A stretch of 64,000 bases of DNA from a virus: IMG/VR virus record IMGVR_UViG_3300046463_000247, positions 34,046 to 98,045 of that record; one strand, given 5' to 3'. The position numbers were made by a program, and so were the translations under genes. Positions 1-64,000 of this stretch are shown piece after piece. The notes beneath the pieces are model-generated. The model did not search any database, was not told the origin of the DNA, and saw only the letters and a program-made list of their open reading frames with translations. The stretch's first letter is position 1. Each line of letters begins with the position of its first letter.

Positions 1-1473
1 CTTGATCGAGAGCCGCGCCGACGCGATGCTCGTGATGGTCTTCGCCACCCAGTTGATGCCATCGGTCGAGTACGCCGAAATGGTGCTGGAGTTGGTCTGA
101 ACTGCCGCGATCCACACGCCGTTACCGTAGGCGATGCAGGAGACCTGGCCCACGGGCAGCACGCCGGTCGAGACCATCTGCCAGTTTGCACCATCGGTCG
201 AGCTATACAGGTTGCCGCCGCTGTCACCCACCACGAACAGACCATTGCCGAAAGCGATCTTGCCCATCGTCAGGGACGACGCGGAGGTCGGCACCTTGGC
301 GAGCTTCCAAGTCACGCCGTCCGGCGAGTAGTACACCCCGTAGAGCGGTGCGCTGGTGCCGTAGGAGGCGACGTACACGCCATTGCCGTATGCAATGTCC
401 GTGGGGTAGCCCGCCGACGCGATGATCGAATCGTAGCGCGTGAAGTCGAGCGTCTGGGACACGCCGATACCCATCAGCACGTACACACCGGCTGCGTACA
501 GGCCAGTCACGCCATTTCCGCCGTCTAGGCGTCCCGTGGCGATAGAAACGGCTACCGGCGCGACCGTAGCATTGGCCTGATAGTAGAACGCCTGCCCGAT
601 CAATCCGAAGATCAGGCGACCGTTGACCAGCGCCGCACCCGTCAGCGATGTGGTCGGCGCATTCGATGCCATTGCCGTCCAGGTCAGCCCGCCATCGGTC
701 GAGTACGACGAGGTGTTCGCGCCAGCCACGCGGATATGTGCCGGGCCGGGCACACCGTTCATCGCGCCGAACAGCATGAGTCCGGTCGTGCTGCCGTTCG
801 TGGAGCCGTTGGGTGCGGTCTGCGAGGTCCAGGTGATGCCATCGGTCGAGCGGAACGCCGTCGTGCCGTTACCGCTTGCCGCGAACGCACCATTACCGAA
901 GCGGCAGGTGCCGTAGTTGGCGGACGGGAAGGCGCGTTGGGTCCACGTCACGAGGTCGGGGCTCGTGTAGTAGGCCGTGTTGACACTCCCGGCGAACATC
1001 AGGTACAGGCCGTTGCCGAAGTCAATCGAGCCAATCGCTGCCGCCGTCAGGTTCTGGTTAGCCTTCAGCGTCCAGTTGATGCCGTCCGTGGACGTGTACA
1101 CCGCGCCGGTCTTCGTGAGCGCGACGAACTGGTTATTCAGGTACTGCACGTCGCAGAAGTCCACGACGACGCCGGACAGCGCCGACTTGCTCCAGTTCAG
1201 GAAGTCGGTAGAGTAGGCGATCAGGCCGGACCTGCCCACGGCGACCGCGACGCCATTGCCATAGGCCGAGCCCGTAAAGATCGCACCGAACTGCCACGAC
1301 AGGCTCCAGTCGGAGAAGCCGTTGCGCTGGCCCATGCTGATCCCGAAGCGCGTCGGCACCACCGGGTCAGGCACCACGCGGTAGGCGGTGTCCGCCCCCG
1401 GCAGGTTGGCGAGCGCCGTGGCGACGCCGGTCGGGGCGAACGTCGAGAATGCTTCTGCCATCAGAATGGACAT
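1..1473 (-). CDS. Asp-box (BNR-like) beta-propeller tail protein, cut by the left edge
   Basis: The frame runs without a stop from an ATG preceded by AAGGAG to the window edge, giving 491 codons with the C-terminus missing. The protein is built of repeats of roughly 45-60 residues ending in Asp-box-like motifs such as YSTDGINW, TSTDGINWT, RSTDGITWT, YSPDGVTWK and SSTDGANW, each preceded by a FGNGxxVA-type strand. This is the signature of sialidase/BNR-type beta-propellers. It is the last visible gene of the tail operon, after the LamG-like genes, which suits a surface-exposed tail-tip or receptor-binding role. Enzymatic activity cannot be inferred: Asp boxes are structural. Confidence 0.75.
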   Translation of the reverse strand, partial: MSILMAEAFSTFAPTGVATALANLPGADTAYRVVPDPVVPTRFGISMGQRNGFSDWSLSWQFGAIFTGSAYGNGVAVAVGRSGLIAYSTDFLNWSKSALSGVVVDFCDVQYLNNQFVALTKTGAVYTSTDGINWTLKANQNLTAAAIGSIDFGNGLYLMFAGSVNTAYYTSPDLVTWTQRAFPSANYGTCRFGNGAFAASGNGTTAFRSTDGITWTSQTAPNGSTNGSTTGLMLFGAMNGVPGPAHIRVAGANTSSYSTDGGLTWTAMASNAPTTSLTGAALVNGRLIFGLIGQAFYYQANATVAPVAVSIATGRLDGGNGVTGLYAAGVYVLMGIGVSQTLDFTRYDSIIASAGYPTDIAYGNGVYVASYGTSAPLYGVYYSPDGVTWKLAKVPTSASSLTMGKIAFGNGLFVVGDSGGNLYSSTDGANWQMVSTGVLPVGQVSCIAYGNGVWIAAVQTNSSTISAYSTDGINWVAKTITSIASARLSIK

Positions 1474-1482
1474 GGAGGCTCC

Positions 1483-2520
1483 TTAGCGCGCGGCGATGCC
1501 GAAAGTGGTGGACTCGACCTTGTTCCGGTCCCATGCCACCGCACCCGGGGCCTGTTCGAAAATGGCCTGCTGGAAGGCGTACGAGGTCGTCAGCGGAATA
1601 TCGACTTCCTGGGTAGTCGTATCCACGGTCATCACGAGGCCAATCGAGCGCGCGTCGAGGTCGCCCTTTTTCGCGTAGCTGACGAGGGCCACGGCGAACA
1701 CCTGGTTGTTGTCAGGTAGCACCGCGTTCGAGCGGAACAGGTCGGTCGTGCCCGCGACGTTGGTCTGGAGGAACACAGTCGGGTCGGCGGTGGCCGGACG
1801 CCCAGCAATCGTGTAGTGCGCCGGAGCGCCACCCTGACCTACCACGTTCCACGCGGCGGCAACGTCAGAGGTCGGGAAGCGCGTCGTGATCTGCACCGGG
1901 GACAGGCGGTCGTTGAGCCCGCCCGGCGAGTTGGAGCCGTCGATCAGGTAGAGGTCGTCAATCCACTGGGTCGTAGCGACGGTCGCAGCTTCAGACTGAC
2001 CCAGCGTAAGCACGTACGTCGTGTACGAGCCTGCGGGCAGGCCCACGGTGGCTTCGAGCGTGTCGTTCGCGAACAGCTTGATCTGGTTCAGCGTCTTGTC
2101 GATCACGATCTCGAAGTAGTACCACGCGTCGAGAATGAACACGTCCTGCGAGATCGCCGTGGCCTGTCCGGCGACCAGACTTAGCTTGCCGGTCGTCGTG
2201 TCCCACATCACGTCCACGAGGTTTTCGATCCGCGCCACGCGGGTGCGACCACCGCTGGTTTTCTGCGCGAAGCCGAAGACCACCTTGGGGTCGTTGGAGA
2301 CGAGGTTCGCCGAGAACGACGGGTTCACGGCACCGCCGTTGACGCCCATCGTCATCTTCATGGCGAGCGAGCCCGGTAGGCGACCGTCGTCCAGTGCAAA
2401 GGTCGTGCTGGAGAAGTTGCGCAGCGTGTAGCCAGCGGCTTGCAGCGCATTCGAGATATTGGTGACGGTATCGGCCTTCGTTCCGTAGTGGTCGAAGCCG
2501 TCCATGTTTTTAAGTGCCAT
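1483..2520 (-). CDS. LamG/ConA-like tail protein, copy 2
   Basis: 345 residues beginning MALKNMDGF, after an AGGGGTAAGC ribosome site. The longer frame upstream runs through the spacer and its palindrome, so I reject it. The middle contains WYYFEIVIDKTLNQIKLF, the strand pattern of laminin-G/concanavalin-like folds, and the C-terminal third has SPVQITTRFP. The upstream neighbour shares the same layout (MDGF start, WYYxE strand, QITTR motif), so the two are tandem paralogues. The role is probably a distal tail or host-surface contact protein; the carbohydrate-binding idea is inference from fold only. Confidence 0.75.
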   Translation of the reverse strand: MALKNMDGFDHYGTKADTVTNISNALQAAGYTLRNFSSTTFALDDGRLPGSLAMKMTMGVNGGAVNPSFSANLVSNDPKVVFGFAQKTSGGRTRVARIENLVDVMWDTTTGKLSLVAGQATAISQDVFILDAWYYFEIVIDKTLNQIKLFANDTLEATVGLPAGSYTTYVLTLGQSEAATVATTQWIDDLYLIDGSNSPGGLNDRLSPVQITTRFPTSDVAAAWNVVGQGGAPAHYTIAGRPATADPTVFLQTNVAGTTDLFRSNAVLPDNNQVFAVALVSYAKKGDLDARSIGLVMTVDTTTQEVDIPLTTSYAFQQAIFEQAPGAVAWDRNKVESTTFGIAAR

Positions 2521-2531
2521 GCTTACCCCTG

Positions 2532-2546
2532 TGCAATTGATTGCAA
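2532..2546 (+). repeat. Dispersed palindrome, TG centre
   Basis: Intergenic, between the two LamG-like genes. Confidence 0.9.
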
Positions 2547-2548
2547 AA

Positions 2549-3553
2549 TTACGGACGCACCACCACGCCGAACGGCAGGTTCTCTGCATCGTCCAGTGTC
2601 CAGTCCCCGCCGCCCGGAGCCTTGTCGTAGAAGGCGTAGTACATGGCCCAGTCCGTACTCAGGGTCGGTTGCACCACTTCCAGTTGCGCGCCGGGTCCGC
2701 CGAACACCATGCCCAGCTTGCGGTTGTCGATGTCAGTCTTCTTCGCCTGGGCGATCAGGCCCACGGCCAGCACCTGCGAGCCATCGGGCAGGGCAGCGGA
2801 CGACGAGAAGAGGTCCATCGCGCCGCTCACGCCAGACTGGATGTACTTGCTGCCGTCAGCGGGCAGGGAGTTCACCATCTTGTAGTGATCGCTGCCGGTG
2901 GACGGGCTCCATACCGGGGGCGCGCTGCCGCCCGAGATCACATAGTCCGCGTCAGGCAGGCGCGTCGTGATCTGCATCGGGTGCATGCGGCTGTTGATGC
3001 CCGAGGACGCGTCGCACGTGTAGAAGTCGGTGTAGCGCAGTTCGGTCGCCTTGGTCGCGTCGTACGCGCCGTTCGGAGCCAGCACCAGGTCATACGAGGT
3101 CTGCGCGGCAATCGCCGGATCGAGGTCAGCGGATACGTCTAGCGAGTCGTTGACGTAAATGTTCAGCTTCTTGTTCGCGCGGTCCACTTCCAGTTCGTAG
3201 TAGTACCAGACGTTGCGCGCTGGGATCGCCGTGCCGTTGACGCTGCCAACCGAGATTCCGGCGTGCCAGTCGAGTTTGACGCCCGCGATGCTCGCGATAG
3301 GCGCGCGCTCGGTGCCCTTGAACGCGAAGCCCACCCAGAACATGTTGGCGTTGGTGTTGATGGTGCGCCGCACGCCGGGCGCTGCCGCAGCCGTCGCCTG
3401 CTGGAAGGTGAGCGCGGTCGAGTTTGCGATGCGCCCCGGCTGAAGCGCGACGTTCGGCACCGGGTTGACCCAGCCCGCATTTGCCAGCGCAATCGCCAAA
3501 TTCGAAGCGGAGAGCCCATTGAACTGGGCAAAGCCATCCATGTGGAGAATCAT
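2549..3553 (-). CDS. LamG/ConA-like tail protein, copy 1
   Basis: 334 residues. ATG follows GGGGTAACAG; an alternative ATG lies four codons in. It contains WYYYELEVDRANKKLNIYV and PMQITTRLP, which line up with the downstream paralogue. The gap to the preceding DUF2793 gene is 3 nt, so the two are probably translated together. The spacer to the next gene is almost wholly occupied by one copy of the dispersed palindrome. Function is likely tail-tip structural. Confidence 0.75.
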   Translation of the reverse strand: MILHMDGFAQFNGLSASNLAIALANAGWVNPVPNVALQPGRIANSTALTFQQATAAAAPGVRRTINTNANMFWVGFAFKGTERAPIASIAGVKLDWHAGISVGSVNGTAIPARNVWYYYELEVDRANKKLNIYVNDSLDVSADLDPAIAAQTSYDLVLAPNGAYDATKATELRYTDFYTCDASSGINSRMHPMQITTRLPDADYVISGGSAPPVWSPSTGSDHYKMVNSLPADGSKYIQSGVSGAMDLFSSSAALPDGSQVLAVGLIAQAKKTDIDNRKLGMVFGGPGAQLEVVQPTLSTDWAMYYAFYDKAPGGGDWTLDDAENLPFGVVVRP

Positions 3554-3556
3554 CTG

Positions 3557-4291
3557 TTACCCCAGCAGCGTAAGCCGCAAATTGATGCCGATATTCTGAA
3601 AACTGTCCGGGATTTCGTTCGGACAAAGCAGGCTGAGTGCGTCACCCAATGCGAAGACCGTCGAGGTCGCCACGGAGAAGACGCCATTCACCCCATCCTT
3701 CGGGAAGGTGATCGTGCCGACCTTCACCAGCGCCCGCTCAATCGTGATGATCACGTCATCTTCTACGAGCGGTTGCATCAAAATTGCGGCCGATCCCTGC
3801 GCATTGGGCGGCAGTATAGCGGGTTGCAAGTTCGGAATAAACATAATCCGCTCGCCCGGATTCGGCTTAAACATGGCCGAACAGCCGTACTGGAGATAGT
3901 GATTCTGGGCGGGCGGGCCGGTCTGATCGACGGGCGCTCCGGTGCCTGCATCGAGCCACGCCTTGCCGTCGAACCACACCAGCTTGTCGTCCAGCGTCTT
4001 GACACGGAACTGCCACCCGTAGGACGGTTTGAAGAACTTCCACTGGCCTTCGATCTTCACCGCGACTTCGAGGTCATGGCCGGACCACGCCTGCACGGAG
4101 TTCGGCGCACAGATGAAGCGGTCCCCTTCGAGCGCGGTCTGCGGCGGCTGCGCGAGCGTGATCGACTGCACCGCGCCGTGTAGCAGGGTGTCGATCTTGA
4201 CCATGTTCTCGGTCATCGGCCCACCCCAACCGTTTTCCCCCGTGACCCAACCTTCGGACAAGCCTAGGTTGGGCGCTTTCTTTTCTGGCAT
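3557..4291 (-). CDS. DUF2793-like phage tail protein
   Basis: 244 residues, ATG after GGAGCCTTAA. Residues about 25-120 match the DUF2793 pattern: PPQTALEGDRFICAP, AWSGHDLEVAVKIEGQWKFF, PSYGWQFRV, then WFDGKAWLDAG. DUF2793 proteins lie in tail-tip clusters of phages and gene transfer agents. The C-terminal half looks like a beta-rich domain I cannot name. The gene starts directly after the stop of the 1,126-residue tail protein. Confidence 0.75.
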   Translation of the reverse strand: MPEKKAPNLGLSEGWVTGENGWGGPMTENMVKIDTLLHGAVQSITLAQPPQTALEGDRFICAPNSVQAWSGHDLEVAVKIEGQWKFFKPSYGWQFRVKTLDDKLVWFDGKAWLDAGTGAPVDQTGPPAQNHYLQYGCSAMFKPNPGERIMFIPNLQPAILPPNAQGSAAILMQPLVEDDVIITIERALVKVGTITFPKDGVNGVFSVATSTVFALGDALSLLCPNEIPDSFQNIGINLRLTLLG

Positions 4292-7200
4292 TTAAGGCTC
4301 CGTTGGGTTTTCTACAAAAGGTTCGCCCTTATCCCACCCGCGCGACCAGTTCAGACCCCAGCCATACTCCTGCGGGGGCAGTCCACCGCCACCGTTACCG
4401 GAGCCCGGGTCACCGTCAGGTGGCGGGTTGTGCGGGTCAGCCGGGTTGTTCTCGTCGGGCGGCGTATTGCTCGTGCTGTCCGGGTTGTGCGGGTCCGGCG
4501 TGCCGGGGCTCGGGTTGCTGCCTGGCGGGCCGGGCGGCGGGTAGGGCGGCGGTGCGGTCGGGTACGACGGCCACGGCCCGCTCGAACTGGGCTCCTGACC
4601 AGGAGGCGTCTGGTACGGACCGACCACGAACACCCACATGTCGTACGGTTGCCAGCATTCGATGCCGTCGCGGATCGACTCCAGCCGCAGCAGCAACGCG
4701 TGGTTGTCGTCCAGATTGGGCTTGGGCGAGATCGCCATCCCGTTCTTGACCAGGTTGTCGTAGTCGATCTGGATCGCCGCGCGCCGGTCGTAGTAGGCCG
4801 CGTCGAACGCGTACTCCATGCTGTGCCCGGTCAGCCCGGCATAGGTGCGTAGCGTGATCAGCCCGGTCGGCCCCTGCGTCATCACGCGCACGCGGTAGGT
4901 CGTGCCGTTCTCTTCAGCCACGTCCGGGTCGGTGTGGCCGTAGGGCGTCATCTGCTGGGTAATGCGGTTGCGGCCCACCCAGGACAGCGTGATACCGCCG
5001 TCGCTGATGACTGCGCTGTCGAACCACGGGCGCGGACCCTGCGTGCCGTCCTTCATCGAGCGCTGGCCGCTCACCACCACCTGCGCGGGCGGGTAGGGGC
5101 GGGTCTGGCGCGCGCTCGCGATCACGAGGATGCGGGTGTCCGACTGGGGCACCGTCATACCGGGAAGGTCGGGCATGAACGCGAGGTACACCTTGTCCTC
5201 GAAGTAGTGCGCCTTGCCGTCGTCCGCCCAGTTGCAGATTGTCTGCCAGCGCCAGGCGAGCGTACCCGCGCCGTGGATCGCCGGGATCGTGTCGTAGCAG
5301 CCACGCTGAATGCCCACCACGCCGTGCGCGGGGTCCACCGACGTGATCACGACAAGCTCCAGCCCGAGGAACAGCATGTCGCCGACTGCCCAGCCGGTGC
5401 CCGCGAGGGTCGGGCAGTACATGAAGGCGTCCAGTTGCTTGATGTTCTGGCGTATCGGCACACCGTCCTGCCGGAACACCAGCGGGTAGCCTTCGACCTT
5501 GGCGACGCCGGTCGTGAACGGGTACGACGCGTCACTGGTGACGAACTGCTTGGTCCCGTCCGTGTAGGCCAGCTTGTAGCCGGGGCAGGGGTACTTGCGG
5601 TCGTTGATCGAGTTGGTGCCGATGTACGAGATACGCGGGTTAGCCAGCCGCAGCGTGTCCGCCGCGCCGGAGATCGACGCGAGCGGGGCGTAGGGAATCT
5701 CGTAGGCGATGGCCGTCTGGTTGTAGCGCAGCCCCGGTGAGCCGGGCACGGGTTGGCCGTCCCACAGCGAGGGGTCCACGAGGACGATGGCGGTGCGGTA
5801 GGGCTGGTAGCTCTCGTAGCCGTCCGGGCTCACGGTCGTCAGTTCGACCTGCACGACCTGCGGCGTGTGGTAGTCCACGCCATTCGGGCCGGGGTACTTC
5901 TCGCACAGCATCTTCTGGTCAAGCTGCGCCTGGTACGCCGAATAGAAGTAGAACGGGTCGGTGCCCTGGTAGTCTGCCAGTACGTCGTCGCCCGCCTTCA
6001 TGGTGAGCCGGTAGAAGCAGCCGGGCTCCAGATTGCAATCAGTTGCAAAATGGTCCACCACCGTCGTCGCCTGGGACAGCCGGTCACGGGGCTCCCACGT
6101 GAAGATCGTGTCGTAACCCTTCTGCACGTTCGCGCCGACAAACCACGGGTTATCGTTGATGCGGAACAGACCGGGCGGGTAGGGCCGGTGGCTGCGCGCT
6201 TCGATCAGTTCCGGCATGACGCCGGTCTCGTACACCTGCTGCTGATGCGCGATCAGGTCGGTATTGACGGTCTGGTCTTCGAGGTAGTTGCGCCCGTCAC
6301 TGCCCAGCGCGTTGCGCTCGAAGAACCACATGGTCGTGCCGCTCGCGTGCGACGCCGGGATCGTGTCGAGACAGCCGCGCTTGAGCTTGATCGAGCCGTG
6401 CGCGAAGTCGATGTCCACCACCTGCACGACTTCCGCATTACGCCCGTTACTGGCTTCCGAGAGCATCGCCAGCGCGCCCGGCTTCATGCCGCCCAGTGAC
6501 GTGCCGTCGCGGAAATAGACCTGCGTGTCGAATGGCTTGATGTCCTTGGGGATCAGCGCGCCGCTCTGGTTGTACGTCGGGGGCCAGCCGGTGACCGTCG
6601 CAGCCGGGGCGAACGTCGCGGTGGCCCGCTCCCGTAAAGTCTCACCTGAGCCCTGCACCGCTGTTGCCACGCCGTAGTCGGAGCCCGTGATGGTCTTCGG
6701 GTCGCGCAGCATCGCCGTGCCCACCTGATACGAGAGGTCAGCGCGTCCCGCCGCCAGAGCGCTGTAGTAGGCCCACTCGTAGATAAAACCTGCGGATAGT
6801 CGCGTCTGGTTGTCCGGGGCATCGGGCGGCACAATCAGGCCACCGTCATCCCACTGGGCGGGACTCGCCAATATCCGCATTAGCTGTTTTGCTTGCATCT
6901 GGTCCAGTGTGATCGTGAACGGCATGCTGTAGCCCTGCCAGGACTCCCAGCCGTCACGCACCGAATACAGCGCCACCCCGAGACCGTGGCTCGTGCCCGG
7001 CTCGGTGATGTTCGACCGGAACCAGTCGTACGGCAGTTCGAAGTGGTTGTCGGTCGTGGAGAACGACGCGAACTTGACCCCGTTCGAACCGTACAGGTCG
7101 ATCACGTACTGCACGCCCGCTTCCGGCCCGATGTCGCCCATCAGGTGATCAATCACCTTGTCATTCTGGCCGACCCGATCCCGGTGCGCCCACGTGAGGT

Positions 7201-7672
7201 TCAGGCCCGTGGTATCCCCGCTGCCACCGACAATCGCGCCCGCATAGAACGGGTTGCCGTTGATCTTCACGTTGCCCGGCGCGTACGGGCGCACAAACCG
7301 CGCGTCGAACGTGACACCGTAGACCGGCGATTCATCCATCGGGAGTTTGTTGCTCGTCGTGCGCGGCAGCACCTTCACGGCGATGCTTTCACCCTGGGCA
7401 TATTCCCGGCTGTCCGTGCCGATGTAGTCCTGGTAGAACCAGATTTGAGCGGAGCGGGTCCAGCGCTGGGGCACCGTGTCAAGGCACCCCCGCGCGATGG
7501 TGAGAATCCCCGTGTCGGGGTTCCACCCGTCCACCCGTACGATCTCAGCGTTGCGCGCCGCGCCGATCATGGCCGCGTGCCCCACTGCGATGTTTTCGGG
7601 GTTGGCGATACTCGACAGGCTGATCGTCGTATCCAGCCAGTAAATATCGCGGTTTAGAACGGCATTAGCCAC
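4292..7672 (-). CDS. Large tail protein with three internal repeats and a Pro/Gly-rich C-terminus
   Basis: 1,126 residues from a GTG start (GTGGCTAAT) that overlaps the preceding stop. Three units of about 330-350 residues recur, each with ARGCLDTVP / KRGCLDTIP / QRGCYDTIP, then RPYAPGNV / RPYPPGLF / RPYPPAQV, then LTWAHRDRVGQ / FTWEPRDRLSQ / LSWVGRNRITQ. The last ~110 residues are low-complexity Pro, Gly, Asp and Ser. Its position between the tip hub-like protein and DUF2793 indicates a tail-tip or central fibre component. A variant palindrome with one mismatch lies inside it at 6033. Confidence 0.8.
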   Translation of the reverse strand: MANAVLNRDIYWLDTTISLSSIANPENIAVGHAAMIGAARNAEIVRVDGWNPDTGILTIARGCLDTVPQRWTRSAQIWFYQDYIGTDSREYAQGESIAVKVLPRTTSNKLPMDESPVYGVTFDARFVRPYAPGNVKINGNPFYAGAIVGGSGDTTGLNLTWAHRDRVGQNDKVIDHLMGDIGPEAGVQYVIDLYGSNGVKFASFSTTDNHFELPYDWFRSNITEPGTSHGLGVALYSVRDGWESWQGYSMPFTITLDQMQAKQLMRILASPAQWDDGGLIVPPDAPDNQTRLSAGFIYEWAYYSALAAGRADLSYQVGTAMLRDPKTITGSDYGVATAVQGSGETLRERATATFAPAATVTGWPPTYNQSGALIPKDIKPFDTQVYFRDGTSLGGMKPGALAMLSEASNGRNAEVVQVVDIDFAHGSIKLKRGCLDTIPASHASGTTMWFFERNALGSDGRNYLEDQTVNTDLIAHQQQVYETGVMPELIEARSHRPYPPGLFRINDNPWFVGANVQKGYDTIFTWEPRDRLSQATTVVDHFATDCNLEPGCFYRLTMKAGDDVLADYQGTDPFYFYSAYQAQLDQKMLCEKYPGPNGVDYHTPQVVQVELTTVSPDGYESYQPYRTAIVLVDPSLWDGQPVPGSPGLRYNQTAIAYEIPYAPLASISGAADTLRLANPRISYIGTNSINDRKYPCPGYKLAYTDGTKQFVTSDASYPFTTGVAKVEGYPLVFRQDGVPIRQNIKQLDAFMYCPTLAGTGWAVGDMLFLGLELVVITSVDPAHGVVGIQRGCYDTIPAIHGAGTLAWRWQTICNWADDGKAHYFEDKVYLAFMPDLPGMTVPQSDTRILVIASARQTRPYPPAQVVVSGQRSMKDGTQGPRPWFDSAVISDGGITLSWVGRNRITQQMTPYGHTDPDVAEENGTTYRVRVMTQGPTGLITLRTYAGLTGHSMEYAFDAAYYDRRAAIQIDYDNLVKNGMAISPKPNLDDNHALLLRLESIRDGIECWQPYDMWVFVVGPYQTPPGQEPSSSGPWPSYPTAPPPYPPPGPPGSNPSPGTPDPHNPDSTSNTPPDENNPADPHNPPPDGDPGSGNGGGGLPPQEYGWGLNWSRGWDKGEPFVENPTEP
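6033..6048 (-). repeat. Dispersed palindrome variant
   Basis: One mismatch (TCAGTT); inside the triplicated tail gene, encoding ATDCN. Confidence 0.6.
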
Positions 7673-9188
7673 TTATCGTCCCATCCATCGTTGCTCGCGG
7701 AGCAAAGGCACCCTGCCCGCGTTCGGTGTAGCTGGTTTCTCCAGCCGCTTGTACTGCAATCTTGTAGTTCAGTGTGTTCGCAGACGGCGACAGCGCGGAC
7801 ACGCCGAGGTAGCACGAGGTGTCGCTGATCGTGTTGAACACGGCGGGTTGCAGGTTGTGTCGCAGGTCCGCATACGGCACCTCGAAGGCCATGAACTCTG
7901 CCGGTTTGGCGATAGGGTCAGGCGGTGACCAGTCCGGCTGCTGCGGCACCACGAAGGCGGTCTTCGGCATGCCAAACACGTCCTGCACGGCGGTGATCGT
8001 GATCGTGCCGTCCTGCACGGTGCCATCGTCAATCTTGCCAACGCGCAGGATCATTTCGCCGACGCCCCGGAACGGGTCGGCAATCCTGAAGACGCCCGCA
8101 GGCGGAATCTTCCAGCCACGGCGGTCGAGCTTGACGGTCAGCCGCTTCAGGCCCGGCGCGTTGGTGCGCAGGTCCCGCTGGGCCAGCCGGGTCGCCAGTT
8201 CGGCGGTTGGCACGCCTGCATAGGTCTTCTGGGTCGAGACGATCTGCCCGCCTGACTGCACCATTGCGAGGTTCTGCACGCGTACCTGGCGGTCGCTATC
8301 GGTGATCGGGTCGTGGTACGTGACGATGATCTCGTTCGCCCCGCCCGGAATGGTCGCGGTATTGAACTCGTCAATCGACAGCAGGCCCGAGTTGTAGTCG
8401 AACAGCGGCAGCGTCGCTGGGTCGTAGTCGTCTCGGATCAGCGCCAGCGTGATCTCGCCGGACGCGCGGTCGCCGTACAGCGCCCCGCCGCACATGTCGA
8501 GCACGGTCTGGATGAAGTTGCCGATGGAGTCGGAGCGGGTCCAGCGCATGCACAGTCCCAGACCCTCGTCGTACAGCTTGTCCGCGCAGTCGAGGAATGA
8601 CTGGTTGTTGATCAGCGACGCGGGCAGGCCCCGGCCCCACTCCTGGTTGGTCAGGCACTCATAGATGATGTGGGCGGGGTTCATCGCCATGATCTTGTTC
8701 AGGTCGAGGTGACCTTCCCACCCTGCCCCGCTCGTCGTCTTGCCCTTCTGGTCGAGCCAGATGATTGCCTTGGTGACGTTCCACGGCTCGTCGTTCATCC
8801 ACCCTTTCAGCGCGCGGCGCATACGGAACGCCCACGGCTTCGGGTACGGGTTCATCGCGCAGACTTCGCCGTCGAAGACGACCGTATAGACGCCACGGAA
8901 GGCGGGCAGCACCTTGCCGATCAGCCCTTGCAGCCAGCCGTTCACGCCCTGGGCCGCTTCGCCGCACATGACGGTCAGCTTGCCCTTGATGCCGCCCTCG
9001 CCGGAGTCGCCGCCGAACAGGTCGCCCTTGTCGATGTTGATGTCGCCGTTGTCGCGCAGCGAGCCGGTGAACAGCAGCTTGTCGCCGACCTTGATCTGGC
9101 AAACCTCGTCCAATGGACCTCGCGCCAGGCCCATGTGCATCGTCATGTAGTAACGATACCCAATTGTGGGATCAAACCCGCATGCCAT
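7665..9188 (-). CDS. Tail-tip hub / tip-attachment-like protein
   Basis: 507 residues. I start at MACGFDPTIGYRYY, with GGGAGTACAGG before the ATG, rather than at the longer frame. The N-terminal half resembles tip-attachment proteins (YMTMHMGLARGP, KVGDKLLF, AAQGVNGWLQ, NPAHIIYECLTNQEWGRG). The last is a motif common in J-like and GTA-hub proteins, followed by an antigen-like beta-rich region (YHDPITDSDR). The start overlaps the previous gene by 17 nt and the end overlaps the next start. The exact family assignment is inference. Confidence 0.7.
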   Translation of the reverse strand: MACGFDPTIGYRYYMTMHMGLARGPLDEVCQIKVGDKLLFTGSLRDNGDINIDKGDLFGGDSGEGGIKGKLTVMCGEAAQGVNGWLQGLIGKVLPAFRGVYTVVFDGEVCAMNPYPKPWAFRMRRALKGWMNDEPWNVTKAIIWLDQKGKTTSGAGWEGHLDLNKIMAMNPAHIIYECLTNQEWGRGLPASLINNQSFLDCADKLYDEGLGLCMRWTRSDSIGNFIQTVLDMCGGALYGDRASGEITLALIRDDYDPATLPLFDYNSGLLSIDEFNTATIPGGANEIIVTYHDPITDSDRQVRVQNLAMVQSGGQIVSTQKTYAGVPTAELATRLAQRDLRTNAPGLKRLTVKLDRRGWKIPPAGVFRIADPFRGVGEMILRVGKIDDGTVQDGTITITAVQDVFGMPKTAFVVPQQPDWSPPDPIAKPAEFMAFEVPYADLRHNLQPAVFNTISDTSCYLGVSALSPSANTLNYKIAVQAAGETSYTERGQGAFAPRATMDGTISG

Positions 9189-9435
9189 CCTGTACTCCCT
9201 GTTCAGCGGCTGCGCGGGCCGTTGCAATCAATTGCAAAGCCAGCACGTCCTTCGTCTTGTCCAAAATCTCGGATGCCATCACGCCCCGCTGCACGAACTT
9301 CCGCCAGTCGAGCCCGCGCTGTTCCGCCCACTGCCTGCCGCCTGAGACACATACCTTCTGCCCGCCGATGCGCACCATGCGCATGTGCGTCGTGGTGACC
9401 AGCACGTCTTCGAGCCCATCCTGAGCCAGTGCCAT
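9172..9435 (-). CDS. Small tail-cluster protein
   Basis: 87 residues, tightly placed between tail genes and overlapping the next start. The N-terminal part is beta-like (EDVLVTTTHMRMVRIGGQKVCV) and the C-terminal part is helical (KTKDVLALQLIATARAAAEQG). A palindrome copy encodes the LQLIA segment. Its position suggests a tail-tip assembly factor; I do not recognise the family. Confidence 0.6.
   Translation of the reverse strand: MALAQDGLEDVLVTTTHMRMVRIGGQKVCVSGGRQWAEQRGLDWRKFVQRGVMASEILDKTKDVLALQLIATARAAAEQGVQDGMRV
9222..9237 (-). repeat. Dispersed palindrome, CA centre, full 16-mer
   Basis: Inside the 87-residue tail gene. Confidence 0.9.
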
Positions 9436-9447
9436 TGCGCCCTCCCC

Positions 9448-9687
9448 TTACTTCTTGCCGCCAGAAGACTTCACCTCGGACGTGCGGAAGTTGCCATACC
9501 ACAGCACCATCCAGTCCGCCGAGTTGCAGTCTCCGAAGACGACGCACTGCGGCGTGCCTTCCTGCGGCTGCGGCAGCGAGAAGTCCTGAAGCGAGGCGGG
9601 CTTGGGCTCGGCGGGCTTCGGCTGAAGTGCCACCGACAGCACCATGCACACGACCATAATCGCTAGGTAAATCAGGATAACTGGCAT
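9448..9687 (-). CDS. Small protein with one N-terminal membrane helix in the tail cluster
   Basis: 79 residues. Residues 2-20 (PVILIYLAIMVVCMVLSVA) form a single hydrophobic helix, followed by a Pro-rich linker and a compact tail with CVVFGDCNSADWMVLWYGN. It sits between the BR0599-like gene and the 87-residue gene. It could be a membrane-anchored factor of tail-tip assembly or entry; this is inference. Confidence 0.65.
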   Translation of the reverse strand: MPVILIYLAIMVVCMVLSVALQPKPAEPKPASLQDFSLPQPQEGTPQCVVFGDCNSADWMVLWYGNFRTSEVKSSGGKK

Positions 9688-9699
9688 GTTCTTAGATCC

Positions 9700-11091
9700 T
9701 TAGAAAACCGGGTCGCCATCATACGGGCTTTTGCCGGGCAAGTACGGAACGCCGCCGTAGTTGTCGGCGTTATTGAACTTGTTCGCACAGGTCAGGATCG
9801 TGCGGTCACAGCCCGCGTACACCTGGATCACCTGCCCGCCCTCGAAGCCGTCACTGAAGCCCAGCAGCGAGAGCTTGGTGCCCTGGTGCCAGTCGATGCC
9901 GCGCCGCTCGGGGACGCCCTGGGCGATCTGCCATTCCACGAACCCGCCGTCAAACCAGCCGTCCGGCAGGCGACCGACTTCGGGGCAGTCAAGCTGGCCC
10001 TGGGCCGCGAGGCCGATGGTTGCGGTGATCTTGTAGGTCGCCTTGTTCACCTTGCATGAGTTCTGGTCGTACAGCACGTGCGGGCACATGCGCGACCAGC
10101 ACAGCCGCAGCCCGTTGGCTTGGAAGCTGGAGCCGATGTTCTCGCACGAGATAACCAGCGACCCGGGCGTCGGGCGGTCCGCGCTCGTGATCGTGCCGAC
10201 GTACACGGCAATCGGGGCCTCCACACTGCCCCACTGCCAGCGCCTTACGCGAATCCAGACGTTGCCGCTCGGTGGGGTGCCGACGAACAGCGCCGCGATC
10301 TCGGTGTCGGCCTGCATCGTGACCTTCAGCGTGTCCGCGCCTGGGCCGCTGATCTTGATCCCGTCGTCGCTGATCTGGACCCCCTTGTAGGTGATCCCAT
10401 AGGTGACGTTCGGGTCCGGCTGGGTCTGGACCGCCAGCGTGACTTCGGTGTACGCGTAGGGGTCACCAGACGGCGTAAAGAGGGTGGCGTCCTGGCCCGC
10501 GTACCGCTCGGTGCCATTGCCCTCGCCCACGCCCGGCACGCCCACGAGGATGTAGGAACTGCGGTACTGGATCGCGTCGAGTGTGCTGCCCCGCGCGCCG
10601 CAGCGAATGAGGGCCGCGCGCAGTCCCGGGGTAAGGTTGGACTGGGGCTCGTCGCCCGTCCAGATGATCACCGTCACACCTGAGTCCAGATGGTTCAGGT
10701 CCGTGCCGAGGCGGTCGGCTTCCGTCGCGCCGGGCGTACCGGTCTGCACGTTGTCGTAGGCGTCCACGAAGACGAACTCGCCGTTCGGGTCGATATAGCC
10801 CATGTGCCATGAGCGGTGCTTCCAGCCCGCGTACTTCGCGCCGGACTGCGGGTCGTACACGCCCATGGCGTCTGCGAACGCGTTGTTGCCACCGTTCCAC
10901 GAGAAGCCCGCCGACACAATGCGGAGATTGACCGTCTTCGGGGTCGGGCGCGGGGGTCCGCCAATCGTGATGTCGCGGTCCGCCTGCGCATAGAACCACG
11001 TCTTGCCGTAGCGCATGAATTCGTATAGCTGGACCTCATAGGACTGGTGATTCGAGGTTTCGCTTGTGGAGTACTGATAGCCGCCTGCCAT
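9700..11091 (-). CDS. BR0599/DUF2163-like tail protein
   Basis: 463 residues, starting at MAGGYQYSTSE with AAGG eight bases before the ATG. The C-terminal half has SRMCPHVLYDQNSCKVNKA, matching the Cys-pair motif (CxHxLYDxxxCxVN) of the phage BR0599 domain. Members of this family sit in the tail-tip module between tape measure and hub. The first 32 codons of the longer frame are Arg/Pro-rich shadow and are rejected. The gene starts 8 nt after the preceding stop. Confidence 0.75.
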   Translation of the reverse strand: MAGGYQYSTSETSNHQSYEVQLYEFMRYGKTWFYAQADRDITIGGPPRPTPKTVNLRIVSAGFSWNGGNNAFADAMGVYDPQSGAKYAGWKHRSWHMGYIDPNGEFVFVDAYDNVQTGTPGATEADRLGTDLNHLDSGVTVIIWTGDEPQSNLTPGLRAALIRCGARGSTLDAIQYRSSYILVGVPGVGEGNGTERYAGQDATLFTPSGDPYAYTEVTLAVQTQPDPNVTYGITYKGVQISDDGIKISGPGADTLKVTMQADTEIAALFVGTPPSGNVWIRVRRWQWGSVEAPIAVYVGTITSADRPTPGSLVISCENIGSSFQANGLRLCWSRMCPHVLYDQNSCKVNKATYKITATIGLAAQGQLDCPEVGRLPDGWFDGGFVEWQIAQGVPERRGIDWHQGTKLSLLGFSDGFEGGQVIQVYAGCDRTILTCANKFNNADNYGGVPYLPGKSPYDGDPVF

Positions 11092-11099
11092 GGGTCGCC

Positions 11100-12497
11100 T
11101 TATGGGTTGGGGAACATCGCGGGCATCAGGTTCGTGTCCCACAACCGGTCTGGCTGCGGCCATTCGGCCACATCCCGGATCGGCCACGGGCCATCGTTAC
11201 TTGCTGCCTGCTGGTTGCGGTTCTCGAACGTTTCCTTGAACGTGAGCACCACATCAGCTACGCCGTTCACATCCGTAATGTGTTCGATCTCAATCTGGTC
11301 CTGATCCAGACGCACGAGAACCAGGAGGCAAATCTTGCGGATTTCCTCAATCTGGTAGTCCTTGTCGAGCGTCGAATCGAGGGTGAGCCATTCTACAGAT
11401 TCCTCGGCGCGCGAAGCAATGACGCGGCGGTAAACGGGCGGTTTTCCGACGAAAAAGATTGCGATGTAGGTCGAGGTGCCCTGGTCGAAACCGTACTGCG
11501 TGTAGCCACACTTCTTCACGCAGATAGCCCCGTCCACGCGCATGAGCGGCTTCTGGAGCACGAAGTCTTCGTTCCACGACGGCACGTAGAACGGGTGCCG
11601 CGAGCCGCGCACGCCGTGCAGGAACATCAGCATCGCGTAGTAGTCGGCGACGCCGTACAGGGTGTAGCGGAACTGCAAGCTGGCCCGGCCATAGCGCGCG
11701 GTCGTGTATTCGAACGGCAGCGCCACCTGCTGATCCAGCTTGTCGAGCAGGTAGGTGTAGCCGTTGGTCTGGTCCTCGCGTTCATTGGGCGGGATCGCCA
11801 TCACCTCGAAGACGTTCAGCGAGTTCTGGAGAATCGCGGGCGGCACCACGGTCGGCTCCATCAGCCTGAAGCGCAGTTGCGCCCTCGAAATGGTGGACGT
11901 GGTGCGGGTGATCTGCGGGTCGGTGTCGAGTCGTGCGACCTTGAGCGGGAACACGCGGGTGCCAGCAGGCCACGACCGGGCGTTCGGGCTGATCGTCCAC
12001 GGCCCGGGGATGTTGCCCTCGTAGCCGCCGATGCGCACGAGTTCGAAGTCCGTCAGGTAGTTGCCCAGAATCAGCATCATCGTGCCGGGCATCACGTCCG
12101 GCCACGCCCCCACCCCGACATTCATCGTCGTGCTGGCCGGTCGCAGCGACTCCACCAAGTTCAGCCCCTCGTGCCACATGGGCAGCAGCCAGTCAGATTC
12201 GTGCGCACGCTGAAGCGACAGGTCCATCGCCACGCGGTACTCGTCGTAGACCAGGTATTCGGCTTCGAGCATGCGACGCGGCGCAAGCCGTTTGGCGTTG
12301 CGCTGTTCGGCCCCGATGGGGTTGTCCAGGATGTCCGTCAGGAACTGGTACGTCTCGGTGACGCTGTTATCCCAGTTGGGCGGCACCAGCCATACCGGCA
12401 GGTTGGCGACCGCCGCGAACGACGGGATGGGCGGGATTTCCCCGCTCCACGCGTCCTGTGGGTAAGGCTGTACGTCACTCCATGTTTGCCACGTCAT
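11100..12497 (-). CDS. Tail-tip protein encoded directly after the tape measure
   Basis: 465 residues. The ATG overlaps the tape-measure stop by one base (TAATG), which indicates coupled translation. It is Trp-rich (MTWQTWSDVQPYPQDAW, NLPVWLVPPNWD) with a beta-rich body. Such position-conserved proteins act as distal tail or baseplate components in siphoviruses. I do not recognise a specific family; the role is inferred from gene order. Confidence 0.65.
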   Translation of the reverse strand: MTWQTWSDVQPYPQDAWSGEIPPIPSFAAVANLPVWLVPPNWDNSVTETYQFLTDILDNPIGAEQRNAKRLAPRRMLEAEYLVYDEYRVAMDLSLQRAHESDWLLPMWHEGLNLVESLRPASTTMNVGVGAWPDVMPGTMMLILGNYLTDFELVRIGGYEGNIPGPWTISPNARSWPAGTRVFPLKVARLDTDPQITRTTSTISRAQLRFRLMEPTVVPPAILQNSLNVFEVMAIPPNEREDQTNGYTYLLDKLDQQVALPFEYTTARYGRASLQFRYTLYGVADYYAMLMFLHGVRGSRHPFYVPSWNEDFVLQKPLMRVDGAICVKKCGYTQYGFDQGTSTYIAIFFVGKPPVYRRVIASRAEESVEWLTLDSTLDKDYQIEEIRKICLLVLVRLDQDQIEIEHITDVNGVADVVLTFKETFENRNQQAASNDGPWPIRDVAEWPQPDRLWDTNLMPAMFPNP

Positions 12498-15400
12498 TAC
12501 TTGATCCCCAGCATGGTTTTCAGCGTCGGCACGTCGCGTTGCAGGTGCATGAATACGATGTCCTTGCCGTCAGAGCCCGACATCGCCTGCGGCACGCGCT
12601 TGCGCTCGTCCACCAGCACGAAGCGGGACCCGCCATCGCCCTTGCCACCCTTCGGTGCGCCGCCGCCCGCGTCCGTGCCTTTTGCAATTGATTGCAAACC
12701 GGAAGGCATGCCACCGTCCGCGAATTTGTTGATCGAAGACGACATGCGGTTCCTGATCGAGCCCGTCTGGCCGGAATTTAGCGCATAAAGCAGCGGCAGG
12801 TGTTCCTTCGTCGCCTTCTCGTTGACGATAAACTCGTTGTTCGCGACCATCGCCGGGATGCTGTCCGACCGGCCCGTTCCGGGTCCGCTAATCAGGCCGT
12901 GGTTGAGCCGCTTGAAGTCGTCCATGCCGAAGCCGTCCGCGAACTTGCGCACCGGCACGACGCCGCGACGACCCTGTGACGGCAGGCCACCATCGGCGAG
13001 CATCATCATCGCCATCATCGCCATCTGGCCGATCATCTGCCCCCACTGCGCGCCCTGCTTGCCGCCAATTGCCCCACCAATCGCGCCCCCGGCCATGCCG
13101 CCCATCGAGCCCGCCATACCGCCGCCACCGCCAGCCCCACCGTCCGAAAACATGCTGTTGATGCTGTCGAACATCCCGCCCAAGCTGTCCTGCGTCTGGC
13201 CCAGCACACCGCTCAGGCCGGTCGTCAGCGCGTTGCCCATCGAGTCAATCCCGAACCCGCCGTTCGACGCGGTGTTGCCGAGGTCGGTGAACGTCGTATT
13301 CAGGCCGGTTTCGAGGCTGCTCTGGAACGTCGAGAAGCCGTCACCGCCGCCCAGCCCGAACAGCGCGGAGCCGCCCGTGGAGGTCGAGCTATCGAGGTTG
13401 CCGCCGCCCGCGTCGAAGCCGTAGTCATTGCTCGCGGTGTTCCCCATGTTGAACAGGGAGCCAAGGCCCATCGCAGCCCCGCCACGCTTGCCGAAGTTGC
13501 CCATGAGGGTGTTGACAGCCCCCATCAGTCCCGGACCGCCCTGCGTGCTGCCGTTGGTCGTGAAGGTCTGCTTGGTCGCGTCCGCCGAGCGCACCCACAT
13601 CGCGTTGCTCGCGTCCTCACCCAGTTGCCTGCCGCTCTTGCCGCCCAGCCCTTCAGCCAGCTTGTCGAAGATCGAATTGCCCTCGCCGCCCGTCTGATCC
13701 ACGATCCACGAGGTGATCTTCTGCGACAGGTCCTTGGCGATAACCTGGTTGATCGAGTTGACGAAGCTCAGCGCCGCGCCCCGGAAAGCCTCACCAATCG
13801 ACTTCGAGTGCGACATCACGTCGTAGATGCCCTGCGTCAGCGCCTCGGAGAAGTTCGTGCGGATCGAATCGCCCAGCGTGTGGTAGGCCGACGCAAGCTG
13901 GAGAATCTGGTTCTGGTACGAAGCGGCCTTGGTGCGCGCGTCGTCGTACTCCTTCTCCATGCCCAGCGCCTTGTACTGCTCGGCCTGCTCCTGCTCAACC
14001 GCCATCAGCTTGCGGACGTTCTCGATCTCGGCGGTGATCAGTGCGTTGTCGGCGTTGGCGGCACTGATGTCCGTCAGCGCGCCGCGCGAGTTCGCGAGCG
14101 CCACCTGGGCGCGGGCGTTCTCCAGCAGGGTCGCTTGCAGGTTGCCCTGGCGCGTCGTGGCGTCGTTCAGTTGCTGCATCGCCAGCACGTCGGCCTTGCG
14201 TGCGTATTCGGCGTCCAGCAGTTCCTTCGCGCCCTTCACGCTGTCCAGCTTCTTGTGCAGGTCCTCGTACTGCTGCGCGAGCGCGGCCTGAGACCCGGCC
14301 AGCTTCTGGTCGGTCTCCTGCATCGCCTGGAACTTGACGTTGGCGACTTCCTTGTCCAGCGCTTCCTGCTCCTGCGCGCGGGCAATCGCTTCACGCGACT
14401 CGTCGGCTGCGGCCTGGGCGTTGATCTGCTTGATATGGTCGCGCTGCGCCTGAATCTGGTTGTCGATGCCGACGCGCTCGCTGCCGGTCTTGGCCGCACC
14501 CTTGTCGATCTGGAGCGCCTTGATCTGCGCATTCGCCACCGCGACTTCCTGCGCGGCGTTCGCCTTGATCACCTCGGCACGCTTGTTGTAATACGTGTCG
14601 AGGTTCACCAGACCCTGCTGGTAGCCATACTGGTCCGCATCGAGCGCCGCCTGGTTGGCGATCTTCGTCAGCGCGGCGGTGTTCTGCGCGGCCTCCACAA
14701 TCGCCTGCGCGCGAGCCTTGGCAATCGCCCGGCCTTCGTTCAGTGCGGACTCGCCGCCCGCCTTCAGTGCGGCCTGCGCTTCCTTCTCGTGCTGCTTGGC
14801 CTGCCCCATCGCGCCATTCAGCGACGACGTGATGTCCACGCCCGCCGTCTGGGCCATCGCCTTCAGGGCCTCGCCAGCCGCCTGGAATTTCTTCAGTTCC
14901 TCTGGCGACGACACGGTGTCGGCCAGCTTCTCGAACTCCAGCAGCATCGCGTTCAGCAGCGTCTTCGACTGGGCCGAGCCGTCCTTGACGAACGCCTGCG
15001 CGGAGACAATCACGTCCGCCGCCTCGGAGAACTTCTGGGCGATGCCGGTGGTGGCCTGCGACACGTCGATGCCTGCCGCCTGCGCGGCCTCAGCGAAGTT
15101 CTGCCATGCCTTGCTGGCCTCAACCATCGCCTTGGTCTGCGCAGCGGAGCCATCCAGAATCACCTGAATCTGCTTGCGCTGGGCGTCCGACAGGTCGGCG
15201 TTCATCAGGGAGTCGCGCTGCTCCTTGATCGAAGCGTTGGTGTCCTTGATCTGCTTCTGGAGGTCAGCCTGTTGCTGCTTGAGCGTCAGCACGTCCGACG
15301 CCGCCGACGAGCGCGCCTGCGGGGTGGCCTTCTCGTCGTTGGCGATCAGGTTCTTGTCGCTGATCTGGCGCGCGAGGTCCAGGTTCTGCTTCTGCTGGGC

Positions 15401-16996
15401 GGCGAGGTCGGTGTACTTCTGCTTCAGCGTGTCAATCGCCTTCTGCACGTCGCCCGTGGACTTAGCGGTCTTGTCCGCGCCATCGGACGACGACAGCCAC
15501 GCACCCAGCGCCACCGCGCCGAGCGCCGTGAGGGCCGTCACGATCAGGCCGATAGGACCGGCGAGCGCACCCATCGCCACCTCGGTCACGATAGCGCCCG
15601 TGCGCAGCGCCTTGAGCACCGTCACCGCGCCGCTGATGCCTTCCACGAAGAGCGGCAGGAGCGACGTGATCTTCGAAATGATCGTCAGGCCCGCGTACGC
15701 GATAGCCACGTCGCGCAGCACCGTCCCGGTCTCCACCAGCACGTCCTTGTGGTCCTTGAACCACTGGATAGCCTGAACGATCAGCGCAGAGGTCTGGTGG
15801 ATCGCGTCGGCGAGCCCACGGAAAGACTGGTCGGTGCGGTCGGCAGCGGTGCCGAACAGGTCAGCGTTCTTGCCGGTCGTCTGGAACGAGGCGGCGAGGT
15901 CGTTGAGCGACGACAGGATGTCGATTGCGCCCTTCACCAGTTCCGAGTAGACCGGCAGCAGTTCCTGGCCGAGCGAGTTCTTGAGCGTCTCGATATAGCG
16001 CGGCAGGGACGTAAGCTGCTTGCCCACGTCACCCATCGACGCTTCATAGGTGCCCTGAATTGTGACGGCCTGCGCGAGCACCGCATTGGCGAATGCCTGC
16101 TTCTGCTGGTTGGCGTCGAGCGCGTGACCCACCACTTCCGTGGCGTGCTGGATCGCGGACTGGCGGTCGATCACAATGCCCATCCACCGCAGACCCACCG
16201 TGTCCATCTGGTTGATGTTCGTGATCAGGCGCGAGAACGTCTCGGACGAGTTCCACCCGGCGATCACGGCCAGGTCCTGCGACGCGCGGGCGAGCGGCGC
16301 GGCGAGGTTGATGTTCAGTCCGGCAGAGATAAGCTGGGCCAGCGACTCGCGCGAGGCCGCAGCCGTGATGCCCATCTTCTGCACTTCCTTGTCGGCAGCG
16401 GTGATCTGCTGCGACGTGTAGCCCGCGTTCTTGCCCACCGTGTCCAGCACGGTTGCCAGCACCTGCGTGCGCGCAGCGGTGTCGGCGAGGTCCTTCAGGA
16501 ACGAAATGGCTTCAAAGGCGAGGAAGCCCCCGGCTGCGAACTTAAGCGCCTTCGTCAGGCCCTCCACGGACCCAATGAGTACGTCCACGCCTTCCTTCGA
16601 CTTGCGCGCGTCGTCGCCCGGCTTCCGCAGACCGCCGCCCTGCCCCGCCTCATTGGCGTTCTTCGCGAGGTCTGCCAGCGCCTTCGACGCCGTGCCCACA
16701 TCGGTGATCAGCGCGCGGGTCGCGTCGTCCAGTTCGCCGAACGCGGTGGCCGTGCCCTTGCCTGCCGTGGCTGCGGTGGCATTGAGTTCCTTCATCGCCG
16801 CGCCGACCGCCTTCGTGTCGGTGGCGAGGTTGTTCGCTTCCTTGGCAGCAGTAACGAACTGGGCGGCAGCAGAACCAAGGTCTGAACTCGTCAGCGCGGC
16901 GAGTACCGACTTGAGGTCGTTCTGAATCTGCTGGAGCGCGCCAGCGGTCTCGTTCGCTACGGAGATTAGAATCTTCAGTTCTGCTTGACCGGCCAT
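12497..16996 (-). CDS. Tail tape measure protein
   Basis: 1,499 residues; ATG after AAGGAATAAC. It is long, Ala/Gln-rich and helical, with coiled-coil stretches (QQYEDLHKKLDSVKGAKELL). A hydrophobic block lies at about residues 425-505 (LAGPIGLIVTALTALGAVAL), and a Gly/Met-rich segment near the end (MAGGAIGGAIGGKQGAQWG). It follows the G/GT chaperone genes, as expected. At the usual 1.5 Angstrom per residue the tail would be near 225 nm. A palindrome lies near the 3' end, encoding LQSIA. Confidence 0.92.
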   Translation of the reverse strand: MAGQAELKILISVANETAGALQQIQNDLKSVLAALTSSDLGSAAAQFVTAAKEANNLATDTKAVGAAMKELNATAATAGKGTATAFGELDDATRALITDVGTASKALADLAKNANEAGQGGGLRKPGDDARKSKEGVDVLIGSVEGLTKALKFAAGGFLAFEAISFLKDLADTAARTQVLATVLDTVGKNAGYTSQQITAADKEVQKMGITAAASRESLAQLISAGLNINLAAPLARASQDLAVIAGWNSSETFSRLITNINQMDTVGLRWMGIVIDRQSAIQHATEVVGHALDANQQKQAFANAVLAQAVTIQGTYEASMGDVGKQLTSLPRYIETLKNSLGQELLPVYSELVKGAIDILSSLNDLAASFQTTGKNADLFGTAADRTDQSFRGLADAIHQTSALIVQAIQWFKDHKDVLVETGTVLRDVAIAYAGLTIISKITSLLPLFVEGISGAVTVLKALRTGAIVTEVAMGALAGPIGLIVTALTALGAVALGAWLSSSDGADKTAKSTGDVQKAIDTLKQKYTDLAAQQKQNLDLARQISDKNLIANDEKATPQARSSAASDVLTLKQQQADLQKQIKDTNASIKEQRDSLMNADLSDAQRKQIQVILDGSAAQTKAMVEASKAWQNFAEAAQAAGIDVSQATTGIAQKFSEAADVIVSAQAFVKDGSAQSKTLLNAMLLEFEKLADTVSSPEELKKFQAAGEALKAMAQTAGVDITSSLNGAMGQAKQHEKEAQAALKAGGESALNEGRAIAKARAQAIVEAAQNTAALTKIANQAALDADQYGYQQGLVNLDTYYNKRAEVIKANAAQEVAVANAQIKALQIDKGAAKTGSERVGIDNQIQAQRDHIKQINAQAAADESREAIARAQEQEALDKEVANVKFQAMQETDQKLAGSQAALAQQYEDLHKKLDSVKGAKELLDAEYARKADVLAMQQLNDATTRQGNLQATLLENARAQVALANSRGALTDISAANADNALITAEIENVRKLMAVEQEQAEQYKALGMEKEYDDARTKAASYQNQILQLASAYHTLGDSIRTNFSEALTQGIYDVMSHSKSIGEAFRGAALSFVNSINQVIAKDLSQKITSWIVDQTGGEGNSIFDKLAEGLGGKSGRQLGEDASNAMWVRSADATKQTFTTNGSTQGGPGLMGAVNTLMGNFGKRGGAAMGLGSLFNMGNTASNDYGFDAGGGNLDSSTSTGGSALFGLGGGDGFSTFQSSLETGLNTTFTDLGNTASNGGFGIDSMGNALTTGLSGVLGQTQDSLGGMFDSINSMFSDGGAGGGGGMAGSMGGMAGGAIGGAIGGKQGAQWGQMIGQMAMMAMMMLADGGLPSQGRRGVVPVRKFADGFGMDDFKRLNHGLISGPGTGRSDSIPAMVANNEFIVNEKATKEHLPLLYALNSGQTGSIRNRMSSSINKFADGGMPSGLQSIAKGTDAGGGAPKGGKGDGGSRFVLVDERKRVPQAMSGSDGKDIVFMHLQRDVPTLKTMLGIK
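12682..12697 (+). repeat. Dispersed palindrome, full 16-mer
   Basis: Near the 3' end of the tape-measure gene. Confidence 0.9.
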
Positions 16997-16997
16997 G

Positions 16998-17704
16998 TTA
17001 TTCCTTCAGTAATTCATTCAGGGTTTTCACGAAATCCTTGCCTTCCTGCGTGTGCGCCACCGACCGGTCTATCGTCGCCTGGGTCGCCATCCACGCCTTG
17101 CGGCGCGCGAACGCGGCTTTCACGAGGTGATCAATCGTGCGCAGCGAGTAGCCCCAGATGTCCTGCAACCGGTGCCCCTCACTGGCAAGGAATTCAACAC
17201 TTTCGACCCATGAGTCCGACAGTTCCTCTACGCGGAGAGCAACGGCTCGGTCGATGGCGTCAACGGTGCTGCTTCCTGAGTTGCTGCCTGCGGCTGCTGC
17301 TCGATCCTGGCGCTGGCGTTCTTGCCAAGCTGCCGCAGCGCCGCCGTCGCCTCGGACAACAACTCTTGGAGCTTTTTTGCGTCGGGCACCGACAGCTTGT
17401 AAATCTTCTGGATTGCAATCAATTGCACGGTGCCGGGCAGGCGCTTGATCACGTCGAGATCGTCTTCCGCGTCGGTTCCCATCTTGATCACCTGTGCGAT
17501 GAAGTCCGGCGCGGCCAGCAGGAACTGCGTGTAGTTCGGCTCCTTCTTCTGCGCTTCGGCGTACAGCGAGACGAACGCGTGCTGGTGGTTCATCATCAGT
17601 TCGACAATCTGCAACAGGGACAGTGGGTGCAGGTCGAGCGGGACGCCGGGTGCAACTTCGACCGTCTCGGGTTTGGCGAGCAGGTCGGCAATCTTGATAC
17701 CCAT
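16998..17704 (-). CDS. Tail assembly chaperone GT fusion made by -1 frameshift
   Basis: The T frame has no start of its own but is open to the stop two bases before the tape-measure start. Its last 90 codons read like a real protein (STVDAIDRAVALRVEELSD, GYSLRTIDHLVKAAFARRK). T is in the -1 frame relative to G, as in lambda. Slipping at A AAA AAG joins 111 G residues to 124 T residues, a 235-residue product. The slip lies about 48 codons before the G stop, earlier than in lambda, so the first ~35 T codons (Arg/Ala-rich) are uncertain; a later slip site cannot be excluded. Confidence 0.75.
17228..17704 (-). CDS. Tail assembly chaperone, G-like
   Basis: 158 residues, with a strong CAAGGAGTGAAAC ribosome site. 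It is helical and acidic in the middle, with a Gln/Ala/Pro tail. It lies between tail tube and tape measure, the classical place of lambda G. Codons 109-111 are GCA AAA AAG, forming the heptamer A AAA AAG at 17378-17372, a canonical -1 slippery site that would lead into the overlapping T frame. A palindrome encodes QLIAI upstream of the slip site. Confidence 0.85.
   Translation of the reverse strand: MGIKIADLLAKPETVEVAPGVPLDLHPLSLLQIVELMMNHQHAFVSLYAEAQKKEPNYTQFLLAAPDFIAQVIKMGTDAEDDLDVIKRLPGTVQLIAIQKIYKLSVPDAKKLQELLSEATAALRQLGKNASARIEQQPQAATQEAAPLTPSTEPLLSA
17413..17427 (-). repeat. Dispersed palindrome, CA centre
   Basis: Inside chaperone gene G, about 35 nt upstream of the slippery site. 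Confidence 0.9.
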
Positions 17705-17736
17705 GAGGTTTCACTCCTTGAACTGGGTCTATAAAT

Positions 17737-17762
17737 GAAAAAGGGCGGGCCTAAGCCCACCC
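17737..17762 (-). terminator. Rho-independent terminator after tail tube gene
   Basis: GGGTGGGC, loop TTAG, GCCCGCCC, then TTTTTC on the minus strand. It would limit read-through from tail tube into the chaperone and tape-measure genes. Confidence 0.8.
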
Positions 17763-17801
17763 GGATACTACGCTTCCTAACGGGAAACTACAGCTTTTCG
17801 C

Positions 17802-18836
17802 TTACGCTTGAGCCAGCAGCTTGCGCACCGTGAAGAAGCGCGAGCCCACCGCGCGCATCGGGTCCGACAGCACCGAACCTTCGAGCGTGATCTGGCCGAA
17901 CGTATCGCTGATCAGCGACAGTTCCTTCAGCGGGTCCGTCGAGAACTTGAAGATTTCCACGACGACCGGGCTGTTGCCTTCGGCGGTGTTGAGACCTTCG
18001 AAGCGCAGATAGACTTCTGCCTGAGCCTGCGTCAGCGAATCGGTCAGCGTCTGGTCCACGAAGTCGTAGTCCACCGTCAGTTCCATGCCGTCGAACACGG
18101 CCTTCGGCGTGGCCGTCGCGGTGATGACCTTGCCCGTGGTGTCGAGTCCGATGGTCAGGTCCGCACCCGTGGACGACAGCACCGTGAACGTCTTGTTGTT
18201 CAGCACCGCAGCGTCCGCGCCGTCGAAGCCGTAGAACGACGCCTGGTCACCCGTGCTCAACGTGTTCGGCACCGTGATCTTGGTCGTGGCACCGACCGTG
18301 ACGCCCGTCACCGCGACGCCCAGCGTGTCCAGCGGCGTGATTGAACCGTCGTTGATCTTGATCGAGCCCGCGTCGAGATTGACCGCGTAGTCGTACGGCG
18401 TCGCGTCGTCCGTGTAGGGCGTCAGCGGGTTTGCGCCCTGGTTCACGATGACGTTCGACACGCCAATGTTCGCCAGTGCGGAGATCGCGCCCGTGTAGCC
18501 GATGATCGGCTCTGCCGTGACCTTGCCGCCGACGAGCGTCTTGGACTCGCCGCGCATTGCGACAGCCATGTTCTCCGGCGACCAGTTTTCCAGCGTGGCC
18601 GACAGGGTAACCTTGGTGTCGGTCGAGAGACGCTTGTCCGTCGCGCGCTGGCCCGAGTGCGATTCCTTGTGCTCGACCACGGTCGTCGCGACGCTGATCT
18701 TCAGGTCCGGCACGTTGCCGACTGCCCGCAGACCACGCGGCTTGCCCGTGACGGCATCGCGGACGCCCAGCATCAGGACGCCCTGACCCGAGTAGTAATG
18801 GTCCTTCGTGTCCCACTTACGATTTACTTCGCTCAT
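17802..18836 (-). CDS. Major tail tube protein
   Basis: 344 residues from MSEVNRKWDT with AAGGAGAG upstream; the longer frame's first 33 codons are rejected because they cover the promoter. It has the tail-tube pattern: N-terminal beta strands, then ATTVVEHKESHSGQRATDKR and KVTLSATLENWSPENMAVAM. The inserted C-terminal region may be an Ig-like domain. It has its own TTGTTA-type promoter, and a terminator separates it from the chaperone gene, which suits a high-copy protein. Confidence 0.85.
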   Translation of the reverse strand: MSEVNRKWDTKDHYYSGQGVLMLGVRDAVTGKPRGLRAVGNVPDLKISVATTVVEHKESHSGQRATDKRLSTDTKVTLSATLENWSPENMAVAMRGESKTLVGGKVTAEPIIGYTGAISALANIGVSNVIVNQGANPLTPYTDDATPYDYAVNLDAGSIKINDGSITPLDTLGVAVTGVTVGATTKITVPNTLSTGDQASFYGFDGADAAVLNNKTFTVLSSTGADLTIGLDTTGKVITATATPKAVFDGMELTVDYDFVDQTLTDSLTQAQAEVYLRFEGLNTAEGNSPVVVEIFKFSTDPLKELSLISDTFGQITLEGSVLSDPMRAVGSRFFTVRKLLAQA

Positions 18837-18873
18837 AAAAGCTCTCCTTTTCCCGGGAAATGTTACGAGCCGA

Positions 18874-18902
18874 AGTGTATCGGCCCGGGGTGCACCTAAC
18901 AA
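18874..18902 (-). promoter_or_regulatory. TTGTTA-type promoter for tail tube gene
   Basis: TTGTTA, 17 bp, TACACT. The -35 runs into TTGTTAGGTGC, shared with the promoter near 42.03 kb. Confidence 0.6.
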
Positions 18903-18907
18903 AAGAA

Positions 18908-19342
18908 TCAGACCAGTTGAACCGGCACGGACCACCGTTGCAGGTACAGGAGCACCGTGTCTTTCTTAGCCGCCTGGGCTTCCACCAGGAACTTCCAGTG
19001 CGCCGCCACCGGGGAGCGGCCCTCGCGCATCGCGGCGCGTACGTCGTCCAGCAGGGCAATCGCGGACGCCTTGTTGTTGTGCCCGGCAAGCTGTTCGATC
19101 TTCGTCATGATCACGAGACCGAACACCGCTTCGCACGAGATACCGCGCTGCTCCTTCGTGTCCACCGACCGCATGCCCTCGTACAGGTAGCAGACCTGCG
19201 GAAACGACGTGCCCTTGATCTTGTTCAGCGCTTCGTCGTCATCGAGCACGAACAGCACGCGCCCCTTCAGAATTGCAATTGATTGCAAACGGGCGTCGAT
19301 GTCGTCCAGGCACTTCTGGACCAGGTTCTCATTCACTCTCAT
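18908..19342 (-). CDS. Probable tail terminator / tail completion protein
   Basis: 144 residues; the start overlaps the preceding stop (ATGA). An alpha/beta pattern with GTSFPQVCYLYEGMR and ISCEAVFGLVIM fits small tail terminator proteins. Position is the main evidence: it lies between the gp10-like gene and the tail tube gene. The palindrome encodes LQSIA in the N-terminal helix. Confidence 0.65.
   Translation of the reverse strand: MRVNENLVQKCLDDIDARLQSIAILKGRVLFVLDDDEALNKIKGTSFPQVCYLYEGMRSVDTKEQRGISCEAVFGLVIMTKIEQLAGHNNKASAIALLDDVRAAMREGRSPVAAHWKFLVEAQAAKKDTVLLYLQRWSVPVQLV
19273..19288 (+). repeat. Dispersed palindrome, full 16-mer
   Basis: Inside the tail terminator-like gene. Confidence 0.9.
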
Positions 19343-19779
19343 GTCAAAGCCTTCAGGATTCGCATCATTACGAGTTGTTCGGCAAGGTTTATGTCGTCCC
19401 GCCCGATGCCCAGAAACTCGCGCTGCGGGGTCCGGCCCGTACCGAAGTTATGGTAGGGGCCATAGGGCACGTTGGAGCCGATCTCGCGCGCATTCGGGCC
19501 TGCTGCGAACAGTTGCAGCGAACGGAACAGATTGCCGGTGTCGTAGAGCGTGCCGCCGCCCCGGCCTGTCTTCGCGCGGGTGAGCGCGGCGAGGCTGGGT
19601 TTCCACGGCTGGTTGCTTGAATCGACCTGCTGGAGAAAGCGGGTGCGGATACGGTTGAAGATCAGCGCGCCCGCCTCGTCGGCGATCAGCGTCGGGTTGA
19701 TCGCGGTATTGAGCGCGGCGATCCGGGCCTCGACTTCAGGCAGGCCCTGTACCCGGATATTCAGCAGCGGGCCTGCCAT
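19339..19779 (-). CDS. HK97 gp10 / virion morphogenesis-like neck protein
   Basis: 146 residues. The central region matches the family: GALIFNRIRTRFLQQVDSS, then WKPSLAALTRAKTGRGGGTLYDTG, then GSNVPYGPYHNFGTG and TPQREFLGIG. The last two are hallmarks of gp10 / Mu gpG-type tail completion proteins. It joins head to tail, between the head-tail adaptor and the tail terminator. The start is 1 nt from the preceding stop and its own ribosome site is weak, so coupling is likely. Confidence 0.85.
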   Translation of the reverse strand: MAGPLLNIRVQGLPEVEARIAALNTAINPTLIADEAGALIFNRIRTRFLQQVDSSNQPWKPSLAALTRAKTGRGGGTLYDTGNLFRSLQLFAAGPNAREIGSNVPYGPYHNFGTGRTPQREFLGIGRDDINLAEQLVMMRILKALT

Positions 19780-19780
19780 G

Positions 19781-20677
19781 TCACATTACCGGACGCAGAC
19801 AGAAGCCCAGCGAGTCGCGCGTGTACGGTGCTGCCACCGCGAGCGCATGCTGGCCGCTGGCCTGGTAGTTCTTGATCGTGCCGCTCTGCTCGGCCTGCGA
19901 CAGCCCTGCGGCCATCACGGCGGGTACATAGCCCAGCACTGCCTCCACCAGCCAGTCCGGCGCGAGGTCGGTCGTCTGGGGCACGGGCGTCGGTTCTGCA
20001 ATTGATTGCAGCGGCGTGTCGGACGTGCTGATCAGCCGGTCGTACGGGTAGGCGCTGTCACCGAACAGCGTCACGCCAGGCGAGCCGCCCGCATTGTCGC
20101 CCGTGGTGCCCACCAGACCTGTGTCCTGATCGCCGGTAGGCGGCGTGCCACCCGCCCCCGTACCGCTGCCATCATCCGTAGTGGGAGGCGGCGAATCGGT
20201 CGGAGGCGGGTCGCCAGAAGGGTCGCCCGACGGGTCAGGTTGCGGTGTCGGCTCGGGGATCGGTTCGAAGCCCGCGTTGAACGTCACGCGGATAAAGCGC
20301 TCGTTGTACTTCTTGCGCGGGATCGAAACGACGCCTTTCACATAGTCGATATGGAAGTCCAGCACGGGCACGGGGATCGTGCACCGGTTGTAGTCCGAAC
20401 CCCAATACACTGCCTCGCTGCCCGGCTTGAGCAGACCAGAACGAAGCCGGAGCCGGTAGAGACCGGCAGGCTGAACCCCGCTGAAGCTGTCGGAGTCCAG
20501 GTAAAACACGTCTTCAAAGTCTTTCGACTGAAGCGTTGAGTCAATCAGCGTGCCGATGCGGAGTTGGGCGGCGTCGATGGCGTTCGTGATTGCTTCGTCC
20601 ACCTCGGGCGCTGCAAGCTCTGAAGAGATTTGCATCCGCGTGCGCACCTGCGCGACCGTCACAATACGTGCTGTCAT
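19781..20677 (-). CDS. Head-tail adaptor protein with a Pro/Asp/Gly-rich insert
   Basis: 298 residues. The N-terminus (VRTRMQISSELAAPEVDEAI, AAQLRIGTLID) is the helical pattern of gp6-like head-tail adaptors. Residues ~145-215 are a low-complexity insert of PEPTPQPDPSGDPSGD type, unusual for a ~110-200 residue family. A short helical C-terminus follows. A palindrome in the coding sequence gives LQSIAEP. The insert may be a surface-exposed tether; that is inference. Confidence 0.65.
   Translation of the reverse strand: MTARIVTVAQVRTRMQISSELAAPEVDEAITNAIDAAQLRIGTLIDSTLQSKDFEDVFYLDSDSFSGVQPAGLYRLRLRSGLLKPGSEAVYWGSDYNRCTIPVPVLDFHIDYVKGVVSIPRKKYNERFIRVTFNAGFEPIPEPTPQPDPSGDPSGDPPPTDSPPPTTDDGSGTGAGGTPPTGDQDTGLVGTTGDNAGGSPGVTLFGDSAYPYDRLISTSDTPLQSIAEPTPVPQTTDLAPDWLVEAVLGYVPAVMAAGLSQAEQSGTIKNYQASGQHALAVAAPYTRDSLGFCLRPVM
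19996..20011 (+). repeat. Dispersed palindrome
   Basis: Inside the head-tail adaptor gene; outer bases C and G keep the symmetry. Confidence 0.9.
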
Positions 20678-20694
20678 GTCTGCCGCCCTCGTCC

Positions 20695-21093
20695 TTAGAC
20701 TGCTTCGCCTTCGTCCATGATCTCGATGCCCTTCTTCGCGGCACCCTCCACAGCGGTCTGGTCGTCCGCGTCGGTCACTTCCGGTGCCGGGGGCACTTCA
20801 GCGGTGACGACTTCGACCGGGCCGTTGACCTTCGCCTCGACGGCTTCCTGCGTCGGCAGGGCTACCTTGGTCGGCGTCGCCCACTCGCGGTCGCCGTTGC
20901 TGTCCACGCGGCCCAGCAGGTCGAGCGCGGTGGCCTGGTCGAACGCGTAGCGCACGCCAGCGGTGTACAGCTTGTTGCCCAGGTTCAGGCGCTTGGCCCG
21001 CGCGAGCACCAGTTCGATGCGAGCCGGGGCTGCTGCCTGTGCCTCTTCCTGCTTGCCCTTTGCGGCGTCTTCATTCTTCACGGTTACACCCAT
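20695..21093 (-). CDS. Small head-region protein, unknown
   Basis: 132 residues, AGAGGTGA before the ATG. It has charged, Ala-rich ends and a central segment RIELVLARAKRLNLGNKLY. It lies between capsid and head-tail adaptor, where head-completion or decoration proteins usually lie. It has its own candidate promoter after the capsid terminator. I do not recognise a family. Confidence 0.65.
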   Translation of the reverse strand: MGVTVKNEDAAKGKQEEAQAAAPARIELVLARAKRLNLGNKLYTAGVRYAFDQATALDLLGRVDSNGDREWATPTKVALPTQEAVEAKVNGPVEVVTAEVPPAPEVTDADDQTAVEGAAKKGIEIMDEGEAV

Positions 21094-21129
21094 TTTTCAC
21101 CTCTCAAACGTGGATTGGAAAGCGCGGCG

Positions 21130-21158
21130 AATATATGCCGCTGTGCAATTGATTGCAA
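21130..21158 (-). promoter_or_regulatory. Candidate promoter using a palindrome as -35
   Basis: TTGCAA, 17 bp, TATATT, just after the capsid terminator and before the 132-residue gene. The -35 hexamer is the first half of a dispersed palindrome, so a protein bound there would cover it. Confidence 0.45.
21144..21158 (+). repeat. Dispersed palindrome
   Basis: Between capsid terminator and next gene, overlapping a candidate -35. Confidence 0.9.
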
Positions 21159-21195
21159 GAAAAAAGAAGGGCGGGTCCCTTGCGAGAGCCGCCCC
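21158..21195 (-). terminator. Terminator after capsid gene
   Basis: GGGCGG and CCGCCC arms around a 14-nt loop, followed by TTCTTTTTT on the minus strand. Confidence 0.7.
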
Positions 21196-21215
21196 AAGTA
21201 CTACCCGACTACGGT

Positions 21216-22157
21216 TTAACCCGAAATGTTACGGGTGCGCACGATAGCTTCGTGCTCTTCAATTTCGAACGCGACGCGGGCCGTGAGCACGATGATGAAC
21301 ACGCGCTTGCTGATGTCCTTGTCGTACTCGATGCTGATGTCGCGCTGGATACCGAAGATCAGGTTCGACGGGTCCGTGAACAGGCCATCCGTGGACGGCA
21401 TCATCGACGCGCCGACGATCTGCGAGCCATGCGCGTACAGCGGCGTGAGCGCCTGCACTTGCTGGTCACCGAACGGGGTCTGGCGGTCACCGAAGCGGTC
21501 GCGCAGTTCCGTCTCGTTGTCCACCGACACGAAGTGCTTCAGGGCTGCGCGGTTGCGCAGATACTTGTCCGGCATGGTCTTCACGACGCGCTTGATCACC
21601 GGACGGTCGAACGTCGAGCCGCCTGCGTCCACGATGTTCTGGTCCGCACCCTTGAGCCAGCCATCCGTCAGCTTCAGGTACGTGTCAGCCGAGTTCGTGT
21701 CACCCAGCAGGCCGAGTTCTTCGAGGTCGAGCGCCGCGCGCTGGGCCATCAGTGCGACGATGGTCGAGTGCAGGCCACCCGGCGACGAGAACGCACCGGC
21801 TTCGACGTTGCCGCCTTCAATGTTGTCTTCCAGCACGTCGTACGGCAGGTGCACTTCGGCGATCACTTCGTCCGTGTTCAGCACGATCTGTTCGAGCGAC
21901 GGCTTGATGCGGTCCACGTCTGCTAGGGCCGTTGCCGACACTGCCGGACGCAGCATGCGCTGGCCGATACCGATCTTCGGAATCTTGCGCTGCGGGCCGG
22001 TCATCGTGACGACGCGCGAGCTTTGCAGGATCGTCGGCGTGTCCATCAGCTTGCGGATGAAGGTCGCAGCCTGTTCCGGGTTCAGCTTACCGGCAGTTGC
22101 GAGGTCCGCCAGCGTCATGTCGGCCTTGCGGATGATTTCTTGATTGCTCATACCCAT
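21216..22157 (-). CDS. Major capsid protein, HK97-type fold likely
   Basis: 313 residues, strong AAGGGG before the ATG. Motifs fit phage major capsid proteins of the size without a delta domain: MDTPTILQSSRVVTMTGPQ, IGIGQRMLRPA, EVIAEVHLPYDVLEDNIEG, then LMAQRAALDLEELGLLGDT and YDKDISKRVFIIVLTARVA. It sits downstream of a scaffold-like gene and is followed by a terminator, consistent with high expression. Confidence 0.85.
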   Translation of the reverse strand: MGMSNQEIIRKADMTLADLATAGKLNPEQAATFIRKLMDTPTILQSSRVVTMTGPQRKIPKIGIGQRMLRPAVSATALADVDRIKPSLEQIVLNTDEVIAEVHLPYDVLEDNIEGGNVEAGAFSSPGGLHSTIVALMAQRAALDLEELGLLGDTNSADTYLKLTDGWLKGADQNIVDAGGSTFDRPVIKRVVKTMPDKYLRNRAALKHFVSVDNETELRDRFGDRQTPFGDQQVQALTPLYAHGSQIVGASMMPSTDGLFTDPSNLIFGIQRDISIEYDKDISKRVFIIVLTARVAFEIEEHEAIVRTRNISG

Positions 22158-22225
22158 GATTCTTACCCCTTAGAATGGTCCAAAACTGTTTGAGTTGCCT
22201 ACTTGCCCAGCACCATCAGCCGCGT

Positions 22226-23527
22226 TTAGCGCTTGTGGAACGCGGAGTCGAAGCCATTCCAGAATCGGTCTGTATCGGCTTCGCTCTTTCGTACCGCTTC
22301 CTGCGCACCTTCTTCAGCAGCCGGGGCGTCACCGGGCGTAGCGCCTGCAACCACCGCCGACTTCACAGCAGAGGCAGCGTTATCCGCCTTGCTTGCCACC
22401 TGCTTGACCTGGCCTTCAAGCTCACCGTGCTTTTGGGTCAGGGTTTCGAGACCTTCCTTGATCGGGGCAATCGCCTTCGCGATGCTCGATTCAATCGACG
22501 CCAGCAAGCCAGCGTGGGCCTCTGCCTGCGGTGCCACAGCCGGGTCAGCCTGAACCGGAGCGCCCGCAGCCGGAGCGGCACCCTCAGCAGCGCCCGTGTC
22601 GGTTGCGCCAGCGGCAGCGGTATTCGCGCCTTCCGTCTGGGCTTCCGTACCGGCAGCAGCCTGGGTAGCCGACGTGTCTGCGGTGCCCGGGGCATCCGTC
22701 TGTTCACCTTCGGACTTCTTTGCCTTCTTCGCGGCGTTGGCCTTCGACCACTTCGTCTTGTCGTCCTTCGACATGGCGTCCCAGTCTGCTTTCGTGCCAC
22801 CGCCCGCGATGTAGTCGGCCTGATCGTCGTCGCCGTCACCGTCCGGGTCCTTGGCCGAAGCCTTCGACTTGGACTTGTCGGCCTTGATCGCTTCACCGAT
22901 TTCCTTTTCCAGCTTCCATGCGACGCTCGGCACCGCCTTTACCAGCGTCGTGACGTACGTCTCGAACTTCTGCACCGCGTCGGAGATTGCCGTTTCGGCA
23001 GCAGCCTGGTCTTCCGAGGCGTAGCAGGCGTTGCGGACCGTGGTGCCCAGCGCGTCGGTGGCGGTGCTCACGCCCGAGTAGAAGCTGCACGCGGCCAGCA
23101 CTTCGTTGAAGTCCTTCGAGCTATCGAGACCTGACGACCACAGTTGCATGCCCTTGACCACCAGGCAGACTTCCTCGCTCAGGCGGACCAGCTTGAACTG
23201 GCCTTCTGCCGGGACTTCCTTCGACAGCATGACGGTGCCGTCTTCGTTCTTCTGAACGGTGGACAGGTCACCCAGACCCAGTTCCGCGAGCTTCGCGGTC
23301 GTGGCTTCACCCGGCTCGGCGTCGAACACCACGCCAGCGATAGTCGGAGCTTCCGGCTTCTTTTCGCCCTTGAATACGTGGCGCAGATTCGACAGGTCGA
23401 TCATCGGTTCTTCCTTTTCGGATTTGGTGATACGGATCGGGATTCGGTTGGCGGCACGACGCACCAGACTGATCTGTCGAACGTCTGCGTTCTTCATTTC
23501 CTGCATCGTCGTTTTTTCTTGAGCCAT
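22226..23527 (-). CDS. Probable scaffold / head assembly protein
   Basis: 433 residues. The N-terminal part is folded (RQISLVRRAANRIPIRI, a form often seen in XkdF-linked proteins). The central and C-terminal parts are Lys/Ala/Asp/Gln-rich and disordered, ending in coiled coil (ETLTQKHGELEGQVKQVASK). It lies between protease and capsid, the usual scaffold position. It has a TTGTTA-type promoter of its own. Scaffold function is inference from composition and order. Confidence 0.7.
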   Translation of the reverse strand: MAQEKTTMQEMKNADVRQISLVRRAANRIPIRITKSEKEEPMIDLSNLRHVFKGEKKPEAPTIAGVVFDAEPGEATTAKLAELGLGDLSTVQKNEDGTVMLSKEVPAEGQFKLVRLSEEVCLVVKGMQLWSSGLDSSKDFNEVLAACSFYSGVSTATDALGTTVRNACYASEDQAAAETAISDAVQKFETYVTTLVKAVPSVAWKLEKEIGEAIKADKSKSKASAKDPDGDGDDDQADYIAGGGTKADWDAMSKDDKTKWSKANAAKKAKKSEGEQTDAPGTADTSATQAAAGTEAQTEGANTAAAGATDTGAAEGAAPAAGAPVQADPAVAPQAEAHAGLLASIESSIAKAIAPIKEGLETLTQKHGELEGQVKQVASKADNAASAVKSAVVAGATPGDAPAAEEGAQEAVRKSEADTDRFWNGFDSAFHKR

Positions 23528-23551
23528 TGCCGCCTCTGAAAATGTGAGCGG

Positions 23552-23581
23552 ATTTTACGGTAGCGTTTTCGTACCTAACAA
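23552..23581 (-). promoter_or_regulatory. TTGTTA-type promoter for scaffold-like gene
   Basis: TTGTTA, 18 bp, TAAAAT, with CGCTACCG directly before the -10, as in the portal promoter. Confidence 0.6.
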
Positions 23582-23582
23582 A

Positions 23583-24209
23583 TCATTCCGGTACGATTTC
23601 AATGGAATCGACAGCAGAGAAGCGGTGACGGTGCGCGGTATCGCCCGCTTCCTCGGTGATCGTGCCCGCGAGGATCACGTGCACATGCCCTTCCACCATG
23701 TCCGTGCGCCCGCCGAGGAACTTGCCATCGTCGTCATAGGCGACGTAAAACTTGTGCTCGTGCTCGACGCCGGATTCACTCTTGGTCGTCATGCCGGAGA
23801 CAATCGGCGGAATGTTCAGCGTCACCTCGCGCTCTTCGCGCACCACCAGCGCCTCCATCGACAGCCCGTTGATTTCACCCTTCTTCACCATGTCCCACAG
23901 GTCGTCGTCCGGGATGTGGATGCCCACCACCCACGCGCCTTCGATGAAGTCGGGGTCTCCCTTGCGCGCGATGAACGACTCCACCACCGCGCACGAGGTG
24001 TTCTTGTTGTCGTGGAAAACATCGACGCAGTGCATGTCCCCCTTCTTCGCGAAGCGGTGCGCCATTGCCTCGATCTCGTCGGCGACCATGAATTCGCCGT
24101 CCGCATCGGGTCGGTTCGGGGCGTACACGGTGGAGAAGATCAGGCGCTTTTCCGGCTCGGCGTTCTCGTCCTTGACGACGAGTTCGTGGACTTGCGGCAC
24201 TTCAGGCAT
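23583..24209 (-). CDS. XkdF-like phage protease
   Basis: 208 residues. The sequence follows the XkdF/Peptidase S78-type pattern: LIFSTVYAPNRPDADGEFM, IEAMAHRFAKKG, VDVFHDNKN, VVESFIARKGDPDF, GAWVVGIHIPDDDLWDMVKKG and EINGLSMEAL. The last carries a Ser in the place expected for catalysis; the H of VFHD is another candidate. It probably matures the prohead by cleaving scaffold and capsid. A palindrome lies just downstream. Confidence 0.8.
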   Translation of the reverse strand: MPEVPQVHELVVKDENAEPEKRLIFSTVYAPNRPDADGEFMVADEIEAMAHRFAKKGDMHCVDVFHDNKNTSCAVVESFIARKGDPDFIEGAWVVGIHIPDDDLWDMVKKGEINGLSMEALVVREEREVTLNIPPIVSGMTTKSESGVEHEHKFYVAYDDDGKFLGGRTDMVEGHVHVILAGTITEEAGDTAHRHRFSAVDSIEIVPE

Positions 24210-24221
24210 GACTAGACTCCG

Positions 24222-24235
24222 TGCAATTGATTGCA
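24222..24235 (+). repeat. Dispersed palindrome
   Basis: Between the 52-residue gene and the protease start. Confidence 0.9.
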
Positions 24236-24255
24236 GCGGAATCTAGCAGAGAGGA

Positions 24256-24414
24256 TCACTTCGGAACAACGATTTGCTTCGCTTTATCGGCGTCAAAGCT
24301 GAGTTTCGCGGCCAGTGCGCGGGTGGCGTCCGGGTCAGGCGGGGGCACGAGCTTCAGCAGCACCTCGTCGGCTACGTCGTCCTTGCCGTTCTTCGCTCGA
24401 AAAGTGGGCTTCAC
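24256..24414 (-). CDS. Small protein downstream of MuF gene (GTG start)
   Basis: 52 residues from GTG, with AAGGAG seven bases upstream and a GTGA overlap with the MuF stop. It begins MKPTFRAKNGKDDVADEV. Acidic/basic, no membrane helix, ends IVVPK. The ribosome site and overlap make it a convincing gene despite its size. Function unknown; conserved order between MuF and protease genes would suggest head assembly. Confidence 0.7.
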   Translation of the reverse strand: MKPTFRAKNGKDDVADEVLLKLVPPPDPDATRALAAKLSFDADKAKQIVVPK

Positions 24415-26021
24415 AGAATCTCCTTGTACTGCTTGACCGCCGCCTTATCGGACAGGTCCAGCGTCAGTTCGAGGTCCACGCCGTCCAGCAGAAGCTGGTA
24501 CAACGGTCGCCCGTCGATCTCGATGGCAAGCGTCATCAGGTCCGCGAGGCCGCGCACGCTCGACTGGTTCAGCACCGCCTCCACGAACGCAAGCTGCACC
24601 TGGTTCAGCTTTCCTGCAATTGATTGCAACCGGCCACCCGGCTCCATGCCGTCCAGAATCTGAGCACGCAGCCCGTACCAGTCCGACAGTGACGGCGCGT
24701 AGCCCATCGTCGTGTAGGCGGCAATCGACGCGGCGCTGGTCGCGCTGACGACGATCTGGTTGAGCCCGCCTGACTGCGCGACGTGCAGGATGCCCGCCTC
24801 TACGCGCTTGAAGAAAGGCAGGATCGTGTCCGGCGCGAGCTTCTGGAACTCGATGTATGACTTGTAGAGCGTGCCGCTGTACGGGTCGATCACGATGGAG
24901 GCACCGACCGTGCCGTCGCCGAGCTTGTGCTTGGTCGTGACGGTGATGTCGCCGCCCGGCGCGATCTTGATCGGCGTCTTGTTGATCAGCGACCCTTCGA
25001 GGATGTCGAGCGGCTGCACTCCGGCCACCTCAGCGACGACCGCGACCGGCGACAGCGGCAGGTACGCATTCCAGTGATCCAGTTGCGCGGTGTCCACCTT
25101 CACGCCCAGTTCGGTGAAGGCGTCGGCGTCCACGTGCTGCTTCGGAATCACCTGCTCTTCTGCCGTGACGACCGGCGCTTGCAGCTTTGGGGCCTGCCCG
25201 GTGCGGATCAGGATGGTCCGGCAGTTCGGGTGAAACGGCGGGATCATCAGCCCTTCCTCGGTCAGTTGCGCCGCCGACATGTCGCGGTAACGCCCCATTG
25301 AGGTCTTGTCCTGCTTCGGCCATGGCTGGGCCGCTTTTACCGCGTCCGGTGTATCGAGCGACAGGATGTGGACGATGGATGCCCGCGCGTCGGCGACGCG
25401 GAAGCGCTTGCCATTGATCGCGCGACAAAACTCGGACGTGCGTCCGTCCATGACGGCGGATAGCTCGTACTCTTCGATGCCCAGCAGTTCGGCTTCTGCG
25501 GTGAAGCCCCACGTAGCCAGACGGCTACTATGGAGCGACGAAGCCAGCTTGATCGTGTCATTCCCTTCCTCTGCGAACGAAACGAAGTCCTTGACGAAGC
25601 GTTCGGCCTTCTTGACGGTGCTGTTGGCCTCGACCCAGTTTGCAATTGATTGCAACGCGGCCTTCACGACGGCCTGCGAGCCGTTGTACTTCAAGCCCTG
25701 CGTGAAGTTGTCGGCGACGGTGTTCAGCAGCGTGTCGAACTTGCCGACCCCGACAAAGGTCTTGCTCGCGTCGTGCGCGGCGTTCCCGGCCCCATAGACG
25801 GCCATCGCCCGCAGCAGGTACTTGATGTACTCGCGGTTTTTCGTCGCCACCGGGGTCATGTCGATAGCGTGCGCTTCGGTGTAGGCCCCGGCGAGGTCGT
25901 TGGCCTTCAGCCTGGCCGCGATAGCCTGGTAGTACGACGCTGCCAGCGGTTGCCACGTGCGGCGCAGCCGTTGGGTAAGCGCCGTCTCCAGCGCCAGATA
26001 GGTTCGGAAGTCCTGTGCCAT
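24411..26021 (-). CDS. MuF-like head morphogenesis protein with C-terminal extension
   Basis: 536 residues from MAQDFRTYL, whose ATG overlaps the portal stop (TGATG). The MuF core carries AVMDGRTSEFCRAINGKRF and then PPFHPNCRTILIRT, the diagnostic Cys/His pair region. About 230 further residues follow, with a beta-rich stretch (GGDITVTTKHKLGDGTVG) and QIVVSATSAASIAAYTTMGY, which loosely resembles an acetyltransferase-like or toxin-like tail domain. Two palindromes encode LQSIA in this gene. It probably acts at the portal and may be injected. Confidence 0.85.
   Translation of the reverse strand: MAQDFRTYLALETALTQRLRRTWQPLAASYYQAIAARLKANDLAGAYTEAHAIDMTPVATKNREYIKYLLRAMAVYGAGNAAHDASKTFVGVGKFDTLLNTVADNFTQGLKYNGSQAVVKAALQSIANWVEANSTVKKAERFVKDFVSFAEEGNDTIKLASSLHSSRLATWGFTAEAELLGIEEYELSAVMDGRTSEFCRAINGKRFRVADARASIVHILSLDTPDAVKAAQPWPKQDKTSMGRYRDMSAAQLTEEGLMIPPFHPNCRTILIRTGQAPKLQAPVVTAEEQVIPKQHVDADAFTELGVKVDTAQLDHWNAYLPLSPVAVVAEVAGVQPLDILEGSLINKTPIKIAPGGDITVTTKHKLGDGTVGASIVIDPYSGTLYKSYIEFQKLAPDTILPFFKRVEAGILHVAQSGGLNQIVVSATSAASIAAYTTMGYAPSLSDWYGLRAQILDGMEPGGRLQSIAGKLNQVQLAFVEAVLNQSSVRGLADLMTLAIEIDGRPLYQLLLDGVDLELTLDLSDKAAVKQYKEIL
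24615..24629 (+). repeat. Dispersed palindrome
   Basis: Inside the MuF gene, C-terminal part. Confidence 0.9.
25640..25655 (+). repeat. Dispersed palindrome, full 16-mer
   Basis: Inside the MuF gene, N-terminal part. Confidence 0.9.
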
Positions 26022-27937
26022 CAGTGGACGTGGTTGCACTCTGCGAGGTGGATCAGGTCCGGCGTGCTGCCGCCGAACGACAGCGCGGCGACCATCGAGT
26101 AGAACGCGTGCTTTTCGTCCCCCTCTAGGTCGTCCACCTCGGCCAGCACCTCAGACTTCTCGGCGTCCGACAGTTCGTGCTTCAGCGCAATGGTGCCGCG
26201 CACGCCCGCGTAGTCCATCGCCAGTTGCAGCAGTTCACCGCCGCCCTTCTTGGCCTTGCCAGGGGCTTTGCCCGCCGTGGTAGTAGCGGTGGCCGTGTCC
26301 TTGCCGTTCGCGGGCGCGGTGGGCTTGCCAGAGGCTTTCGCCGGGGTCGCCGCCTTGGCCTGGGCCGCAGCGGTGGCCTTGCCCTCGGTCGGGGTCGGCT
26401 TGCCGGGGGCCTGGTTGGGCGTGACCGGGTTCTGGCCCGGCACCATCGCCTCGGTGATCGTCACGCGGTCCGGCGCGGCGTTCGGGTCGTACTTCAGGTT
26501 CGTGCCGCTGATCTGGTTCACTTCCTTCACGAAAGTCGCGCCGTCCGACAGGTCCTTGGCGAGCGTAAGGCCCTTGATCTGGCTGTCCACGTTCTTCAGC
26601 GTGATCCCGTTCGACTTCATCAGAATGTCGGTGCAGCCCAGCGCTTTCATGATCGTGGAATTCATCGTCGCGTCGAACTCCGCACGCTCCGGCTGGAACA
26701 CCTGCTCTTCGGCGACCATGTAGGCGACCACAGCGGTGGCGTAGTTGTAGTCGGCAGCACGGCCCGTGAAGAGCGGCGGCAGGCGGAAGCCCGTGCGCAC
26801 GTGATCCTCAGCGGCCTTATCGTAGTTGGCGAACATGTTGTCGCCACCGGCCTGCGAGCCGAAGCGCTCGACCTTGACCTGCACCGACCCGGCGCTATCG
26901 AGCGTGCCCGACGTGGACTGGGCCTCAACCACGACTGCGCGGTTCTTGCTCTTGTTCTTGCCGGACAGGTAGTTCCGAAGCTGGTCGCTGGTCGAGCCCG
27001 CGAGCGAGCCACCCTGCACGAAGATGATTGCAGGCGGCAGGCCACCCGAATCGAAGAACTCCAGGTTCTGCTCTTCGGCCTTGCGCGAGCCGACCACAGA
27101 CGGAAGCTGGTTGATCCAGCGCGGCGTGAAGTAGCTCGATTCCACGTCCGGGTTGACGCCGAACATGATCACTTCGGTTGCGCGGTCCTGCGGCTGGACG
27201 GGCGCGGTATTGCTTTCCCACTCGCCGGTCTTCTTGTTCAACTGGCGGCTCGCCCCGAACTCGCGGTAGTAGGTCTGGTTCTTCGAGTAGCGCGTCATGT
27301 AGCGCCGTTCGCGGTCCAGCATCGTGATCGGAACATCGACGCCGTTGCGCTCGACCGACCGGGTGACCTCGACCGGCTCGTCCAGCTTCACAAGGCGCGT
27401 GTGCACCGCCGACAGATGCCGCAGCGCGACGACCTCGCCTTCGAGGTTGCGCAGCACTTCGAGGAACGAGTAGCCGACGCTCTCGATCTCGCGGCGCAGC
27501 AACCGGCGAATCTGCTGGAAGGTCTTGCCCGGAAAAGGCTCGTTGAAGAACGACTTGGCGATCTTGAGTTGCTTCGCGTCTGGTTGCTTGGTTTCATCCT
27601 TGGCGACGAACTCATGGCCGGTCGAATCGACGTTGACTTCCATCGCCTCGATGCACTGGTTCAGGATGTTGTTGCGCGTCGCCAGGCCCATCAGCACCTT
27701 CGGCTGGAAGGGCGGGCGCAGCACGACGGCGGACGAACTGCTCGCCGTGAAGTACAGACCCGCGAACTCGTCCTCCGGCGCATAGGCGCTATCGGCCAGC
27801 ACCATATAGGTGTCGCCGCCGATGACCTTCTGGATCGGAGTCAGTTTGGAACTGGGTTTGGGCTTCGAGGGCGTGCTGGTCGGGCGCGTCGGGTTGCCCG
27901 AGTCAGACGTGTCGATGCTGTTCGTTTTGCCTGCCAT
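26021..27937 (-). CDS. Portal protein, PBSX/XkdE type
   Basis: 638 residues. Typical portal features: VLMGLATRNNILNQCIEAME, RRLLRREIESVGYSFLEVLR, AVHTRLVKLDEPVEV, YFTPRWINQLPSVVGSR, and AAEDHVRTGFRLPPLFTGRA with ATAVVAYMVAEEQVFQPER. The last third is an Ala/Pro/Lys-rich tail (PAKASGKPTAPANGKDTAT). It forms the dodecameric vertex channel. It has its own TTGTTC-18-TAGAAT promoter directly after the DNA polymerase operon terminator. Confidence 0.9.
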   Translation of the reverse strand: MAGKTNSIDTSDSGNPTRPTSTPSKPKPSSKLTPIQKVIGGDTYMVLADSAYAPEDEFAGLYFTASSSSAVVLRPPFQPKVLMGLATRNNILNQCIEAMEVNVDSTGHEFVAKDETKQPDAKQLKIAKSFFNEPFPGKTFQQIRRLLRREIESVGYSFLEVLRNLEGEVVALRHLSAVHTRLVKLDEPVEVTRSVERNGVDVPITMLDRERRYMTRYSKNQTYYREFGASRQLNKKTGEWESNTAPVQPQDRATEVIMFGVNPDVESSYFTPRWINQLPSVVGSRKAEEQNLEFFDSGGLPPAIIFVQGGSLAGSTSDQLRNYLSGKNKSKNRAVVVEAQSTSGTLDSAGSVQVKVERFGSQAGGDNMFANYDKAAEDHVRTGFRLPPLFTGRAADYNYATAVVAYMVAEEQVFQPERAEFDATMNSTIMKALGCTDILMKSNGITLKNVDSQIKGLTLAKDLSDGATFVKEVNQISGTNLKYDPNAAPDRVTITEAMVPGQNPVTPNQAPGKPTPTEGKATAAAQAKAATPAKASGKPTAPANGKDTATATTTAGKAPGKAKKGGGELLQLAMDYAGVRGTIALKHELSDAEKSEVLAEVDDLEGDEKHAFYSMVAALSFGGSTPDLIHLAECNHVH

Positions 27938-27964
27938 TTGCGCCTCTTTACGGAAGAATGGCGC

Positions 27965-27994
27965 ATTCTACGGTAGCGGCTCGATGGCGAACAA
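27965..27994 (-). promoter_or_regulatory. Promoter for portal gene
   Basis: TTGTTC, 18 bp, TAGAAT, with CGCTACCG before the -10. It begins within the U-tract of the polymerase terminator. Confidence 0.55.
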
Positions 27995-27996
27995 GC

Positions 27997-28031
27997 AAAA
28001 AAGAGGGGCCACCCGGTACATGAGTGGCCCC
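27997..28031 (-). terminator. Terminator after DNA polymerase operon
   Basis: GGGGCCAC and GTGGCCCC arms, then T-run on the minus strand; the portal promoter begins directly behind it. Confidence 0.85.
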
Positions 28032-28077
28032 GAAGCATGCCGTGGGCGGGGAGCCCTGCCGCACAACCAACTGCATT

Positions 28078-28092
28078 TTGCAATCAATTGCA
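28078..28092 (-). repeat. Dispersed palindrome, CA centre
   Basis: Between polymerase stop and its terminator. Confidence 0.9.
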
Positions 28093-28152
28093 CAACGGTA
28101 GAGATTCTACAGGCAGCGGCGGATTCTGCAAACAACCGAAAAGTTCTGGGAA

Positions 28153-30540
28153 TCAGACTTTCAGTTTCAGTTCCGCCATGTTTTTGCCCGCCTTCCCATC
28201 GGCAGTGAATTTAAGCTGCGGGTGCCAATTCACGGTTTCGAACGGAAGATTTTCCATCAGTTCGATCTCGCGCTTCGCGTAGAACTCCCAGTTGTCCTCG
28301 GGGATGTACGTGTACTTCGCGTCGTGCACCGCGCCGAATGCCGGGCAGGTCTTGGTCCAGCCGTTCTTGTGCGCGAGCGCGAACGTCCACAGCATCATGT
28401 CGGACAGCGTGGACTGGATCGGCGAGTTGATCGCCTGGCGTTCGGCCCCGCTGCGTACCATCCGGTTCGGCGAGTTGATCAGCGGCAGGTGGCGGATACG
28501 GCCCAGCGGCGAGCGCACCATGCCGGTCTTGCTGGCCTCACGCTTGTAGTTGCGGTGGTACACCGGCAGCATCTGGTACGTGTTGAAGAACTGGTTACGG
28601 AAGTCTTCCGCCTCTTCCATCTTCAGCGACACGCCATAGTTGGTCTCCGCGTACGCATGGAAGCCCTGCGCCGACATCCCGTAGATCAGACCGAAGTTGC
28701 CTGCCTTGCCAAGCTGGCGGGTTGCCTCGTACAGCGCCACCTCGTCGGGGTCGTCGCTGTTCTTCATCGCCATCATCCGCTCGTACGTGTAGCCCGCGAA
28801 GTTGCCGGACGTGATCGCGTGCAGGTCCTTGCCGTTGCGGTACGCGTCGATCATCGTGGGCTCGTCGGCCACACAGGCGATCACCTTCAGTTCGCCCTGC
28901 GAGTAGTCGTTCTCCAGGATCAGGTAGCCCTCGGGCGCGATGAAGCACTTGCGCAGCTTCTTCGCCCATTTGGTGTGCTTCGGGATCGTCTGGAAGGCGG
29001 GGTCCTTGCACGAGAGCCGCCCGGTCACGGTGCCGCCCTCGCCCTCGTCGCGGTTGCCCGCGAAGAAGTAATAGCTGGGGTGAAAGCGCCCGTCGCTGCG
29101 TATGTGCTTCTGGAACCCGTGCACGTAGGTCGAGAGGGTCTTGGCCGCGCTCGAATAGTCCGACAGCAGCGCAATGAACGGCGCGGCGCGCTCGTCCTTC
29201 TTGAACATCATCAGGTGCTCTTCTGCCGTCGAAGGCTTGCCGCTTTTCTCGGTCATCATCTTCGGCTTCAGATTCAGACCTTGGGGCGTGAACATGAAGT
29301 CGTTCAGCAGCGATGCCTTCGTGATGTTCAGCCCACCAGGCTTCGAATCGTCCCAGTGCTTCGCGACGAGGTGCCCGCCCAGGTGGCGCTTCGCCTCGAC
29401 AGTCAGCTTCGCCATTTCGGTCACGAGGTCCGCTTCCAGTTCCTTGTACGCGTCCATGTCCACCAGCACGCCACCCTGCTCGATGGCCTCGAACGAACGC
29501 GCGGCTGGGTGCAGGATGTTGACGTAGAAGCGGGTCAGCGCCTCGTCTTTCAGCAGTTCCTCCTTCATCACCTTGCGCACGCGCAGCCCCGCGTCGGTGT
29601 CGCCCCCGGCGTAGCCCAGCAGCCGGTCGTCAGGTGGTAGCTTGTCCATGCGCGACTTGTCCACGATCCGGTCGAACTCGTCGGAGTAGCCCCCCATCGT
29701 CGTGTAAATCTTCGCGTGGATGTCGAGCCCGTTGGAGCGGTTTTCGTCCAGCAGCGAGCCTACCAGTGTCGAGTCGAAGCGGAAGTTGCCGCAGTGCAGC
29801 CCACCCCACACCGCGAGCCAGTGCAGGTCGAACTTCAGGTTCGCACCGCCCATGCTGATCTTCGGGCTGTTCAGCAGTTCGCCCATCATCACGGCGTTGT
29901 CGAAGTTGCTGAACCACGCGATGCACTCGTCACGCGACTTGAAGTGGATCAGGTCGGAGCGGCCCACCTCGCACGAGAACTGGATCGTGACGATGTACGC
30001 GCCGGGGTGGCCGGGCTCCACTTCACCGGGCTTGGCATACGGATCGAGCCCGACCGTCTCCAGGTCGAGCACGCATTCGACGGGTCTGCCGGTCTCCGCA
30101 TACAGCGCGTCGATGCGCGTCAGCATGTCGTGGAAGTCGGTGACCCACCGGTAGTCGCCGGTCGCGGGCTCGTAGCGGCCTGTCTTCAGCACCCGCACCA
30201 CGCTCGATGTGTCGCACAGCACGTCGATGAACTTCGCGTAGTCGATCTCGCCGATGCCGGACGAGTAGGTGAACATCAGCGGCGCGGCGATGCCTTGGAA
30301 CTGGTGCACGCGGGAGCGCTGCGAGGTCAGCGAGCGGTTCTTTGGCAGCAGGCCCGAGCGTTGGAACAGGTCGAGCGTCTTGGTGCCCATGCACAGGATG
30401 GCGCGGGTCCCCTCGTACGCTGGCAGGCGGCTTACGTCGCTGTCCAGCAGCACGGGGAGATCGGAGTGGTGCCGGAGCACCGGGGACAGGTGCGATATGG
30501 TCTGGTGGTTGACCGTATCGCCCCAGAGTACGAGAGACAT
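28153..30540 (-). CDS. DNA polymerase I, family A, with 3'-5' exonuclease domain
   Basis: 795 residues. Exonuclease motifs: DLETVGLDPY (D159, E161), NLKFDLHWL (D238) and GYAGGDTDAG. Polymerase motifs: A, ENDYSQGELKVIA (D545); B, RQLGKAGNFGLIYG (R608, K612); C, VHDAKY (H739, D740). Motif C has Ala where HDE is usual, and motif A has Gly where SQIE is usual. It replicates the phage genome. The start overlaps the preceding stop (TAATG) and lacks a clear ribosome site of its own. It is the last gene of a four-gene operon ending in a terminator. Confidence 0.93.
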   Translation of the reverse strand: MSLVLWGDTVNHQTISHLSPVLRHHSDLPVLLDSDVSRLPAYEGTRAILCMGTKTLDLFQRSGLLPKNRSLTSQRSRVHQFQGIAAPLMFTYSSGIGEIDYAKFIDVLCDTSSVVRVLKTGRYEPATGDYRWVTDFHDMLTRIDALYAETGRPVECVLDLETVGLDPYAKPGEVEPGHPGAYIVTIQFSCEVGRSDLIHFKSRDECIAWFSNFDNAVMMGELLNSPKISMGGANLKFDLHWLAVWGGLHCGNFRFDSTLVGSLLDENRSNGLDIHAKIYTTMGGYSDEFDRIVDKSRMDKLPPDDRLLGYAGGDTDAGLRVRKVMKEELLKDEALTRFYVNILHPAARSFEAIEQGGVLVDMDAYKELEADLVTEMAKLTVEAKRHLGGHLVAKHWDDSKPGGLNITKASLLNDFMFTPQGLNLKPKMMTEKSGKPSTAEEHLMMFKKDERAAPFIALLSDYSSAAKTLSTYVHGFQKHIRSDGRFHPSYYFFAGNRDEGEGGTVTGRLSCKDPAFQTIPKHTKWAKKLRKCFIAPEGYLILENDYSQGELKVIACVADEPTMIDAYRNGKDLHAITSGNFAGYTYERMMAMKNSDDPDEVALYEATRQLGKAGNFGLIYGMSAQGFHAYAETNYGVSLKMEEAEDFRNQFFNTYQMLPVYHRNYKREASKTGMVRSPLGRIRHLPLINSPNRMVRSGAERQAINSPIQSTLSDMMLWTFALAHKNGWTKTCPAFGAVHDAKYTYIPEDNWEFYAKREIELMENLPFETVNWHPQLKFTADGKAGKNMAELKLKV

Positions 30541-30935
30541 TACTTACGTTTCCAGTCGTCGCTTGTGTATTCGTAGGAGCAGACAATGCCCTTGTCGAGT
30601 GCCGCGAGGGTCTTGTCCGCATCACCCCGTGCAACGAATTCCAGTGTCGAGAGCGACAGGCCACACAGGTTTCCGTTGAGGACGTGGCAGGTCAGGGCCT
30701 TGCCCAGGTTCTCGGAGACGAAGTATAGCCACAAATCTTTCCGCACTTTCATGAAAGCGGACGATTTTTCCTTGGATACCTGGTCAGTGATCAGGGACAC
30801 GTCCACCGGGAAGCGGAACGGGCCGATTTCCAGCACGCGGGACTTCAGACCGCGCCAGCTATTGTTGCCCTGGTGATCGAGCGGGATTTCGGCAGCGTCA
30901 ACGATGGTCAGCAGGGATAGAACTTCGATGCTCAC
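30540..30935 (-). CDS. Unknown protein upstream of DNA polymerase
   Basis: 131 residues from GTG (MSIEVLSLL), with GGAGG before it and a GTGA overlap with the preceding stop; the longer frame is rejected. It has a mixed alpha/beta pattern, RFPVDVSLITDQVSKEKS and KDLWLYFVSENLGKAL, and two Cys near CHVLNGNLCG. It is encoded with the polymerase, so a replication accessory role is possible but unproven. Confidence 0.65.
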   Translation of the reverse strand: MSIEVLSLLTIVDAAEIPLDHQGNNSWRGLKSRVLEIGPFRFPVDVSLITDQVSKEKSSAFMKVRKDLWLYFVSENLGKALTCHVLNGNLCGLSLSTLEFVARGDADKTLAALDKGIVCSYEYTSDDWKRK

Positions 30936-31192
30936 AGGGCCTCCAGCGACACAATGGTTTCGATCACTTCGACGGTGAATTCCCCCATCGACACACCCTG
31001 CCAGTACAGCCCAAGCCGGAACCACCGGTCGTCGGACGCCTCCAGCACCACCGCCTGCGCGTCCACCGGGTCGATGCCCGGCACCGGGCTCGCGATAGGC
31101 AGGCTCTGGCCGACCGGCGTCGCGCGCAGATTCGCCAGCAGCTTCTCAGCGTCCGGCGAAGTCGTTTTCATTTCGGTTACTTCGCGGCTCAT
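30932..31192 (-). CDS. Small unknown protein in DNA polymerase operon
   Basis: 86 residues, ATGA overlap with the previous gene. Acidic, with a beta-rich C-terminal half (DRWFRLGLYWQGVSMGEFTVEV). No recognised motif. It is translationally linked to the 315-residue protein and to the gene before the polymerase. Confidence 0.6.
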   Translation of the reverse strand: MSREVTEMKTTSPDAEKLLANLRATPVGQSLPIASPVPGIDPVDAQAVVLEASDDRWFRLGLYWQGVSMGEFTVEVIETIVSLEAL

Positions 31193-32136
31193 TCGGTCAC
31201 CCCGATCTGTTTTACGTTCTTGATCTGTTCATCGAAGTCCACGCCCAGGCCCATCAGGAACGCGCCAATCACGCGGCCCACCGGCACGCCGTTGGTCTGG
31301 AAGTGGATTGAGTAGTGGCCCTGCGTGCTCGGGTTCATGCTCGCGGCCTTCAGCGCGTTGCGAATCTCGGCGTTGAACGGACCCTCGGCGCGGATGCTGA
31401 CGCTGGCCCCGTCTGCAATTGATTGCACGCGAGCGGCGAGCTTGACCCGCTCCGACAGCGCAATGCACAGGTACACGCTGTGCGCGTCGGTGCCCTTCAC
31501 CTTCTGGCCGATCTGCGTGGCGTCCTTCAGCGCAACCACCCCTGCGGGCATCACCGGAGCCTTCGGCTTGACACTGGGGTCCACCTTGAACGGCATCGCC
31601 TCGGCGTGCAGGTCAGCCGCCTGTTCAGCCGGGGGCACCTTCTTCGTCGGCTTCGGGGTCACCATGTTGCCGGACAGCGAGCCGGGGAAGTCCCCGCCAC
31701 TGGTGAACTGCACCTTCTTCGTCGGCTTGATCTTCTCGGCCTCGGCGAAAAACTGCTCTGCCGGGCTCGGGATTACCGTCTTGATCGCCTCCATCGCGTT
31801 CTCCGCGACGCTGCCGCCGTTCGCATCGAGAAAGCCCCACGCGTCCGCCAGCACCTGCTCGACCAGCGTCTTGCATGAGGCTTTCACCCCTGCGTCGGCG
31901 GTGCCCTTGATCAGCGAGACCGTCGAGGCGGGTAGCGTCACGCCGTACGTGAAGGGCATCCCGTTCTTCGCGGTGCCGCTCACGCCGATATTGAAAAACG
32001 CCTGGTTCACTTCGATGTGCTGGCTATTGGCCTCCAGCGCGTGAAACTCTACCAGCAGGTCCGGGTAGACCTTACCGAGAAACGACCCGTCACCGGGGGC
32101 CGATTTGGGCTGATTTATTTTGAGGTTTAGTGCCAC
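31189..32136 (-). CDS. Unknown 315-residue protein, first gene of DNA polymerase operon
   Basis: GTG start with TTGGAGTGACACT upstream. The N-terminal ~110 residues form a beta-rich domain (DLLVEFHALEANSQHIEVNQ). A Lys/Pro-rich linker follows, then a domain of ~110 residues (GTDAHSVYLCIALSERVKLAARV, HYSIHFQTNGVPVGRVIGAFL). The first gene after a TTGACT-16-TAGAAT promoter. A DNA-binding or replication role is possible from context only. A palindrome encodes VQSIAD. Confidence 0.65.
   Translation of the reverse strand: MALNLKINQPKSAPGDGSFLGKVYPDLLVEFHALEANSQHIEVNQAFFNIGVSGTAKNGMPFTYGVTLPASTVSLIKGTADAGVKASCKTLVEQVLADAWGFLDANGGSVAENAMEAIKTVIPSPAEQFFAEAEKIKPTKKVQFTSGGDFPGSLSGNMVTPKPTKKVPPAEQAADLHAEAMPFKVDPSVKPKAPVMPAGVVALKDATQIGQKVKGTDAHSVYLCIALSERVKLAARVQSIADGASVSIRAEGPFNAEIRNALKAASMNPSTQGHYSIHFQTNGVPVGRVIGAFLMGLGVDFDEQIKNVKQIGVTE
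31414..31427 (+). repeat. Dispersed palindrome
   Basis: Inside the 315-residue gene. Confidence 0.9.
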
Positions 32137-32169
32137 AGTGTCACTCCAAGACCTGTTTGACCTGACTGC

Positions 32170-32197
32170 ATTCTAACACAATCAGCCGGATAGTCAA
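32170..32197 (-). promoter_or_regulatory. Promoter for DNA polymerase operon
   Basis: TTGACT, 16 bp, TAGAAT. The stop TGA of the long phosphatase-like gene lies inside the -35 box. Confidence 0.75.
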
Positions 32198-32982
32198 ACA
32201 GTATCGTTGCGCATCGCGCGCTTGACCCAGATGTTCTTGCGGGATTGCATCGGGCGGATCGACGGCAGCTTGCGCGGGCCGCTGGCTTTCTTCTCCCGCG
32301 TGCCGACGCCCATCGAGCCCCAGCCGTCACCGTAGATCGGGTCGGCCTTGCCACCGCCGCCGTTACTGCTGACGCGCCCGGTCGTCGGGGCGTGGCTGTC
32401 GAAGTTATCGAAGGGGGCGCTACCGAACAGGTCGCTGCCATACAGGTTCGACGGCGACCACTTGCCGGTCGAATACGTGCGGCTCTTCGACCCGGCCACC
32501 GGCTTGACCCCGTAGTGCTTCTCCAGGAACTTGATCTGCGACTCCGACTCGACCGCCTTCTGGCAGTAGTGCTTGCGCACGTAGGTGATCGCATCGGTCT
32601 CGCCGGTCATGAAGGCGACCAGTGCGGCGAAGAACGTGCCCGTGCGGCCATGTCCGCCGATGCACCCGGCGTGGACCTTCTTGCCCGCCTTGATCTGCGC
32701 TGCCGTCCACTCGACCAGGTTGCGGAACTCCACCGCGTCCATCGGCGCGTGCATGTCGGTCACCGGGAAGTACACCTCGACCGGCCCCTTGTCCGCATGC
32801 CACGGCCAGCTTGCCGCCGTCAGCTTCATCCCGTGATCGAATCCGATGTACACGTCCGCATCGAAGACGGCAGGGCTCAGGCACGAGCCGCCATACACTT
32901 CCCAGTCGCCGACTTTCAGCGCCGGGTGATCGTGGTAGCACATCTTGTAGCCACCGTTGCTCTTGCCGTTCTTTGCTTTCAT
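32194..32982 (-). CDS. Tyrosine-phosphatase-like protein (CX5R), long form
   Basis: 262 residues from MKAKNGKSNG, AAGGAG upstream. Core: DVYIGFDHGMKLT, YFPVTDMHAP, then KVHAGCIGGHGRTGTFFAAL. The last contains the CX5R(T) phosphate loop (C-IGGHG-R) of protein-tyrosine/dual-specificity phosphatases; the residue before Cys is Gly rather than the usual His. YVRKHYCQKAVES follows, as in DSPs. About 90 C-terminal residues are disordered and basic. The stop TGA lies inside the -35 box of the next promoter. A second CX5R protein is encoded 1.1 kb upstream. Confidence 0.8.
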   Translation of the reverse strand: MKAKNGKSNGGYKMCYHDHPALKVGDWEVYGGSCLSPAVFDADVYIGFDHGMKLTAASWPWHADKGPVEVYFPVTDMHAPMDAVEFRNLVEWTAAQIKAGKKVHAGCIGGHGRTGTFFAALVAFMTGETDAITYVRKHYCQKAVESESQIKFLEKHYGVKPVAGSKSRTYSTGKWSPSNLYGSDLFGSAPFDNFDSHAPTTGRVSSNGGGGKADPIYGDGWGSMGVGTREKKASGPRKLPSIRPMQSRKNIWVKRAMRNDTV

Positions 32983-33011
32983 GCAATCGACTCCTTCGAT
33001 TGTTGCTGGTT

Positions 33012-34064
33012 TCAGGCCGTAGCCTTGGATTTGGTTTTGCCGCGTTCGAGGATCGCGACGGACTGCCCGGGGAACACCTGCCACTCACCCAGCACCTTCG
33101 TGAAGCCCGGGGGCAAGGTGACCTGCTTGCCCGGCTCGCCGTACTTCTCGGCCTGCATCTGCTTCTCGTGCGGGTACTTCTTCAGCGCGCCCAGCGCTTC
33201 GACCTTGTACCAGTCGCAGTACTGGCCGAATTCGTCAGGCCACTCGGTGCGTGCGGCCATCGCAAGCGCGTACAGGTCGGAGAACTTCTTCGCGAAACTG
33301 TGCGACTCGTACATGTCGATCAGCAGTTCGACGCACTGGCCGCTGCGCTGCACGTCGAGAATCTTGTAGATCAGTGCCGAGTAGTCGTCGTACAGCATGC
33401 CCTTGTTGAACATTGGGCCGTTATTGTGCGCGAGCGTCCACGCGGTGTCGATCATCACCTCCAGGCTCGTCTCGCCGTTCACGAAGCGCGAGAGCGTCTG
33501 TGCGATGTTGCCCCACGGCTTGCCGCCGTAGCCACCCGAGAAGTTGCCCTCGTTGAACAGGAACGTCAGCCCCTCGCAGTACGGGCCAAGCTGCATTTCG
33601 GGCGGGTTGTCGAGTAGCGCTTCCACCGCAGTGTGCGATCCGCCGCCCTTGATCAGCTTGTTAAACGCGTAGAAGGCGCTGCCGTACTTCTCTTTCGCCA
33701 GCTTCGGCGTGGCTTCGTCCTTCACGTGGCGCGACTCGCGGGTCGTGATCAGCAGCATGTAGTGGAACAGCCGCAGCCCCTGCGACGCGAGGGCCGAGGT
33801 GTAGGCTTCCATGACCTTGCGCGCCAGCGGCGTGAGGAACTGGTGTCGGGTGAAACGCTTCTGGACGACTGCCGCCAGGTGATTCAGCGCGTAGAAGCGC
33901 AGCGCGTCGGTGTCCGGCTCGGCGAGGCCACCGGGACCTCCGTTCTCCTTGTACGTTTTGCAATTGATTGCAACGCGGGAGACGAGGTAATGGCCGACGC
34001 CTTGCGGGTGCATCTGGGGAGCGCTGAGGTAGTACGCGAGGGTATTCTTGTCTTCGAATCGCAT
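33012..34064 (-). CDS. Unknown 350-residue protein between two phosphatase-like genes
   Basis: 350 residues, CAAGGAGTGAAGCC before the ATG. Well-folded composition, rich in Tyr/Phe: LRFYALNHLAAVVQKRF, FHYMLLITTRESRHVKDEA, NNGPMFNKGMLYDDYSALIY. No motif I can name; the conserved-looking N/D/H/R residues could support an enzyme. Its promoter lies within the end of the upstream phosphatase gene. A palindrome encodes VAINCKT. Confidence 0.7.
   Translation of the reverse strand: MRFEDKNTLAYYLSAPQMHPQGVGHYLVSRVAINCKTYKENGGPGGLAEPDTDALRFYALNHLAAVVQKRFTRHQFLTPLARKVMEAYTSALASQGLRLFHYMLLITTRESRHVKDEATPKLAKEKYGSAFYAFNKLIKGGGSHTAVEALLDNPPEMQLGPYCEGLTFLFNEGNFSGGYGGKPWGNIAQTLSRFVNGETSLEVMIDTAWTLAHNNGPMFNKGMLYDDYSALIYKILDVQRSGQCVELLIDMYESHSFAKKFSDLYALAMAARTEWPDEFGQYCDWYKVEALGALKKYPHEKQMQAEKYGEPGKQVTLPPGFTKVLGEWQVFPGQSVAILERGKTKSKATA
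33958..33973 (+). repeat. Dispersed palindrome, full 16-mer
   Basis: Inside the 350-residue gene, near its start. Confidence 0.9.
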
Positions 34065-34097
34065 GGCGGCTTCACTCCTTGAATGCCGATCTGATAC

Positions 34098-34589
34098 TTA
34101 GGATTCTACCACAAACGACCCGTTTGTCAAACATGTGCGAAATTGAAACAGCGCCTTGATCCGGGCTTTCCGCAGCATTTTCTTCACTTCAGCCGGGATC
34201 GGGTAATCCAGCACGAACTGGTACTGGTCATCCGTCTCGACCGCGTGCGGGTAGTAATGCTCGCGCACGTACTCGACCGGCATCTTCACGCCAAAAGCCT
34301 TCGCCAGGATCGACAGGAACAGCCCTGTGCGGCCCCGTCCCGCGTAGCAGCCCACATACACCTGCTGCCCGGCGAGGACCGCTGCGACCGCCTGCGTCAG
34401 CCCGGCATCGAGCAGGTCTTTCGACGGGACACTGAAGTCCTGCGTCGGAATGTCAATGTCGGCCTTTGCGCCGATTTCCTTCGCCATCTTGACGCCGACC
34501 ATGTTCGCCGGACGCGCCAGATACGGACCGCCTGCGACCGTGAAGTGCTTCAGACCCATGAGTACCGGGAGATTGAGGGTTCCGTTCAT
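34098..34589 (-). CDS. Tyrosine-phosphatase-like protein (CX5R), short form
   Basis: 163 residues from MNGTLNLPVLMG with AAGGAG upstream. It carries VYVGCYAGRGRTGLFLSIL, a CX5R phosphate loop (C-YAGRG-R), and then YVREHYYPHAVETDDQ, aligning with the long paralogue downstream. Acts on phospho-residues or other phosphate esters; substrate unknown. Its 3' end overlaps the promoter of the 350-residue gene, and its first ~137 nt overlap the preceding gene in another frame. Confidence 0.8.
   Translation of the reverse strand: MNGTLNLPVLMGLKHFTVAGGPYLARPANMVGVKMAKEIGAKADIDIPTQDFSVPSKDLLDAGLTQAVAAVLAGQQVYVGCYAGRGRTGLFLSILAKAFGVKMPVEYVREHYYPHAVETDDQYQFVLDYPIPAEVKKMLRKARIKALFQFRTCLTNGSFVVES
34103..34130 (-). 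promoter_or_regulatory. Promoter inside the end of the short phosphatase gene
   Basis: TTGACA, 16 bp, TAGAAT, reading into the 350-residue gene. It overlaps the last codons of the phosphatase-like gene. Confidence 0.7.
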
Positions 34590-34920
34590 GCTTGTGCAAC
34601 TCCTTTGCGTGTGGCCCGTAGACCGTTTTGATTTGACCAACATAGCCGCAGTGCTTGCAGCCTTCTCCTTCACAGTGCTCGCATTCGTCCCACGCGGTGA
34701 GACTGGTGCGGGCGCTCAACTGGCGTTCCGGGGGCGCGACGTGGGTCATGCTGTGCACCCGCGCGCCGTCCACTTCGAACAGCCAGTTATTGAACCTGCG
34801 GTTGCCGCGTTCGTGCGTGATCAGCGCGGCGCACCGGACCATCTGCTGCAATGCTTCGGGGGTGATACTCTCGGCAGCGCAGACACGCGCCACCTGGTCA
34901 GATTGTTCTAATGCGGACAT
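34453..34920 (-). CDS. DnaJ-type zinc-finger-like protein with long out-of-frame overlap
   Basis: 155 residues from MSALEQSDQ. The middle contains CEHCEGEGCKHCGYVGQ, two CxxC pairs like a DnaJ zinc-binding repeat. After that the reading continues 137 nt into the phosphatase gene in a different frame, where composition turns Arg/Gly/His-rich (HGRRRSVSGASGEHGRRQ). The functional part is probably the first ~110 residues; the tail may be incidental. Confidence 0.6.
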   Translation of the reverse strand: MSALEQSDQVARVCAAESITPEALQQMVRCAALITHERGNRRFNNWLFEVDGARVHSMTHVAPPERQLSARTSLTAWDECEHCEGEGCKHCGYVGQIKTVYGPHAKELHKHERNPQSPGTHGSEALHGRRRSVSGASGEHGRRQDGEGNRRKGRH

Positions 34921-35155
34921 GGGTCGGGGCCTCGAAAGCCAGTCGGGGGCGCTGGCTCGCGTCGTGATGCCGAAGCCCGTAACTGACGAATGTTTCATCC
35001 ATGAGTTCGACCCGCGCCTGATCCGTGACCTCGTACGTGCGACCGTTGAATTCGACCGTCACCGAGTTGCCCCGCTGCACGGCCACCACGTTCAGCACGC
35101 CGTTCGTGCCCACCTGAATCTTCGTGCCGCGCGAAACGCCAATACTAAGTGCCAT
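34898..35155 (-). CDS. Small CsrA-like beta protein
   Basis: 85 residues, GGAGCAACCCG before the ATG. MALSIGVSRGTKIQVG...VLNVVAVQRGNSVTVEF parallels the N-terminal strands of CsrA (LTRRVGE, xIGDDI, VLGVKGxxV), and LAFEAPTHVRIRTI parallels its APxxVxVxR strand. Between them is an insert of ~30 residues absent from CsrA. If correct, it would bind GGA-containing leader RNAs. This is my pattern match, not a database hit. Confidence 0.55.
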   Translation of the reverse strand: MALSIGVSRGTKIQVGTNGVLNVVAVQRGNSVTVEFNGRTYEVTDQARVELMDETFVSYGLRHHDASQRPRLAFEAPTHVRIRTI

Positions 35156-35570
35156 CGGGTTGCTCCATCAGGTCAGTACATTCATCTGTCAGTGCCCAGA
35201 CACTGCCACCGGGCAGGTTCTTGCGGGCGTGTACCCGGTACACCAGTTTCATGCCCATGAGTACGGTCAGGCAGGTCGATGCCTCGCTTACAGTGAAGCG
35301 CTCGCCTCTGGCTTGCAGCCGGGCGGCAACTTCCCCCGAGTTTGGCTCGTCCAGTTCGGCGAGCATTGCCAGCGTCTTGTACAGGCGGGAGCCGACCTTG
35401 GGGAGCCGTACCCGCGCCTTGTCCGACACTTTCTCGGGGATCACTATCTCCTGCAAGGTGGTTTCCATGACCTTGTTCAGTCCGCACAGACAGTGGAGTA
35501 CGAGGTCAGGACCATCCCATCGCTGGAAAGCCCCGCCAGAGCCGCACTTCGGACACTTCAATCGAGTCAT
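35145..35570 (-). CDS. Zinc-ribbon plus winged-helix-like protein
   Basis: 141 residues from ATG; a GTG three codons earlier is an alternative. The N-terminus has CPKCGSGGAF and HCLCGLNK, a four-Cys ribbon. The C-terminal part (KTLAMLAELDEPNSGEVAARL, EASTCLTVLMGMKLVYRV) reads like a winged-helix DNA-binding domain. It may be a phage transcription regulator. It is the first gene after a TTGCTC-17-TATATT promoter inside the end of the PPDK-like gene. Confidence 0.65.
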   Translation of the reverse strand: MTRLKCPKCGSGGAFQRWDGPDLVLHCLCGLNKVMETTLQEIVIPEKVSDKARVRLPKVGSRLYKTLAMLAELDEPNSGEVAARLQARGERFTVSEASTCLTVLMGMKLVYRVHARKNLPGGSVWALTDECTDLMEQPDGT

Positions 35571-35600
35571 ATTCGCCACTACTTGCTGAAAGTGGCGGCG

Positions 35601-35629
35601 AATATAGCCGTAAATCAGTCGTGGAGCAA
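35601..35629 (-). promoter_or_regulatory. Candidate promoter for zinc-ribbon gene
   Basis: TTGCTC, 17 bp, TATATT; overlaps the end of the PPDK-like gene. Shares TATATTCGCCG with the candidate at 21.13 kb. Confidence 0.45.
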
Positions 35630-37570
35630 CTTCGAAACGACAACACTTTCACTCAGAAACGACAGCCCGTTAGGATTGAGCGTGCCGGGCGCGGCCATCA
35701 GGGACAGTCCGTCCTCTTTCTTCTTCCAGGCCATCACCTTCTGCACTGCCGCGCTGTCCTCGCCGGACCACATCAGCACGTTCGACGCGAGCACCAGTTG
35801 CTCCAAGGTCTCGGCCACGCTCAGGCGCGGCAGCTTGGTCTGGCACGTGGTGATGATGCACACGCGGTCCGGGTTCAGCGACACCGACTCCAGCAGGTGT
35901 ACGAGGGCCTGTTCGCGATCCGTCTCGACCGGCGCACCGAACGGCTGAAGGAAAGCGGCCTCGGCCTCTTCGAGCTTCAGCGTCGTGTCGATGTACAGGC
36001 AGGCGGTGGCGTCGTACATGCCCTTCACGAGCTTCGCGAGGCGGTTCTGCGGCCACGTCAGCTTGTCGGCAAGGCGCAGATAGCCCACCGTACCCGAGCC
36101 CGTCTCGTGGCTGATCGGCACCGCGTTCAGCGACTCGAACATCAGGCGGCGGAACTCAGCCAGCGTCGCGTCCTGCGAGCCCGGCACGACCGGCACTTCG
36201 GTCTTCCACACGCGCCCCGTCGCGCCGTCGATGCTCACGCTGCTGCCCTCGGGGAACTGGTTGATCGACACCGACAGGCCCACCACACACGGCTTGTTCA
36301 TCGAACGCGCCACTACTGCGGCGTGCGAGGTCGAGCCGCCCGTCATGGTCAGAATCCCGCGTGCCGCGTTCATTCCGGCGATGTCATCCGGGGTCGTTTC
36401 GCTGGTTACCAGGATACACGGCTTTTTGCAATCAATTGCAGCCTGTGCCGACCGCACGACTACGCCGGTCACGATGCCCGAACACGCGGCGATGCCGGTA
36501 AAGTCCGGTTTCGTGGTGAAAGACGGGTCGATCACGTCGAGCTTAGCGCGGTCGTAGTCGCTGGCCTTCACGCGCTCGAACATCTGCGGCAGCGTCAGCA
36601 TTGCCTCCTTGTGCATGTCCAGCGCGATCTTCACCGCAGCCTTCGCGCTGCGCTTGGCGTTGCGGGTTTGCAGGATGTACAGCTTGCCGTCCTCGACCGT
36701 GAATTCCACGTCCTGCACGTCACCCTTCAGCGATTCCAGCCGCAGCACGGTCTCGATCAGTTCATCGTAGACCGGGTGATTCCAGTCCTTCATCGCGGCG
36801 AGCTTCAGCGGCGTCTTGATGCCTGCCACCACGTCCTCACCCTGCGCATTCGGCAGAAACTCGCCGGTCACGACGTTCTCGCCGGAATCAGGGTTGCGGG
36901 TGAACAGTACGCCGGTTGCCGACTGGTCGTTGAGGTTGCCGAACACCATCGCCTGGATCACCACGGCGGTGCCCCAGTCGTCGGGGATATTGTTCATCTT
37001 GCGGTAGAAAACCGCGCGTTCGTTGTTCCAGGAGTTGAACACCGCCTCAATCGCCTCGGCGATCTGCTGGTCGGTGTCGGGGAACGCGGTGCCGGTCATG
37101 TACGAGTAGATCGACCGGTATTCGTCCGGCGTCGTGCAGTCCTCGAACTCGTGGCGGTCGATGCCCTTGACCACGTTGCCGAACATTTCGATCAGGCGGC
37201 ATTCGCTGTCGGTCACGCAGTGTGCGCCGAGCTTGCTGATCCAGACGTTGCGCGTCGCGCCGTCGATGCCGACGTTCAGCACCGTGTCCATCATGCCGGG
37301 CATCGAGACGCGGGCACCGGAGCGCACCGACACGAGCGGCATGTGGCCCATGTACTGCTTGAAAAATGCGCGGATGTCCGGCAGCGCCTTCTGGATTGCG
37401 GCGCGCACGTACTCGGGGTTCTTCATGTATTCGACGCACACTGTCGTCGGGATGATCAGCGCGGGCGGGACAGTGATGCCGTTCTGCTGCATCCACCACA
37501 GGCCGAAGCCCTTGCCACCCAGGCGCTCGGCGTTGAATTCGCCCTTGGAATAAACGGAAAAGAGTTCCAT
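35615..37570 (-). CDS. Pyruvate phosphate dikinase-like phosphotransferase lacking the pyruvate/PEP barrel
   Basis: 651 residues from MELFSVYSKG. PPDK features: ERLGGKGFGL (~16), nucleotide-binding LVSVRSGARVSMPGMMDT (~79-96), GVLFTRNPDSGENVVTGEF (~220-238) and EFTVEDGKLYILQTRN (~289-303). The swivelling phosphohistidine domain has GILTMTGGSTSHAAVVAR, with the catalytic His near 416. Bacterial PPDK continues for ~350-400 residues as a TIM barrel; here only ~180 unrelated residues follow. It can be expected to bind ATP and phosphorylate its own His, but the acceptor must differ. Promoter TTGACA-16-TATTCT. Confidence 0.85.
   Translation of the reverse strand: MELFSVYSKGEFNAERLGGKGFGLWWMQQNGITVPPALIIPTTVCVEYMKNPEYVRAAIQKALPDIRAFFKQYMGHMPLVSVRSGARVSMPGMMDTVLNVGIDGATRNVWISKLGAHCVTDSECRLIEMFGNVVKGIDRHEFEDCTTPDEYRSIYSYMTGTAFPDTDQQIAEAIEAVFNSWNNERAVFYRKMNNIPDDWGTAVVIQAMVFGNLNDQSATGVLFTRNPDSGENVVTGEFLPNAQGEDVVAGIKTPLKLAAMKDWNHPVYDELIETVLRLESLKGDVQDVEFTVEDGKLYILQTRNAKRSAKAAVKIALDMHKEAMLTLPQMFERVKASDYDRAKLDVIDPSFTTKPDFTGIAACSGIVTGVVVRSAQAAIDCKKPCILVTSETTPDDIAGMNAARGILTMTGGSTSHAAVVARSMNKPCVVGLSVSINQFPEGSSVSIDGATGRVWKTEVPVVPGSQDATLAEFRRLMFESLNAVPISHETGSGTVGYLRLADKLTWPQNRLAKLVKGMYDATACLYIDTTLKLEEAEAAFLQPFGAPVETDREQALVHLLESVSLNPDRVCIITTCQTKLPRLSVAETLEQLVLASNVLMWSGEDSAAVQKVMAWKKKEDGLSLMAAPGTLNPNGLSFLSESVVVSKLLHD
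36426..36440 (-). repeat. Dispersed palindrome, CA centre
   Basis: Inside the PPDK-like gene, encoding AIDCK before the phosphohistidine domain. Confidence 0.9.
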
Positions 37571-37607
37571 CTGGCTATTCACTCCTTGAATTGGCCGTTG
37601 AGTCATC

Positions 37608-37635
37608 AGAATAACACACCGGCCCGGATTGTCAA
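37608..37635 (-). promoter_or_regulatory. Promoter for PPDK-like gene
   Basis: TTGACA, 16 bp, TATTCT, followed by a CAAGGAGTGAA ribosome block. Confidence 0.7.
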
Positions 37636-37661
37636 ACAGTATTTCAGGCCGGTGCCGGTCG

Positions 37662-37949
37662 TCAGTACGGGGGCTGTAGCTGTTCGGGCGTCAGGTCTTC
37701 GTGGCCGGATGCGGGCTCGAACTCGGGCTTTACCGCGTCGGTCAGCTTCTTCCAGTAGGGCGTCCAGTTGCCGACCCGTCCGGTCCGCGAGTTGTCCCAG
37801 TCGCCACCGGGATTCTGCACTGGCTTGCCCTTGGCGGTCTGCACGCCGATGTACTGCCACACCTCTCCCAGCGGGCTCAGGCCGTACACCACGTCCTCGC
37901 CGTTGTCGTTGGTGGATGCGGTGATCTGCGAAAAACGGATGCCTGCCAT
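37662..37949 (-). CDS. Small unknown protein
   Basis: 95 residues, GAGGGC before the ATG, 3 nt after the ligase stop. N-terminal beta pattern (FSQITASTNDNGEDVVYGLSP, EVWQYIGV), reminiscent of small phage proteins that show YxLxxxGxVWxY; C-terminal half disordered. Co-expressed with DNA ligase. Function not recognised. Confidence 0.65.
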   Translation of the reverse strand: MAGIRFSQITASTNDNGEDVVYGLSPLGEVWQYIGVQTAKGKPVQNPGGDWDNSRTGRVGNWTPYWKKLTDAVKPEFEPASGHEDLTPEQLQPPY

Positions 37950-37952
37950 GCT

Positions 37953-38870
37953 TTAGCCCTCACTCATATCAAAACGTTCACGGAACATCTGGTGCGTCGG
38001 GAAACGCGGCTTGTCTTTCACGCCGACCGGGAAGTGGCGGAACTTGCTGATGCGGCCCAGCAGCTTCTGCGGGTTCTGGAACAGGTCGGTTGCCTCGGCC
38101 ACCGTCATGCGGCCCGGGCTGATCGTCACGACCTGATCCTTGAAGATGCCCGTCAGCACGCGGCCCGTCAGCGAACCAATCTGGCCGTTGGGCACCTGGT
38201 TGGCCTTGTGGCTGCTGCGCTCGGTGTGGCCCAGTTCGTTGGTCTTCGCCTCGTTCAGGTTCTTGCGGCCTTCCTCGAACCCGATGATCTCGGCCTCGTC
38301 GTCCGCGAAGGTCTTGATCCGCAGCACCTCGCACTTGGTCAGCGTCGAGCGGCCATGCTTGTAGAACGAATCCGGGCGACGCACGATGCTGCCCTCGTAG
38401 CCCACCTCCAGGTGCACCTTGTCCTGCTCTAGCACCTGTTCGAGGTTTTCCACGATGCCAAAGGGCATCGGCACCAATGCGAGGTCCCCCAGCCCGTTTA
38501 GACGGTTCAGCAGCGCTTCATACCGCGCCTCATAGCACAGGCCCATCGTCGCGGCGGTCAGGTAGTCGAACACGTACCATGTCAGCACGGGTGAACCCTC
38601 CTGCGTGCTCAGCGCGCTCGTCGTCGCACGGCACAGGTCTGTCGCCTGCGGGTTCGCACCGACGATCATTTCACCGTCCAGGCCGTGGTAGTCCGCCCCG
38701 CCGAAGCGCTTCTGCACGTACAGGTTGCCGGGCTTCTTCAGCGAGCGGCCCACCGCCACGCCGTCACGGTTGAGCGTGCGCACGCCGTCGATCTTGGGCT
38801 GCTGCCATGCGGGAAACTGGAGTTTTTCGAGCACCGCGTCTTCGGCGAGCATAGGCTTGAAGCTGGTCAT
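37953..38870 (-). CDS. ATP-dependent DNA ligase
   Basis: 305 residues from MTSFKPML, AAGGACC upstream. Nucleotidyltransferase motifs: I, QPKIDGVRTL (Lys ~26 is the adenylated residue); III, YHGLDGEM; IIIa, WYVFDYL; IV, GYEGSIVRRP; V, CEVLRIKTF. The OB domain follows (GSLTGRVLTGIF). It is the short phage type and seals nicks during replication. It is encoded upstream of the polymerase operon and just before a small gene of unknown role. Confidence 0.92.
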   Translation of the reverse strand: MTSFKPMLAEDAVLEKLQFPAWQQPKIDGVRTLNRDGVAVGRSLKKPGNLYVQKRFGGADYHGLDGEMIVGANPQATDLCRATTSALSTQEGSPVLTWYVFDYLTAATMGLCYEARYEALLNRLNGLGDLALVPMPFGIVENLEQVLEQDKVHLEVGYEGSIVRRPDSFYKHGRSTLTKCEVLRIKTFADDEAEIIGFEEGRKNLNEAKTNELGHTERSSHKANQVPNGQIGSLTGRVLTGIFKDQVVTISPGRMTVAEATDLFQNPQKLLGRISKFRHFPVGVKDKPRFPTHQMFRERFDMSEG

Positions 38871-38898
38871 GCTGAGGTCCTTTCTGGTTGGTATCGGG

Positions 38899-39228
38899 TC
38901 AGGCGTTTGCAATCAATTGCAGCCCGCACTCGGGCGCGTCGAGCCGCCGTGCGTTGTGCTGGTAGCAGTCGTAGGTCCAGCCGGTCAGCCAGCCCCGGCC
39001 CACCGTCAGCCGGTATTCGCGGGCCACCGCGACGTAAGGCGGGTCGTTCTCATAGTCGTGGCTCGGCACCGCCACCGGGCGCTCCAGGCCGTGCGCGATC
39101 AGCACCTCGTCGTCGGCGCGCATGGTGCGCAGCAGCCCCAGTGCGACACACACGTGCAGCTTGATCCGGTAGAAGCGGGAAACGGCCTGCTGGTGCCCTT
39201 GCGTGAGCAGCATCTTTTCGATTGTCAT
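38899..39228 (-). CDS. Unknown 109-residue protein upstream of ligase
   Basis: 109 residues from MTIEKMLLTQ. Contains VAVAREYRLTVGRGWLTGW and a helical N-terminus. Ends LQLIANA, encoded by a palindrome copy that forms the last codons before the stop. No recognised family. Confidence 0.6.
   Translation of the reverse strand: MTIEKMLLTQGHQQAVSRFYRIKLHVCVALGLLRTMRADDEVLIAHGLERPVAVPSHDYENDPPYVAVAREYRLTVGRGWLTGWTYDCYQHNARRLDAPECGLQLIANA
38907..38921 (-). repeat. Dispersed palindrome, CA centre
   Basis: Last codons of the 109-residue gene upstream of ligase. Confidence 0.9.
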
Positions 39229-39242
39229 GGTTGGTCCCTCGA

Positions 39243-39509
39243 TTATCGGTAAAACGACGACCGGACTGCGCGATGGTCGCCCTGCCACTTCTGGCGTACG
39301 GGTGAAATGATGCGGGTGCCGACGATGATGAAGCCGTTGCGCCGCGCCGTGTCCACGATGTCGGCGAGCATCCAGCCCTGCCGCTGCATGGCCTCGGTCA
39401 GCAGCCGGTTGCGCTCGCGCTCGGTGAGCCCGCGCCGGTTATGCGGGGCGTCGCGGTCGGCGAGCAGCAGGTCCAGTTCATCCATGAAGCGTTGCTGTAC
39501 GGAACTCAT
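39243..39509 (-). CDS. Small helical unknown protein
   Basis: 88 residues, GGGAGACCGAC before the ATG. Charged helical pattern with RRGLTERERNRLLTEAMQRQG and a beta end (NGFIIVGTRIISP). Lies between the 140- and 109-residue genes with short gaps. Function unknown. Confidence 0.6.
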   Translation of the reverse strand: MSSVQQRFMDELDLLLADRDAPHNRRGLTERERNRLLTEAMQRQGWMLADIVDTARRNGFIIVGTRIISPVRQKWQGDHRAVRSSFYR

Positions 39510-39552
39510 GTCGGTCTCCCGAAAGAGGCCCGGGCGGTGCCGGGCAGCGGGC

Positions 39553-39975
39553 TCAGGCGAGGGCTTTCTTCAGCGCTTCGGCGCGGTCAGCCTGGTAGAC
39601 CCAGAACACGTCCATGCCGCCGACCGTGATCCAGATTTTCTTGCCATCGACGCGCTCGCCGACTTCGCCGGTCACGTTCAGGGTGTCGATGTAGCGCTTG
39701 GCGCGGGTGACCCAGCCGCCTGCATCCACCGCGTGCTTGCGGCCTGCCTGCGGCGCGGGGGGCGTCAGGTCCAGCACCGTGACGAAGACCTTCTTGCCCT
39801 CGCCCTTCACGCGGGACGTGATGTGGAACTTCGCACCGGCTTCCAGCGCGCCGATCTCTTCGAGCGCGACGGAGAAGCGTTGCTTGCGGATCACCGGTTT
39901 CACCAGAGCCTTGAGGTCTTCGAGGCTGGCAACCGTGTGCAGTTCGTTGGCGATGGTAACTTGGAAGGCTTTCAT
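39553..39975 (-). CDS. Unknown 140-residue protein
   Basis: 140 residues from MKAFQVTIAN, with CAAGGAGTGACGAAC upstream and a TTGACT-16-TAGAAT promoter; the 34 codons preceding in the longer frame cover the promoter and are rejected. Alternating beta and helix (ALEEIGALEAGAKFHITSR, KKIWITVGGMDVFWVYQ). It is the first gene of the operon leading to DNA ligase. No recognised family. Confidence 0.65.
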   Translation of the reverse strand: MKAFQVTIANELHTVASLEDLKALVKPVIRKQRFSVALEEIGALEAGAKFHITSRVKGEGKKVFVTVLDLTPPAPQAGRKHAVDAGGWVTRAKRYIDTLNVTGEVGERVDGKKIWITVGGMDVFWVYQADRAEALKKALA

Positions 39976-40036
39976 GTTCGTCACTCCTTGACGGGTTAGA
40001 AGGCGGTGTTTGTGTTCAGCAATCACCGTAAGAATG

Positions 40037-40064
40037 ATTCTACCCCAACCCTGCGGATAGTCAA
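40037..40064 (-). promoter_or_regulatory. Promoter for 140-residue gene and ligase operon
   Basis: TTGACT, 16 bp, TAGAAT, with a perfect palindrome 7 bp upstream of the -35. Confidence 0.75.
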
Positions 40065-40071
40065 ACACTCT

Positions 40072-40087
40072 TTGCAATTGATTGCAA
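40072..40087 (+). repeat. Dispersed palindrome, full 16-mer
   Basis: Immediately upstream of a -35 box. Confidence 0.95.
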
Positions 40088-40112
40088 ACTCTTTTGTAAC
40101 AGCGGCGGATGT

Positions 40113-40136
40113 GAAAACGGGGACCGAAGCCCCCGT
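40113..40136 (-). terminator. Terminator after 115-residue gene
   Basis: ACGGGG and CCCCGT arms with an inner CTTCGG-type loop, then TTTTC on the minus strand. Confidence 0.75.
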
Positions 40137-40164
40137 CTGTCCTGCTTCTGCCTGTGGGTCGGTG

Positions 40165-40512
40165 TCAGTGCACCGGCCTCGTCTGTGTCGCGGTGGTCCC
40201 CGGGATCACGTTTTCACCCGGGTACGGGACGGGCAAATCGTCCTGTATCGGGTGCCCTGCTACAGCGGACAACTGAAACGACCGCTGCCGTGCCCCGCTG
40301 TACTGCAACGGGGTCATTTCTGCCATCACCACCAGCATCGTCATGCACCAGTTCTGGAGCGCGTCCAGGTCGTCCTCGCTGACCGCGCCATCGCGGATCG
40401 CATTGAAGGTGCGGTTGATGTTGGGGCGGTATTCCTGCTCGACCGCATTCGCGAAGTCGAAGTTCTTGATCTTCAGCAGCTTCTCACGCACGTCCACGGG
40501 CTTACGCGCCAT
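40165..40512 (-). CDS. Unknown 115-residue protein
   Basis: 115 residues from MARKPVDVREKL, GGAGAAGATC upstream. Helical N-terminal two thirds (LLKIKNFDFANAVEQEYRP, DDLDALQNWCMTMLVVMAE), Pro/Thr-rich tail. Overlaps the DUF1653-like gene by 11 nt. A terminator follows, closing the operon. Confidence 0.65.
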   Translation of the reverse strand: MARKPVDVREKLLKIKNFDFANAVEQEYRPNINRTFNAIRDGAVSEDDLDALQNWCMTMLVVMAEMTPLQYSGARQRSFQLSAVAGHPIQDDLPVPYPGENVIPGTTATQTRPVH

Positions 40513-40774
40513 GATCTTCTCCGACCGTCGCGGGCGACACGACCTCCAGTTCATAGCGGCGCACCTTCGCGCCACCCTCGACATCGACCCAGCCGTAGAA
40601 CTCGGCGTTCGGGCGCGTGTAGATCGTCGGGGGCCACACGCCATCGAGCGGCACGTACAGCACCACGTCCGCGCCGTCTTCCTCGCGTTTCGCGTGACCG
40701 ATGATCTCGTAGGTGGTGCCCTTATAGTGCCGGGCGCGGAGGGACGGGTGATTCGTGGAATTGATCAGCAGCAT
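40502..40774 (-). CDS. DUF1653-like protein
   Basis: 90 residues from MLLINSTNH; an ATG nine codons earlier is possible and neither has a ribosome site, so coupling to the preceding gene is likely. RARHYKGTTYEIIGHAKREED, VVLYVPLDG and TRPNAEFYGWV match the DUF1653 pattern (YxGxxYxVxxxAxxxE ... VxYxxL ... WxRPxxxFxxxV). These small beta proteins recur in phages; biochemical role unknown. Confidence 0.7.
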   Translation of the reverse strand: MLLINSTNHPSLRARHYKGTTYEIIGHAKREEDGADVVLYVPLDGVWPPTIYTRPNAEFYGWVDVEGGAKVRRYELEVVSPATVGEDHGA

Positions 40775-41204
40775 AGTCAGCGCGCAATTGTTCGACCGCA
40801 TGGATGCAGTCGTGGATTATCTCTACGCGAGCCACTGGAGTTTCGGCGCACACATAGCGGACCAGTCCGTCGAAGAACGTCCGTGCAGCCTCAACGGGTT
40901 CGGCGTCGCGGTAGGCCCAGAGGCTTTCCAGTACGACTTCCAGCGCCGAACCCGTGAGGGTCACGAACGGCACAAGTCCGATGTTCGAAGTTTCATCGGT
41001 CATGTACCAGACCGCCTTGCCCAGGTCCTTGTAGGCGGTGCCCTTCTCGTCGCGTCGGGTGACGTACTTGAAGGCATCGGCCATGTTCGACCCAAGCATG
41101 CGCTTGACTACAATGCACTCTACCCCAGACGGGTGACGGTTATAGTGCGCGGCGTGATTGATCCCTTCCGGGTCGATCATCATTCCTGTGGTGCTGTGGT
41201 CCAT
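40722..41204 (-). CDS. DUF3310-like protein
   Basis: 160 residues from MDHSTTGMMI. INHAAHYNRHPSGVECIVV, NMADAFKYVTRRDEKG and KDLGKAVWYM match the DUF3310 pattern (YxxxGxEcIdv ... fNAxKYvxRxxxKgg..eDLxKAxwYl), common in phages. The C-terminal half is helical. Possibly nucleotide-related, by its co-occurrence with nucleotide-metabolism genes in other phages; uncertain. Confidence 0.8.
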   Translation of the reverse strand: MDHSTTGMMIDPEGINHAAHYNRHPSGVECIVVKRMLGSNMADAFKYVTRRDEKGTAYKDLGKAVWYMTDETSNIGLVPFVTLTGSALEVVLESLWAYRDAEPVEAARTFFDGLVRYVCAETPVARVEIIHDCIHAVEQLRADYAADQFHESPVPPRPAL

Positions 41205-41248
41205 ACTCTGCACTCGTTTGCACAACCGTCGTCCGTCCATAGCCTGCT

Positions 41249-41611
41249 TCAGACTCCCGGCAACCTGGAAGCCATCACGTCGCGGCAAGCCAGCGCTACG
41301 TGTCGGTGCCCTGCATGCGTGCTACCCGTGAAGGTGCGCGCTCTCTTTGATTCGGTGATTCCTTCCGGCAGCGCTGCGCGGGCGACATCCTTCGCCACGG
41401 TCAGGTCGTGCGCCTTCAGGTCATAGACATGGATGGGCGGTTTCGGTTGAAATGGTTTTCCGCCCAATCTCGCAGCGACGGCACGCGTCACATTGAAACC
41501 GCCCATCCTTGCCCACGCCCGCCTTACGTTCCCTGCACCCGCAGCCGGGGTCTGCGCTGTGGAACACGCAGTAATTACCGGATTTGTGTGGGGCACCAGA
41601 CGGACTCGCAT
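41249..41611 (-). CDS. Uncertain 120-residue protein
   Basis: ATG lies 10 nt after AAAGG and downstream of a TTGCGG-16-TATAAT promoter. C-terminal half (PPIHVYDLKAHDLTVAKDVA) looks coding. The alternative frame 41421-41621, from TTG, gives a Cys-rich protein (CVFHSADPGCGCRERK, FQCDACRRCE), also plausible but its start is badly spaced from the ribosome site. Both cannot be excluded. Confidence 0.45.
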   Translation of the reverse strand: MRVRLVPHTNPVITACSTAQTPAAGAGNVRRAWARMGGFNVTRAVAARLGGKPFQPKPPIHVYDLKAHDLTVAKDVARAALPEGITESKRARTFTGSTHAGHRHVALACRDVMASRLPGV

Positions 41612-41640
41612 TTATTTCCAACCTTTCTAATCTGACGGCG

Positions 41641-41668
41641 ATTATACAAGTCGCTAACGTTTCCGCAA
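41641..41668 (-). promoter_or_regulatory. Candidate promoter
   Basis: TTGCGG, 16 bp, TATAAT; reads into the uncertain 120-residue gene. Confidence 0.55.
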
Positions 41669-41792
41669 CAGATTTCGTAACATCTTATGCAACGGATTTG
41701 CTTGACGGCAGACGCTTAATTGTTGTAGTCAGGCCGACTATCGCGCCAGTTGTAACGGTGCCGATGCGGCTCGCATATTACGCAGACGAATT

Positions 41793-41808
41793 TTGCAATT
41801 GATTGCAA
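41793..41808 (+). repeat. Dispersed palindrome, full 16-mer
   Basis: Intergenic, after the 60-residue gene. Confidence 0.95.
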
Positions 41809-41812
41809 AGAT

Positions 41813-41995
41813 TCATAGCCAGTATGTGTATTTTCCGGGCTGCGAGTTCCACGAATGGATCAACCGGTGTGCGGACAGCAGCGGCATACCCCACTCGTCA
41901 AAGCGGTGGCCCGCTGCCTTGAAGTCCGCCTGCGTGAAGGGCACCACGACCGTCTCCAGTGTGGCATTGTCGCGTCGCTTGTAGACTGAAATCAT
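41813..41995 (-). CDS. Small 60-residue protein
   Basis: 60 residues, GGGGAATACG before the ATG, directly after a TTGTTA-17-TATTCT promoter. MISVYKRRDNATLETVVVP then a helical part with W residues. A palindrome lies just after its stop. Function unknown. Confidence 0.6.
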   Translation of the reverse strand: MISVYKRRDNATLETVVVPFTQADFKAAGHRFDEWGMPLLSAHRLIHSWNSQPGKYTYWL

Positions 41996-42016
41996 CGTAT
42001 TCCCCGGTTCAACCGC

Positions 42017-42045
42017 AGAATACGGCGAGCCGGGGCACCTAACAA
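42017..42045 (-). promoter_or_regulatory. TTGTTA-type promoter with flanking CCCCGG repeat
   Basis: TTGTTA, 17 bp, TATTCT, before the 60-residue gene. CCCCGG and CCGGGG flank the -10 as an inverted repeat, a possible operator. Confidence 0.5.
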
Positions 42046-42046
42046 G

Positions 42047-42790
42047 TCACTCCACGTCGATCACGTCGTCCAGCGTGCCTTCCTTCTTGCCGCCCTTGAA
42101 GGTCAGCACCGGCATCTTGCCCTGGAGCGCGTTCAGTCCGACCTGCTGTACCGCGTGCGTCGCGTACGCGTTGATCTCGACCTTGGCGTGCTGCACGACC
42201 GTCTCCATGTACTCGCCGAACTGCTGCGCGACGAATTCGACGTTCGGCTTGACGTTGCGCGACGCGGTGGCGACCTTATCCAGCAGTTCCTTCTTCGCCT
42301 TGACCGACAGGTTCAGCCCTTCAATCGCCTCGCGCAGTTCGGCCAGCGCTTCCATCGAGCGCTCCATCCGCTCGGTCGCCTCGCCACCAAACTGCTCGGT
42401 GCGGCTCTTCGGGTCCGGCAGGCGCGGCGTGTGCTCGCCCTTGACGTGACACAGCGTGCACGGCACGCCGAAGCCGATGTTGAAGCTCGACACGAAGGTC
42501 GCCCACTGCGCCTCCGACATATCGACCTCGATCAGTTCGTTGCCGCCGTGATACCAGTCGTTTGCGAGTTCACGGGTCAGGCTGGAGCGGCGCACGGTGA
42601 GCCGGATAAACTGGTTGTGCTGGAAGTCGCTGCCGTACAGAATCTTTCCGCCGCTCACGCGAGACACGCCGATCATCGCGTAGGCCGGGTGGTGGTACGT
42701 CTTGCCCCCTTTCTTTCCGGCCAGCCCCTCGTCCGTCTCGGTCGGCTCTACCACCTGGCTCCAGATGGGTTTCTCTTTGTCGCTGCTCAT
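42047..42790 (-). CDS. Unknown 247-residue protein with helical C-terminus
   Basis: 247 residues from MSSDKEKPIW, AAGGACC upstream, after a TTGACA-16-TATACT promoter. N-terminal half is a folded domain (HPAYAMIGVSRVSGGKILYGS, IRLTVRRSSLTRE, FGVPCTLCHVKGEH); the C-terminal half is coiled coil (MERSMEALAELREAIEGLNL). The CTLCH motif could bind metal. Stop lies at the next promoter. No recognised family. Confidence 0.65.
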   Translation of the reverse strand: MSSDKEKPIWSQVVEPTETDEGLAGKKGGKTYHHPAYAMIGVSRVSGGKILYGSDFQHNQFIRLTVRRSSLTRELANDWYHGGNELIEVDMSEAQWATFVSSFNIGFGVPCTLCHVKGEHTPRLPDPKSRTEQFGGEATERMERSMEALAELREAIEGLNLSVKAKKELLDKVATASRNVKPNVEFVAQQFGEYMETVVQHAKVEINAYATHAVQQVGLNALQGKMPVLTFKGGKKEGTLDDVIDVE

Positions 42791-42822
42791 GTTCCGGTCC
42801 TTGCTTGGGGATGTACCTGCAC

Positions 42823-42850
42823 AGTATAACCCAGTCATACGGATTGTCAA
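42823..42850 (-). promoter_or_regulatory. Promoter for 247-residue gene
   Basis: TTGACA, 16 bp, TATACT, immediately after a strong terminator. Confidence 0.75.
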
Positions 42851-42860
42851 ACACGCGGGC

Positions 42861-42898
42861 AAAAAAAGACCCGAACCACTTCGAATATGGCTCGGGTC
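42861..42898 (-). terminator. Strong terminator without an obvious upstream gene
   Basis: 11-bp arms (GACCCGAGCCA and TGGTTCGGGTC, one mismatch) and seven T on the minus strand. Confidence 0.85.
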
Positions 42899-43055
42899 GA
42901 AAGTCCGGTTGAGGGGTAAATGACAACCGGGGACCACCGGATGCCGCCGCGCGACCATTGTGCGCTTGCAGCAAATTCTGTTCAGTTCAGGGGACGGGTA
43001 CTCCGCATCGGCGATGTCGCCGGAATCAGACCGCACTCCTTGCAGGCCCTGTATG
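42861..43055 (-). ncRNA. Candidate small RNA of about 195 nt
   Basis: A 16-bp-spacer promoter at 43.06-43.09 kb and a strong terminator bracket a stretch with no convincing reading frame; only short frames and one open frame running through the terminator exist. The whole interval 42,791-43,141 is the only gene-free stretch above 300 bases: it holds this unit, the next promoter and nothing else I can name. A Shine-Dalgarno-like block near its 5' end suggests it may instead be a decayed gene. Confidence 0.4.
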
Positions 43056-43061
43056 GGCTAC

Positions 43062-43089
43062 AGTGTAACACAAGCGACCGGGTTGTAAA
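43062..43089 (-). promoter_or_regulatory. Promoter with no clear gene behind it
   Basis: TTTACA, 16 bp, TACACT, followed by a GCAAGGAGTGCGG ribosome block but no convincing reading frame before the terminator ~165 bp further on. Confidence 0.55.
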
Positions 43090-43141
43090 CACGAGGCGTC
43101 CGCCAATCGCCAGCGGGTGTGCGCCAGACCGCATATTGGCC

Positions 43142-43459
43142 CTATCGGACCGGGTTCGGGCGTGCGCTTTTGCAATCAATTGCAAGCCCGGCTTCCGCCG
43201 CGTCTTCCGCCGTCACCACCACCCGCGCCAGCCCCTGCCAGTTCGCCAGCCGCGTATTCAGGTTGCGGGCGGCTTCGACCAGCCGGGGCCGGTGGGTTTC
43301 GATCACGTCGCACTCGGCGGGCGTCGCGTAGTTCAGCAGCGTCGCGAGTACTTCGCGTTCCAGCGCCATGAAATCTACGACGATTACCTGCTGATCGAGC
43401 GTCAGGGACCGGGGCCGCAGGTCTGGTTTCCCTGGCAGGTGAATCGTCAGCTTGCCCAT
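43142..43459 (-). CDS. Unknown helical 105-residue protein
   Basis: 105 residues, AAGGGGCTGC before the ATG, after a TTGACC-16-TAGGAT promoter. Helical core (LEREVLATLLNYATPAECDVI, LVEAARNLNTRLANWQG). The palindrome encodes LAIDCKS near the C-terminus. Function unknown. Confidence 0.6.
   Translation of the reverse strand: MGKLTIHLPGKPDLRPRSLTLDQQVIVVDFMALEREVLATLLNYATPAECDVIETHRPRLVEAARNLNTRLANWQGLARVVVTAEDAAEAGLAIDCKSARPNPVR
43171..43186 (-). repeat. Dispersed palindrome, CA centre, full 16-mer
   Basis: Near the 3' end of the 105-residue gene. Confidence 0.9.
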
Positions 43460-43528
43460 GCAGCCCCTTCCCTTTCGTTCTAAGTGTCCGTTTATAAAGG
43501 ACTTTTACCTTGTTGCAGCACGGTAAGA

Positions 43529-43556
43529 ATCCTATCATCAGCGGAATCACGGTCAA
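43529..43556 (-). promoter_or_regulatory. Promoter for 105-residue gene
   Basis: TTGACC, 16 bp, TAGGAT. Confidence 0.55.
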
Positions 43557-43606
43557 GGGTCGCCGGGAAATTCAGTGTCAGGACTTTGTAACAGGACGTT
43601 GCAGCG

Positions 43607-44095
43607 TCACAGCATCTGGGATTCTGCGGCCAGCTTCGCCGCGCGCTCCCGACCCAGCAGGTTCGCGAACTTCAGCTTTACGGCCAGCGGAATCTCGGGT
43701 AACGGTTGCCACAGCAGGCACTGGTAGTCCCAGTCGTCCGCGCCGACCGGTCGCCATCCCCACACGCGGTGAAACTCCATTTCGCCGACGTGCAGCTTCT
43801 TCGAAAAGTGCGAGTGGTAAATCCCCCACACAGCGACGCCCTTGCGGCGCGGTGAGCCATCGTGCTCGGGCTTCGCGGTCGCGGGGGTGCACCAGTGCCC
43901 GGTCGGCGGCACGGGGGCGCTGCCGGGCTGACTGCCAGTCTGACTGCCGGGCCGGAACAGGTCGGTGATCTGGTAGCCCTGCGCGGTGGCCTGCTGCCGC
44001 TCGGCGTCGGACAGGAACAGGCGGATGTCGGGGACCAGCCCCGGGCCTTCCAGCAGGTAGCCTGCCGGTTTGCTGGTGCGGAGATTAAGCGCCAT
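43607..44095 (-). CDS. WQPLP-domain protein, copy B
   Basis: 162 residues, AAGGAGCCGC before the ATG. Contains HVGEMEFHRVWGWRPVGADD and LLWQPLPE, aligning with HVGEVVYHPVNGWRPVGVMG and TAWQPLPV of the preceding gene. The two are tandem paralogues with different N-termini and overlap by 11 nt. Role unknown. Confidence 0.65.
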   Translation of the reverse strand: MALNLRTSKPAGYLLEGPGLVPDIRLFLSDAERQQATAQGYQITDLFRPGSQTGSQPGSAPVPPTGHWCTPATAKPEHDGSPRRKGVAVWGIYHSHFSKKLHVGEMEFHRVWGWRPVGADDWDYQCLLWQPLPEIPLAVKLKFANLLGRERAAKLAAESQML

Positions 44096-44477
44096 GCGGC
44101 TCCTTCGTCGTGGTGAGGTCGAGCAGGTCGGTCGGGTCGAACACGGGCAGCGGTTGCCAGGCGGTGACGGCCCAGGCCCAGCCCATCACGCCCACGGGTC
44201 GCCAGCCGTTGACCGGGTGATAGACGACCTCGCCCACGTGCACCTGCGCGCCGTCCATGACGGTCGAGCGATAGGCGGCGAGCACGCGCACCGGGTTCAG
44301 GCCATCCGTGTCGGGCAGGCACTCAGCCGGGTTGAGCCAGCCATGGGCGTAGAGCGCCACCACCGGCACGCCGTTCGCACGCGCGTAGCTGCGCGCTTCC
44401 TGGCTCATGTGGGCGGCGTAAATGGGAGCGCCTTCCGGCACGTGAATGCGGAAGGCGTCGGGTGTTCGGTCGATCAT
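44085..44477 (-). CDS. WQPLP-domain protein, copy A
   Basis: 130 residues. The N-terminal part APIYAAHMSQEARSYARANG is helical, followed by the shared beta domain ending in VTAWQPLPVFDP. The paralogue lies directly downstream. Role unknown. Confidence 0.65.
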   Translation of the reverse strand: MIDRTPDAFRIHVPEGAPIYAAHMSQEARSYARANGVPVVALYAHGWLNPAECLPDTDGLNPVRVLAAYRSTVMDGAQVHVGEVVYHPVNGWRPVGVMGWAWAVTAWQPLPVFDPTDLLDLTTTKEPHGA

Positions 44478-44555
44478 GTAGCGAGCCCCTGTCGGTGGCG
44501 TGGCTACCCCTTACCGTTGCGCCCCCGATCACAGGCGGGCGCGGGTCCATATAGT

Positions 44556-45140
44556 TCAGCCAGCGTCTGATGCGCCGGGCATTGATTGCTGCGATTGCTG
44601 CGGGTGCTGCGGTGCTGCCGGGTGTGTCGTGACGGGGACCGCGACCCCCGCCAGTTGTTCGAGTTCGGCGATGCGCTCACGCGCGGCGGACAGTTCGAAC
44701 AGCGCGGACATGATGAACTTGCCGCCCACCTCCTGCGCGATGTCCGCGATCCACGGCTCGCCGTAGCGCAGCACCGGTATGGTGCCATTGGTGCCGAGGA
44801 TCGCCGTGTACTTGCCGTCCACTGTCAGCCGCGAATATTCGGTCACGCCGTCCGGCACGCCGGGTGTCATCGACACAGCAGCGGCGGCGGGGTCGAGGTT
44901 CACTTCCATCGGCTCGTCGTCGGGCGCATCGCTCGCGAGGATCGGCGGCAGTTCGAACACGGCGGCAATCGCACTCAGGCGGCACTGGCCGCTATCCCCG
45001 TCACCCAGTGGTGGCGTGTAGTGGATGCTGCCGTCCGCTGCCTGGTGCGTCACGGTGACGAGTTGCTGGGTCTGCCTGCTCTGGAGCACCGTGCCTTCGG
45101 GCACGCCTGTGCTGCTGGTGAGATCAATTATGTCTGCCAC
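44556..45140 (-). CDS. Unknown 194-residue protein
   Basis: GTG start with GCAAGGAGTGCGAC upstream, after a TTGACA-16-TAGAAT promoter. Beta-rich middle (YSRLTVDGKYTAILGTNG, PVLRYGEPWIADIAQEVGG), then a short coiled coil (LSAARERIAELEQLAG) and a Pro/Gln tail. Composition resembles a small structural or membrane-peripheral protein; no recognised family. Confidence 0.65.
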   Translation of the reverse strand: MADIIDLTSSTGVPEGTVLQSRQTQQLVTVTHQAADGSIHYTPPLGDGDSGQCRLSAIAAVFELPPILASDAPDDEPMEVNLDPAAAAVSMTPGVPDGVTEYSRLTVDGKYTAILGTNGTIPVLRYGEPWIADIAQEVGGKFIMSALFELSAARERIAELEQLAGVAVPVTTHPAAPQHPQQSQQSMPGASDAG

Positions 45141-45164
45141 GTCGCACTCCTTGCGCTGGGGTAA

Positions 45165-45192
45165 ATTCTACCTGCTGGGTTGGGATTGTCAA
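45165..45192 (-). promoter_or_regulatory. Promoter for 194-residue gene
   Basis: TTGACA, 16 bp, TAGAAT; the stop of the 67-residue gene lies in the -35 box and a palindrome 11 bp upstream. Confidence 0.75.
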
Positions 45193-45392
45193 ATACGATT
45201 CTGCTGCAATTGATTGCAGGCAGCGGGTTCGCTGACGGCGCTCGGAGCGGCCTCCGGCTCCGGCGCTTCGGCCTCGCCCTTCGCGCGTTGCGCGGCCATG
45301 GACGACTGGCTCCACGTATGGTCGTCGGGCAGCGCCGGTTGGCGGGTGGCGGACAGCAGCGTCTTCAGCAGCGTGGCGAGTCGGGTCAGCAT
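45189..45392 (-). CDS. Small protein whose stop lies in the next -35 box
   Basis: 67 residues; amphipathic N-terminus MLTRLATLLKTLLSA, then an Ala/Glu/Pro-rich tail. The palindrome encodes CNQLQ near the end, and the TGA stop falls inside TTGACA of the following promoter. Upstream are 182 nt with no gene. Function unknown. Confidence 0.5.
   Translation of the reverse strand: MLTRLATLLKTLLSATRQPALPDDHTWSQSSMAAQRAKGEAEAPEPEAAPSAVSEPAACNQLQQNRI
45204..45219 (+). repeat. Dispersed palindrome
   Basis: End of the 67-residue gene, just upstream of a -35; outer C/G pair. Confidence 0.9.
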
Positions 45393-45574
45393 CGGTGGTC
45401 TCTCTCAGGTGGTTGTGTGGTCGGGTTTACCCTCTACAGGACTTTCCCGGATTGTGCTTATCGTCTTACTGTGGTAGTGCGTGGCTGTGTCAGGACCCGG
45501 ACCTTACAGATAAATAACGGAGCGGGTGCTAACCAGTTTTATGTCAAATGGTATTGGCGGGTGTTTCCTTACAG

Positions 45575-45997
45575 TCACCCTTCTGTTTGCGGCGGTGCAA
45601 CAGCCGGGTCCGGGCCGTCGTCCGATCCTTTGGCCGCTTGCTTTACCACCGGACTCGTGATAGCGCTGCGCATGTTCTCCTGGTCCCAGCGCCCGCTCGT
45701 CCCCAGTGATGCGATGAACGCCTTCGCCTCGGCGAGCGTGTCGAAGCTGTGCGTCTCGGTGGGCGAGTAGTACTTGAAGCTGATCTCCACCTCGAAGCCG
45801 AAGTCGCCACCGCGCAGCAGATGGTCGTACTTGTCCACGACCGCACGGGCGCGCGAATACTTCTCGTCCAGCCGGGGCACCGCATCGTCCAGCAGCATGC
45901 GGATCACGTCGTGCTTCAGCTTCTCACGGGCCGTGTCGGCGATGCCCTGCTCGGATGTGGACAGGCCCGCGTACCACTCGTTGTAGTCCTGGCTCAT
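45575..45997 (-). CDS. Unknown 140-residue protein
   Basis: 140 residues, ATGA overlap with the preceding gene. Helical N-terminus (REKLKHDVIRMLLDDAVPRL), a beta stretch (GFEVEISFKYYSPTETHSF) and an acidic Pro-rich tail. Function unknown. Confidence 0.65.
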   Translation of the reverse strand: MSQDYNEWYAGLSTSEQGIADTAREKLKHDVIRMLLDDAVPRLDEKYSRARAVVDKYDHLLRGGDFGFEVEISFKYYSPTETHSFDTLAEAKAFIASLGTSGRWDQENMRSAITSPVVKQAAKGSDDGPDPAVAPPQTEG

Positions 45998-46521
45998 TGC
46001 GGCACCTCGCTCTGGATCGCCTGCTGGTAGTCGGCGCGCTTCAGTTCGGCTTCGAGCACGGCCTTGGCGTCCACGATGATCTGGAACGCCTCCGGGTCCT
46101 GACCCATCCCCTGAAGGATCGCGCCCGTGAGCGCCACCATGTTTTCGAGCGCCTGCCGCTTGGTGGGCAGAACCGCGCTCGGCTGTTTCTTGTCGGTCGT
46201 TACTGGCATGCTGGCCTCCACTGGTACGTTATAACGTTGCGTCCTTGGTGCTGGGCTGTATCGAAGATACTCAGTGCCCTTGCGGTAGAACACCACGCCG
46301 GGTTCACTTCTTACTGCGTCGTCAACCTTCCTGTTGCCAACCTCGCTGAATTCCCTGCGAAACCGGCTCAGAGGCATCCGAAAGCCGTGCGCCTCCAGTG
46401 CGCTCGCCGCTGCTGCCTGCGACGTTGCTGAGATCAGCACCGCTGTGAACCTGCGGGTGCCGTCCTGCGGTAGGTGCAGCATGCCGGAGTACACCATCAG
46501 TTTGTCGGCTGCTTCTGGCAC
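45994..46521 (-). CDS. Unknown 175-residue protein
   Basis: GTG start (MPEAADKLMVYSG) with AAAGGAGCAGACC directly after a palindrome. N-terminal alpha/beta domain (RRFTAVLISATSQAAAASALE), C-terminal helices (QALENMVALTGAILQGMGQD). No recognised family. Confidence 0.6.
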   Translation of the reverse strand: MPEAADKLMVYSGMLHLPQDGTRRFTAVLISATSQAAAASALEAHGFRMPLSRFRREFSEVGNRKVDDAVRSEPGVVFYRKGTEYLRYSPAPRTQRYNVPVEASMPVTTDKKQPSAVLPTKRQALENMVALTGAILQGMGQDPEAFQIIVDAKAVLEAELKRADYQQAIQSEVPQ

Positions 46522-46533
46522 GGTCTGCTCCTT

Positions 46534-46548
46534 TTGCAATTGATTGCA
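46534..46548 (+). repeat. Dispersed palindrome
   Basis: Intergenic, touching the ribosome site of the 175-residue gene. Confidence 0.9.
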
Positions 46549-46553
46549 GGTGG

Positions 46554-46829
46554 TTAGATGAAGCCCTTGGCGCGAAGGGCACTGACGGCGGTCTGTGCGT
46601 CCCCAGCCCCAAGGTGGATGAAGCCCTGGAACGCGCGGTCGGTGACCAGCACGCCGTCGAACTCGCCCTGGCTGTCGCGGTACACGAAGGTCGCGCTGCG
46701 TCGGATGTAGCTGCCGTCGATCAGGTGCTTTACCACCGCGTCGATGTCGTTCGTGACGCTCACCGCGCCGTTCTGGTCGAGCACGACCACGGTGTCGCCG
46801 ACGCGGGTGATCTGGATCGTCGCTCTCAT
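46554..46829 (-). CDS. Unknown beta-rich 91-residue protein
   Basis: 91 residues, ATGA overlap with the preceding gene. Alternating strands (RATIQITRVGDTVVVLDQNG, GVLVTDRAFQGFIHLG) with a helical end. Function unknown. Confidence 0.6.
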   Translation of the reverse strand: MRATIQITRVGDTVVVLDQNGAVSVTNDIDAVVKHLIDGSYIRRSATFVYRDSQGEFDGVLVTDRAFQGFIHLGAGDAQTAVSALRAKGFI

Positions 46830-47128
46830 TCGTCGTCCTTGTATTCGCGCTTGGCGTTGGTCCGGTTATCCGGGTTCAGCGTGCCGTCGATGCGCTTCGC
46901 CTCAATCCACGAGGTCCACGGGTCCGGCTCGACCTTGAAGTAGAAGCCGTCGCGGTTCTGCACCAGCAGTCCCATTTCCAGCAGCTTGCCGAGAATCGCG
47001 CCAGCGGTGCGCCCGTGCGCGGTGGCAAGGGCTTCGAGGTCCATGCCCTGCGCCAGCCGTTCACGAAGCTCGCGCCGTTCTTCCAGCAGCCATGTCTTGC
47101 CCGCGTTGCGGGGCGGGGTCGTGCTCAC
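46826..47128 (-). CDS. Small HTH-like protein
   Basis: 100 residues from GTG with GTGA overlap and AGGACCTGGA upstream; the longer frame is rejected. The segment LRERLAQGMDLEALATAHG followed by RTAGAILGKLLEMGLL looks like a helix-turn-helix of the type found in small phage regulators. DNA binding is inferred only. Confidence 0.6.
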   Translation of the reverse strand: MSTTPPRNAGKTWLLEERRELRERLAQGMDLEALATAHGRTAGAILGKLLEMGLLVQNRDGFYFKVEPDPWTSWIEAKRIDGTLNPDNRTNAKREYKDDE

Positions 47129-47451
47129 TCCAGGTCCTCCCACTTCACCACCTCGAACTGGGCGATGCCCTCGCCGTCCGTGTGGTGCCACCAGAAGCCG
47201 ATGCCGTCGATGCGCGCCTTCACGTCAGACGGCTCGATCAGGCTGAAGCCTTGCAGCATCGTCACGCCGCGCAGTGCCAGCTTCTCCAGCGCCTGTGTAC
47301 GGTACTGGAGCACCAGAGCATCCAGTTCGTCATGCGCGGCCTTCTGGGCGCTGTCTCGCAGCAGCCGGGCCGCATATACCACCTGGTCATGCAGTTCTTC
47401 GGCCTTGTGGATGTTGCGCCATTCAGTTTCGGCTTTCTGTTTGGGGTTCAT
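47125..47451 (-). CDS. Unknown helical 108-residue protein
   Basis: 108 residues, GGGCAACCGAACG before the ATG, after a TTGACA-17-CACAAT promoter. Long helices (QKAETEWRNIHKAEELHDQV, HDELDALVLQYRTQALEKLA) and a Trp-rich end (GIGFWWHHTDGEG). First gene of a string reaching 45.6 kb. Function unknown. Confidence 0.65.
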   Translation of the reverse strand: MNPKQKAETEWRNIHKAEELHDQVVYAARLLRDSAQKAAHDELDALVLQYRTQALEKLALRGVTMLQGFSLIEPSDVKARIDGIGFWWHHTDGEGIAQFEVVKWEDLE

Positions 47452-47489
47452 CGTTCGGTTGCCCTCTGGGTTGTGATTGTGTAAGGGTC

Positions 47490-47518
47490 ATTGTGCCCTC
47501 ACTGTAAGGGATTGTCAA
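47490..47518 (-). promoter_or_regulatory. Promoter for 108-residue gene
   Basis: TTGACA, 17 bp, CACAAT; a variant palindrome lies 7 bp upstream of the -35. Confidence 0.55.
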
Positions 47519-47525
47519 ACGCTCT

Positions 47526-47541
47526 TTGCAATCAGTTGCAA
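47526..47541 (-). repeat. Dispersed palindrome variant
   Basis: One mismatch (TCAGTT); between a terminator and a -35 box. Confidence 0.6.
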
Positions 47542-47559
47542 AAAAGCCCCTTGCGGGGC
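47540..47559 (-). terminator. Terminator after 48-residue membrane gene
   Basis: GCCCC, loop GCAA, GGGGC, then six T on the minus strand. Confidence 0.8.
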
Positions 47560-47587
47560 CGGGTGTTGCGGTGGAGTGCGGGCGCGA

Positions 47588-47734
47588 TCAGATACGCAGG
47601 AGTTTCGCCGGGTGCGCGGTCCGGTAGCTCGTGTCGGGGGTGTGCCGCTCGGGCGCGCGGGGTGCCTCGGCCTTCAGCAGACCGACCGCCAGCAGGAACC
47701 CGGCGACGAGGCCGATCAGGATTCCGCGCTTCAC
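47588..47734 (-). CDS. Small single-helix membrane protein
   Basis: 48 residues from GTG, GTGA overlap with the preceding stop. MKRGILIGLVAGFLLAVGLL is a basic start plus one membrane helix, followed by a polar Arg/Pro-rich tail. A terminator follows. Could be a signal-anchor protein; lysis-related roles are possible but nothing specific is seen. Confidence 0.6.
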   Translation of the reverse strand: MKRGILIGLVAGFLLAVGLLKAEAPRAPERHTPDTSYRTAHPAKLLRI

Positions 47735-48060
47735 AGCACCGGCTCCCACAGCATCGAGCCGACCGGGCGGGCCATCATTTCGCGGGCCACCATCTTGTGC
47801 AGCGGCGCGCGGCGGTCGTCGCACTTGGCCGGGTCCTCGCAGCGGCCACCGTAGACGATCACGCCATCCGAGTTGAACAGCGCGAACTCGTGCGTCCAGT
47901 CGGTGTCGCTCGTGTAGCCCCGGATGAACTCGCGGCGTTCGGCCACCGGCATCTTCTCCAGTTCTTCCTTGGCCTTGTCGGACACGAACACGGTGCCCCA
48001 GCCGATCCGGTTGTGTGTCTTGGCGTGATCCGAGCGATCCATCGTGATTACCCACTTCAT
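47731..48060 (-). CDS. Unknown 109-residue protein
   Basis: 109 residues from MKWVITMDRSDH, with GCAAGGAGTGCGGAA upstream and a TTGACA-16-TAGAAT promoter. Contains KAKEELEKMPVAERREFIRGY and a beta hairpin NSDGVIVYGGRC with two Cys (CEDPAKC). Function unknown. Confidence 0.65.
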   Translation of the reverse strand: MKWVITMDRSDHAKTHNRIGWGTVFVSDKAKEELEKMPVAERREFIRGYTSDTDWTHEFALFNSDGVIVYGGRCEDPAKCDDRRAPLHKMVAREMMARPVGSMLWEPVL

Positions 48061-48095
48061 TTCCGCACTCCTTGCGCAGTTATCTGATGCTTTTA

Positions 48096-48123
48096 ATTCT
48101 AGCGCAAGCGTGCGGCGTGTCAA
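48096..48123 (-). promoter_or_regulatory. Promoter for 109-residue gene
   Basis: TTGACA, 16 bp, TAGAAT. Confidence 0.7.
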
Positions 48124-48185
48124 ACAGACTTTGCAATTCTTTGCCGGTCTTTTGTAACACGGTGTTCTATTTCCGGGCTAGAACT

Positions 48186-48539
48186 TCACGAAGCCGGGAC
48201 GTTTTGCAATTGATTGCACGGGCATTCGGCGAGGCCGCGCCATTCGAAGCCGCCGAGCCAGCCGCAACTCCGAAGGTCCGTGCCGCCCGCTCGACCCACT
48301 TCCTTGGCCTTGCCGTTCTCGACCTCGATATAGGCGACGGTGCCCTCTTCGTTCGTCAGCCCGGCGCGCTCGTACTCGAACGGCGAGCCCTTCCAGTCCC
48401 GCTTGCGGACTTCGTACCAGCCGCTGCGTGCCGGAGGCTCACCGCTCACGTTGAACCACTGGGTGCGCGGTGCGGTGGCGAACGGCTCACGGATCGCGAG
48501 GATCGTCGGGTCGGTCTTCATCTTCATGGGCGTGCTCAT
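48186..48539 (-). CDS. Unknown 117-residue protein
   Basis: 117 residues, ATGA overlap. GWYEVRKRDWKGSPFEYERAG and CGWLGGFEWRGLAECPC suggest a small beta domain with Cys; a palindrome encodes CNQLQ near the C-terminus. Resembles short beta modules of phage hypothetical proteins; no name. Confidence 0.6.
   Translation of the reverse strand: MSTPMKMKTDPTILAIREPFATAPRTQWFNVSGEPPARSGWYEVRKRDWKGSPFEYERAGLTNEEGTVAYIEVENGKAKEVGRAGGTDLRSCGWLGGFEWRGLAECPCNQLQNVPAS
48204..48218 (+). repeat. Dispersed palindrome
   Basis: Near the end of the 117-residue gene. Confidence 0.9.
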
Positions 48540-48718
48540 TGTCGGTTCAGGTAGCGGGTCAGTCGGAGCAGCTTCGTGGCGGCGTACACCACGAGGCCAG
48601 CGAGGATCAGGTGCCACGGGTTGTGCGTCGTGACCAGCAGGTAGACCTCGCCGACGACCAGTGCGACCAGACCGGCCACCACCAGCAGGAACAGCGCGGC
48701 GTAGAGTTTGAAGATCAT
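48536..48718 (-). CDS. Small two-helix membrane protein
   Basis: 60 residues, ATGA overlaps at both ends. Two hydrophobic helices (YAALFLLVVAGLVALVVGEV and HLILAGLVVYAATKLL). Size and topology would fit a small holin-like or membrane accessory protein, but no lysis gene is next to it, so I leave function open. Confidence 0.6.
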   Translation of the reverse strand: MIFKLYAALFLLVVAGLVALVVGEVYLLVTTHNPWHLILAGLVVYAATKLLRLTRYLNRQ

Positions 48719-49020
48719 GCGACCACCTTGGCGTCGGGTGCGACCCAGCCGTGCTGCACGCGCAACTGGTGCAGCCGGGCCGCGTAGGCGAGCGTCGAGT
48801 CAGCGTTCATCGCAGCGCGGAGTTTCTTCAGCGCGCCGTCCAGCGTGTAGGTCGGGCTGATCACCGTCGCTAGGTCGTCGTCCGTGCACGTCACCGCGAT
48901 ACGCGTCCACTCGTCGGCCTGTTCCGGCTCGTTCATCGACGCGTAGTGCGTCGCCTGGCTGGCCGCATGCTGGCGGACTTCGGCCAGTAGCTCCATCTTC
49001 CAGTCGGGCATCTTTGCCAT
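48715..49020 (-). CDS. Unknown helical 101-residue protein
   Basis: 101 residues, AGGAGCCTAGCA before the ATG, just after a terminator. Helical with acidic surface (WKMELLAEVRQHAASQATHY, LDGALKKLRAAMNADSTLAY). Function unknown. Confidence 0.6.
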   Translation of the reverse strand: MAKMPDWKMELLAEVRQHAASQATHYASMNEPEQADEWTRIAVTCTDDDLATVISPTYTLDGALKKLRAAMNADSTLAYAARLHQLRVQHGWVAPDAKVVA

Positions 49021-49035
49021 TGCTAGGCTCCTGTG

Positions 49036-49056
49036 AAAACCGCCCCTTTCGGAGCG
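49036..49056 (-). terminator. Terminator after coiled-coil membrane gene
   Basis: CCGCTCC, loop GAA, GGGGCGG with one G-U pair, then TTTTC. Confidence 0.7.
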
Positions 49057-49065
49057 GCTGGCGGG

Positions 49066-49332
49066 TTAGTGGACGAGCTTCAGGACGAGGGCGGATATGA
49101 GGCCGGTCTGGATCACGCCGACCCCCACCATCGCGAGGATCATCTGCACCTTGGTCTCGGACAGCGCAGCGCGCAGGTCGGACGCTGTAACCAGCAGGTC
49201 CTGCTTGGTGGCGACCTGCCCTTCCAGCGCGCGGTTCACTGCGTTCGCGAGTGTTTCCGCATTGTGCTCACTGAGGGTGCCATCCGAGGTCAGGTCCTTG
49301 ATCAAAGCGTGTGTGTCGATAAATGCTGCCAC
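49066..49332 (-). CDS. Coiled-coil, C-terminally membrane-anchored protein (DUF1640-like)
   Basis: 88 residues from GTG, with GCAAGGAGTGCGGGAA upstream and a TTGACT-16-TATACT promoter. Coiled coil (ALEGQVATKQDLLVTASDLRAALSE; motif seen in bacterial/phage DUF1640-like proteins as xVATKxDL) followed by a membrane helix (ILAMVGVGVIQTGLISALVL). Monocistronic, ending in a terminator. Function unknown. Confidence 0.65.
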   Translation of the reverse strand: MAAFIDTHALIKDLTSDGTLSEHNAETLANAVNRALEGQVATKQDLLVTASDLRAALSETKVQMILAMVGVGVIQTGLISALVLKLVH

Positions 49333-49376
49333 TTCCCGCACTCCTTGCAGTAGGTTGTTTTGTTGACTACCCCTGT

Positions 49377-49404
49377 AGTATAGCACAATCGCTGGTTTAG
49401 TCAA
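49377..49404 (-). promoter_or_regulatory. Promoter for coiled-coil membrane protein
   Basis: TTGACT, 16 bp, TATACT, identical over about 31 bp to the promoter near 52.46 kb; palindrome 4 bp upstream of the -35. Confidence 0.8.
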
Positions 49405-49408
49405 ACAA

Positions 49409-49424
49409 TTGCAATTGATTGCAA
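49409..49424 (+). repeat. Dispersed palindrome, full 16-mer
   Basis: 4 bp upstream of a -35 box. Confidence 0.95.
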
Positions 49425-49431
49425 AACCCGG

Positions 49432-49653
49432 TCAGCCCAGCTTCTCCCAGTCGCCCCGCGCGATTGCGGCCTTGCTGACGAACCACGCCATCAGCGCTTT
49501 CAGTTCCTCGAAGGTTGCAGCCGCCTCGATGCGCTCGCCCAGCACGTCGCGGGTGGCGTCGTCCCAGTAGTCCTGCGGGGTATCGTACGAATACTGGCGG
49601 GCGCGGTTCGCGATGCTGGCCTCCAGTTCAGCGAGGTCTAGTTCGTAGCTCAT
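49432..49653 (-). CDS. Small acidic helical protein
   Basis: 73 residues, ATGA overlap. MSYELDLAELEASIANRARQ then DYWDDATRDVLGERIEAAATF. Last gene of a long coupled string that begins at the TTGACT promoter near 52.45 kb. Function unknown. Confidence 0.6.
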   Translation of the reverse strand: MSYELDLAELEASIANRARQYSYDTPQDYWDDATRDVLGERIEAAATFEELKALMAWFVSKAAIARGDWEKLG

Positions 49654-49967
49654 GCTGTACCTCTACCATACGCGGCGCTGAACTCGTGCATCAGCGTGAT
49701 CGCTACTATCTGGAATGCCGCCGACTCCGGTTTGCCTTCGAAGCGGCGGGCGTATTCGCCGTACAGCGGCTTGTCGGTGAGCACCAGCAGCAGTTCCAAC
49801 CAGGAGAGCCCGCCCCGCTCTGCGAGCCTGTCCACGGTCTGCCCGTGGTTTGCCAGCGCCTGCTTCTCGTGGCGCTTCACGAGGTCGTACGGCACTACCA
49901 GCGGCGAGTGGAAGTGCTGTTCCCGGCACCGTCGCACGCATGAGTCCAGTATCGGGAACGTCTTCAT
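49650..49967 (-). CDS. Unknown 105-residue protein
   Basis: 105 residues, ATGA overlaps at both ends. N-terminal Cys pair (CVRRCREQHFHSP) and central helices (DLVKRHEKQALANHGQTVDR). Could be a small nucleic-acid or regulator protein; no recognised family. Confidence 0.6.
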   Translation of the reverse strand: MKTFPILDSCVRRCREQHFHSPLVVPYDLVKRHEKQALANHGQTVDRLAERGGLSWLELLLVLTDKPLYGEYARRFEGKPESAAFQIVAITLMHEFSAAYGRGTA

Positions 49968-50188
49968 GCCGCCTCCAGCACGCGCTTGCCACCCTTGAAC
50001 GCGAACGCCACCGGCTTGGCAGGCGGGACAAACGGCTCAGCCAGTACGGTGCCGCCCTCGTCAGTCAGCACGCCAGGCTGGCCGAATGCGTTGACCATCT
50101 GCTGCGCCTCGATGTGCGCGTCCTCGATCATGCTGGCGTCGAGCTTCTGGATGCCGGGGCCGATCTTCAGGCGGAAAGGTTTCTTCAT
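49964..50188 (-). CDS. Small basic/acidic unknown protein
   Basis: 74 residues from MKKPFRLKIGPG, ATGA overlaps at both ends. Contains MIEDAHIEAQQMVNAFGQPG and a beta end with FVPPAKPVAFAFKGG. The longer frame upstream is shadow. Function unknown. Confidence 0.6.
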   Translation of the reverse strand: MKKPFRLKIGPGIQKLDASMIEDAHIEAQQMVNAFGQPGVLTDEGGTVLAEPFVPPAKPVAFAFKGGKRVLEAA

Positions 50189-50394
50189 GGCCTCAGCCCC
50201 CCAATGCTGCTTGCGTAGAAGCCGTCCGAGTACTCCAGCACCCGGTTGCTCATAGTGTCGTCCGTCGTTTCCACCAGCAGCAGTTCGCCGTAGCGTCCGT
50301 CCGCCTGGGAGTACGCCTCCAGCACTATTCCATGCTTGCGGCATACCTCGGCCAGTTCGTCCACTGCGGCCTGTAGCTCTTCTTTCGTCTTCAT
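50185..50394 (-). CDS. Small unknown protein
   Basis: 69 residues, ATGA overlap downstream. N-terminal helix (KEELQAAVDELAEVCRKHG) then strands (GIVLEAYSQADGRYGELLLV), a layout typical of tiny alpha/beta phage proteins. Function unknown. Confidence 0.6.
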   Translation of the reverse strand: MKTKEELQAAVDELAEVCRKHGIVLEAYSQADGRYGELLLVETTDDTMSNRVLEYSDGFYASSIGGLRP

Positions 50395-50396
50395 GC

Positions 50397-50564
50397 TCAG
50401 TCACCCCACCGGCTCAGGTCTTCGTCCACCGCTTCTTCCGGCGTATCGTCTTCCTCGCGGTCTTCCCAGAGCGCCAGTGCAAAGTCGCGCGCCTGCGGGG
50501 TCGATACCCCTGCCCTGTCCACGTAGCGGGTCGTGGCCCGTGTAATCCATTCTTCCTTCGTCAT
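50397..50564 (-). CDS. Small acidic protein of phage MTKEEW type
   Basis: 55 residues with GAGGCATAGG before the ATG. MTKEEWITRATTRYVDRAGV then ARDFALALWEDREEDDTPE. Short proteins with this W/E/A pattern recur in phage small-gene clusters. Function unknown. Confidence 0.6.
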   Translation of the reverse strand: MTKEEWITRATTRYVDRAGVSTPQARDFALALWEDREEDDTPEEAVDEDLSRWGD

Positions 50565-50565
50565 C

Positions 50566-50742
50566 CTATGCCTCGAATTTATGGCCGACAGCGATGTCTT
50601 CGGCCTTCATCAGAGTATCGCACATGATCTCGGTCTCCGACTCCCGGCCCCATGAGTTGTACCGCACCTTCACCCACCAGTGCCCGTATTCGTAGCGGGG
50701 CTGGGCCAGCACGCGCACCACCACGCAGTCCACGAGGTTCAT
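50566..50742 (-). CDS. Small beta protein
   Basis: 58 residues, ATGA overlap with the preceding gene. Strands (CVVVRVLAQPRYEYGHWWVKV and RESETEIMCDTLMKAEDI) suggest a compact beta fold. Function unknown. Confidence 0.55.
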   Translation of the reverse strand: MNLVDCVVVRVLAQPRYEYGHWWVKVRYNSWGRESETEIMCDTLMKAEDIAVGHKFEA

Positions 50743-51116
50743 CCGCCGTTCTCCCGGTCGTCCTGCACCAGAATCTGAATCGCCGTCTCGCCACCCTGCA
50801 CAATGCGCTCTTCCAAGGTCTGCGTGGAGAAGCCCCGGTCGATCAGGGTCTGGTAGGCGTCACGCTCCAGCACCGCCTTCTCGGCTCGGCCTAGCGCGCG
50901 CTCGTACTCGCGCAGCGGGCGGGTCACCAGCAGGTCGGTGCGGAGATTGGCGGGCAGGTTCTTCAGCACCTCCATCGCGAGCGACGCCTGGCTGAGGTCC
51001 TTGTACTGACGCATGCGCGCGGCAATGCGGGCGAGTTCGTCGGCTGCGTGTTGCATGCCCGCTGCGATCTGGTCGATCACCTCGGCAGTCGGTTCGACGT
51101 TCAGTTGCTGGGTCAT
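50739..51116 (-). CDS. Unknown helical 125-residue protein
   Basis: 125 residues from MTQQLNVEPT, ATGA overlaps at both ends. Almost all helix (IAAGMQHAADELARIAARMR, EYERALGRAEKAVLERDAYQ), coiled-coil likely. Function unknown. Confidence 0.6.
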   Translation of the reverse strand: MTQQLNVEPTAEVIDQIAAGMQHAADELARIAARMRQYKDLSQASLAMEVLKNLPANLRTDLLVTRPLREYERALGRAEKAVLERDAYQTLIDRGFSTQTLEERIVQGGETAIQILVQDDRENGG

Positions 51117-51304
51117 GGTGCCACCGCCTTGTAGCCACGGTCGTACACGATGCGCGCCACGACTGCGTACGTCTCGGCGTCCACGATGTTGGCGGTCTCG
51201 CACAGGTTGCGGCAGCGGTCCACCGCCTCGACCTTGGCTTCTTCGAGTTCGGTTGCGTGCATCGGGCGCACGACCCCGGATTGAAACGACAGGACCAGTA
51301 TCAC
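51113..51304 (-). CDS. Small protein with short hydrophobic start
   Basis: 63 residues from GTG with AGGAGGCACC upstream and GTGA overlap. MILVLSFQSG then helical ATELEEAKVEAVDRCRNLCE with a CxxxC pair. Function unknown. Confidence 0.55.
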   Translation of the reverse strand: MILVLSFQSGVVRPMHATELEEAKVEAVDRCRNLCETANIVDAETYAVVARIVYDRGYKAVAP

Positions 51305-51537
51305 GGTGCCTCCTGAAAGAACGACCAGCACGCCCAGCCGGGCGAGGTCTGCATGTTGATCTTGCGGCCCACGTCGGCCTTGCGGATATGGTACGTCGCG
51401 TGGCCGTGGCCCAGGTAGTTGGGCTTCTGCGCGCCGATGTCCGACTCTTCTATCTCGAACGTCTGTTCATCGAACGTGCCATCACCGCCCCACGCGTTCT
51501 TGCGCGTCACGCGCTTCTTCTCGGTGAGTGCTTTCAT
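51301..51537 (-). CDS. Small basic protein
   Basis: 78 residues from MKALTEKKRV, ATGA overlaps. Gly/His-rich middle (YLGHGHATYHIRKADVGRK) and Trp-rich end (GWACWSFFQEAP). Function unknown. Confidence 0.55.
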   Translation of the reverse strand: MKALTEKKRVTRKNAWGGDGTFDEQTFEIEESDIGAQKPNYLGHGHATYHIRKADVGRKINMQTSPGWACWSFFQEAP

Positions 51538-51785
51538 GCGAAAGGCCCCTCCACGTAAATTTCCTTGCGGATCGTGCCCGGGTAGCTCACCACCGTTGAC
51601 ACCAGCCGCAGGCACGTCCCCACGTCGATGTTGGCGGGCACCGGCTCGTTGCCACCGTACAGCACGTCGGTGATGTACTGCTCCGTGCGCCCGTCCTGCT
51701 TGAGGATCACGCGGGCCGCGTTGCATAGGGCGTCGCGGTCGTTCACGCGGACGAAAGTCTTGACCTCGTACAGGTTGCTCGCCAT
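51534..51785 (-). CDS. Small unknown protein
   Basis: 83 residues from MASNLYEVKTF, TGATG overlap with the preceding stop. Beta/alpha pattern (EVKTFVRVNDRDALCNAARV, CLRLVSTVVSYPGTIRKEIY). Function unknown. Confidence 0.55.
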   Translation of the reverse strand: MASNLYEVKTFVRVNDRDALCNAARVILKQDGRTEQYITDVLYGGNEPVPANIDVGTCLRLVSTVVSYPGTIRKEIYVEGPFA

Positions 51786-52414
51786 CACAGCGGCCCGAAG
51801 TCGTTGGTCGGCTCGCGCTCCATGCCCGAGTACTTGGTCCACAGCTTGTCGTTGAACGACTCGTAGCGGGCCACGTTGGCGATGAAGGTCGGGGTCGGGA
51901 AGGTGCTGTACGCGTCACGCGGGCGGAACACCTGCTCCAGCGTCTCCGGGTTGTTGCCGGTCAGGATCGCGATTTCCCGCAGGAAGCCCCCTGCCACACG
52001 GTTGTACTGGTAGCACGCTTCGGCCCACTCGCGCATCAGCTTCTCGCCGTCCATGTCCGGCCCGAACAGGTTCTGGAACGCAGTGTCCACCTGCTCATAC
52101 ACAGGATTCAGTAGCTTGGCGATCTCGAAGATGCGCTTGGCGTGGACGGTGATCGGTGCGGGCGTGCGGCCCGTCTGAGTGCCCTTGTCCATCGTGTAGG
52201 TCTTGGGATCGAATCGGTCGTCTGACTCAGGTGCCTTGGGCGTCATAGCCGCTACGTGGGCGCTTGCCGCCTCTTCTGCGGTCTTGCCCAGCCCGAAGTA
52301 ATACGTGGCAGCGTTCCAGTCTACCGTGCCCACCAGCGACGGCACAGCCTTCACCACGTGCTCTTCGAAGGCGGTCATCCACTCGGCCTGCTGCTCTGCT
52401 TTACTCTTCGCCAT
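51785..52414 (-). CDS. Unknown 209-residue protein, first of a ten-gene coupled string
   Basis: 209 residues from MAKSKAEQQ, with CAAGGAGTGAAC upstream, after a TTGACT-16-TATACT promoter. Contains WNAATYYFGLGKTAEEAASAH, AFQNLFGPDMDGEKLMREWA and YQYNRVAGGFLREIAILTG. No recognised family; it heads a string of small genes that all overlap by ATGA, GTGA or TGATG or lie within 2 nt. Confidence 0.65.
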   Translation of the reverse strand: MAKSKAEQQAEWMTAFEEHVVKAVPSLVGTVDWNAATYYFGLGKTAEEAASAHVAAMTPKAPESDDRFDPKTYTMDKGTQTGRTPAPITVHAKRIFEIAKLLNPVYEQVDTAFQNLFGPDMDGEKLMREWAEACYQYNRVAGGFLREIAILTGNNPETLEQVFRPRDAYSTFPTPTFIANVARYESFNDKLWTKYSGMEREPTNDFGPL

Positions 52415-52451
52415 GTTCACTCCTTGAATGTGGCTGTTTTGAACTAAAGCC

Positions 52452-52479
52452 AGTATAGCACAATCGCTGGTTTAGTCAA
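52452..52479 (-). promoter_or_regulatory. Promoter for long coupled string of small genes
   Basis: TTGACT, 16 bp, TATACT, a duplicate of the 49.38-kb promoter; palindrome 4 bp upstream of the -35. Confidence 0.8.
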
Positions 52480-52483
52480 ACAT

Positions 52484-52499
52484 TTGCAATTGATTGCAA
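52484..52499 (+). repeat. Dispersed palindrome, full 16-mer
   Basis: 4 bp upstream of a -35 box. Confidence 0.95.
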
Positions 52500-52500
52500 C

Positions 52501-52734
52501 TCAGGTCCACGAGTGCATCACGGCGAAGTTGTCGAGCGCACGCAAGGCGGTGCGGGCCAGCGCCAGTTCACTGCCGATGCGCTTGTCGATCTCGGTCTGC
52601 ACGACGCCCTTGTCTGGCCCCTGCCTGCGGCGCACCACCGCCACGTCGGGCTGGTCGAGGAACGTGAGGGCGCGGGTTAGCTGATCACGAATGCGGTCGA
52701 TCTCGGCGCGCTGCTTGCGGGTCAGGGTTGCCAT
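52501..52734 (-). CDS. Small basic helical protein
   Basis: 77 residues, GGAGCGCAACG before the ATG. Long charged helix (TRKQRAEIDRIRDQLTRAL) with a basic middle (VAVVRRRQGPDKG). Separated from the next promoter only by a palindrome. Function unknown. Confidence 0.6.
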   Translation of the reverse strand: MATLTRKQRAEIDRIRDQLTRALTFLDQPDVAVVRRRQGPDKGVVQTEIDKRIGSELALARTALRALDNFAVMHSWT

Positions 52735-52752
52735 CGTTGCGCTCCAGTTGGA

Positions 52753-53091
52753 CTACGCGCCCAGTCTAGCCCACCGCAGTGCGGCGGCGAGCGTCAAGGT
52801 CACTGCATGTTTCGCCAGCACCTTCAGGTCGTCTTCGATGTAGATGGTTTTCGGCATGAACGACCATGCGTCGATGCGGGCGTGGTAGTAGCGCAGCGCG
52901 CGGCTGTGCAGCCAGAAGTTCTTGTACACGTAGGGGAGTTCGCCACCCCAAGGGAGTGGTGTTTTCAGGCCGGGTGCGTAGGTGCGGACCTGGTAGCGCC
53001 ACGAATGGGCACCTGTGCGGTCGGATACGAGGGCGATCTCCGCGATGCCCCCGCTCCTGACCTGGACCAGCTTTCTGAGGCCGTTTTTCAC
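52753..53091 (-). CDS. Unknown 112-residue protein
   Basis: GTG start (MKNGLRKLVQVRSGG) with AAGGAGTCGGCA upstream, after a TTGACT-16-TAAATT promoter. Beta-rich (IAEIALVSDRTGAHSWRYQV) with an aromatic middle (LPYVYKNFWLHSRALRYY). A second frame over the same span is a shadow. Function unknown. Confidence 0.6.
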   Translation of the reverse strand: MKNGLRKLVQVRSGGIAEIALVSDRTGAHSWRYQVRTYAPGLKTPLPWGGELPYVYKNFWLHSRALRYYHARIDAWSFMPKTIYIEDDLKVLAKHAVTLTLAAALRWARLGA

Positions 53092-53128
53092 TGCCGACTC
53101 CTTCGGGTTGTGTGGTTGCCTGAGACAC

Positions 53129-53156
53129 AATTTAACACAACCCTGCGGTTAGTCAA
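53129..53156 (-). promoter_or_regulatory. Promoter for 112-residue gene
   Basis: TTGACT, 16 bp, TAAATT; the stop of the tiny ORF lies in the -35 and a palindrome 16 bp upstream. Confidence 0.65.
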
Positions 53157-53257
53157 TCAGTGCGGTCGGTTTTTGCAATTGATTGCAACTTTTGTGGCGG
53201 ATTCCACGCGTACAGCCATGCGCGCCACCACAGCGTCGTGAGCGTCAGCAGGCTCAT
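53153..53257 (-). CDS. Tiny Trp-rich ORF downstream of dUTPase
   Basis: 34 residues, ATG overlapping the dUTPase stop (ATGA). MSLLTLTTLWWRAWLYAWN could insert in a membrane; the palindrome encodes KLQSIAK and the TGA stop falls inside the next TTGACT -35 box. Supported only by the overlap. Confidence 0.4.
   Translation of the reverse strand: MSLLTLTTLWWRAWLYAWNPPQKLQSIAKTDRTD
53173..53188 (+). repeat. Dispersed palindrome, full 16-mer
   Basis: Upstream of a -35 box, inside the tiny 34-residue ORF. Confidence 0.95.
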
Positions 53258-53697
53258 GCGCCGGTACTGCCGAAGCCAGCGGCACCACGGGCCGTGTCGT
53301 CCAGTTCATCGGCTTCCTGAAACTGCACGAACGGTACGGGCTCGACCATGGCCTGTGCGATGCGGTCGCCATGCTTGACCAGCAGAGTGCGGCCATACGG
53401 GCTGTCACAGGTCAGCTTCACCTTGACCTCGCCCCGGTAGTCGCTGTCGATGATGCCCACGCAGTTGGCGAGCCGCGTGTCCAGGTTGAAGCCATGCCCG
53501 CTGCGGCTGTATATCTTCATCACGTAGCCCTTCGGCACCGCGAACGCGAGTCCGGTATCCACGACCACCGGTCGGCCCTGCTCCACCAGCAGCACGTCGT
53601 CCGGCACGTACGCCTCCAGGTCGAAGCACGCGGCACCCTCGGTCGCGTAGGCGGGCAGGTTGACGTTCGGGTACAGCCTCTTCACTTTCACCAGCAT
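53254..53697 (-). CDS. dut: dUTP pyrophosphatase (trimeric type)
   Basis: 147 residues from MLVKVKRLYPN, AAAGGACAAGAC upstream. All five motifs are visible: 1, ATEGAACFDL; 2, YSRSGHG; 3, GIIDSDYRGEV (catalytic Asp); 4, HGDRIAQAMVEPV; 5, RGAAGFGSTG. Hydrolyses dUTP to dUMP and PPi, lowering uracil in the phage genome and feeding dTMP synthesis. Lies in a string of small genes. Confidence 0.95.
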   Translation of the reverse strand: MLVKVKRLYPNVNLPAYATEGAACFDLEAYVPDDVLLVEQGRPVVVDTGLAFAVPKGYVMKIYSRSGHGFNLDTRLANCVGIIDSDYRGEVKVKLTCDSPYGRTLLVKHGDRIAQAMVEPVPFVQFQEADELDDTARGAAGFGSTGA

Positions 53698-53707
53698 GTC
53701 TTGTCCT

Positions 53708-53722
53708 TTGCAATTGATTGCA
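53708..53722 (+). repeat. Dispersed palindrome
   Basis: Just upstream of the dUTPase ribosome site. Confidence 0.9.
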
Positions 53723-53726
53723 GAAT

Positions 53727-53834
53727 TCAGTCTTCGCCCACGATCACCAGCAGCACGGCCAGTAATGCGGCCAGCCACGGCATGTGAGCGGCGATGGCGG
53801 TCATCAGCGCGATAAACACGGGCACGACGACCAT
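53727..53834 (-). CDS. Tiny membrane protein
   Basis: 35 residues; ATG overlaps the preceding stop (TGATG) and a GTG one codon earlier sits after GGGGAGAAC. Two hydrophobic stretches (VVVPVFIALMTAIA and LAALLAVLLVIV) form one or two helices. Function unknown. Confidence 0.5.
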   Translation of the reverse strand: MVVVPVFIALMTAIAAHMPWLAALLAVLLVIVGED

Positions 53835-54016
53835 CACGTTCTCCCCTGTGCGCGGCAGGCGCGGCAGCGGGTCCCGCTGTATATCCACTTCCCGCATTTC
53901 CTCACCTTGCACTTCTTCACGTCGTAGCGGGGGCGTCCACCGCCTGTATGCCGCCGCCAGAACTCTTCGCGCCACGCCATCTGCGCCATCAGCCACGCCC
54001 ACATGAATCGGATCAT
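53834..54016 (-). CDS. Small Cys-rich zinc-binding-like protein
   Basis: 60 residues, ATGA and TGATG overlaps at its ends. Aromatic N-terminus (MIRFMWAWLMAQMAW) and a basic C-terminus with four Cys (KCKVRKCGKWIYSGTRCRAC), suited to a zinc ribbon. Possibly nucleic-acid binding. Confidence 0.6.
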   Translation of the reverse strand: MIRFMWAWLMAQMAWREEFWRRHTGGGRPRYDVKKCKVRKCGKWIYSGTRCRACRAQGRT

Positions 54017-54255
54017 GCCCCCTCCTGTGCGAATGCCTCCTGCCTGGCCTGCGTCTGCTGGTACATGCTCGCCTGCATCATGACCGCATGGAAGGGCTCG
54101 GCAGGTATCAGGTAGAACGACCTACCGGCGTAGGCCAACGGGACCGGCTGGGCGCGATCTGCGTGCTTTGCCAGGGCATCCATGGCGCGCTTGCGCTGCC
54201 ACGTGGCGAAGCCCCAGCCCACTACGAACGCGGCGGCTACGGCGAGGGCGATCAT
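54013..54255 (-). CDS. Small membrane-anchored protein
   Basis: 80 residues from MIALAVAAAFVVGWGFATWQ, one N-terminal membrane helix, then a basic segment and a Gln/Ala-rich helix (MMQASMYQQTQARQEAFAQ). ATGA overlap with the previous gene. Topology resembles spanin-like or holin-accessory proteins, but no lipobox or endolysin is seen beside it. Confidence 0.55.
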   Translation of the reverse strand: MIALAVAAAFVVGWGFATWQRKRAMDALAKHADRAQPVPLAYAGRSFYLIPAEPFHAVMMQASMYQQTQARQEAFAQEGA

Positions 54256-54431
54256 TTCAGCACCCCACCCACGATCCACACGATCATCGACACCAGCGAT
54301 GCGGAGCCGACCATAAAGACGCGGGCCACGCCCGTCCAGTCGTCGGACGGCCACAGCACGGACCACAGGTACAGCAGCACGGTCACCAGCAGCGGCACAT
54401 GCCACCATGCGAGGTCGAAAGCTATGTGCAT
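54252..54431 (-). CDS. Small two-helix membrane protein
   Basis: 59 residues. Two membrane helices (WWHVPLLVTVLLYLWSVLW and VGSASLVSMIVWIVGGVL). ATGA overlap with the next gene, which is also membrane-anchored. The pair could be a membrane module, such as holin-like; evidence is topology only. Confidence 0.55.
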   Translation of the reverse strand: MHIAFDLAWWHVPLLVTVLLYLWSVLWPSDDWTGVARVFMVGSASLVSMIVWIVGGVLK

Positions 54432-54440
54432 GTCGATCCC

Positions 54441-54632
54441 TTATTTGACGTGTGCGCCGACCCACTCACCCGCCGCCCACGCGGCGACCGGCTGGCCGTC
54501 CCTGCCCCAGATGACCAGCACCCCGGCGTCGATCTGGAACGACATGCCCTGCACGGTCTCCCGCACCATCTTGCCGTCACGGCGCATCGTCACATCGAAT
54601 TCCGTTTCCTGCGTATTCGGTTTCTTGCTCAT
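54441..54632 (-). CDS. Small beta protein
   Basis: 63 residues from MSKKPNTQETEF, AAGGGGCCGACC upstream. Strands (FDVTMRRDGKMVRETVQG, AGVLVIWGRDGQPVAAW) suggest a small antiparallel sheet. Function unknown. Confidence 0.6.
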   Translation of the reverse strand: MSKKPNTQETEFDVTMRRDGKMVRETVQGMSFQIDAGVLVIWGRDGQPVAAWAAGEWVGAHVK

Positions 54633-54642
54633 GGTCGGCCCC

Positions 54643-56097
54643 TTACTTGACGATGCACCAGCCCGCGAACTCGCCGAAGCGGAACACTTCGCGCGCACCC
54701 AGTTGCGTGAACAGCAGCATGTCGGGGCGAATCGGGCGCTGCGCACCTGCGAGGCTCAGTTCCTTCAGGATGATCTCGTCAGCCGGTACACCAGCGGCTA
54801 CCTTGCCTGCCAGCGTGAGGCGGTGCGTGACCGTGCCCAGATAGCCGTCGAACGTGTCTGTCTTGTCGAAGATCACTAGGCAACCACCCGGGTTGAGCTT
54901 GTCCACCATGCGCTTGAGCACGTCGCGCTGTTCCATCGGCGGCAGGAACATTAGCAGCAGGAAGCACACGCCGAAGTCATACGGCTGATACTCGAAGTCC
55001 CGCACGTCCGCCACTTCGAACTCGCCGACACCGCGCCACACGTTCGCCATTTCCTGACTGTTGTCGAGGCTCACCGCGCGCACGCCGCGTTTCTCGATCT
55101 CCTTCTTCAGGGCCAGCGTGATATTGCCGGTCGATGCGCCCATGTCGTACATGCGGCCACCCTGCGGCAGGTAGTGGCGACCGAAGTGCGCGACGAGGCC
55201 GGTTGCCATGTCGTACCACGGAAGCTGCTCGCGCACGTGCAGGTCGAAGTTATCGGCGATGCTCTGGTTGTGGAAGGACCAGTCCACGGGGATGTCCATG
55301 CCGCGCGTGCCCCGTGCGTCGCGGTCGTGTTCGTACTGCTGGGCGGGGGTCAGCTTCAGGGCGTCGGACATGGCGTTCTGGATGTTGTCGCCACCGTAGG
55401 CGGCGTAGGCGTCACCCGGTATGGGCTCACCGTGGGCTTCGCGGGGCATCGGTTGATACGGATGATCGGTCTTGTCTGCGGAGCCGTCTACGAGGTTGGC
55501 TTCCTGCTCGATGCGCGCGGTGTTGAACGCGGTGAAGTCGTCTACACCAGCGACGCCGCCCACCTCTGCCTGCTCTCTGCCGTCAAAGTCGGGATCACGA
55601 AAGGAACCCACACCCTCGGATGCGAAGGTCGCTCCGCTCTGGATGATCTTGTAGGCGGCACTGTTCGGGTCGGGCGTGAAGCGGGCGGCTGCACCCACGG
55701 CGGCGTCGATGTCGGCCTGCGTGACCGTCTTCACCTCTGGCGTGCCGGTGGCGATGGCCTTGTCGAGATCGGCCTTGCCTGCGGGTGCCGTCTTGGCGGG
55801 TGTGACCTTACCCTTGACGACTGTCGGGGCACGGCGTTCGGCGCGCGGCTCTTCGGGCAGGCGCTTGGCGGGCTTGGTCGGCACGTTGTAGTTGGTCTTG
55901 CTGGCGACAGCGGAGCGCGTCTTGGCCTTCTCCACTTCCACCCGGGCGGGGGCCAGCTTGCCCTCGTACTCAGGCGCGACCTGCTTCGTCACGTCTTTCG
56001 CCTTGAAGTCCCCGGAGGTGCCGAAGCCGGTCACCTGGCCGAACGGGGTACGTGCGTCAACGATAGGGCGTACGCAGCCCTTTATGCCGTTTGTCAT
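54643..56097 (-). CDS. Class I SAM-dependent methyltransferase with long N-terminal extension
   Basis: 484 residues from MTNGIKGCVRP, AGGACC upstream. The first ~270 residues are low-complexity Lys/Ala/Pro/Asp. The catalytic domain follows: MYDMGASTGNITLAL (SAM motif I), AVSLDNSQEM (motif II), ADVRDFEYQPYDFGVCFLLLM (motifs III-IV), then LNPGGCLVIFDK. It lies directly after the large terminase. Small-molecule, RNA or virion-protein methylation are all possible. The disordered extension is unusual for a free enzyme. Confidence 0.75.
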   Translation of the reverse strand: MTNGIKGCVRPIVDARTPFGQVTGFGTSGDFKAKDVTKQVAPEYEGKLAPARVEVEKAKTRSAVASKTNYNVPTKPAKRLPEEPRAERRAPTVVKGKVTPAKTAPAGKADLDKAIATGTPEVKTVTQADIDAAVGAAARFTPDPNSAAYKIIQSGATFASEGVGSFRDPDFDGREQAEVGGVAGVDDFTAFNTARIEQEANLVDGSADKTDHPYQPMPREAHGEPIPGDAYAAYGGDNIQNAMSDALKLTPAQQYEHDRDARGTRGMDIPVDWSFHNQSIADNFDLHVREQLPWYDMATGLVAHFGRHYLPQGGRMYDMGASTGNITLALKKEIEKRGVRAVSLDNSQEMANVWRGVGEFEVADVRDFEYQPYDFGVCFLLLMFLPPMEQRDVLKRMVDKLNPGGCLVIFDKTDTFDGYLGTVTHRLTLAGKVAAGVPADEIILKELSLAGAQRPIRPDMLLFTQLGAREVFRFGEFAGWCIVK

Positions 56098-56116
56098 TAT
56101 GTCTGGTCCTGAGTTT

Positions 56117-56132
56117 TTGCAATTGATTGCAA
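56117..56132 (+). repeat. Dispersed palindrome, full 16-mer
   Basis: Between terL and the methyltransferase gene. Confidence 0.95.
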
Positions 56133-56179
56133 GACGCCGTACCCCTACGACGCCCTGTTTGCTGCTGAATCTGGCGGCT

Positions 56180-58048
56180 CTAGTCTCTCTTAACTTTGGC
56201 CGATTCCTGCGCGATTCTAACCGATTCTGGAACTCGCACAAGCGGAATGTTGAACGCGCCCCAGATTTCCCGGCGCATCGTCAGTCCGTACTGCACGCCG
56301 GTCATGGCGTCCGAACAGTCCTTGCTGCCATTTGGCGGGTGGTCGATCTTCTTTCGAATCACGTCCTTTTCCAGCGTCAGGAACTCCTTCTGGGCCACGG
56401 CGTGCGCCGGGTGCGAGATACGCCCGTCGAGGAAGGCGCTCTTCTCCATTTCGTACGGCAGCATCGACGTGTCCATCGAGATATAGCCGGTCGTGTAGCC
56501 CTTCTGGCGGAATATCTGCATCGAGTCTACGGACTGGAACGAGTCGAAGCTGATCCAGCGGATATTGATGCCGAATACATCTTTGAGCTTGTACACGAAG
56601 TCACGTATCAGGTGGAACTTGATCTCGTCCCCGGTCGGCGGCACGACCCGCAACGTGAAGTCGTAGTGGAAGTCCGGCATCACTTCTTCCACGTCGTTGG
56701 CGAGGGTCTGCTTGAAGCCCTTCACCGTGCCCATGCTGACGCCCGCCGCATCACCCGTGACACCCAGGTCGATGTGCACCCAGCGCGGCAGGTCGGGCCG
56801 ATAGATGTGCTTGCGGATCACCTTCAGCGGGCCGGTATCGGTGCCGACTGCGACGCCATCGAAGCAGTGCTGCTCCTTGTTCAGGATCGACGCGTGCGTG
56901 CCGAATCCCGCCACGACCTTCTCGTGGTTCAGGATGAACGGGAAGCGGGCCATGGTGGCGATACCGGCGATGTCGCGCAGCGCGCCAATGATGTCGCCGT
57001 CGAACTGGTTGCGGTGCTCGACCGGCACTTCGATCACCAGGTGGCGATGGTCGGCAGGCACCTCTTCCACGGTCTGTATGAGCTTGGGGCGGGTCACTTC
57101 GTCCCCGGCATAGACGAGGAAGCGTTCACCACTGTACGTGCCCGCTGGCTTGATTTCCCACACGCGCTTGTCGTACACGTAGATCGTCGGGTCGGTGGCT
57201 GCTGCCGCCTGAATCTGGTCGGTGAGCGCACCCGGGTAGTTCTTGGACGACACCATGCACAGGATGCCGGGCTGTCCGCCGTTGTTGACGAAGCGCGACT
57301 TGATACGGCGGCTGATGCTCTCGTAGATCACCTTGGCCTGATCGTACACCCCGCCCTGCCCGCCGTTGCCCTTCTTCGAGTTCTGCACCACCTCCATGAA
57401 GTCCACCTCGTCAATGATGCCGCCGATCACGTTCTGACCGATGGCCCCACCGTCGCTTGTCATCGGCTTCGCCTCAACCCGGTTCGGGAAAATCAGCGCC
57501 GACTTGATGTCCTTCTTGTACGGGTACACCGTGTTGAAGTAGTACGACTGCTCGATGATCGCCCGGAAGCGCGTGTAGTCCACGTCGGACGCGAGCGCCG
57601 CATTCATTGACTGGAAGATCACGAGGATTTCGGAGGTCGAGTCCAACTGGAACATCGAATGCGGGCTCTTGTAGCACGAGGTCAGGTATAGCTGGTACGC
57701 ATTCACGTAGAGCGCCGTGGTGGTCTTCGCCGAGCCAATGCCGCCCGTGAACACGCCCTGCGTCCAGCCATTCGTGAGCCGTCCGTTCTTCTCGTTGATG
57801 GCGATCAGTTCGTCCACCACAGCCGGGTACAGTTCGGATTTGGGGCGGGCCAGAAAGTGCTTGCTGAACAGGAATTCCTCCACGTGCACCGGGTACGTGT
57901 GGATGTTCAGGGCGTGGCGTAGCTGGTTGACGTTGCCGTCGTCGTACGCGCGCTCGATGCCTTCCAGCAGGAAGGTCCGCAACTCGGGGTTGTTCACGCA
58001 CGCAGCCGCCGCCTTGACCTTCTTGTAATCTAGGGTTTTGATGTCCAT
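56180..58048 (-). CDS. terL: Terminase large subunit
   Basis: 622 residues. Walker A-like GVFTGGIGSAKTTTAL (~100), Walker B GGIIDEVDF (~222), coupling-type motif CMVSSKN. The nuclease half has HIDLGVTGDAAG, RWISFDSFQSVDS and KDCSDAMTG, supplying the acidic metal ligands. It cuts and pumps DNA into the prohead. No strong ribosome site precedes the ATG. A 10-bp inverted repeat and a palindrome lie just upstream. Unusually, ~28 kb of replication and accessory genes separate it from the portal gene. Confidence 0.92.
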   Translation of the reverse strand: MDIKTLDYKKVKAAAACVNNPELRTFLLEGIERAYDDGNVNQLRHALNIHTYPVHVEEFLFSKHFLARPKSELYPAVVDELIAINEKNGRLTNGWTQGVFTGGIGSAKTTTALYVNAYQLYLTSCYKSPHSMFQLDSTSEILVIFQSMNAALASDVDYTRFRAIIEQSYYFNTVYPYKKDIKSALIFPNRVEAKPMTSDGGAIGQNVIGGIIDEVDFMEVVQNSKKGNGGQGGVYDQAKVIYESISRRIKSRFVNNGGQPGILCMVSSKNYPGALTDQIQAAAATDPTIYVYDKRVWEIKPAGTYSGERFLVYAGDEVTRPKLIQTVEEVPADHRHLVIEVPVEHRNQFDGDIIGALRDIAGIATMARFPFILNHEKVVAGFGTHASILNKEQHCFDGVAVGTDTGPLKVIRKHIYRPDLPRWVHIDLGVTGDAAGVSMGTVKGFKQTLANDVEEVMPDFHYDFTLRVVPPTGDEIKFHLIRDFVYKLKDVFGINIRWISFDSFQSVDSMQIFRQKGYTTGYISMDTSMLPYEMEKSAFLDGRISHPAHAVAQKEFLTLEKDVIRKKIDHPPNGSKDCSDAMTGVQYGLTMRREIWGAFNIPLVRVPESVRIAQESAKVKRD

Positions 58049-58051
58049 TTC

Positions 58052-58114
58052 GTGAGTGCGTCGAGTAAGTCCGCGCGATTCTGCACGAACCCGACCCGGA
58101 AGTCACGCACTCAC
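58052..58114. repeat. 10-bp inverted repeat upstream of terL
   Basis: GTGAGTGCGT and ACGCACTCAC are exact reverse complements separated by 43 bp, occupying most of the spacer before the large terminase start, with a dispersed palindrome beside it. It could be a packaging-related site, an RNA stem that hides the start, or chance. Confidence 0.5.
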
Positions 58115-58116
58115 TT

Positions 58117-58132
58117 TTGCAATTGATTGCAA
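58117..58132 (+). repeat. Dispersed palindrome, full 16-mer
   Basis: Upstream of terL, beside the 10-bp inverted repeat. Confidence 0.95.
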
Positions 58133-58142
58133 CGGACGTTTC

Positions 58143-58361
58143 TTACTCGATCACCTCAATGTACACGGCCACGATGCGCAGCGAATCGAATCCGATGCCG
58201 TCGTTACTGGCTAACTTCAGGCCGTTCTGCACCGTCCCAACGGCGGTCTCTAACGTCTGGATGTCATTGACCCACGTCTTCCACTCTCGCTTGCCAGACC
58301 CCACCGGGTAGTGGCCTTCCACGGCGTAGTGGCTGGGTGTGGCGCTCTTGTCCAGGGGCAT
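58143..58361 (-). CDS. Small protein upstream of terL
   Basis: 72 residues, TTCAAGGAGTGAAGC before the ATG. Helical middle (NDIQTLETAVGTVQNGLKLA) then strands (FDSLRIVAVYIEV). No recognised family. Confidence 0.6.
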   Translation of the reverse strand: MPLDKSATPSHYAVEGHYPVGSGKREWKTWVNDIQTLETAVGTVQNGLKLASNDGIGFDSLRIVAVYIEVIE

Positions 58362-58404
58362 GCTTCACTCCTTGAAGTCTTGGGTTGGCCCGCCGAAGCG
58401 GTTG

Positions 58405-58662
58405 TCATTCACATTGATCTTGCCGCGCCTCTAGGATCAGGCGCACGCATTCTGCTATGGCTTCGCCGCGCCGATACGTGCGCGGGCTTACGCCGACGAT
58501 GGACCACAGGTGCGTAAAGTCGTCACGCTCAACAAGAAATCTTCCTACCCGGAAGGTTGTGCGACGAACCCATTTACCACCTAGCTTGACGCGCACTGCG
58601 TTGTCCGTTGAGACCGTGATCGAGTTGATGCTGGCTAGGTCGATTGCGTCGCGCTCGTTCAT
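58405..58662 (-). CDS. Unknown 85-residue protein
   Basis: 85 residues from MNERDAIDLAS, AAGGGGAATGACG upstream (an earlier ATG is too close to it), after a TTGACA-17-TAAACT promoter. Strands NAVRVKLGGKWVRRTTFRVG then helices (RRGEAIAECVRLILEARQD). Function unknown. Confidence 0.6.
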   Translation of the reverse strand: MNERDAIDLASINSITVSTDNAVRVKLGGKWVRRTTFRVGRFLVERDDFTHLWSIVGVSPRTYRRGEAIAECVRLILEARQDQCE

Positions 58663-58710
58663 CGTCATTCCCCTTCGTTGTTGGTAGGTGCCTTTTGACA
58701 CCGTACCCCT

Positions 58711-58739
58711 AGTTTAACCCAACGCGCCGGGATTGTCAA
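58711..58739 (-). promoter_or_regulatory. Promoter for 85-residue gene and terL string
   Basis: TTGACA, 17 bp, TAAACT; a perfect palindrome lies 7 bp upstream of the -35. Confidence 0.6.
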
Positions 58740-58746
58740 ACACACT

Positions 58747-58762
58747 TTGCAATCAATTGCAA
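58747..58762 (-). repeat. Dispersed palindrome, CA centre, full 16-mer
   Basis: Upstream of a -35 box. Confidence 0.95.
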
Positions 58763-58766
58763 AATA

Positions 58767-59690
58767 TCACTGCCCCCGTGGTGGCACTTCGTCCACCGGC
58801 CCCGCGTCTTTCGTGGTGCGGGAATTTGCAATCAATTGCAAAAACTGATTCATGTCGTTCTCGTCGCTGTACGAACCCTGACGGCCCGTGTTGATCGCGG
58901 CAAACGGATCGGTCGGCGCGGCAATCTTGAACAGGCCCACGCGGGTCAGGAAGTTGTGCTTGGCGTCCTCAGCCCGCAACGCCACCTGCAATGCGGCGAC
59001 CTGCACCTTGCCCTCCCGCTTCTGGTCCATTGCCATCCGCAGCGACTGGGTGCGCACCTCGTCGTACAGGGCCATCGACATGCCGATGTAGGTCGGGTAG
59101 TCGAAGTTGCGCAGTTCCTCACGCATCGCGAATTGCAGCGCCATCCGGTCCTCGTGCACCTGCCGCACGGTCAGCGCCAAGTGGGCGGCGATGGTCTTCG
59201 TCGGCACGCCGTTCAGCATCAGTCGCAGCACCTGCTTGCGGCGGAACTCGATGTCCTCGGCAGTCGGCTTGTGGCGGCGTCCATCTGCGGCCAGCTTGAA
59301 CTCGCCTGCCCGTTGCGAACCCGTGCGCGGCACCTTCGCCTGATCCAGCAGGGCGTCCAGTTCCTCGGCGGTCTGCGGCACCTCGCGGCCCTTGGTGGTC
59401 GGCGCACCGTACGCCCCGCCATTCAGGTCGATACTCGCGTCGGGCAAAATCTCTTCCACCTTGAGGCTCGGGCGACCCACCCGCCCACGTTTCTTTTTCC
59501 CGTGCGAGGCCCCGGCAGGCTGCGACGGGCCAGCGACCGGGGATTTGACGGTGTTCGGTGGGGTACTGAAGTCCACGTCCTCTACTTGTGGGGAGTTGAA
59601 CGTCAGTGTGGGCAGGTCGTCTTCTTCGTCGGTTTCCTGTTTACGGTCAACGACTTGCGACGGTTGCTTGGTGAGGAAGTTGAGTGCCAT
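58767..59690 (-). CDS. Probable terminase small subunit
   Basis: 307 residues. Disordered N-terminal ~110 residues with a basic patch (GKKKRGRVGRPSLK), then a helix-turn-helix (LRLMLNGVPTKTIAAHLALT) and long helices (YDEVRTQSLRMAMDQKREGK). Small terminases are HTH proteins encoded beside terL, so gene position supports the call; length is above average. Palindromes lie in its 3' end and just after its stop. An operator-like inverted repeat lies upstream. Confidence 0.65.
   Translation of the reverse strand: MALNFLTKQPSQVVDRKQETDEEDDLPTLTFNSPQVEDVDFSTPPNTVKSPVAGPSQPAGASHGKKKRGRVGRPSLKVEEILPDASIDLNGGAYGAPTTKGREVPQTAEELDALLDQAKVPRTGSQRAGEFKLAADGRRHKPTAEDIEFRRKQVLRLMLNGVPTKTIAAHLALTVRQVHEDRMALQFAMREELRNFDYPTYIGMSMALYDEVRTQSLRMAMDQKREGKVQVAALQVALRAEDAKHNFLTRVGLFKIAAPTDPFAAINTGRQGSYSDENDMNQFLQLIANSRTTKDAGPVDEVPPRGQ
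58826..58841 (-). repeat. Dispersed palindrome, CA centre, full 16-mer
   Basis: Inside the small terminase-like gene, 79 bp from the previous copy; the closest pair in the window. Confidence 0.95.
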
Positions 59691-59740
59691 ACGCTCTATA
59701 CGGGTATCGGGTGGTGGCCTTCCCTCGATATGTAGCTTAT

Positions 59741-59754
59741 CGCTATCTATAGCG
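59741..59754. promoter_or_regulatory. Operator-like inverted repeat
   Basis: CGCTAT-CT-ATAGCG, 6-bp perfect arms, between the candidate promoter and the small terminase start. It differs from the dispersed palindrome. Binding is inferred from symmetry only. Confidence 0.35.
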
Positions 59755-59776
59755 GGGAATACCGTAAAGTTGGCGC

Positions 59777-59805
59777 ATGGTATCGGTTGCTGGTTGATGG
59801 GTCAA
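59777..59805 (-). promoter_or_regulatory. Candidate promoter for small terminase gene
   Basis: TTGACC, 17 bp, TACCAT, about 90 bp before the start; the -10 is weak. Confidence 0.4.
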
Positions 59806-59878
59806 TCTATGGGTGTTTCCTCTCTATGTGTGTCTAGTGTATTTAGTTCTTTCGCCCGCAAAGTTGCCCACCCTCGAA

Positions 59879-59893
59879 TTGCAATTGATTGCA
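59879..59893 (+). repeat. Dispersed palindrome
   Basis: Beside the DUF1643 terminator. Confidence 0.9.
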
Positions 59894-59902
59894 GCCGACA
59901 AC

Positions 59903-59928
59903 AAAAAAAAAGCCCGCACGGGGCGGGC
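59903..59928 (-). terminator. Terminator after DUF1643 gene
   Basis: GCCCGC and GCGGGC arms followed by nine T on the minus strand. Confidence 0.85.
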
Positions 59929-59955
59929 ATGAAGTACTGCTGTTGCTACGTGGTT

Positions 59956-60447
59956 CTATGCGGCCAGCTTCCACTCGATCAGCGGTGTGTCGCCCTTCAC
60001 GTACAGCGGATGTCGCGGTGAGCCGTTGGCGGTTGTGCCCAGACACAGCACCTGCCGGTTGCGGCCCGTCTTCGTGAATATGTCGTACACCTGCTTCACG
60101 CGATCAGGGCGTGCATTCGTGCCCCATGCGAATACGACGGTTTCGAACTCCAGCGCCAGCTTGCGCAGGTAGTAGTCGTTCTCCGGTCCAACAGGATCGT
60201 GGTGCTCCCACAGGGCGGCAGGCTTGGTCGAGCGCAGCGCGTACAGATTCGCCACCACAATGCCGTTGCAGTCCCATGACTCGGCAAAGCGGCGGCAACG
60301 CCTGATCGTGTGGTCGTCCAGTACGGCGTCCGCCTTGCTCGGGTTGAGCATGATGAACAGCGCCGTGCCCTTGTACGGGTTTCTCTGCGTGGCCGGGCGG
60401 GTGAGCGTGTAGCGGTAGGTTCCGCAGTCACTGATGATCGCGGTCAT
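59956..60447 (-). CDS. DUF1643 protein
   Basis: 163 residues from MTAIISDCGTYRY. FIMLNPSKADAVLDDHTIRR, RRFAESWDCNGIVVANLYAL and the end region VFAWGTNARPDRV and LGTTANGSPRHPLYVKG match the DUF1643 family (LNPSxAd..DDpTirrc ... vvNLfa.rat ... GxPxHPLYl). Family function unknown. The gene is last in its operon, before a strong terminator. Confidence 0.85.
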   Translation of the reverse strand: MTAIISDCGTYRYTLTRPATQRNPYKGTALFIMLNPSKADAVLDDHTIRRCRRFAESWDCNGIVVANLYALRSTKPAALWEHHDPVGPENDYYLRKLALEFETVVFAWGTNARPDRVKQVYDIFTKTGRNRQVLCLGTTANGSPRHPLYVKGDTPLIEWKLAA

Positions 60448-60728
60448 GCGGGCACCTGTTCGAGTTGATGGGCTACCCGTAGGATTTCCCCGTGTGAGAC
60501 CGTGCGCAGCATTTCCGAGCGGCCACGCTTCACGTATTCGTCCACCGACATCTTGCGCCAGTCCGGGTGCGGTCGGTCGTTGCACAGCGTCCACGGCGCG
60601 TCGGGGCTCGCCCGGCGATGCACATAGACGCCCACCGAACGATGCAGGCCCAGCCCGAAGAATTCTTCCGCCGTGATCCTGACCTCGGAGCCGTCGTCCC
60701 GCTTGATGGTCTGCACTGCCTTTGCCAT
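60444..60728 (-). CDS. Unknown 94-residue protein
   Basis: 94 residues, ATGA overlap with the DUF1643 gene. N-terminal beta (VQTIKRDDGSEVRITAEEFF), then RSVGVYVHRRASPDAPWTLC and helices. No recognised family. Confidence 0.6.
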   Translation of the reverse strand: MAKAVQTIKRDDGSEVRITAEEFFGLGLHRSVGVYVHRRASPDAPWTLCNDRPHPDWRKMSVDEYVKRGRSEMLRTVSHGEILRVAHQLEQVPA

Positions 60729-60729
60729 T

Positions 60730-61122
60730 TCAGTCCTCCAGTGCTTTCAGCACCTTCTTCAGTTCTTCTTTGCCGTATTCCGTCGCGTGTACCTGCTGCG
60801 TCGCGATGGTGTTCAGTTCTTCGATGATCGCGGTCAGGGTCTCCCTGTTATCACCCCGCATGCGCTTCACCAGGTCGCGCAGCTTGTCGAGCGGTTCTTG
60901 CAGGAAGTCTTCGCTGGGGAACTGGCCCATTGCCTCATGTACACAGGGCGCTGAGGCCACCGCCTCGCTCAGTAGTGGCGCAACATCCAGCAGTTCCTCG
61001 ATCCGGTCTGCGGGCAGGGTGCCGGTCAGACTGTAGACCTCTTCGTCGGACAGGCACGAGGTGGCTTGCGGGTTGAACCGGGTCAGCGTGCCACTCGTAG
61101 CGGGTTTGGTGATCGTGAGCAT
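60730..61122 (-). CDS. Unknown helical 130-residue protein
   Basis: 130 residues. LSDEEVYSLTGTLPADRIEELL resembles short winged modules of phage DUF4224-type proteins; then helices (KLRDLVKRMRGDNRETLTAI). One nucleotide separates it from the next gene. Function unknown. Confidence 0.6.
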   Translation of the reverse strand: MLTITKPATSGTLTRFNPQATSCLSDEEVYSLTGTLPADRIEELLDVAPLLSEAVASAPCVHEAMGQFPSEDFLQEPLDKLRDLVKRMRGDNRETLTAIIEELNTIATQQVHATEYGKEELKKVLKALED

Positions 61123-61127
61123 TCGGG

Positions 61128-61256
61128 TCAGTGTTCGTCGCAGTAGAAGTCCACAGCCAGCGCGTACTGCGGGTCCAGGATGCGGATGATGGTGCCGAAG
61201 TCATCCGTGGTTTGGCGTGCCCACCAGAGCGCGCTGAAGTACAGGTCGCTTGGCAT
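61128..61256 (-). CDS. Small 42-residue protein
   Basis: ATG overlaps the preceding stop (TGATG). MPSDLYFSALWWARQTTDDF, then LDPQYALAVDFYCDEH, acidic and aromatic. Supported by the overlap and by clean placement between neighbours. Confidence 0.5.
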   Translation of the reverse strand: MPSDLYFSALWWARQTTDDFGTIIRILDPQYALAVDFYCDEH

Positions 61257-61498
61257 CACCGGCTCTTCGGGAATGCCCAACCGCCACGGTTGCGGTCGAA
61301 GTAGTAGGCGGTTATTGCGTCGTCTTTCACGTGAGCGTTCAACGCGCGGGCGGCGTCCTTGTGGTTGTTCAGGTACAGCCAGTTGATGCAGTCGTCCGTG
61401 TTCTTGAACTCGCGCAAGTCCTTGCCGTCTTCGTCGGACAGCAGCACACCTGCCGTGCCGTCCCACGCGTGCCAGTTCTGGAAGATGAAGGGTTTCAT
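61256..61498 (-). CDS. Unknown 80-residue protein
   Basis: 80 residues from MKPFIFQNWHAW, ATGA overlap with the preceding gene. LLSDEDGKDLREFKNTDDCIN and YYFDRNRGGWAFPKSR. Function unknown. Confidence 0.6.
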   Translation of the reverse strand: MKPFIFQNWHAWDGTAGVLLSDEDGKDLREFKNTDDCINWLYLNNHKDAARALNAHVKDDAITAYYFDRNRGGWAFPKSR

Positions 61499-61758
61499 AC
61501 CGACCCCCGTCCCAGCGTCACGCACTTCTCACGCATCGTGCACGCGCCACCCTCACACGACTCACACGGTGCGCAGTCCTTGTCGAGCGGCTTGCCGTTG
61601 AAGCCCTGCATGTACATGACGTGCTGCGCGCCGGTCTTGCCGATGCTCGTGGGTGCCCAGCCGTAGGCGCGGTGCTTCTGGCCCATGCCATAGCACTGCT
61701 CGTCGGTCGGGCAGGTATCGAGTTGGTGCTGAAGTTCAGCGAAGTTGATTTCGGGCAT
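61495..61758 (-). CDS. Cys-rich small protein
   Basis: 87 residues from MPEINFAELQHQ, GGAGCTACGA upstream. Helical N-terminus, then CAPCESCEGGACTMREKC with five Cys, a probable metal-binding cluster. First gene of the string ending at DUF1643; a palindrome and terminator lie just upstream. Confidence 0.65.
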   Translation of the reverse strand: MPEINFAELQHQLDTCPTDEQCYGMGQKHRAYGWAPTSIGKTGAQHVMYMQGFNGKPLDKDCAPCESCEGGACTMREKCVTLGRGSV

Positions 61759-61768
61759 TCGTAGCTCC

Positions 61769-61783
61769 TGCAATCAATTGCAA
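61769..61783 (-). repeat. Dispersed palindrome, CA centre
   Basis: Between terminator and the Cys-rich gene. Confidence 0.9.
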
Positions 61784-61802
61784 AAGCCCGCGCATGGCGG
61801 GC
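61782..61802 (-). terminator. Terminator after 98-residue gene
   Basis: GCCCGC and GCGGGC arms with a short loop, then TTTTG, running directly into a palindrome. Confidence 0.7.
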
Positions 61803-61810
61803 CGGGTTCG

Positions 61811-62107
61811 TTACATGAGTCCGAGTTCGCGGGCTTCGTTGAACAGGCGGAATTGGTCGCGGGTGCGGTTGGTCGCCTGGAGTTCGGTCGCGCCGTTCGC
61901 CATCAGTTCGGCGATCACCTCAGCGCGGAATTCCGGGGAGGTGTAGTACTCGGCGTCCGACTGGCGCGTCACAGCGTCTTCCTTGGCAGCAATCTTCTGA
62001 ATCTCGCGCTCCGAAAACACGTTGGTGCGACCCGTCCGGTAAATCGGCTTGAGGTCGTGGCGGCGGATGATGGCGAGTTCTTCTTTGGAGAGGGCTACCA
62101 GGGACAT
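61811..62107 (-). CDS. Small helical protein, possibly regulatory
   Basis: 98 residues, AAGGAGTCGCAA before the ATG, after a near-perfect TTGACA-16-TATAAT promoter. Helical (LSKEELAIIRRHDLKPIYR, EREIQKIAAKEDAVTR) with a segment that could form an HTH-like unit. Monocistronic, followed by a terminator; a strong, isolated early gene. Confidence 0.65.
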   Translation of the reverse strand: MSLVALSKEELAIIRRHDLKPIYRTGRTNVFSEREIQKIAAKEDAVTRQSDAEYYTSPEFRAEVIAELMANGATELQATNRTRDQFRLFNEARELGLM

Positions 62108-62147
62108 TTGCGACTCCTTCGCATGTGTTGGTTAAGTCAGTGAGAGA

Positions 62148-62175
62148 ATTATAACCCACCCAGCCGGATTGTCAA
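62148..62175 (-). promoter_or_regulatory. Near-consensus sigma-70 promoter
   Basis: TTGACA, 16 bp, TATAAT; the strongest-looking promoter in the window, before the 98-residue gene. Confidence 0.85.
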
Positions 62176-62184
62176 ACATTCTTT

Positions 62185-62391
62185 TCAGAAAGGCGGGCCG
62201 AACTGCATCGCGTGGACGATGGCCTGACGCGGCGTCGGCTCGCGCTTGAAGTTGTTGCCGCCCACCCACGGCTCGGCCTCGCTATACTGGGTCTGGGTGT
62301 GGAACACGGCGTAGCCCTCGTGTGCGTGGTCCACGTACGCTTCGTTGGCGATCAGCCACCCCAGCATTTCGGTGTCGGTTCTGGTCTTCAT
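62185..62391 (-). CDS. Small unknown protein
   Basis: 68 residues from MKTRTDTEMLGW; no good ribosome site, and a TTG four codons earlier lies in a palindrome. EAYVDHAHEGYAVFHTQTQY then TPRQAIVHAMQF. Its end abuts the promoter of the next gene. Function unknown. Confidence 0.55.
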   Translation of the reverse strand: MKTRTDTEMLGWLIANEAYVDHAHEGYAVFHTQTQYSEAEPWVGGNNFKREPTPRQAIVHAMQFGPPF

Positions 62392-62397
62392 GTCGGT

Positions 62398-62413
62398 TTG
62401 CAATTGATTGCAA
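62398..62413 (+). repeat. Dispersed palindrome, full 16-mer
   Basis: Between methylase-like stop and the next gene. Confidence 0.95.
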
Positions 62414-62415
62414 CG

Positions 62416-63081
62416 TCAGGCGGCGAGCGCCTGCGCTTTAAGGTGAGGTGCATTGTGCAGGAATACGGCCTGTGCGAACCCCATTGGCGTCGCGCTGCGG
62501 ATGTTGCCACGCTCTTTCGACGGCGGGGCCTTGTGGATGCGGTCGTCAGGTACGCCCAGCGACAGGTCCTCGCACTTGGGCGGCATCACGAAGTCGCCAA
62601 TCGGCCAGATTTGCGTGTTCTTCGTGTAGTTGTCCTCCGCACAGTAGCCCGTGTAGTGGTGCGGGTGGAACGAGTGCTTGGCCTTGCCGAACACGCGCGA
62701 CAGCACGCTTACCGGATTCTCCACCAGCCCGGCTGCGCCGCTCAGTTCGGCGATCATGCGGCACTGCTCGGCCACCGCGACGGCCTTCGCCTGGAACATC
62801 GGGTCGAGTGAGCGCTTGTGCTCGAACCACCGCGCGCCGGAGACGGCCATGTCCGTGCAGGGCGGGAAGCCTGCGACGAACACCACGTTTTCTTCGCGGA
62901 TGATCCGGCCCAGTTCGCGCACGCAGCCCAGTATCGTGTACGGGTAGCGCCGGATGTTGCCGCTGATCGAGAACACCCCGTGCTGCCGGTCCACCAGCAC
63001 TGCGCGGTAGCCCGCCTTTACCCAAGGTTCCACGAAGTTGCCCGTGAGGTCGCACAGGCTGATAATCGTACCCCTATCCAT
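62416..63081 (-). CDS. DNA cytosine methyltransferase-like protein
   Basis: 221 residues. IISLCDLTGNFVEPWVKAGY resembles SAM motif I, and RAVLVDRQHG motif II. VVFAGFPPCTD-type motif (VAGFPPCTDMAVSGARWFE) carries the Pro-Cys of C5-cytosine enzymes, and GLVENPVSVLSRVFG corresponds to the ENP motif. It lacks an obvious target-recognition domain, as in other short phage members. It may protect phage DNA from restriction or act on nucleotides. Confidence 0.75.
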   Translation of the reverse strand: MDRGTIISLCDLTGNFVEPWVKAGYRAVLVDRQHGVFSISGNIRRYPYTILGCVRELGRIIREENVVFVAGFPPCTDMAVSGARWFEHKRSLDPMFQAKAVAVAEQCRMIAELSGAAGLVENPVSVLSRVFGKAKHSFHPHHYTGYCAEDNYTKNTQIWPIGDFVMPPKCEDLSLGVPDDRIHKAPPSKERGNIRSATPMGFAQAVFLHNAPHLKAQALAA

Positions 63082-63114
63082 TGCCGGTCCTTTTGGTCCA
63101 TTTTTGTTGTCGGC

Positions 63115-63143
63115 ATTCTAGCTGGCGGCGGTTTCCCTGTCTC
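63115..63143 (-). promoter_or_regulatory. Candidate promoter for methylase-like gene
   Basis: GAGACA, 17 bp, TAGAAT; palindrome 5 bp upstream of the -35. Confidence 0.45.
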
Positions 63144-63148
63144 GCCTT

Positions 63149-63163
63149 TTGCAATCAATTGCA
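63149..63163 (-). repeat. Dispersed palindrome, CA centre
   Basis: Between the right-edge gene and the methylase promoter. Confidence 0.9.
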
Positions 63164-64000
63164 CTAGCGCGGCTTCTTTTCCAGCGTCTGCGCGTCCACT
63201 AACGGGAACAGCCTGTCCACCTCGTTGGGCGAATCCGGTAGGTAGGCGTCGGCCACGCCCTTGCCCCGGTTCGAATGCACGCTGGCAGCGGGCTTGCCGG
63301 TGAGCGTGTTATGCCAGTTATGCAGAAGCGCGGCGGTGGTCACCAAGTGATGCCGGGCCTTGGCACCGTCGCCCTCGCCCGATTTGCAGGCCGCAAGCGC
63401 CTTGCCCGCCAGATAGCCGACCACCCAGAACCACTGATGCCAGTCGTAGCGCGCATCGGTGTCGTCCACGCCGTGTAGCTGGCGCTGGTACTCTGCCTCA
63501 ATCGACACGCCCTTCAGGAAGTCGTCGGACTCCGGGGAGTGGATGATCGAGTGCAGGCGTGCGACTTCCATTTCAGCGTCATGCGTGGCCTTTTCGACCC
63601 CATGCGCTTCGACATACTGCCCGCCGTCGCGGTGGATGCGGGCCAGCAGGTTCAGCAGCAGTGCGCGCGGGCTCGGGTGCGGCGACACATACCCGCTGTG
63701 CTTGTCCGCGTCGTAGTCCAGCAGGAACGGTTCCTTGTCCAGTTCACCAATCATCCAGCGCATGCGGTCCGCCTCGTAGCGAACGCGGTCCTCGTACTCC
63801 GACATCGCCAGCGTGATCCCTCGCGACACGTCGCCGTTGTGCAGGATCGCCGTCCAGTTTGTCTTGCCGTTGCTCTCCGGCATCGTGCCGTACCAGACGG
63901 TCAGCTTTAGCGCTGCCACCTTTTCGGTGGTGAGAGCGGAGCGGGCTTGCATAATTCCAGCTTCCCAGCCCTTGCGGAACGTGAATTGATCCGCGTGTTC
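63164..64000 (-). CDS. Probable dATP/dGTP pyrophosphohydrolase-like (DUF550-type) protein, cut by the right edge
   Basis: 278 residues visible; the frame stays open to the window edge (FTFRKGWEAGIIM), so the true start lies beyond it, although an ATG at 63952 exists. HQWFWVVGYLAGKALAACKSG and ARHHLVTTAALLHNWHNTL match the C-terminal signature of DUF550-type phage proteins. DYDADKHSGYVSP precedes. Catalytic E..E residues of the MazG-like core are not identifiable with confidence. Confidence 0.6.
   Translation of the reverse strand, partial: EHADQFTFRKGWEAGIMQARSALTTEKVAALKLTVWYGTMPESNGKTNWTAILHNGDVSRGITLAMSEYEDRVRYEADRMRWMIGELDKEPFLLDYDADKHSGYVSPHPSPRALLLNLLARIHRDGGQYVEAHGVEKATHDAEMEVARLHSIIHSPESDDFLKGVSIEAEYQRQLHGVDDTDARYDWHQWFWVVGYLAGKALAACKSGEGDGAKARHHLVTTAALLHNWHNTLTGKPAASVHSNRGKGVADAYLPDSPNEVDRLFPLVDAQTLEKKPR

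Follow-up and report, generated by a model that had tools for sequence, protein, structure and literature searches.

The KorB/ParB-type operators of RK2 are short palindromes spread across the plasmid, both near promoters and far from them, and they combine global repression with partition through KorB, a protein with a ParB_N CTPase domain. RacA of Bacillus is associated with dispersed 14-bp palindromes, and in the temperate phages P1, which is maintained as a plasmid, and SPbeta a single repressor is served by scattered operators (the C1 operators and the repeated elements, respectively). The best-studied dispersed phage operators that stop transcription elongation are those of cluster A mycobacteriophages. 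In this cluster, the repressor of L5 (Rep) and its relatives use tens of 13–14-bp sites at promoters and short gene junctions, with an orientation preference, motif drift among relatives and a site ahead of the regulator gene (PMC9283540, PMC6550527). The L5 sites are asymmetric 13-bp sequences bound by a monomer, and the cluster includes extrachromosomal (parABS) members (PMC9283540, PMC6550527). A repressor-DNA structure has been solved for the L5 Rep family (PMC9283540).

By analogy, the cluster A operator/stoperator network appears to be the closest functional match to the network of sites described here. Both have more than 20 dispersed copies of one short site (here 50 exact and 2 one-mismatch copies in 98 kb), located in promoter regions as well as short intergenic spaces. 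The orientation bias of cluster A sites has a varying counterpart here, clear in the pooled genomes and slight in our focal record. The original prediction had named the L5 stoperators as the best parallel, and the parallel holds for density, placement at promoters and short junctions, drift and, in part, orientation bias; it breaks down at the palindromic arms with their symmetric drift and at the candidate binder, which has no match at a meaningful E-value to solved-structure sequences, Pfam, NCBIfam or folds. Because the site is palindromic and the candidate lacks similarity to any solved protein, the network, as judged from sequence, is not a member of the L5/cluster A family. It also differs in belonging to another phage lineage with Gram-negative hosts, in having about half of its sites within genes and in the many promoters that carry a site. 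The KorB/ParB operators are likewise short dispersed palindromes, some at promoters and some far away, but the candidate has no ParB_N match in Pfam, and the presence of ParB_N proteins in the lineage does not track that of the network. RacA shares the 14-bp dispersed palindromes, and the phage encodes a protein with a MerR-type DNA-binding domain; however, this protein is absent from several network-bearing genomes. The P1 C1 and SPbeta systems are not known to be related to this network in sequence or lineage.

The site and its abundance

The window, a stretch of 64,000 nucleotides that spans positions 34046–98045 of the IMG/VR record G000 (98,045 bp; such records may be incomplete), contains 33 exact 14-mers, TGCAATTGATTGCA or TGCAATCAATTGCA, between positions 2532 and 63163. 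Sixteen of them extend to the full 16-mer TTGCAATCAATTGCAA, two further copies with one mismatch (at 6034 and 47527) both read TGCAACTGATTGCA, and the distance between sites ranges from 79 bp to 6.7 kb. The predicted family of dispersed identical palindromes is therefore present as described. Markov models of order 1–3 would supply 0.0002–0.0009 copies per window, and shuffled sequence about 0, against the 33 observed. The complete record has one site per about 2 kb, and a control pattern gave 0 matches in it. The one bacterial MAG checked holds 0 copies of the 14-mer, and the motif found no mention in the literature searched.

The sites had been called symmetric, which is true of the arms and not of the centre. 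Only the 6-bp arms are palindromic, forming the kind of short palindrome expected of a ParB/KorB site, and wherever the arms are perfect in G000 the centre is always TG/CA. The fixed centre gives each site a direction, and the two directions are represented 33:17 in G000 and 29:1 and 21:1 in relatives.

Placement along the genome

All called genes of G000 (133 or 134) share a single strand and together take up about 92% of the record (genes in unannotated records were predicted with a simple home-made caller), and 30 of its 52 sites are intergenic, compared with 4 expected. In most genomes the sites are spread more regularly than chance would place them. Intergenic sites take two main positions, namely 0–6 bp past a stop codon, where the stop-to-site gap distribution peaks, and just upstream of a start codon or promoter. 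Sites past stop codons in the window are those at 2532..2545 (+; 3 bp past the stop, 11 bp ahead of the next start), 41794..41807 and 46535..46548 (both +, 5 bp), 49410..49423 (+, 8 bp), 52485..52498 (+, 2 bp), 53709..53722 (+; 4 bp past the stop, 11 bp ahead of a start), 58118..58131 (+, 11 bp), 62399..62412 (+; 3 bp past the stop, 7 bp ahead of a start) and 63150..63163 (−, immediately past the stop). Terminator-like hairpins precede several sites, including 21144..21157 (+), 59880..59893 (+), 61769..61782 (−, 10 bp ahead of a start) and the one-mismatch site at 47527..47540 (−). Other sites separate genes: 24222..24235 (+) occupies the junction past the capsid protease-like gene region, ahead of a gene whose family has a site before its start in 10 of 14 genomes; 28079..28092 (−) lies between the DNA polymerase and portal genes; and 56118..56131 (+) is intergenic.

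Many sites stand directly upstream of a conserved promoter class in G000 (about GTTTGACAAWCC...TANAAT), with a concentration 4–8 bp ahead of the −35 box of strong promoters. Within 2–12 bp downstream of sites we counted 17 −35 hits against 0.45 expected, all of them on the gene strand and 0 antisense. In the window, the predicted sigma70-like promoter at 40037..40064 (−; TTGACT-16-TAGAAT) has its −35 box 8 bp downstream of the site at 40073..40086 (+), and the same 8-bp gap joins 58748..58761 (−) to the predicted promoter at 58711..58739 (−; TTGACA-17-TAAACT) and the one-mismatch site at 47527 to that at 47490..47518 (−; TTGACA-17-CACAAT). The gap is 5 bp from the sites at 49410 and 52485 to the predicted promoters 49377..49404 and 52452..52479 (both −, TTGACT-16-TATACT), 12 bp from 45205..45218 (+) to 45165..45192 (−; TTGACA-16-TAGAAT) and 17 bp from 53174..53187 (+) to 53129..53156 (−; TTGACT-16-TAAATT). 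The 8-bp gap recurs in G001, G003, G006, SIO-2, KarBoss and DLP5, and secondary gaps fall near 18 bp. Site-linked promoters match the consensus well, equally strong promoters of the same class exist without sites, and both site orientations are present at promoters. When intergenic sites are pooled across genomes, 147 of 208 are antisense relative to the genes (P=1e-9); the bias is very strong in G002, G014, KarBoss and SIO-2 and weak or absent in some genomes, such as G000 (20/30) and G013 (11/23). An activator could likewise make use of a site at about −50.

Intragenic sites, about half of the total, mostly have no recognisable promoter and favour one reading frame and gene 3′ ends. Sites near a gene end in the window are 12683..12696 (+, close to the 3′ end of the tape-measure gene), 38908..38921 (−, 9 bp from the gene end), 43171..43184 (−), 48205..48218 (+) and 58827..58840 (−, in the 58767–59690 gene). 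The other intragenic sites are 9223..9236 (−), 17414..17427 (−), 19997..20010 (+), 24615..24628 (+), 31414..31427 (+) and the one-mismatch copy 6034..6047 (−) within a tail gene, together with four whose position is shared with relatives: 19274..19287 (+; same codon position in G001, G006, DLP5 and G014), 25641..25654 (+; same codon position in G001, G002, G003, G006 and DLP5), 33959..33972 (+; G006) and 36427..36440 (−, in a kinase/PEP-synthase-like gene; DLP5, G001, G006 and G008). Five of the 13 testable intragenic sites occupy an identical codon position in diverged orthologues, in agreement with the expectation that relatives would carry the 14-mer at matching loci; the network is maintained by selection. 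Third-position identity within shared sites is 94% vs 36%, a contrast that we do not count as evidence because the sites are defined by their letters.

Distribution and drift in the phage lineage

By DNA polymerase, the closest named relatives of G000 are the Stenotrophomonas phages DLP5, DLP3 and Summit, followed by Vibrio, Rhodobacter and Rhizobium siphoviruses of 80–101 kb. DLP5 and Summit each carry 26 exact 14-mers, and large metagenomic relatives have 22–47 copies, with polymerases only about 30–64% identical to that of G000. Drifted versions of the site are found in Vibrio phages SIO-2, KarBoss and VHS1, Rhodobacter phage RcZahn and Rhizobium phage RHph_Y1_11, and the network is also present in Rhodobacter RcTiptonus, Rhizobium L338C, Aeromonas HJ05 and a natural 109-kb Rhizobium plasmid; the first 50 kb of Dinoroseobacter R5C contained no sites. 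The network is a property of a whole unrecognised phage lineage. Across about 50 further metagenomic contigs, half-site changes (GGCAAT, CGCAAT, TGCACT, TGCAGT, TGCAAC and TGAAAT) affect both arms together, which fits a dimeric DNA-binding protein with changing specificity. Variants within a single genome alter one arm and leave the other uncompensated, which argues against an RNA hairpin.

Members of the lineage differ in lifestyle. DLP5 is reported to be a phagemid (PMC5834331), and DLP3 is described as temperate, with a phagemid state probable (PMC7326821). For VHS1, an extrachromosomal prophage is reported in the lysogen (PMC3148565), whereas RcZahn and RcTiptonus are reported to appear virulent (PMC8601537). 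The p7 sequence was deposited as a plasmid of a sequenced R. bangladeshense and contains phage structural genes. The retention of the network in the apparently virulent RcZahn and RcTiptonus indicates that it is not purely an immunity system.

Candidate binding protein

The original prediction, which saw no obvious binder in the window, allowed for one encoded outside it or by the host. A strong candidate indeed lies outside the window, at 10735–11538 of the record, in the ruvC/recA replication module, and encodes a 267-aa helical protein of the uncharacterised family PHROG 17202. A host-encoded binder, by contrast, is not supported: in hosts as different as Stenotrophomonas, Vibrio, Rhodobacter, Rhizobium and Aeromonas, the motif follows the phage lineage and drifts with it. 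The candidate gene is present in 14/14 network genomes that include the replication module, and sites are present in 14/14 of the large relatives examined that carry the gene; G014 carries 22 exact sites but lacks the candidate gene, and nearly all of the replication module is missing from its record. The candidate had been singled out by this co-occurrence before upstream sites were ranked, and in that ranking it came first among gene families common to at least 5 genomes, with a site before the gene in 10/13 genomes (P=4e-6). Among 44 viral loci, 26 have a site of their own type within 300 bp upstream of the candidate gene, compared with 5.9 expected. Many of these loci are arranged as site, about 8 bp, then TTGACA-17-TATAAT, and several have the genome's own variant motif in front of TTGACA, such as TGCAACTAGTTGCA in L228 and TGAAATTAATTTCA in L229.

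In a prospective test, five records were picked through the candidate protein alone (identity of 84% in DLP3, 32% in L338C and p7, 32% in HJ05 and 27% in RcTiptonus) and then inspected for the network. All five have a dispersed network and a site directly ahead of the candidate gene, and three of the five use a different motif type. The p7 plasmid has 61 sites at 11/12 or better; TGCA-N6-TGCA occurs 48 times in L338C, 35 times in DLP3 and 18 times in HJ05; and RcTiptonus has 27 nearly uniform copies of TGCAA-N4-TTGCA.

The AlphaFold model of the candidate is confident (mean pLDDT 86.6) and all-helical, and its best named viral structural neighbours are DUF3102 proteins, with a weak resemblance to Spo0J/ParB-like phage proteins as well. 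The PDB gave no fold match (E>0.8) and no sequence match to a solved structure, Pfam and NCBIfam gave no significant match (hence no ParB_N CTPase domain by Pfam), and the GTDB genome collection yielded no relatives except on one MAG contig. A C-terminal ribbon-helix-helix, as read from the sequence, was not borne out by the model or the fold search. In partial Mantel/column tests, covariation between the whole protein and the motif gave mixed values, P=0.010 with a helicase control and P=0.53 with a stricter control, and the first helix-turn-helix-like segment gave r=0.137 (P=0.055).

Three other candidates were set aside. G000, G002, G013 and G016 lack the ParB_N protein adjacent to TerL and carry other ParB_N proteins instead; across the lineage, ParB_N proteins are not common to all network genomes. 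Partition by the terminase-adjacent protein is disfavoured because network genomes, including G000 itself, lack it. The MerR-like helix-turn-helix protein (record 15745–16179), whose PDB matches include RacA, is probably not the binder, since several network-bearing genomes lack it: it is absent near the network in L216, L224, L235, L238, L239, L243 and others, and absent from RcZahn, RHph_Y1_11 and G008. A small winged-helix-like protein (window 35145–35444) is likewise disfavoured: only 7 relatives encode it, and G013 and G016, which have the exact 14-mer, do not.

Proposed function and alternatives

On the best reading from sequence comparison, to which we give about an even chance, all sites would be bound by a single protein of the phage itself, a stoperator-like regulator that controls its own gene as well as transcription across the genome, with PHROG 17202 as the best candidate. 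A symmetric dimer would bind some 50 places on a genome that is circularised or plasmid-like and has all its genes in the same direction. At strong promoters of the sigma70 type, and most of all at the promoter of its own gene, the protein would sit just upstream of the −35 box and repress initiation; at gene ends, junctions and gene interiors it may, by analogy with stoperators, obstruct elongation and so divide read-through transcription into sections. The retention of the network in apparently virulent members and the location of the candidate in the replication module speak for a regulator that controls transcription genome-wide and does more than confer immunity. An activator or temporal switch is quite unlikely. 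In that case the protein would stimulate early or middle promoters from upstream of the −35 box, and intragenic sites would feed promoters of downstream genes. The fixed 8-bp gap, with secondary gaps near 18, puts the site between the positions used by classical class I and by class II activators and is consistent with such a role, as is the persistence of the network in apparently virulent phages; however, the site-linked promoters are already near consensus, equally strong promoters of the same class do without sites, many sites have no promoter within reach, and sites at promoters face both ways. Operators of a repressor devoted only to lysogenic immunity, i.e., true stoperators with the virulent relatives as recent derivatives whose sites are decaying, are unlikely. 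Temperate plasmid-like members (PMC5834331, PMC3148565) and symmetric specificity types that resemble heteroimmune groups are in line with this idea, but the apparently virulent RcTiptonus (PMC8601537) keeps 27 nearly uniform sites, and in all members the candidate is part of the core replication module and not of a separate immunity locus.

The main rival, possible though on balance improbable, is a genome-organising or partition system in which the same or another protein compacts, anchors or segregates the plasmid-like genome, as KorB/ParB or RacA do, with promoter proximity incidental or secondary. The evenness of spacing, the conserved positions of intragenic sites, the extrachromosomal members (PMC5834331, PMC3148565; the p7 plasmid), the weak structural resemblance of the candidate to Spo0J/ParB-like phage proteins and the similarity of the MerR-like protein to RacA all point in this direction. 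In contrast, the sites are clearly coupled to promoters, terminators and stop codons, apparently virulent members retain them, the TerL-adjacent ParB protein is missing from the four genomes named above, and several loci with the network have no MerR-like protein. An element acting in the transcript, such as a hairpin, an RNase site or an antitermination site, is very improbable: the arms could pair in RNA and sites often follow stop codons, but both orientations occur, within-genome variants break one arm without compensation, and a large number of sites precede a −35 box and so fall outside the transcript of that promoter.

The regulator reading can be widened to the family as a whole, a proposal on which we are evenly divided: PHROG 17202 would be a new family of helical DNA-binding proteins, each regulating its own promoter and bound at 20–60 evenly spaced palindromes, thereby sectioning or silencing unidirectional, plasmid-capable genomes of 80–120 kb. 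Its specificity types would diversify in the way immunity groups do, in hosts from Vibrio to Rhizobium. If so, culturable phages of Stenotrophomonas, Vibrio, Rhodobacter and Rhizobium would offer a second network, unrelated to that of cluster A and with a specific candidate binder. Such phages would allow tests of how one-way transcription is restrained in a phage genome that has no integration site, and of how a set of operators and its binder shift specificity together at tens of sites; the candidate protein of p7 and L338C, for example, would bind TGCAACnnGTTGCA and not TGCAATTGATTGCA. The network would also matter for therapy candidates from this lineage, which are called lytic and yet have plasmid-forming relatives.

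Additional sequence features of the record and its relatives

A second promoter-like class in the record, TTGTTAGGTNC-N~9-GTANANT, occurs four times, with minus-strand 5' ends at window positions 23581, 18902 and 42045 and a fourth place at the record position equivalent to window -3665. Three of the four places are near structural genes, and the class could represent a late promoter. The ribosome-binding-site-like word AAGGAGTG is strongly conserved in the record, with 16 copies on the gene strand versus 1 on the opposite strand.

Left of the window, the minus strand encodes two ParB_N-domain proteins (record 3596-5161 and 5158-5880), which stand in place of the TerL-adjacent ParB of the related Stenotrophomonas phage DLP5. 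These proteins are common to the relatives G013 and G016, and the natural 109-kb Rhizobium plasmid p7 has a similar gene pair. The larger protein carries a long C-terminal part that is methyltransferase-like in appearance. Heavy modification of DLP5 DNA has been reported (PMC5834331). Inside the window, two tyrosine-phosphatase-like proteins (34098-34589 and 32194-32982) and a kinase/PEP-synthase-like protein (35615-37570) keep their mutual proximity across the lineage.

Several relatives may carry inteins, as suggested by DNA polymerase frames of 1087-1686 aa in G001, G003, G011 and G014, whose matches fall in separate pieces, together with helicases of ~790 aa each in G001 and G008. G014 also harbors a second repeat family with no relation to the 14-mer, the AT-rich palindrome AAAATATATTTT (n=15; G014:56619-70517), with almost all copies inside 8 kb. 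In the first 50 kb of Dinoroseobacter phage R5C, which is free of the 14-mer network, the palindromic word GCGTTTAAAC is over-represented (9 copies) and ATAAG-N3-CTTAT occurs in 4 copies, possibly representing another dispersed family.

Follow-up and report, generated by a model that had tools for sequence, protein, structure and literature searches.

A conserved block of phage genes appears to encode a phosphate-transfer machine in which a dikinase related to PPDK has exchanged its acceptor barrel for another module. We hold with moderate confidence that phosphate passes from ATP to a histidine and on to an acceptor at a 350-residue protein, here called UNK, and that dedicated phosphatases accompany the transfer. 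The window, meaning the whole 64,000-nucleotide stretch of DNA that was analysed, covers positions 34046-98045 of a 98,045-base virus record. A sequence-only reading had named six proteins in this region, and all six were found where it had placed them (window 32194-37570, - strand), the upper limit corresponding to a dikinase start at the ATG of codon 13, position 37570. Read 5' to 3' on the minus strand, the gene order is DNA ligase, PPDK-like protein, zinc-ribbon protein, CsrA-like protein, small zinc-ribbon ORF, PTP1, UNK, PTP2, two unknown genes and family A DNA polymerase. Starts for the dikinase, PTP1 and PTP2 were chosen from upstream Shine-Dalgarno-like sequences and homologue alignments, and lie later than the longest-ORF starts. 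The features, in window coordinates, are the following.

35615..37606 (longest ORF), minus strand: PPDK-like dikinase; likely start at the ATG of codon 13, giving a gene at 35615-37570. Domains: ATP-grasp, residues ~20-345; swivelling phospho-His domain, ~365-468; C-terminal alpha/beta region of ~190 residues in the barrel's place
36323..36325, minus strand: codon of His428, the predicted catalytic phospho-histidine, in the motif GGSTSHAAVVAR; His and Thr426 invariant in 58/58 homologues
35145..35579, minus strand: zinc-ribbon small protein (C-x2-C ... C-x-C) with invariant cysteines; 27 loci
34898..35155, minus strand: CsrA-like small protein, a constant member of the block (51/51 testable contigs)
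34453..34998, minus strand: small protein with the DnaJ-type zinc-ribbon motif CEHCEGEGCKHCG; its ORF overlaps PTP1
34098..34673, minus strand: PTP1, Cys-based phosphatase, CYAGRGRTG (C109, R115, D79, Q150); likely start at codon 29 (34589)
33012..34064, minus strand: UNK, all-alpha 350-aa protein, proposed acceptor-binding/phosphotransfer module
32194..33084, minus strand: PTP2, Cys-based phosphatase, CIGGHGRTG (C141, R147, D110, Q183); likely start at codon 35 (32982)
31189..32136, minus strand: X315, conserved gene always between PTP2 and the polymerase (67/67 testable contigs)
30540..31025, minus strand: small conserved gene adjoining the polymerase; 67 loci
28153..30540, minus strand: family A DNA polymerase, end of the syntenic block

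The dikinase had been described as retaining the ATP-binding and phosphohistidine domains of PPDK while lacking the pyruvate/PEP barrel, and Pfam, TIGR01828 and a 58-member alignment agree on this. Pfam detects PPDK_N (8e-43) and PEP-utilizers (4.8e-25) in the window protein with no barrel domain behind the latter, and no barrel family occurs among the families listed for the 58 PPDK-like homologues (the window protein and 57 relatives from viral and bacterial, prophage-like contigs). Across the alignment K32, R95, E301, Q313, R315, T426 and H428 are invariant (58/58) and D299 is kept in 57/58; we take the invariant residues to be the ATP site and the Thr-x-His dyad of PPDK. The first 500 residues are about 40% identical to PPDK. 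Against TIGR01828 the window protein scores 446.8 bits, below the cut-off of 843.45, with a match ending near position 528 of 865; when whole records were searched, three true bacterial PPDKs matched 2-865, and all phage homologues ended by ~528. Profile-profile comparison (hhalign) of the phage C-terminal ~190 residues with true PPDK barrels produced no alignment other than a match of the first 26 residues at 11% probability.

Structure prediction, proposed earlier for the end of this protein, returned a confident model (pLDDT 90.9) in which the C-terminal region forms a small alpha/beta domain. The best matches to the whole chain in a fold search are PPDKs, and these alignments span nearly the full PPDK length, so that the C-terminal region of the model may yet be a shrunken remnant of the barrel. 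The dikinase appears to derive from a true PPDK that has lost its pyruvate site, and by sequence the barrel is lost.

The position left by the barrel is occupied in some divergent phages. In contigs L091 and L126 (692 and 698 aa), the ATP-grasp, the His domain and UNK form one chain with a PTP gene directly next to it, UNK being fused at the PPDK-like C-terminus exactly at the position of the PPDK barrel; L091 is matched by the PHROG models of both the kinase and UNK. At least six further contigs (L092, L129, L139, L144, L159, L169) carry UNK behind a more diverged N-terminus of ~400 aa, incomplete in L144 and L169, followed by PTP. Those of these N-termini that were aligned keep GG/S-x-x-SH at the place of the phospho-His, preceded by E ... 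Q-x-R. In profile comparison the best alignment of this N-terminus falls on the His motif and is statistically not significant; the position of the motif suggests that this part may be PPDK in nature. L089 encodes the His domain, UNK, PTP and ATP-grasp in four separate ORFs, and an alternative genetic code was rejected as the reason for the split genes, since TAG read-through does not join the ORFs. The three proteins occur as neighbours, as a fusion in one order and as separate genes in another, and for this reason the dikinase, UNK and the phosphatase very probably constitute one machine. Such fusion is evidence that the proteins are functionally linked but does not tell which of them serves as acceptor.

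The 350-residue protein described between the two phosphatases is present, and it matches no Pfam or NCBIfam family and no PDB entry by sequence, even when searched as a profile. Its sole PHROG match is the unnamed PHROG 20946. The AlphaFold2 model is all-alpha (pLDDT 89.7) and yields no PDB fold at E < 0.001, with a top query TM-score of 0.15; a known fold was rejected on the strength of these empty PDB sequence-profile and fold searches. Four significant matches in a viral library all lack names and hence add no function. The conserved core comprises E110-x-R112-H113, GG-xx-W (W184) and H213-N214 ... N220-K221, and its E, R, H, W, H, N, N and K are kept across all architectures. Judged by residue types, this set could be an active site with phosphate-binding residues. 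UNK is not a bystander: in divergent phages it forms one chain with the dikinase, and it is likely to be the acceptor module. Alternatively, it could receive the phosphate itself, act as a regulator or be an enzyme that uses the product, and the C-terminal ~190-residue domain of the dikinase, kept in the main lineage, might bind the acceptor in its stead.

Both loops reported for the phosphatase-like proteins, CYAGRGR and CIGGHGR, are present. PTP1 and PTP2 have weak but real Pfam matches (families PTP-SAK and Tc-R-P) and strong profile matches to solved PTP/DSP enzymes in the PDB, the closest solved relatives being archaeal PTPs such as 5z59, DUSP23-like enzymes and receptor PTPs. Every complete copy upstream of UNK has a CX5R loop of the type CxxGxGRT, and every complete copy downstream has CxGGHGR[TS]; the catalytic Asp, Cys and Arg and the Q-loop Gln are invariant in both families. 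By these sequence features, PTP1 and PTP2 are members of the PTP/DSP superfamily with predicted intact active sites. Public records often label these phosphatase genes as thymidylate synthase (e.g., DLP5, SIO-2 and sm030), and PTP2 and PHROG 17568 bear the same public label. We rejected this identity, as the same genes match PTP profiles, and consider the label an error because the translated genes of SIO-2 (GCLGGFGRTG) and sm030 (GCLGGIGRTG) show PTP loops; a ThyA family match is absent from 12 of the 13 genomes of the set.

Several smaller proteins accompany this core. The zinc-ribbon part of a proposed zinc-ribbon winged-helix-like protein is borne out by invariant cysteines (C9, C12, C30, C32); the protein is carried by about one third of related loci and has no PDB match. 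The CsrA-like assignment finds some support at the level of the family only, where 7/25 homologues match Pfam CsrA (PF02599, best 1e-5), and the window copy itself has no such match; the only PDB match of the protein is a weak one to a CsrA homologue (E 0.38). The small protein with the DnaJ-type zinc ribbon has a homologue in 45/51 testable contigs, and a gene in the same place is annotated as a transcriptional repressor in DLP3 (PMC7326821). X315 has no match in the PDB. PADLOC models gave no match to any of seven proteins, on which ground defence or counter-defence by a known family was rejected. The block proteins are probably not structural, because they are absent from the 21 proteins detected in DLP3 virions.

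Within the main lineage, conservation of the block was scored in 75 distinct viral contigs, of which 51 have at least 6 kb upstream of UNK and 67 at least 6.5 kb downstream (testable contigs). The dikinase, the CsrA-like protein and PTP1 lie upstream of UNK in all 51, and PTP2, X315 and the polymerase downstream in all 67. Gene order is invariant wherever visible and all block genes share one strand in 75/75 contigs, an arrangement far beyond chance. An alignment-based scan with UNK proved productive; a single-sequence scan of viral contigs with the dikinase returned only its own contig. The block-carrying family consists of bacterial viruses of ~80-117 kb. Two observations named beforehand as able to overturn the idea of a phosphate-transfer cassette thus went the other way: the genes occur together in all comparable phages, and active sites are not degenerate, the key ATP-site and His residues being kept in 58/58 dikinases and CX5R in all complete phosphatases.

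UNK is present in 40 of 50,697 phage records (33 Vibrio, 4 Stenotrophomonas, 2 Rhizobium, 1 Rhodobacter). The polymerase at ≥41% identity is likewise found in 40 records with the same genus tally, an agreement judged from tallies and listed rows and not from a full accession-by-accession comparison. Farther polymerase relatives at 28-33% (the Rhodobacter RcTiptonus and Pseudomonas SM1 groups) are missing from the UNK list. Eleven of these phage records yielded a relative of PTP2. Vibrio phages 1.215.A, SIO-2 and sm030, inspected individually, have a single PTP, and therefore one phosphatase is enough in some phages.

From these data we propose the following mechanism. The PPDK-like protein would phosphorylate itself on His428 at the expense of ATP, releasing AMP and probably consuming inorganic phosphate as true PPDK does, a chemistry inferred from active sites that are intact and invariant. 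The His domain would then swivel and deliver the phosphoryl group to an acceptor bound by UNK, which would stand in for the PEP/pyruvate barrel, in trans in the window phage and in cis in the divergent phages; the physical link between dikinase and UNK is supported by the gene fusion. The Cys-phosphatases, whose active sites are likewise intact, would finally take the phosphate off, either reversing the mark or acting in a later step of the pathway. The sequence-only reading had proposed reversible phosphorylation of a host or phage target, or a nucleotide/metabolite modification route. Intact donor and phosphatases and the co-occurrence of the genes support this proposal in part; it lacked a role for UNK and left the choice between the two routes undecided.

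As to the target, we lean tentatively towards a nucleic acid or nucleotide handled in phage DNA replication or modification, because of the neighbouring replication genes and because published work describes DLP3 and DLP5 DNA as resistant to restriction. In one possible version of the favoured explanation, a base or nucleotide would be activated through phosphorylation by the dikinase and UNK, and the phosphatases would strip phosphate from the intermediates, leaving modified DNA. DLP3 DNA resists 15/15 restriction enzymes (PMC7326821), and 4/36 cut DLP5 DNA (PMC5834331). The block occurs in both phages, and in the main lineage it lies beside the DNA polymerase; in fusion-type phages a SNF2-type helicase occurs in 5/5 long genomes tested, and in L091 and L126 its gene immediately precedes the fusion. 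However, DLP3 and DLP5 also encode a glycosyltransferase, an epimerase, an aminotransferase and a methyltransferase that could cause the resistance, and the restriction data found in the literature are confined to these two members. Glycosyltransferase, ParB, ThyX and ThyA matches are not universal in the lineage, so that a universal link to any of them was rejected and no complete pathway can be drawn. The SNF2 helicase was rejected as a universal partner, as it occurs only in fusion-type phages, with none above cut-off in 11 unfused main-lineage genomes. It is a more speculative idea, and rather unlikely, that UNK represents a new enzyme fold moving phosphate from a PPDK-derived phospho-His onto phage DNA or a precursor, which together with the phosphatases would constitute a new phosphate-dependent chemistry of DNA modification or replication control.

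Alternatively, the dikinase might phosphorylate a host or phage protein and the phosphatases undo it, which we regard as somewhat doubtful. The conserved antagonistic pairing of kinase and phosphatase would suit such a switch, and the best characterised substrates of the PTP/DSP superfamily are phosphoproteins, but enzymes of the PTP fold have RNA, lipid and sugar substrates as well, and no target candidate was found. Among the families compared, no PPDK-type dikinase is known to phosphorylate any protein but itself, which also counts against a protein target. It is improbable that the dikinase and the phosphatases are mutually independent core genes whose linkage reflects conservation of the whole replication block: the entire dikinase-to-polymerase block is indeed syntenic, so linkage alone is weak evidence of joint function, yet L089, L091 and L126 retain the dikinase-UNK-PTP trio in the absence of the polymerase block, and UNK-PTP occurs with the diverged N-terminus in the six further fusion contigs. 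Published work on Vibrio phage J26 takes the gene for an auxiliary metabolic one, a real PPDK that converts pyruvate to PEP and back (PMC12038007). We rejected this reading as highly improbable in spite of the PPDK fold matches and sequence identity: no member of the phage clade has the PEP/pyruvate domain, fused forms carry UNK where the barrel would be, and the J26 paper's own comparison reports an overlap with 1GGO for residues 1-527 only (PMC12038007).

A barrel-swapped dikinase with dedicated phosphatases, the reading we prefer, implies that phages of a widespread lineage strictly conserve a phosphate-transfer machine that has gone unstudied and that includes a protein of unmatched fold. 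The analysis corrects two published labels, PPDK as a carbon-metabolism gene and thymidylate synthase. Isolated phages of Stenotrophomonas, Vibrio, Rhizobium and Rhodobacter carry the block, making its function directly testable, and it may account for the unexplained restriction resistance of DLP3 and DLP5 DNA.

The earlier remark that no phage system of such form is known agrees with the literature searched, in which we found no description of one. Virus systems of NAD+/ADP-ribose metabolism with rhodanese-phosphatase partners likewise place members of the same broad Cys-phosphatase superfamily beside virus enzymes (PMC9503650); the viral survey mentions neither PPDK nor dikinases, and we rejected this assignment (PMC9503650). 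With PTP/DSP enzymes the phage phosphatases share the CX5R(T) loop, the catalytic Asp and the Q-loop Gln, whereas the phage pair forms two phage-specific subfamilies, mostly with CxGGxGRT loops. With PPDK (TIGR01828, EC 2.7.9.1) the dikinase shares the ATP-grasp and phospho-His domains and all catalytic residues including the Thr-Ser-His motif, but in place of the PEP/pyruvate TIM barrel it has the ~190-residue region without detectable barrel homology, together with UNK. Rifampin phosphotransferase, glucan water dikinases and PigC are PPDK-type enzymes with an exchanged acceptor domain, and in plant starch phosphorylation glucan dikinases are opposed by dual-specificity Cys-phosphatases. The dikinase gives weak profile and fold matches to enzymes of these types. 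The fused chains of L091 and L126 show the trait of this superfamily, ATP-grasp and His domains joined to a non-barrel domain, here with a predicted acceptor role. Like rifampin phosphotransferase, the glucan water dikinases and PigC/RedH, the phage system would thus combine an ATP-grasp and a swivelling His domain with another acceptor module; unlike them, its module would be UNK with its unmatched fold, its parent appears to be a true PPDK, and its phosphatases are encoded in the same block.

Phosphatase genes of the block in the sequenced phages DLP3 (MT110073), DLP5 (MG189906), SIO-2 (NC_016567) and sm030 (OX411389) are publicly labelled 'thymidylate synthase', an identity that is ruled out, the genes encoding PTP-type phosphatases. 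This error has spread into the annotation of phage protein families, with PHROG 17568 bearing the same erroneous label. Mislabelling of another kind likely concerns OR846604 (contig L006), a phage-labelled record that encodes a full-length PPDK of 881 residues with the barrel present and is thus likely a host contig; further 'Listeria/Enterococcus phage' contigs are probably the same case.

In phages, the CsrA-like protein (window 34898-35155) consistently forms part of the block. In contig L021 (IMGVR 3300001605_000014), the dikinase and the phosphatase PTP1 are each split over several ORFs, probably owing to sequence errors of this contig. The family A polymerase adjoining the block is far longer in several members, with ORFs of 1078-1684 residues (L021, L022, L027, L028, L031, L046, L088 and L160). 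Two of these, L088 and L160, have about 280-325 residues interrupting the match to the polymerase, a pattern such as an intein would produce. Two further genes of the phage from which the window comes lie away from the block:

window 54643-56241, methyltransferase-domain protein
window 40722-41288, DUF3310 protein

Where the 350-residue protein UNK is fused to the PPDK-like chain (L091, L126) or to a diverged N-terminus (L092, L139, L159), an SNF2-type helicase is encoded directly upstream of the block or several kb away at most:

L091 6528-8210, SNF2-type helicase
L126 4970-6652, SNF2-type helicase
L092 84-2486, SNF2-type helicase
L139 1669-4257, SNF2-type helicase
L159 10932-13493, SNF2-type helicase

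Among the main-lineage genomes tested, in which the block is unfused, no such helicase was found above the cut-off.

The entire block was also found in bacterial contigs of Roseococcus pinisoli (L098, 667 kb) and Azospirillum sp. (L093, 169 kb), and this location suggests prophages or plasmid-like phages, comparable to what has been reported for DLP5.
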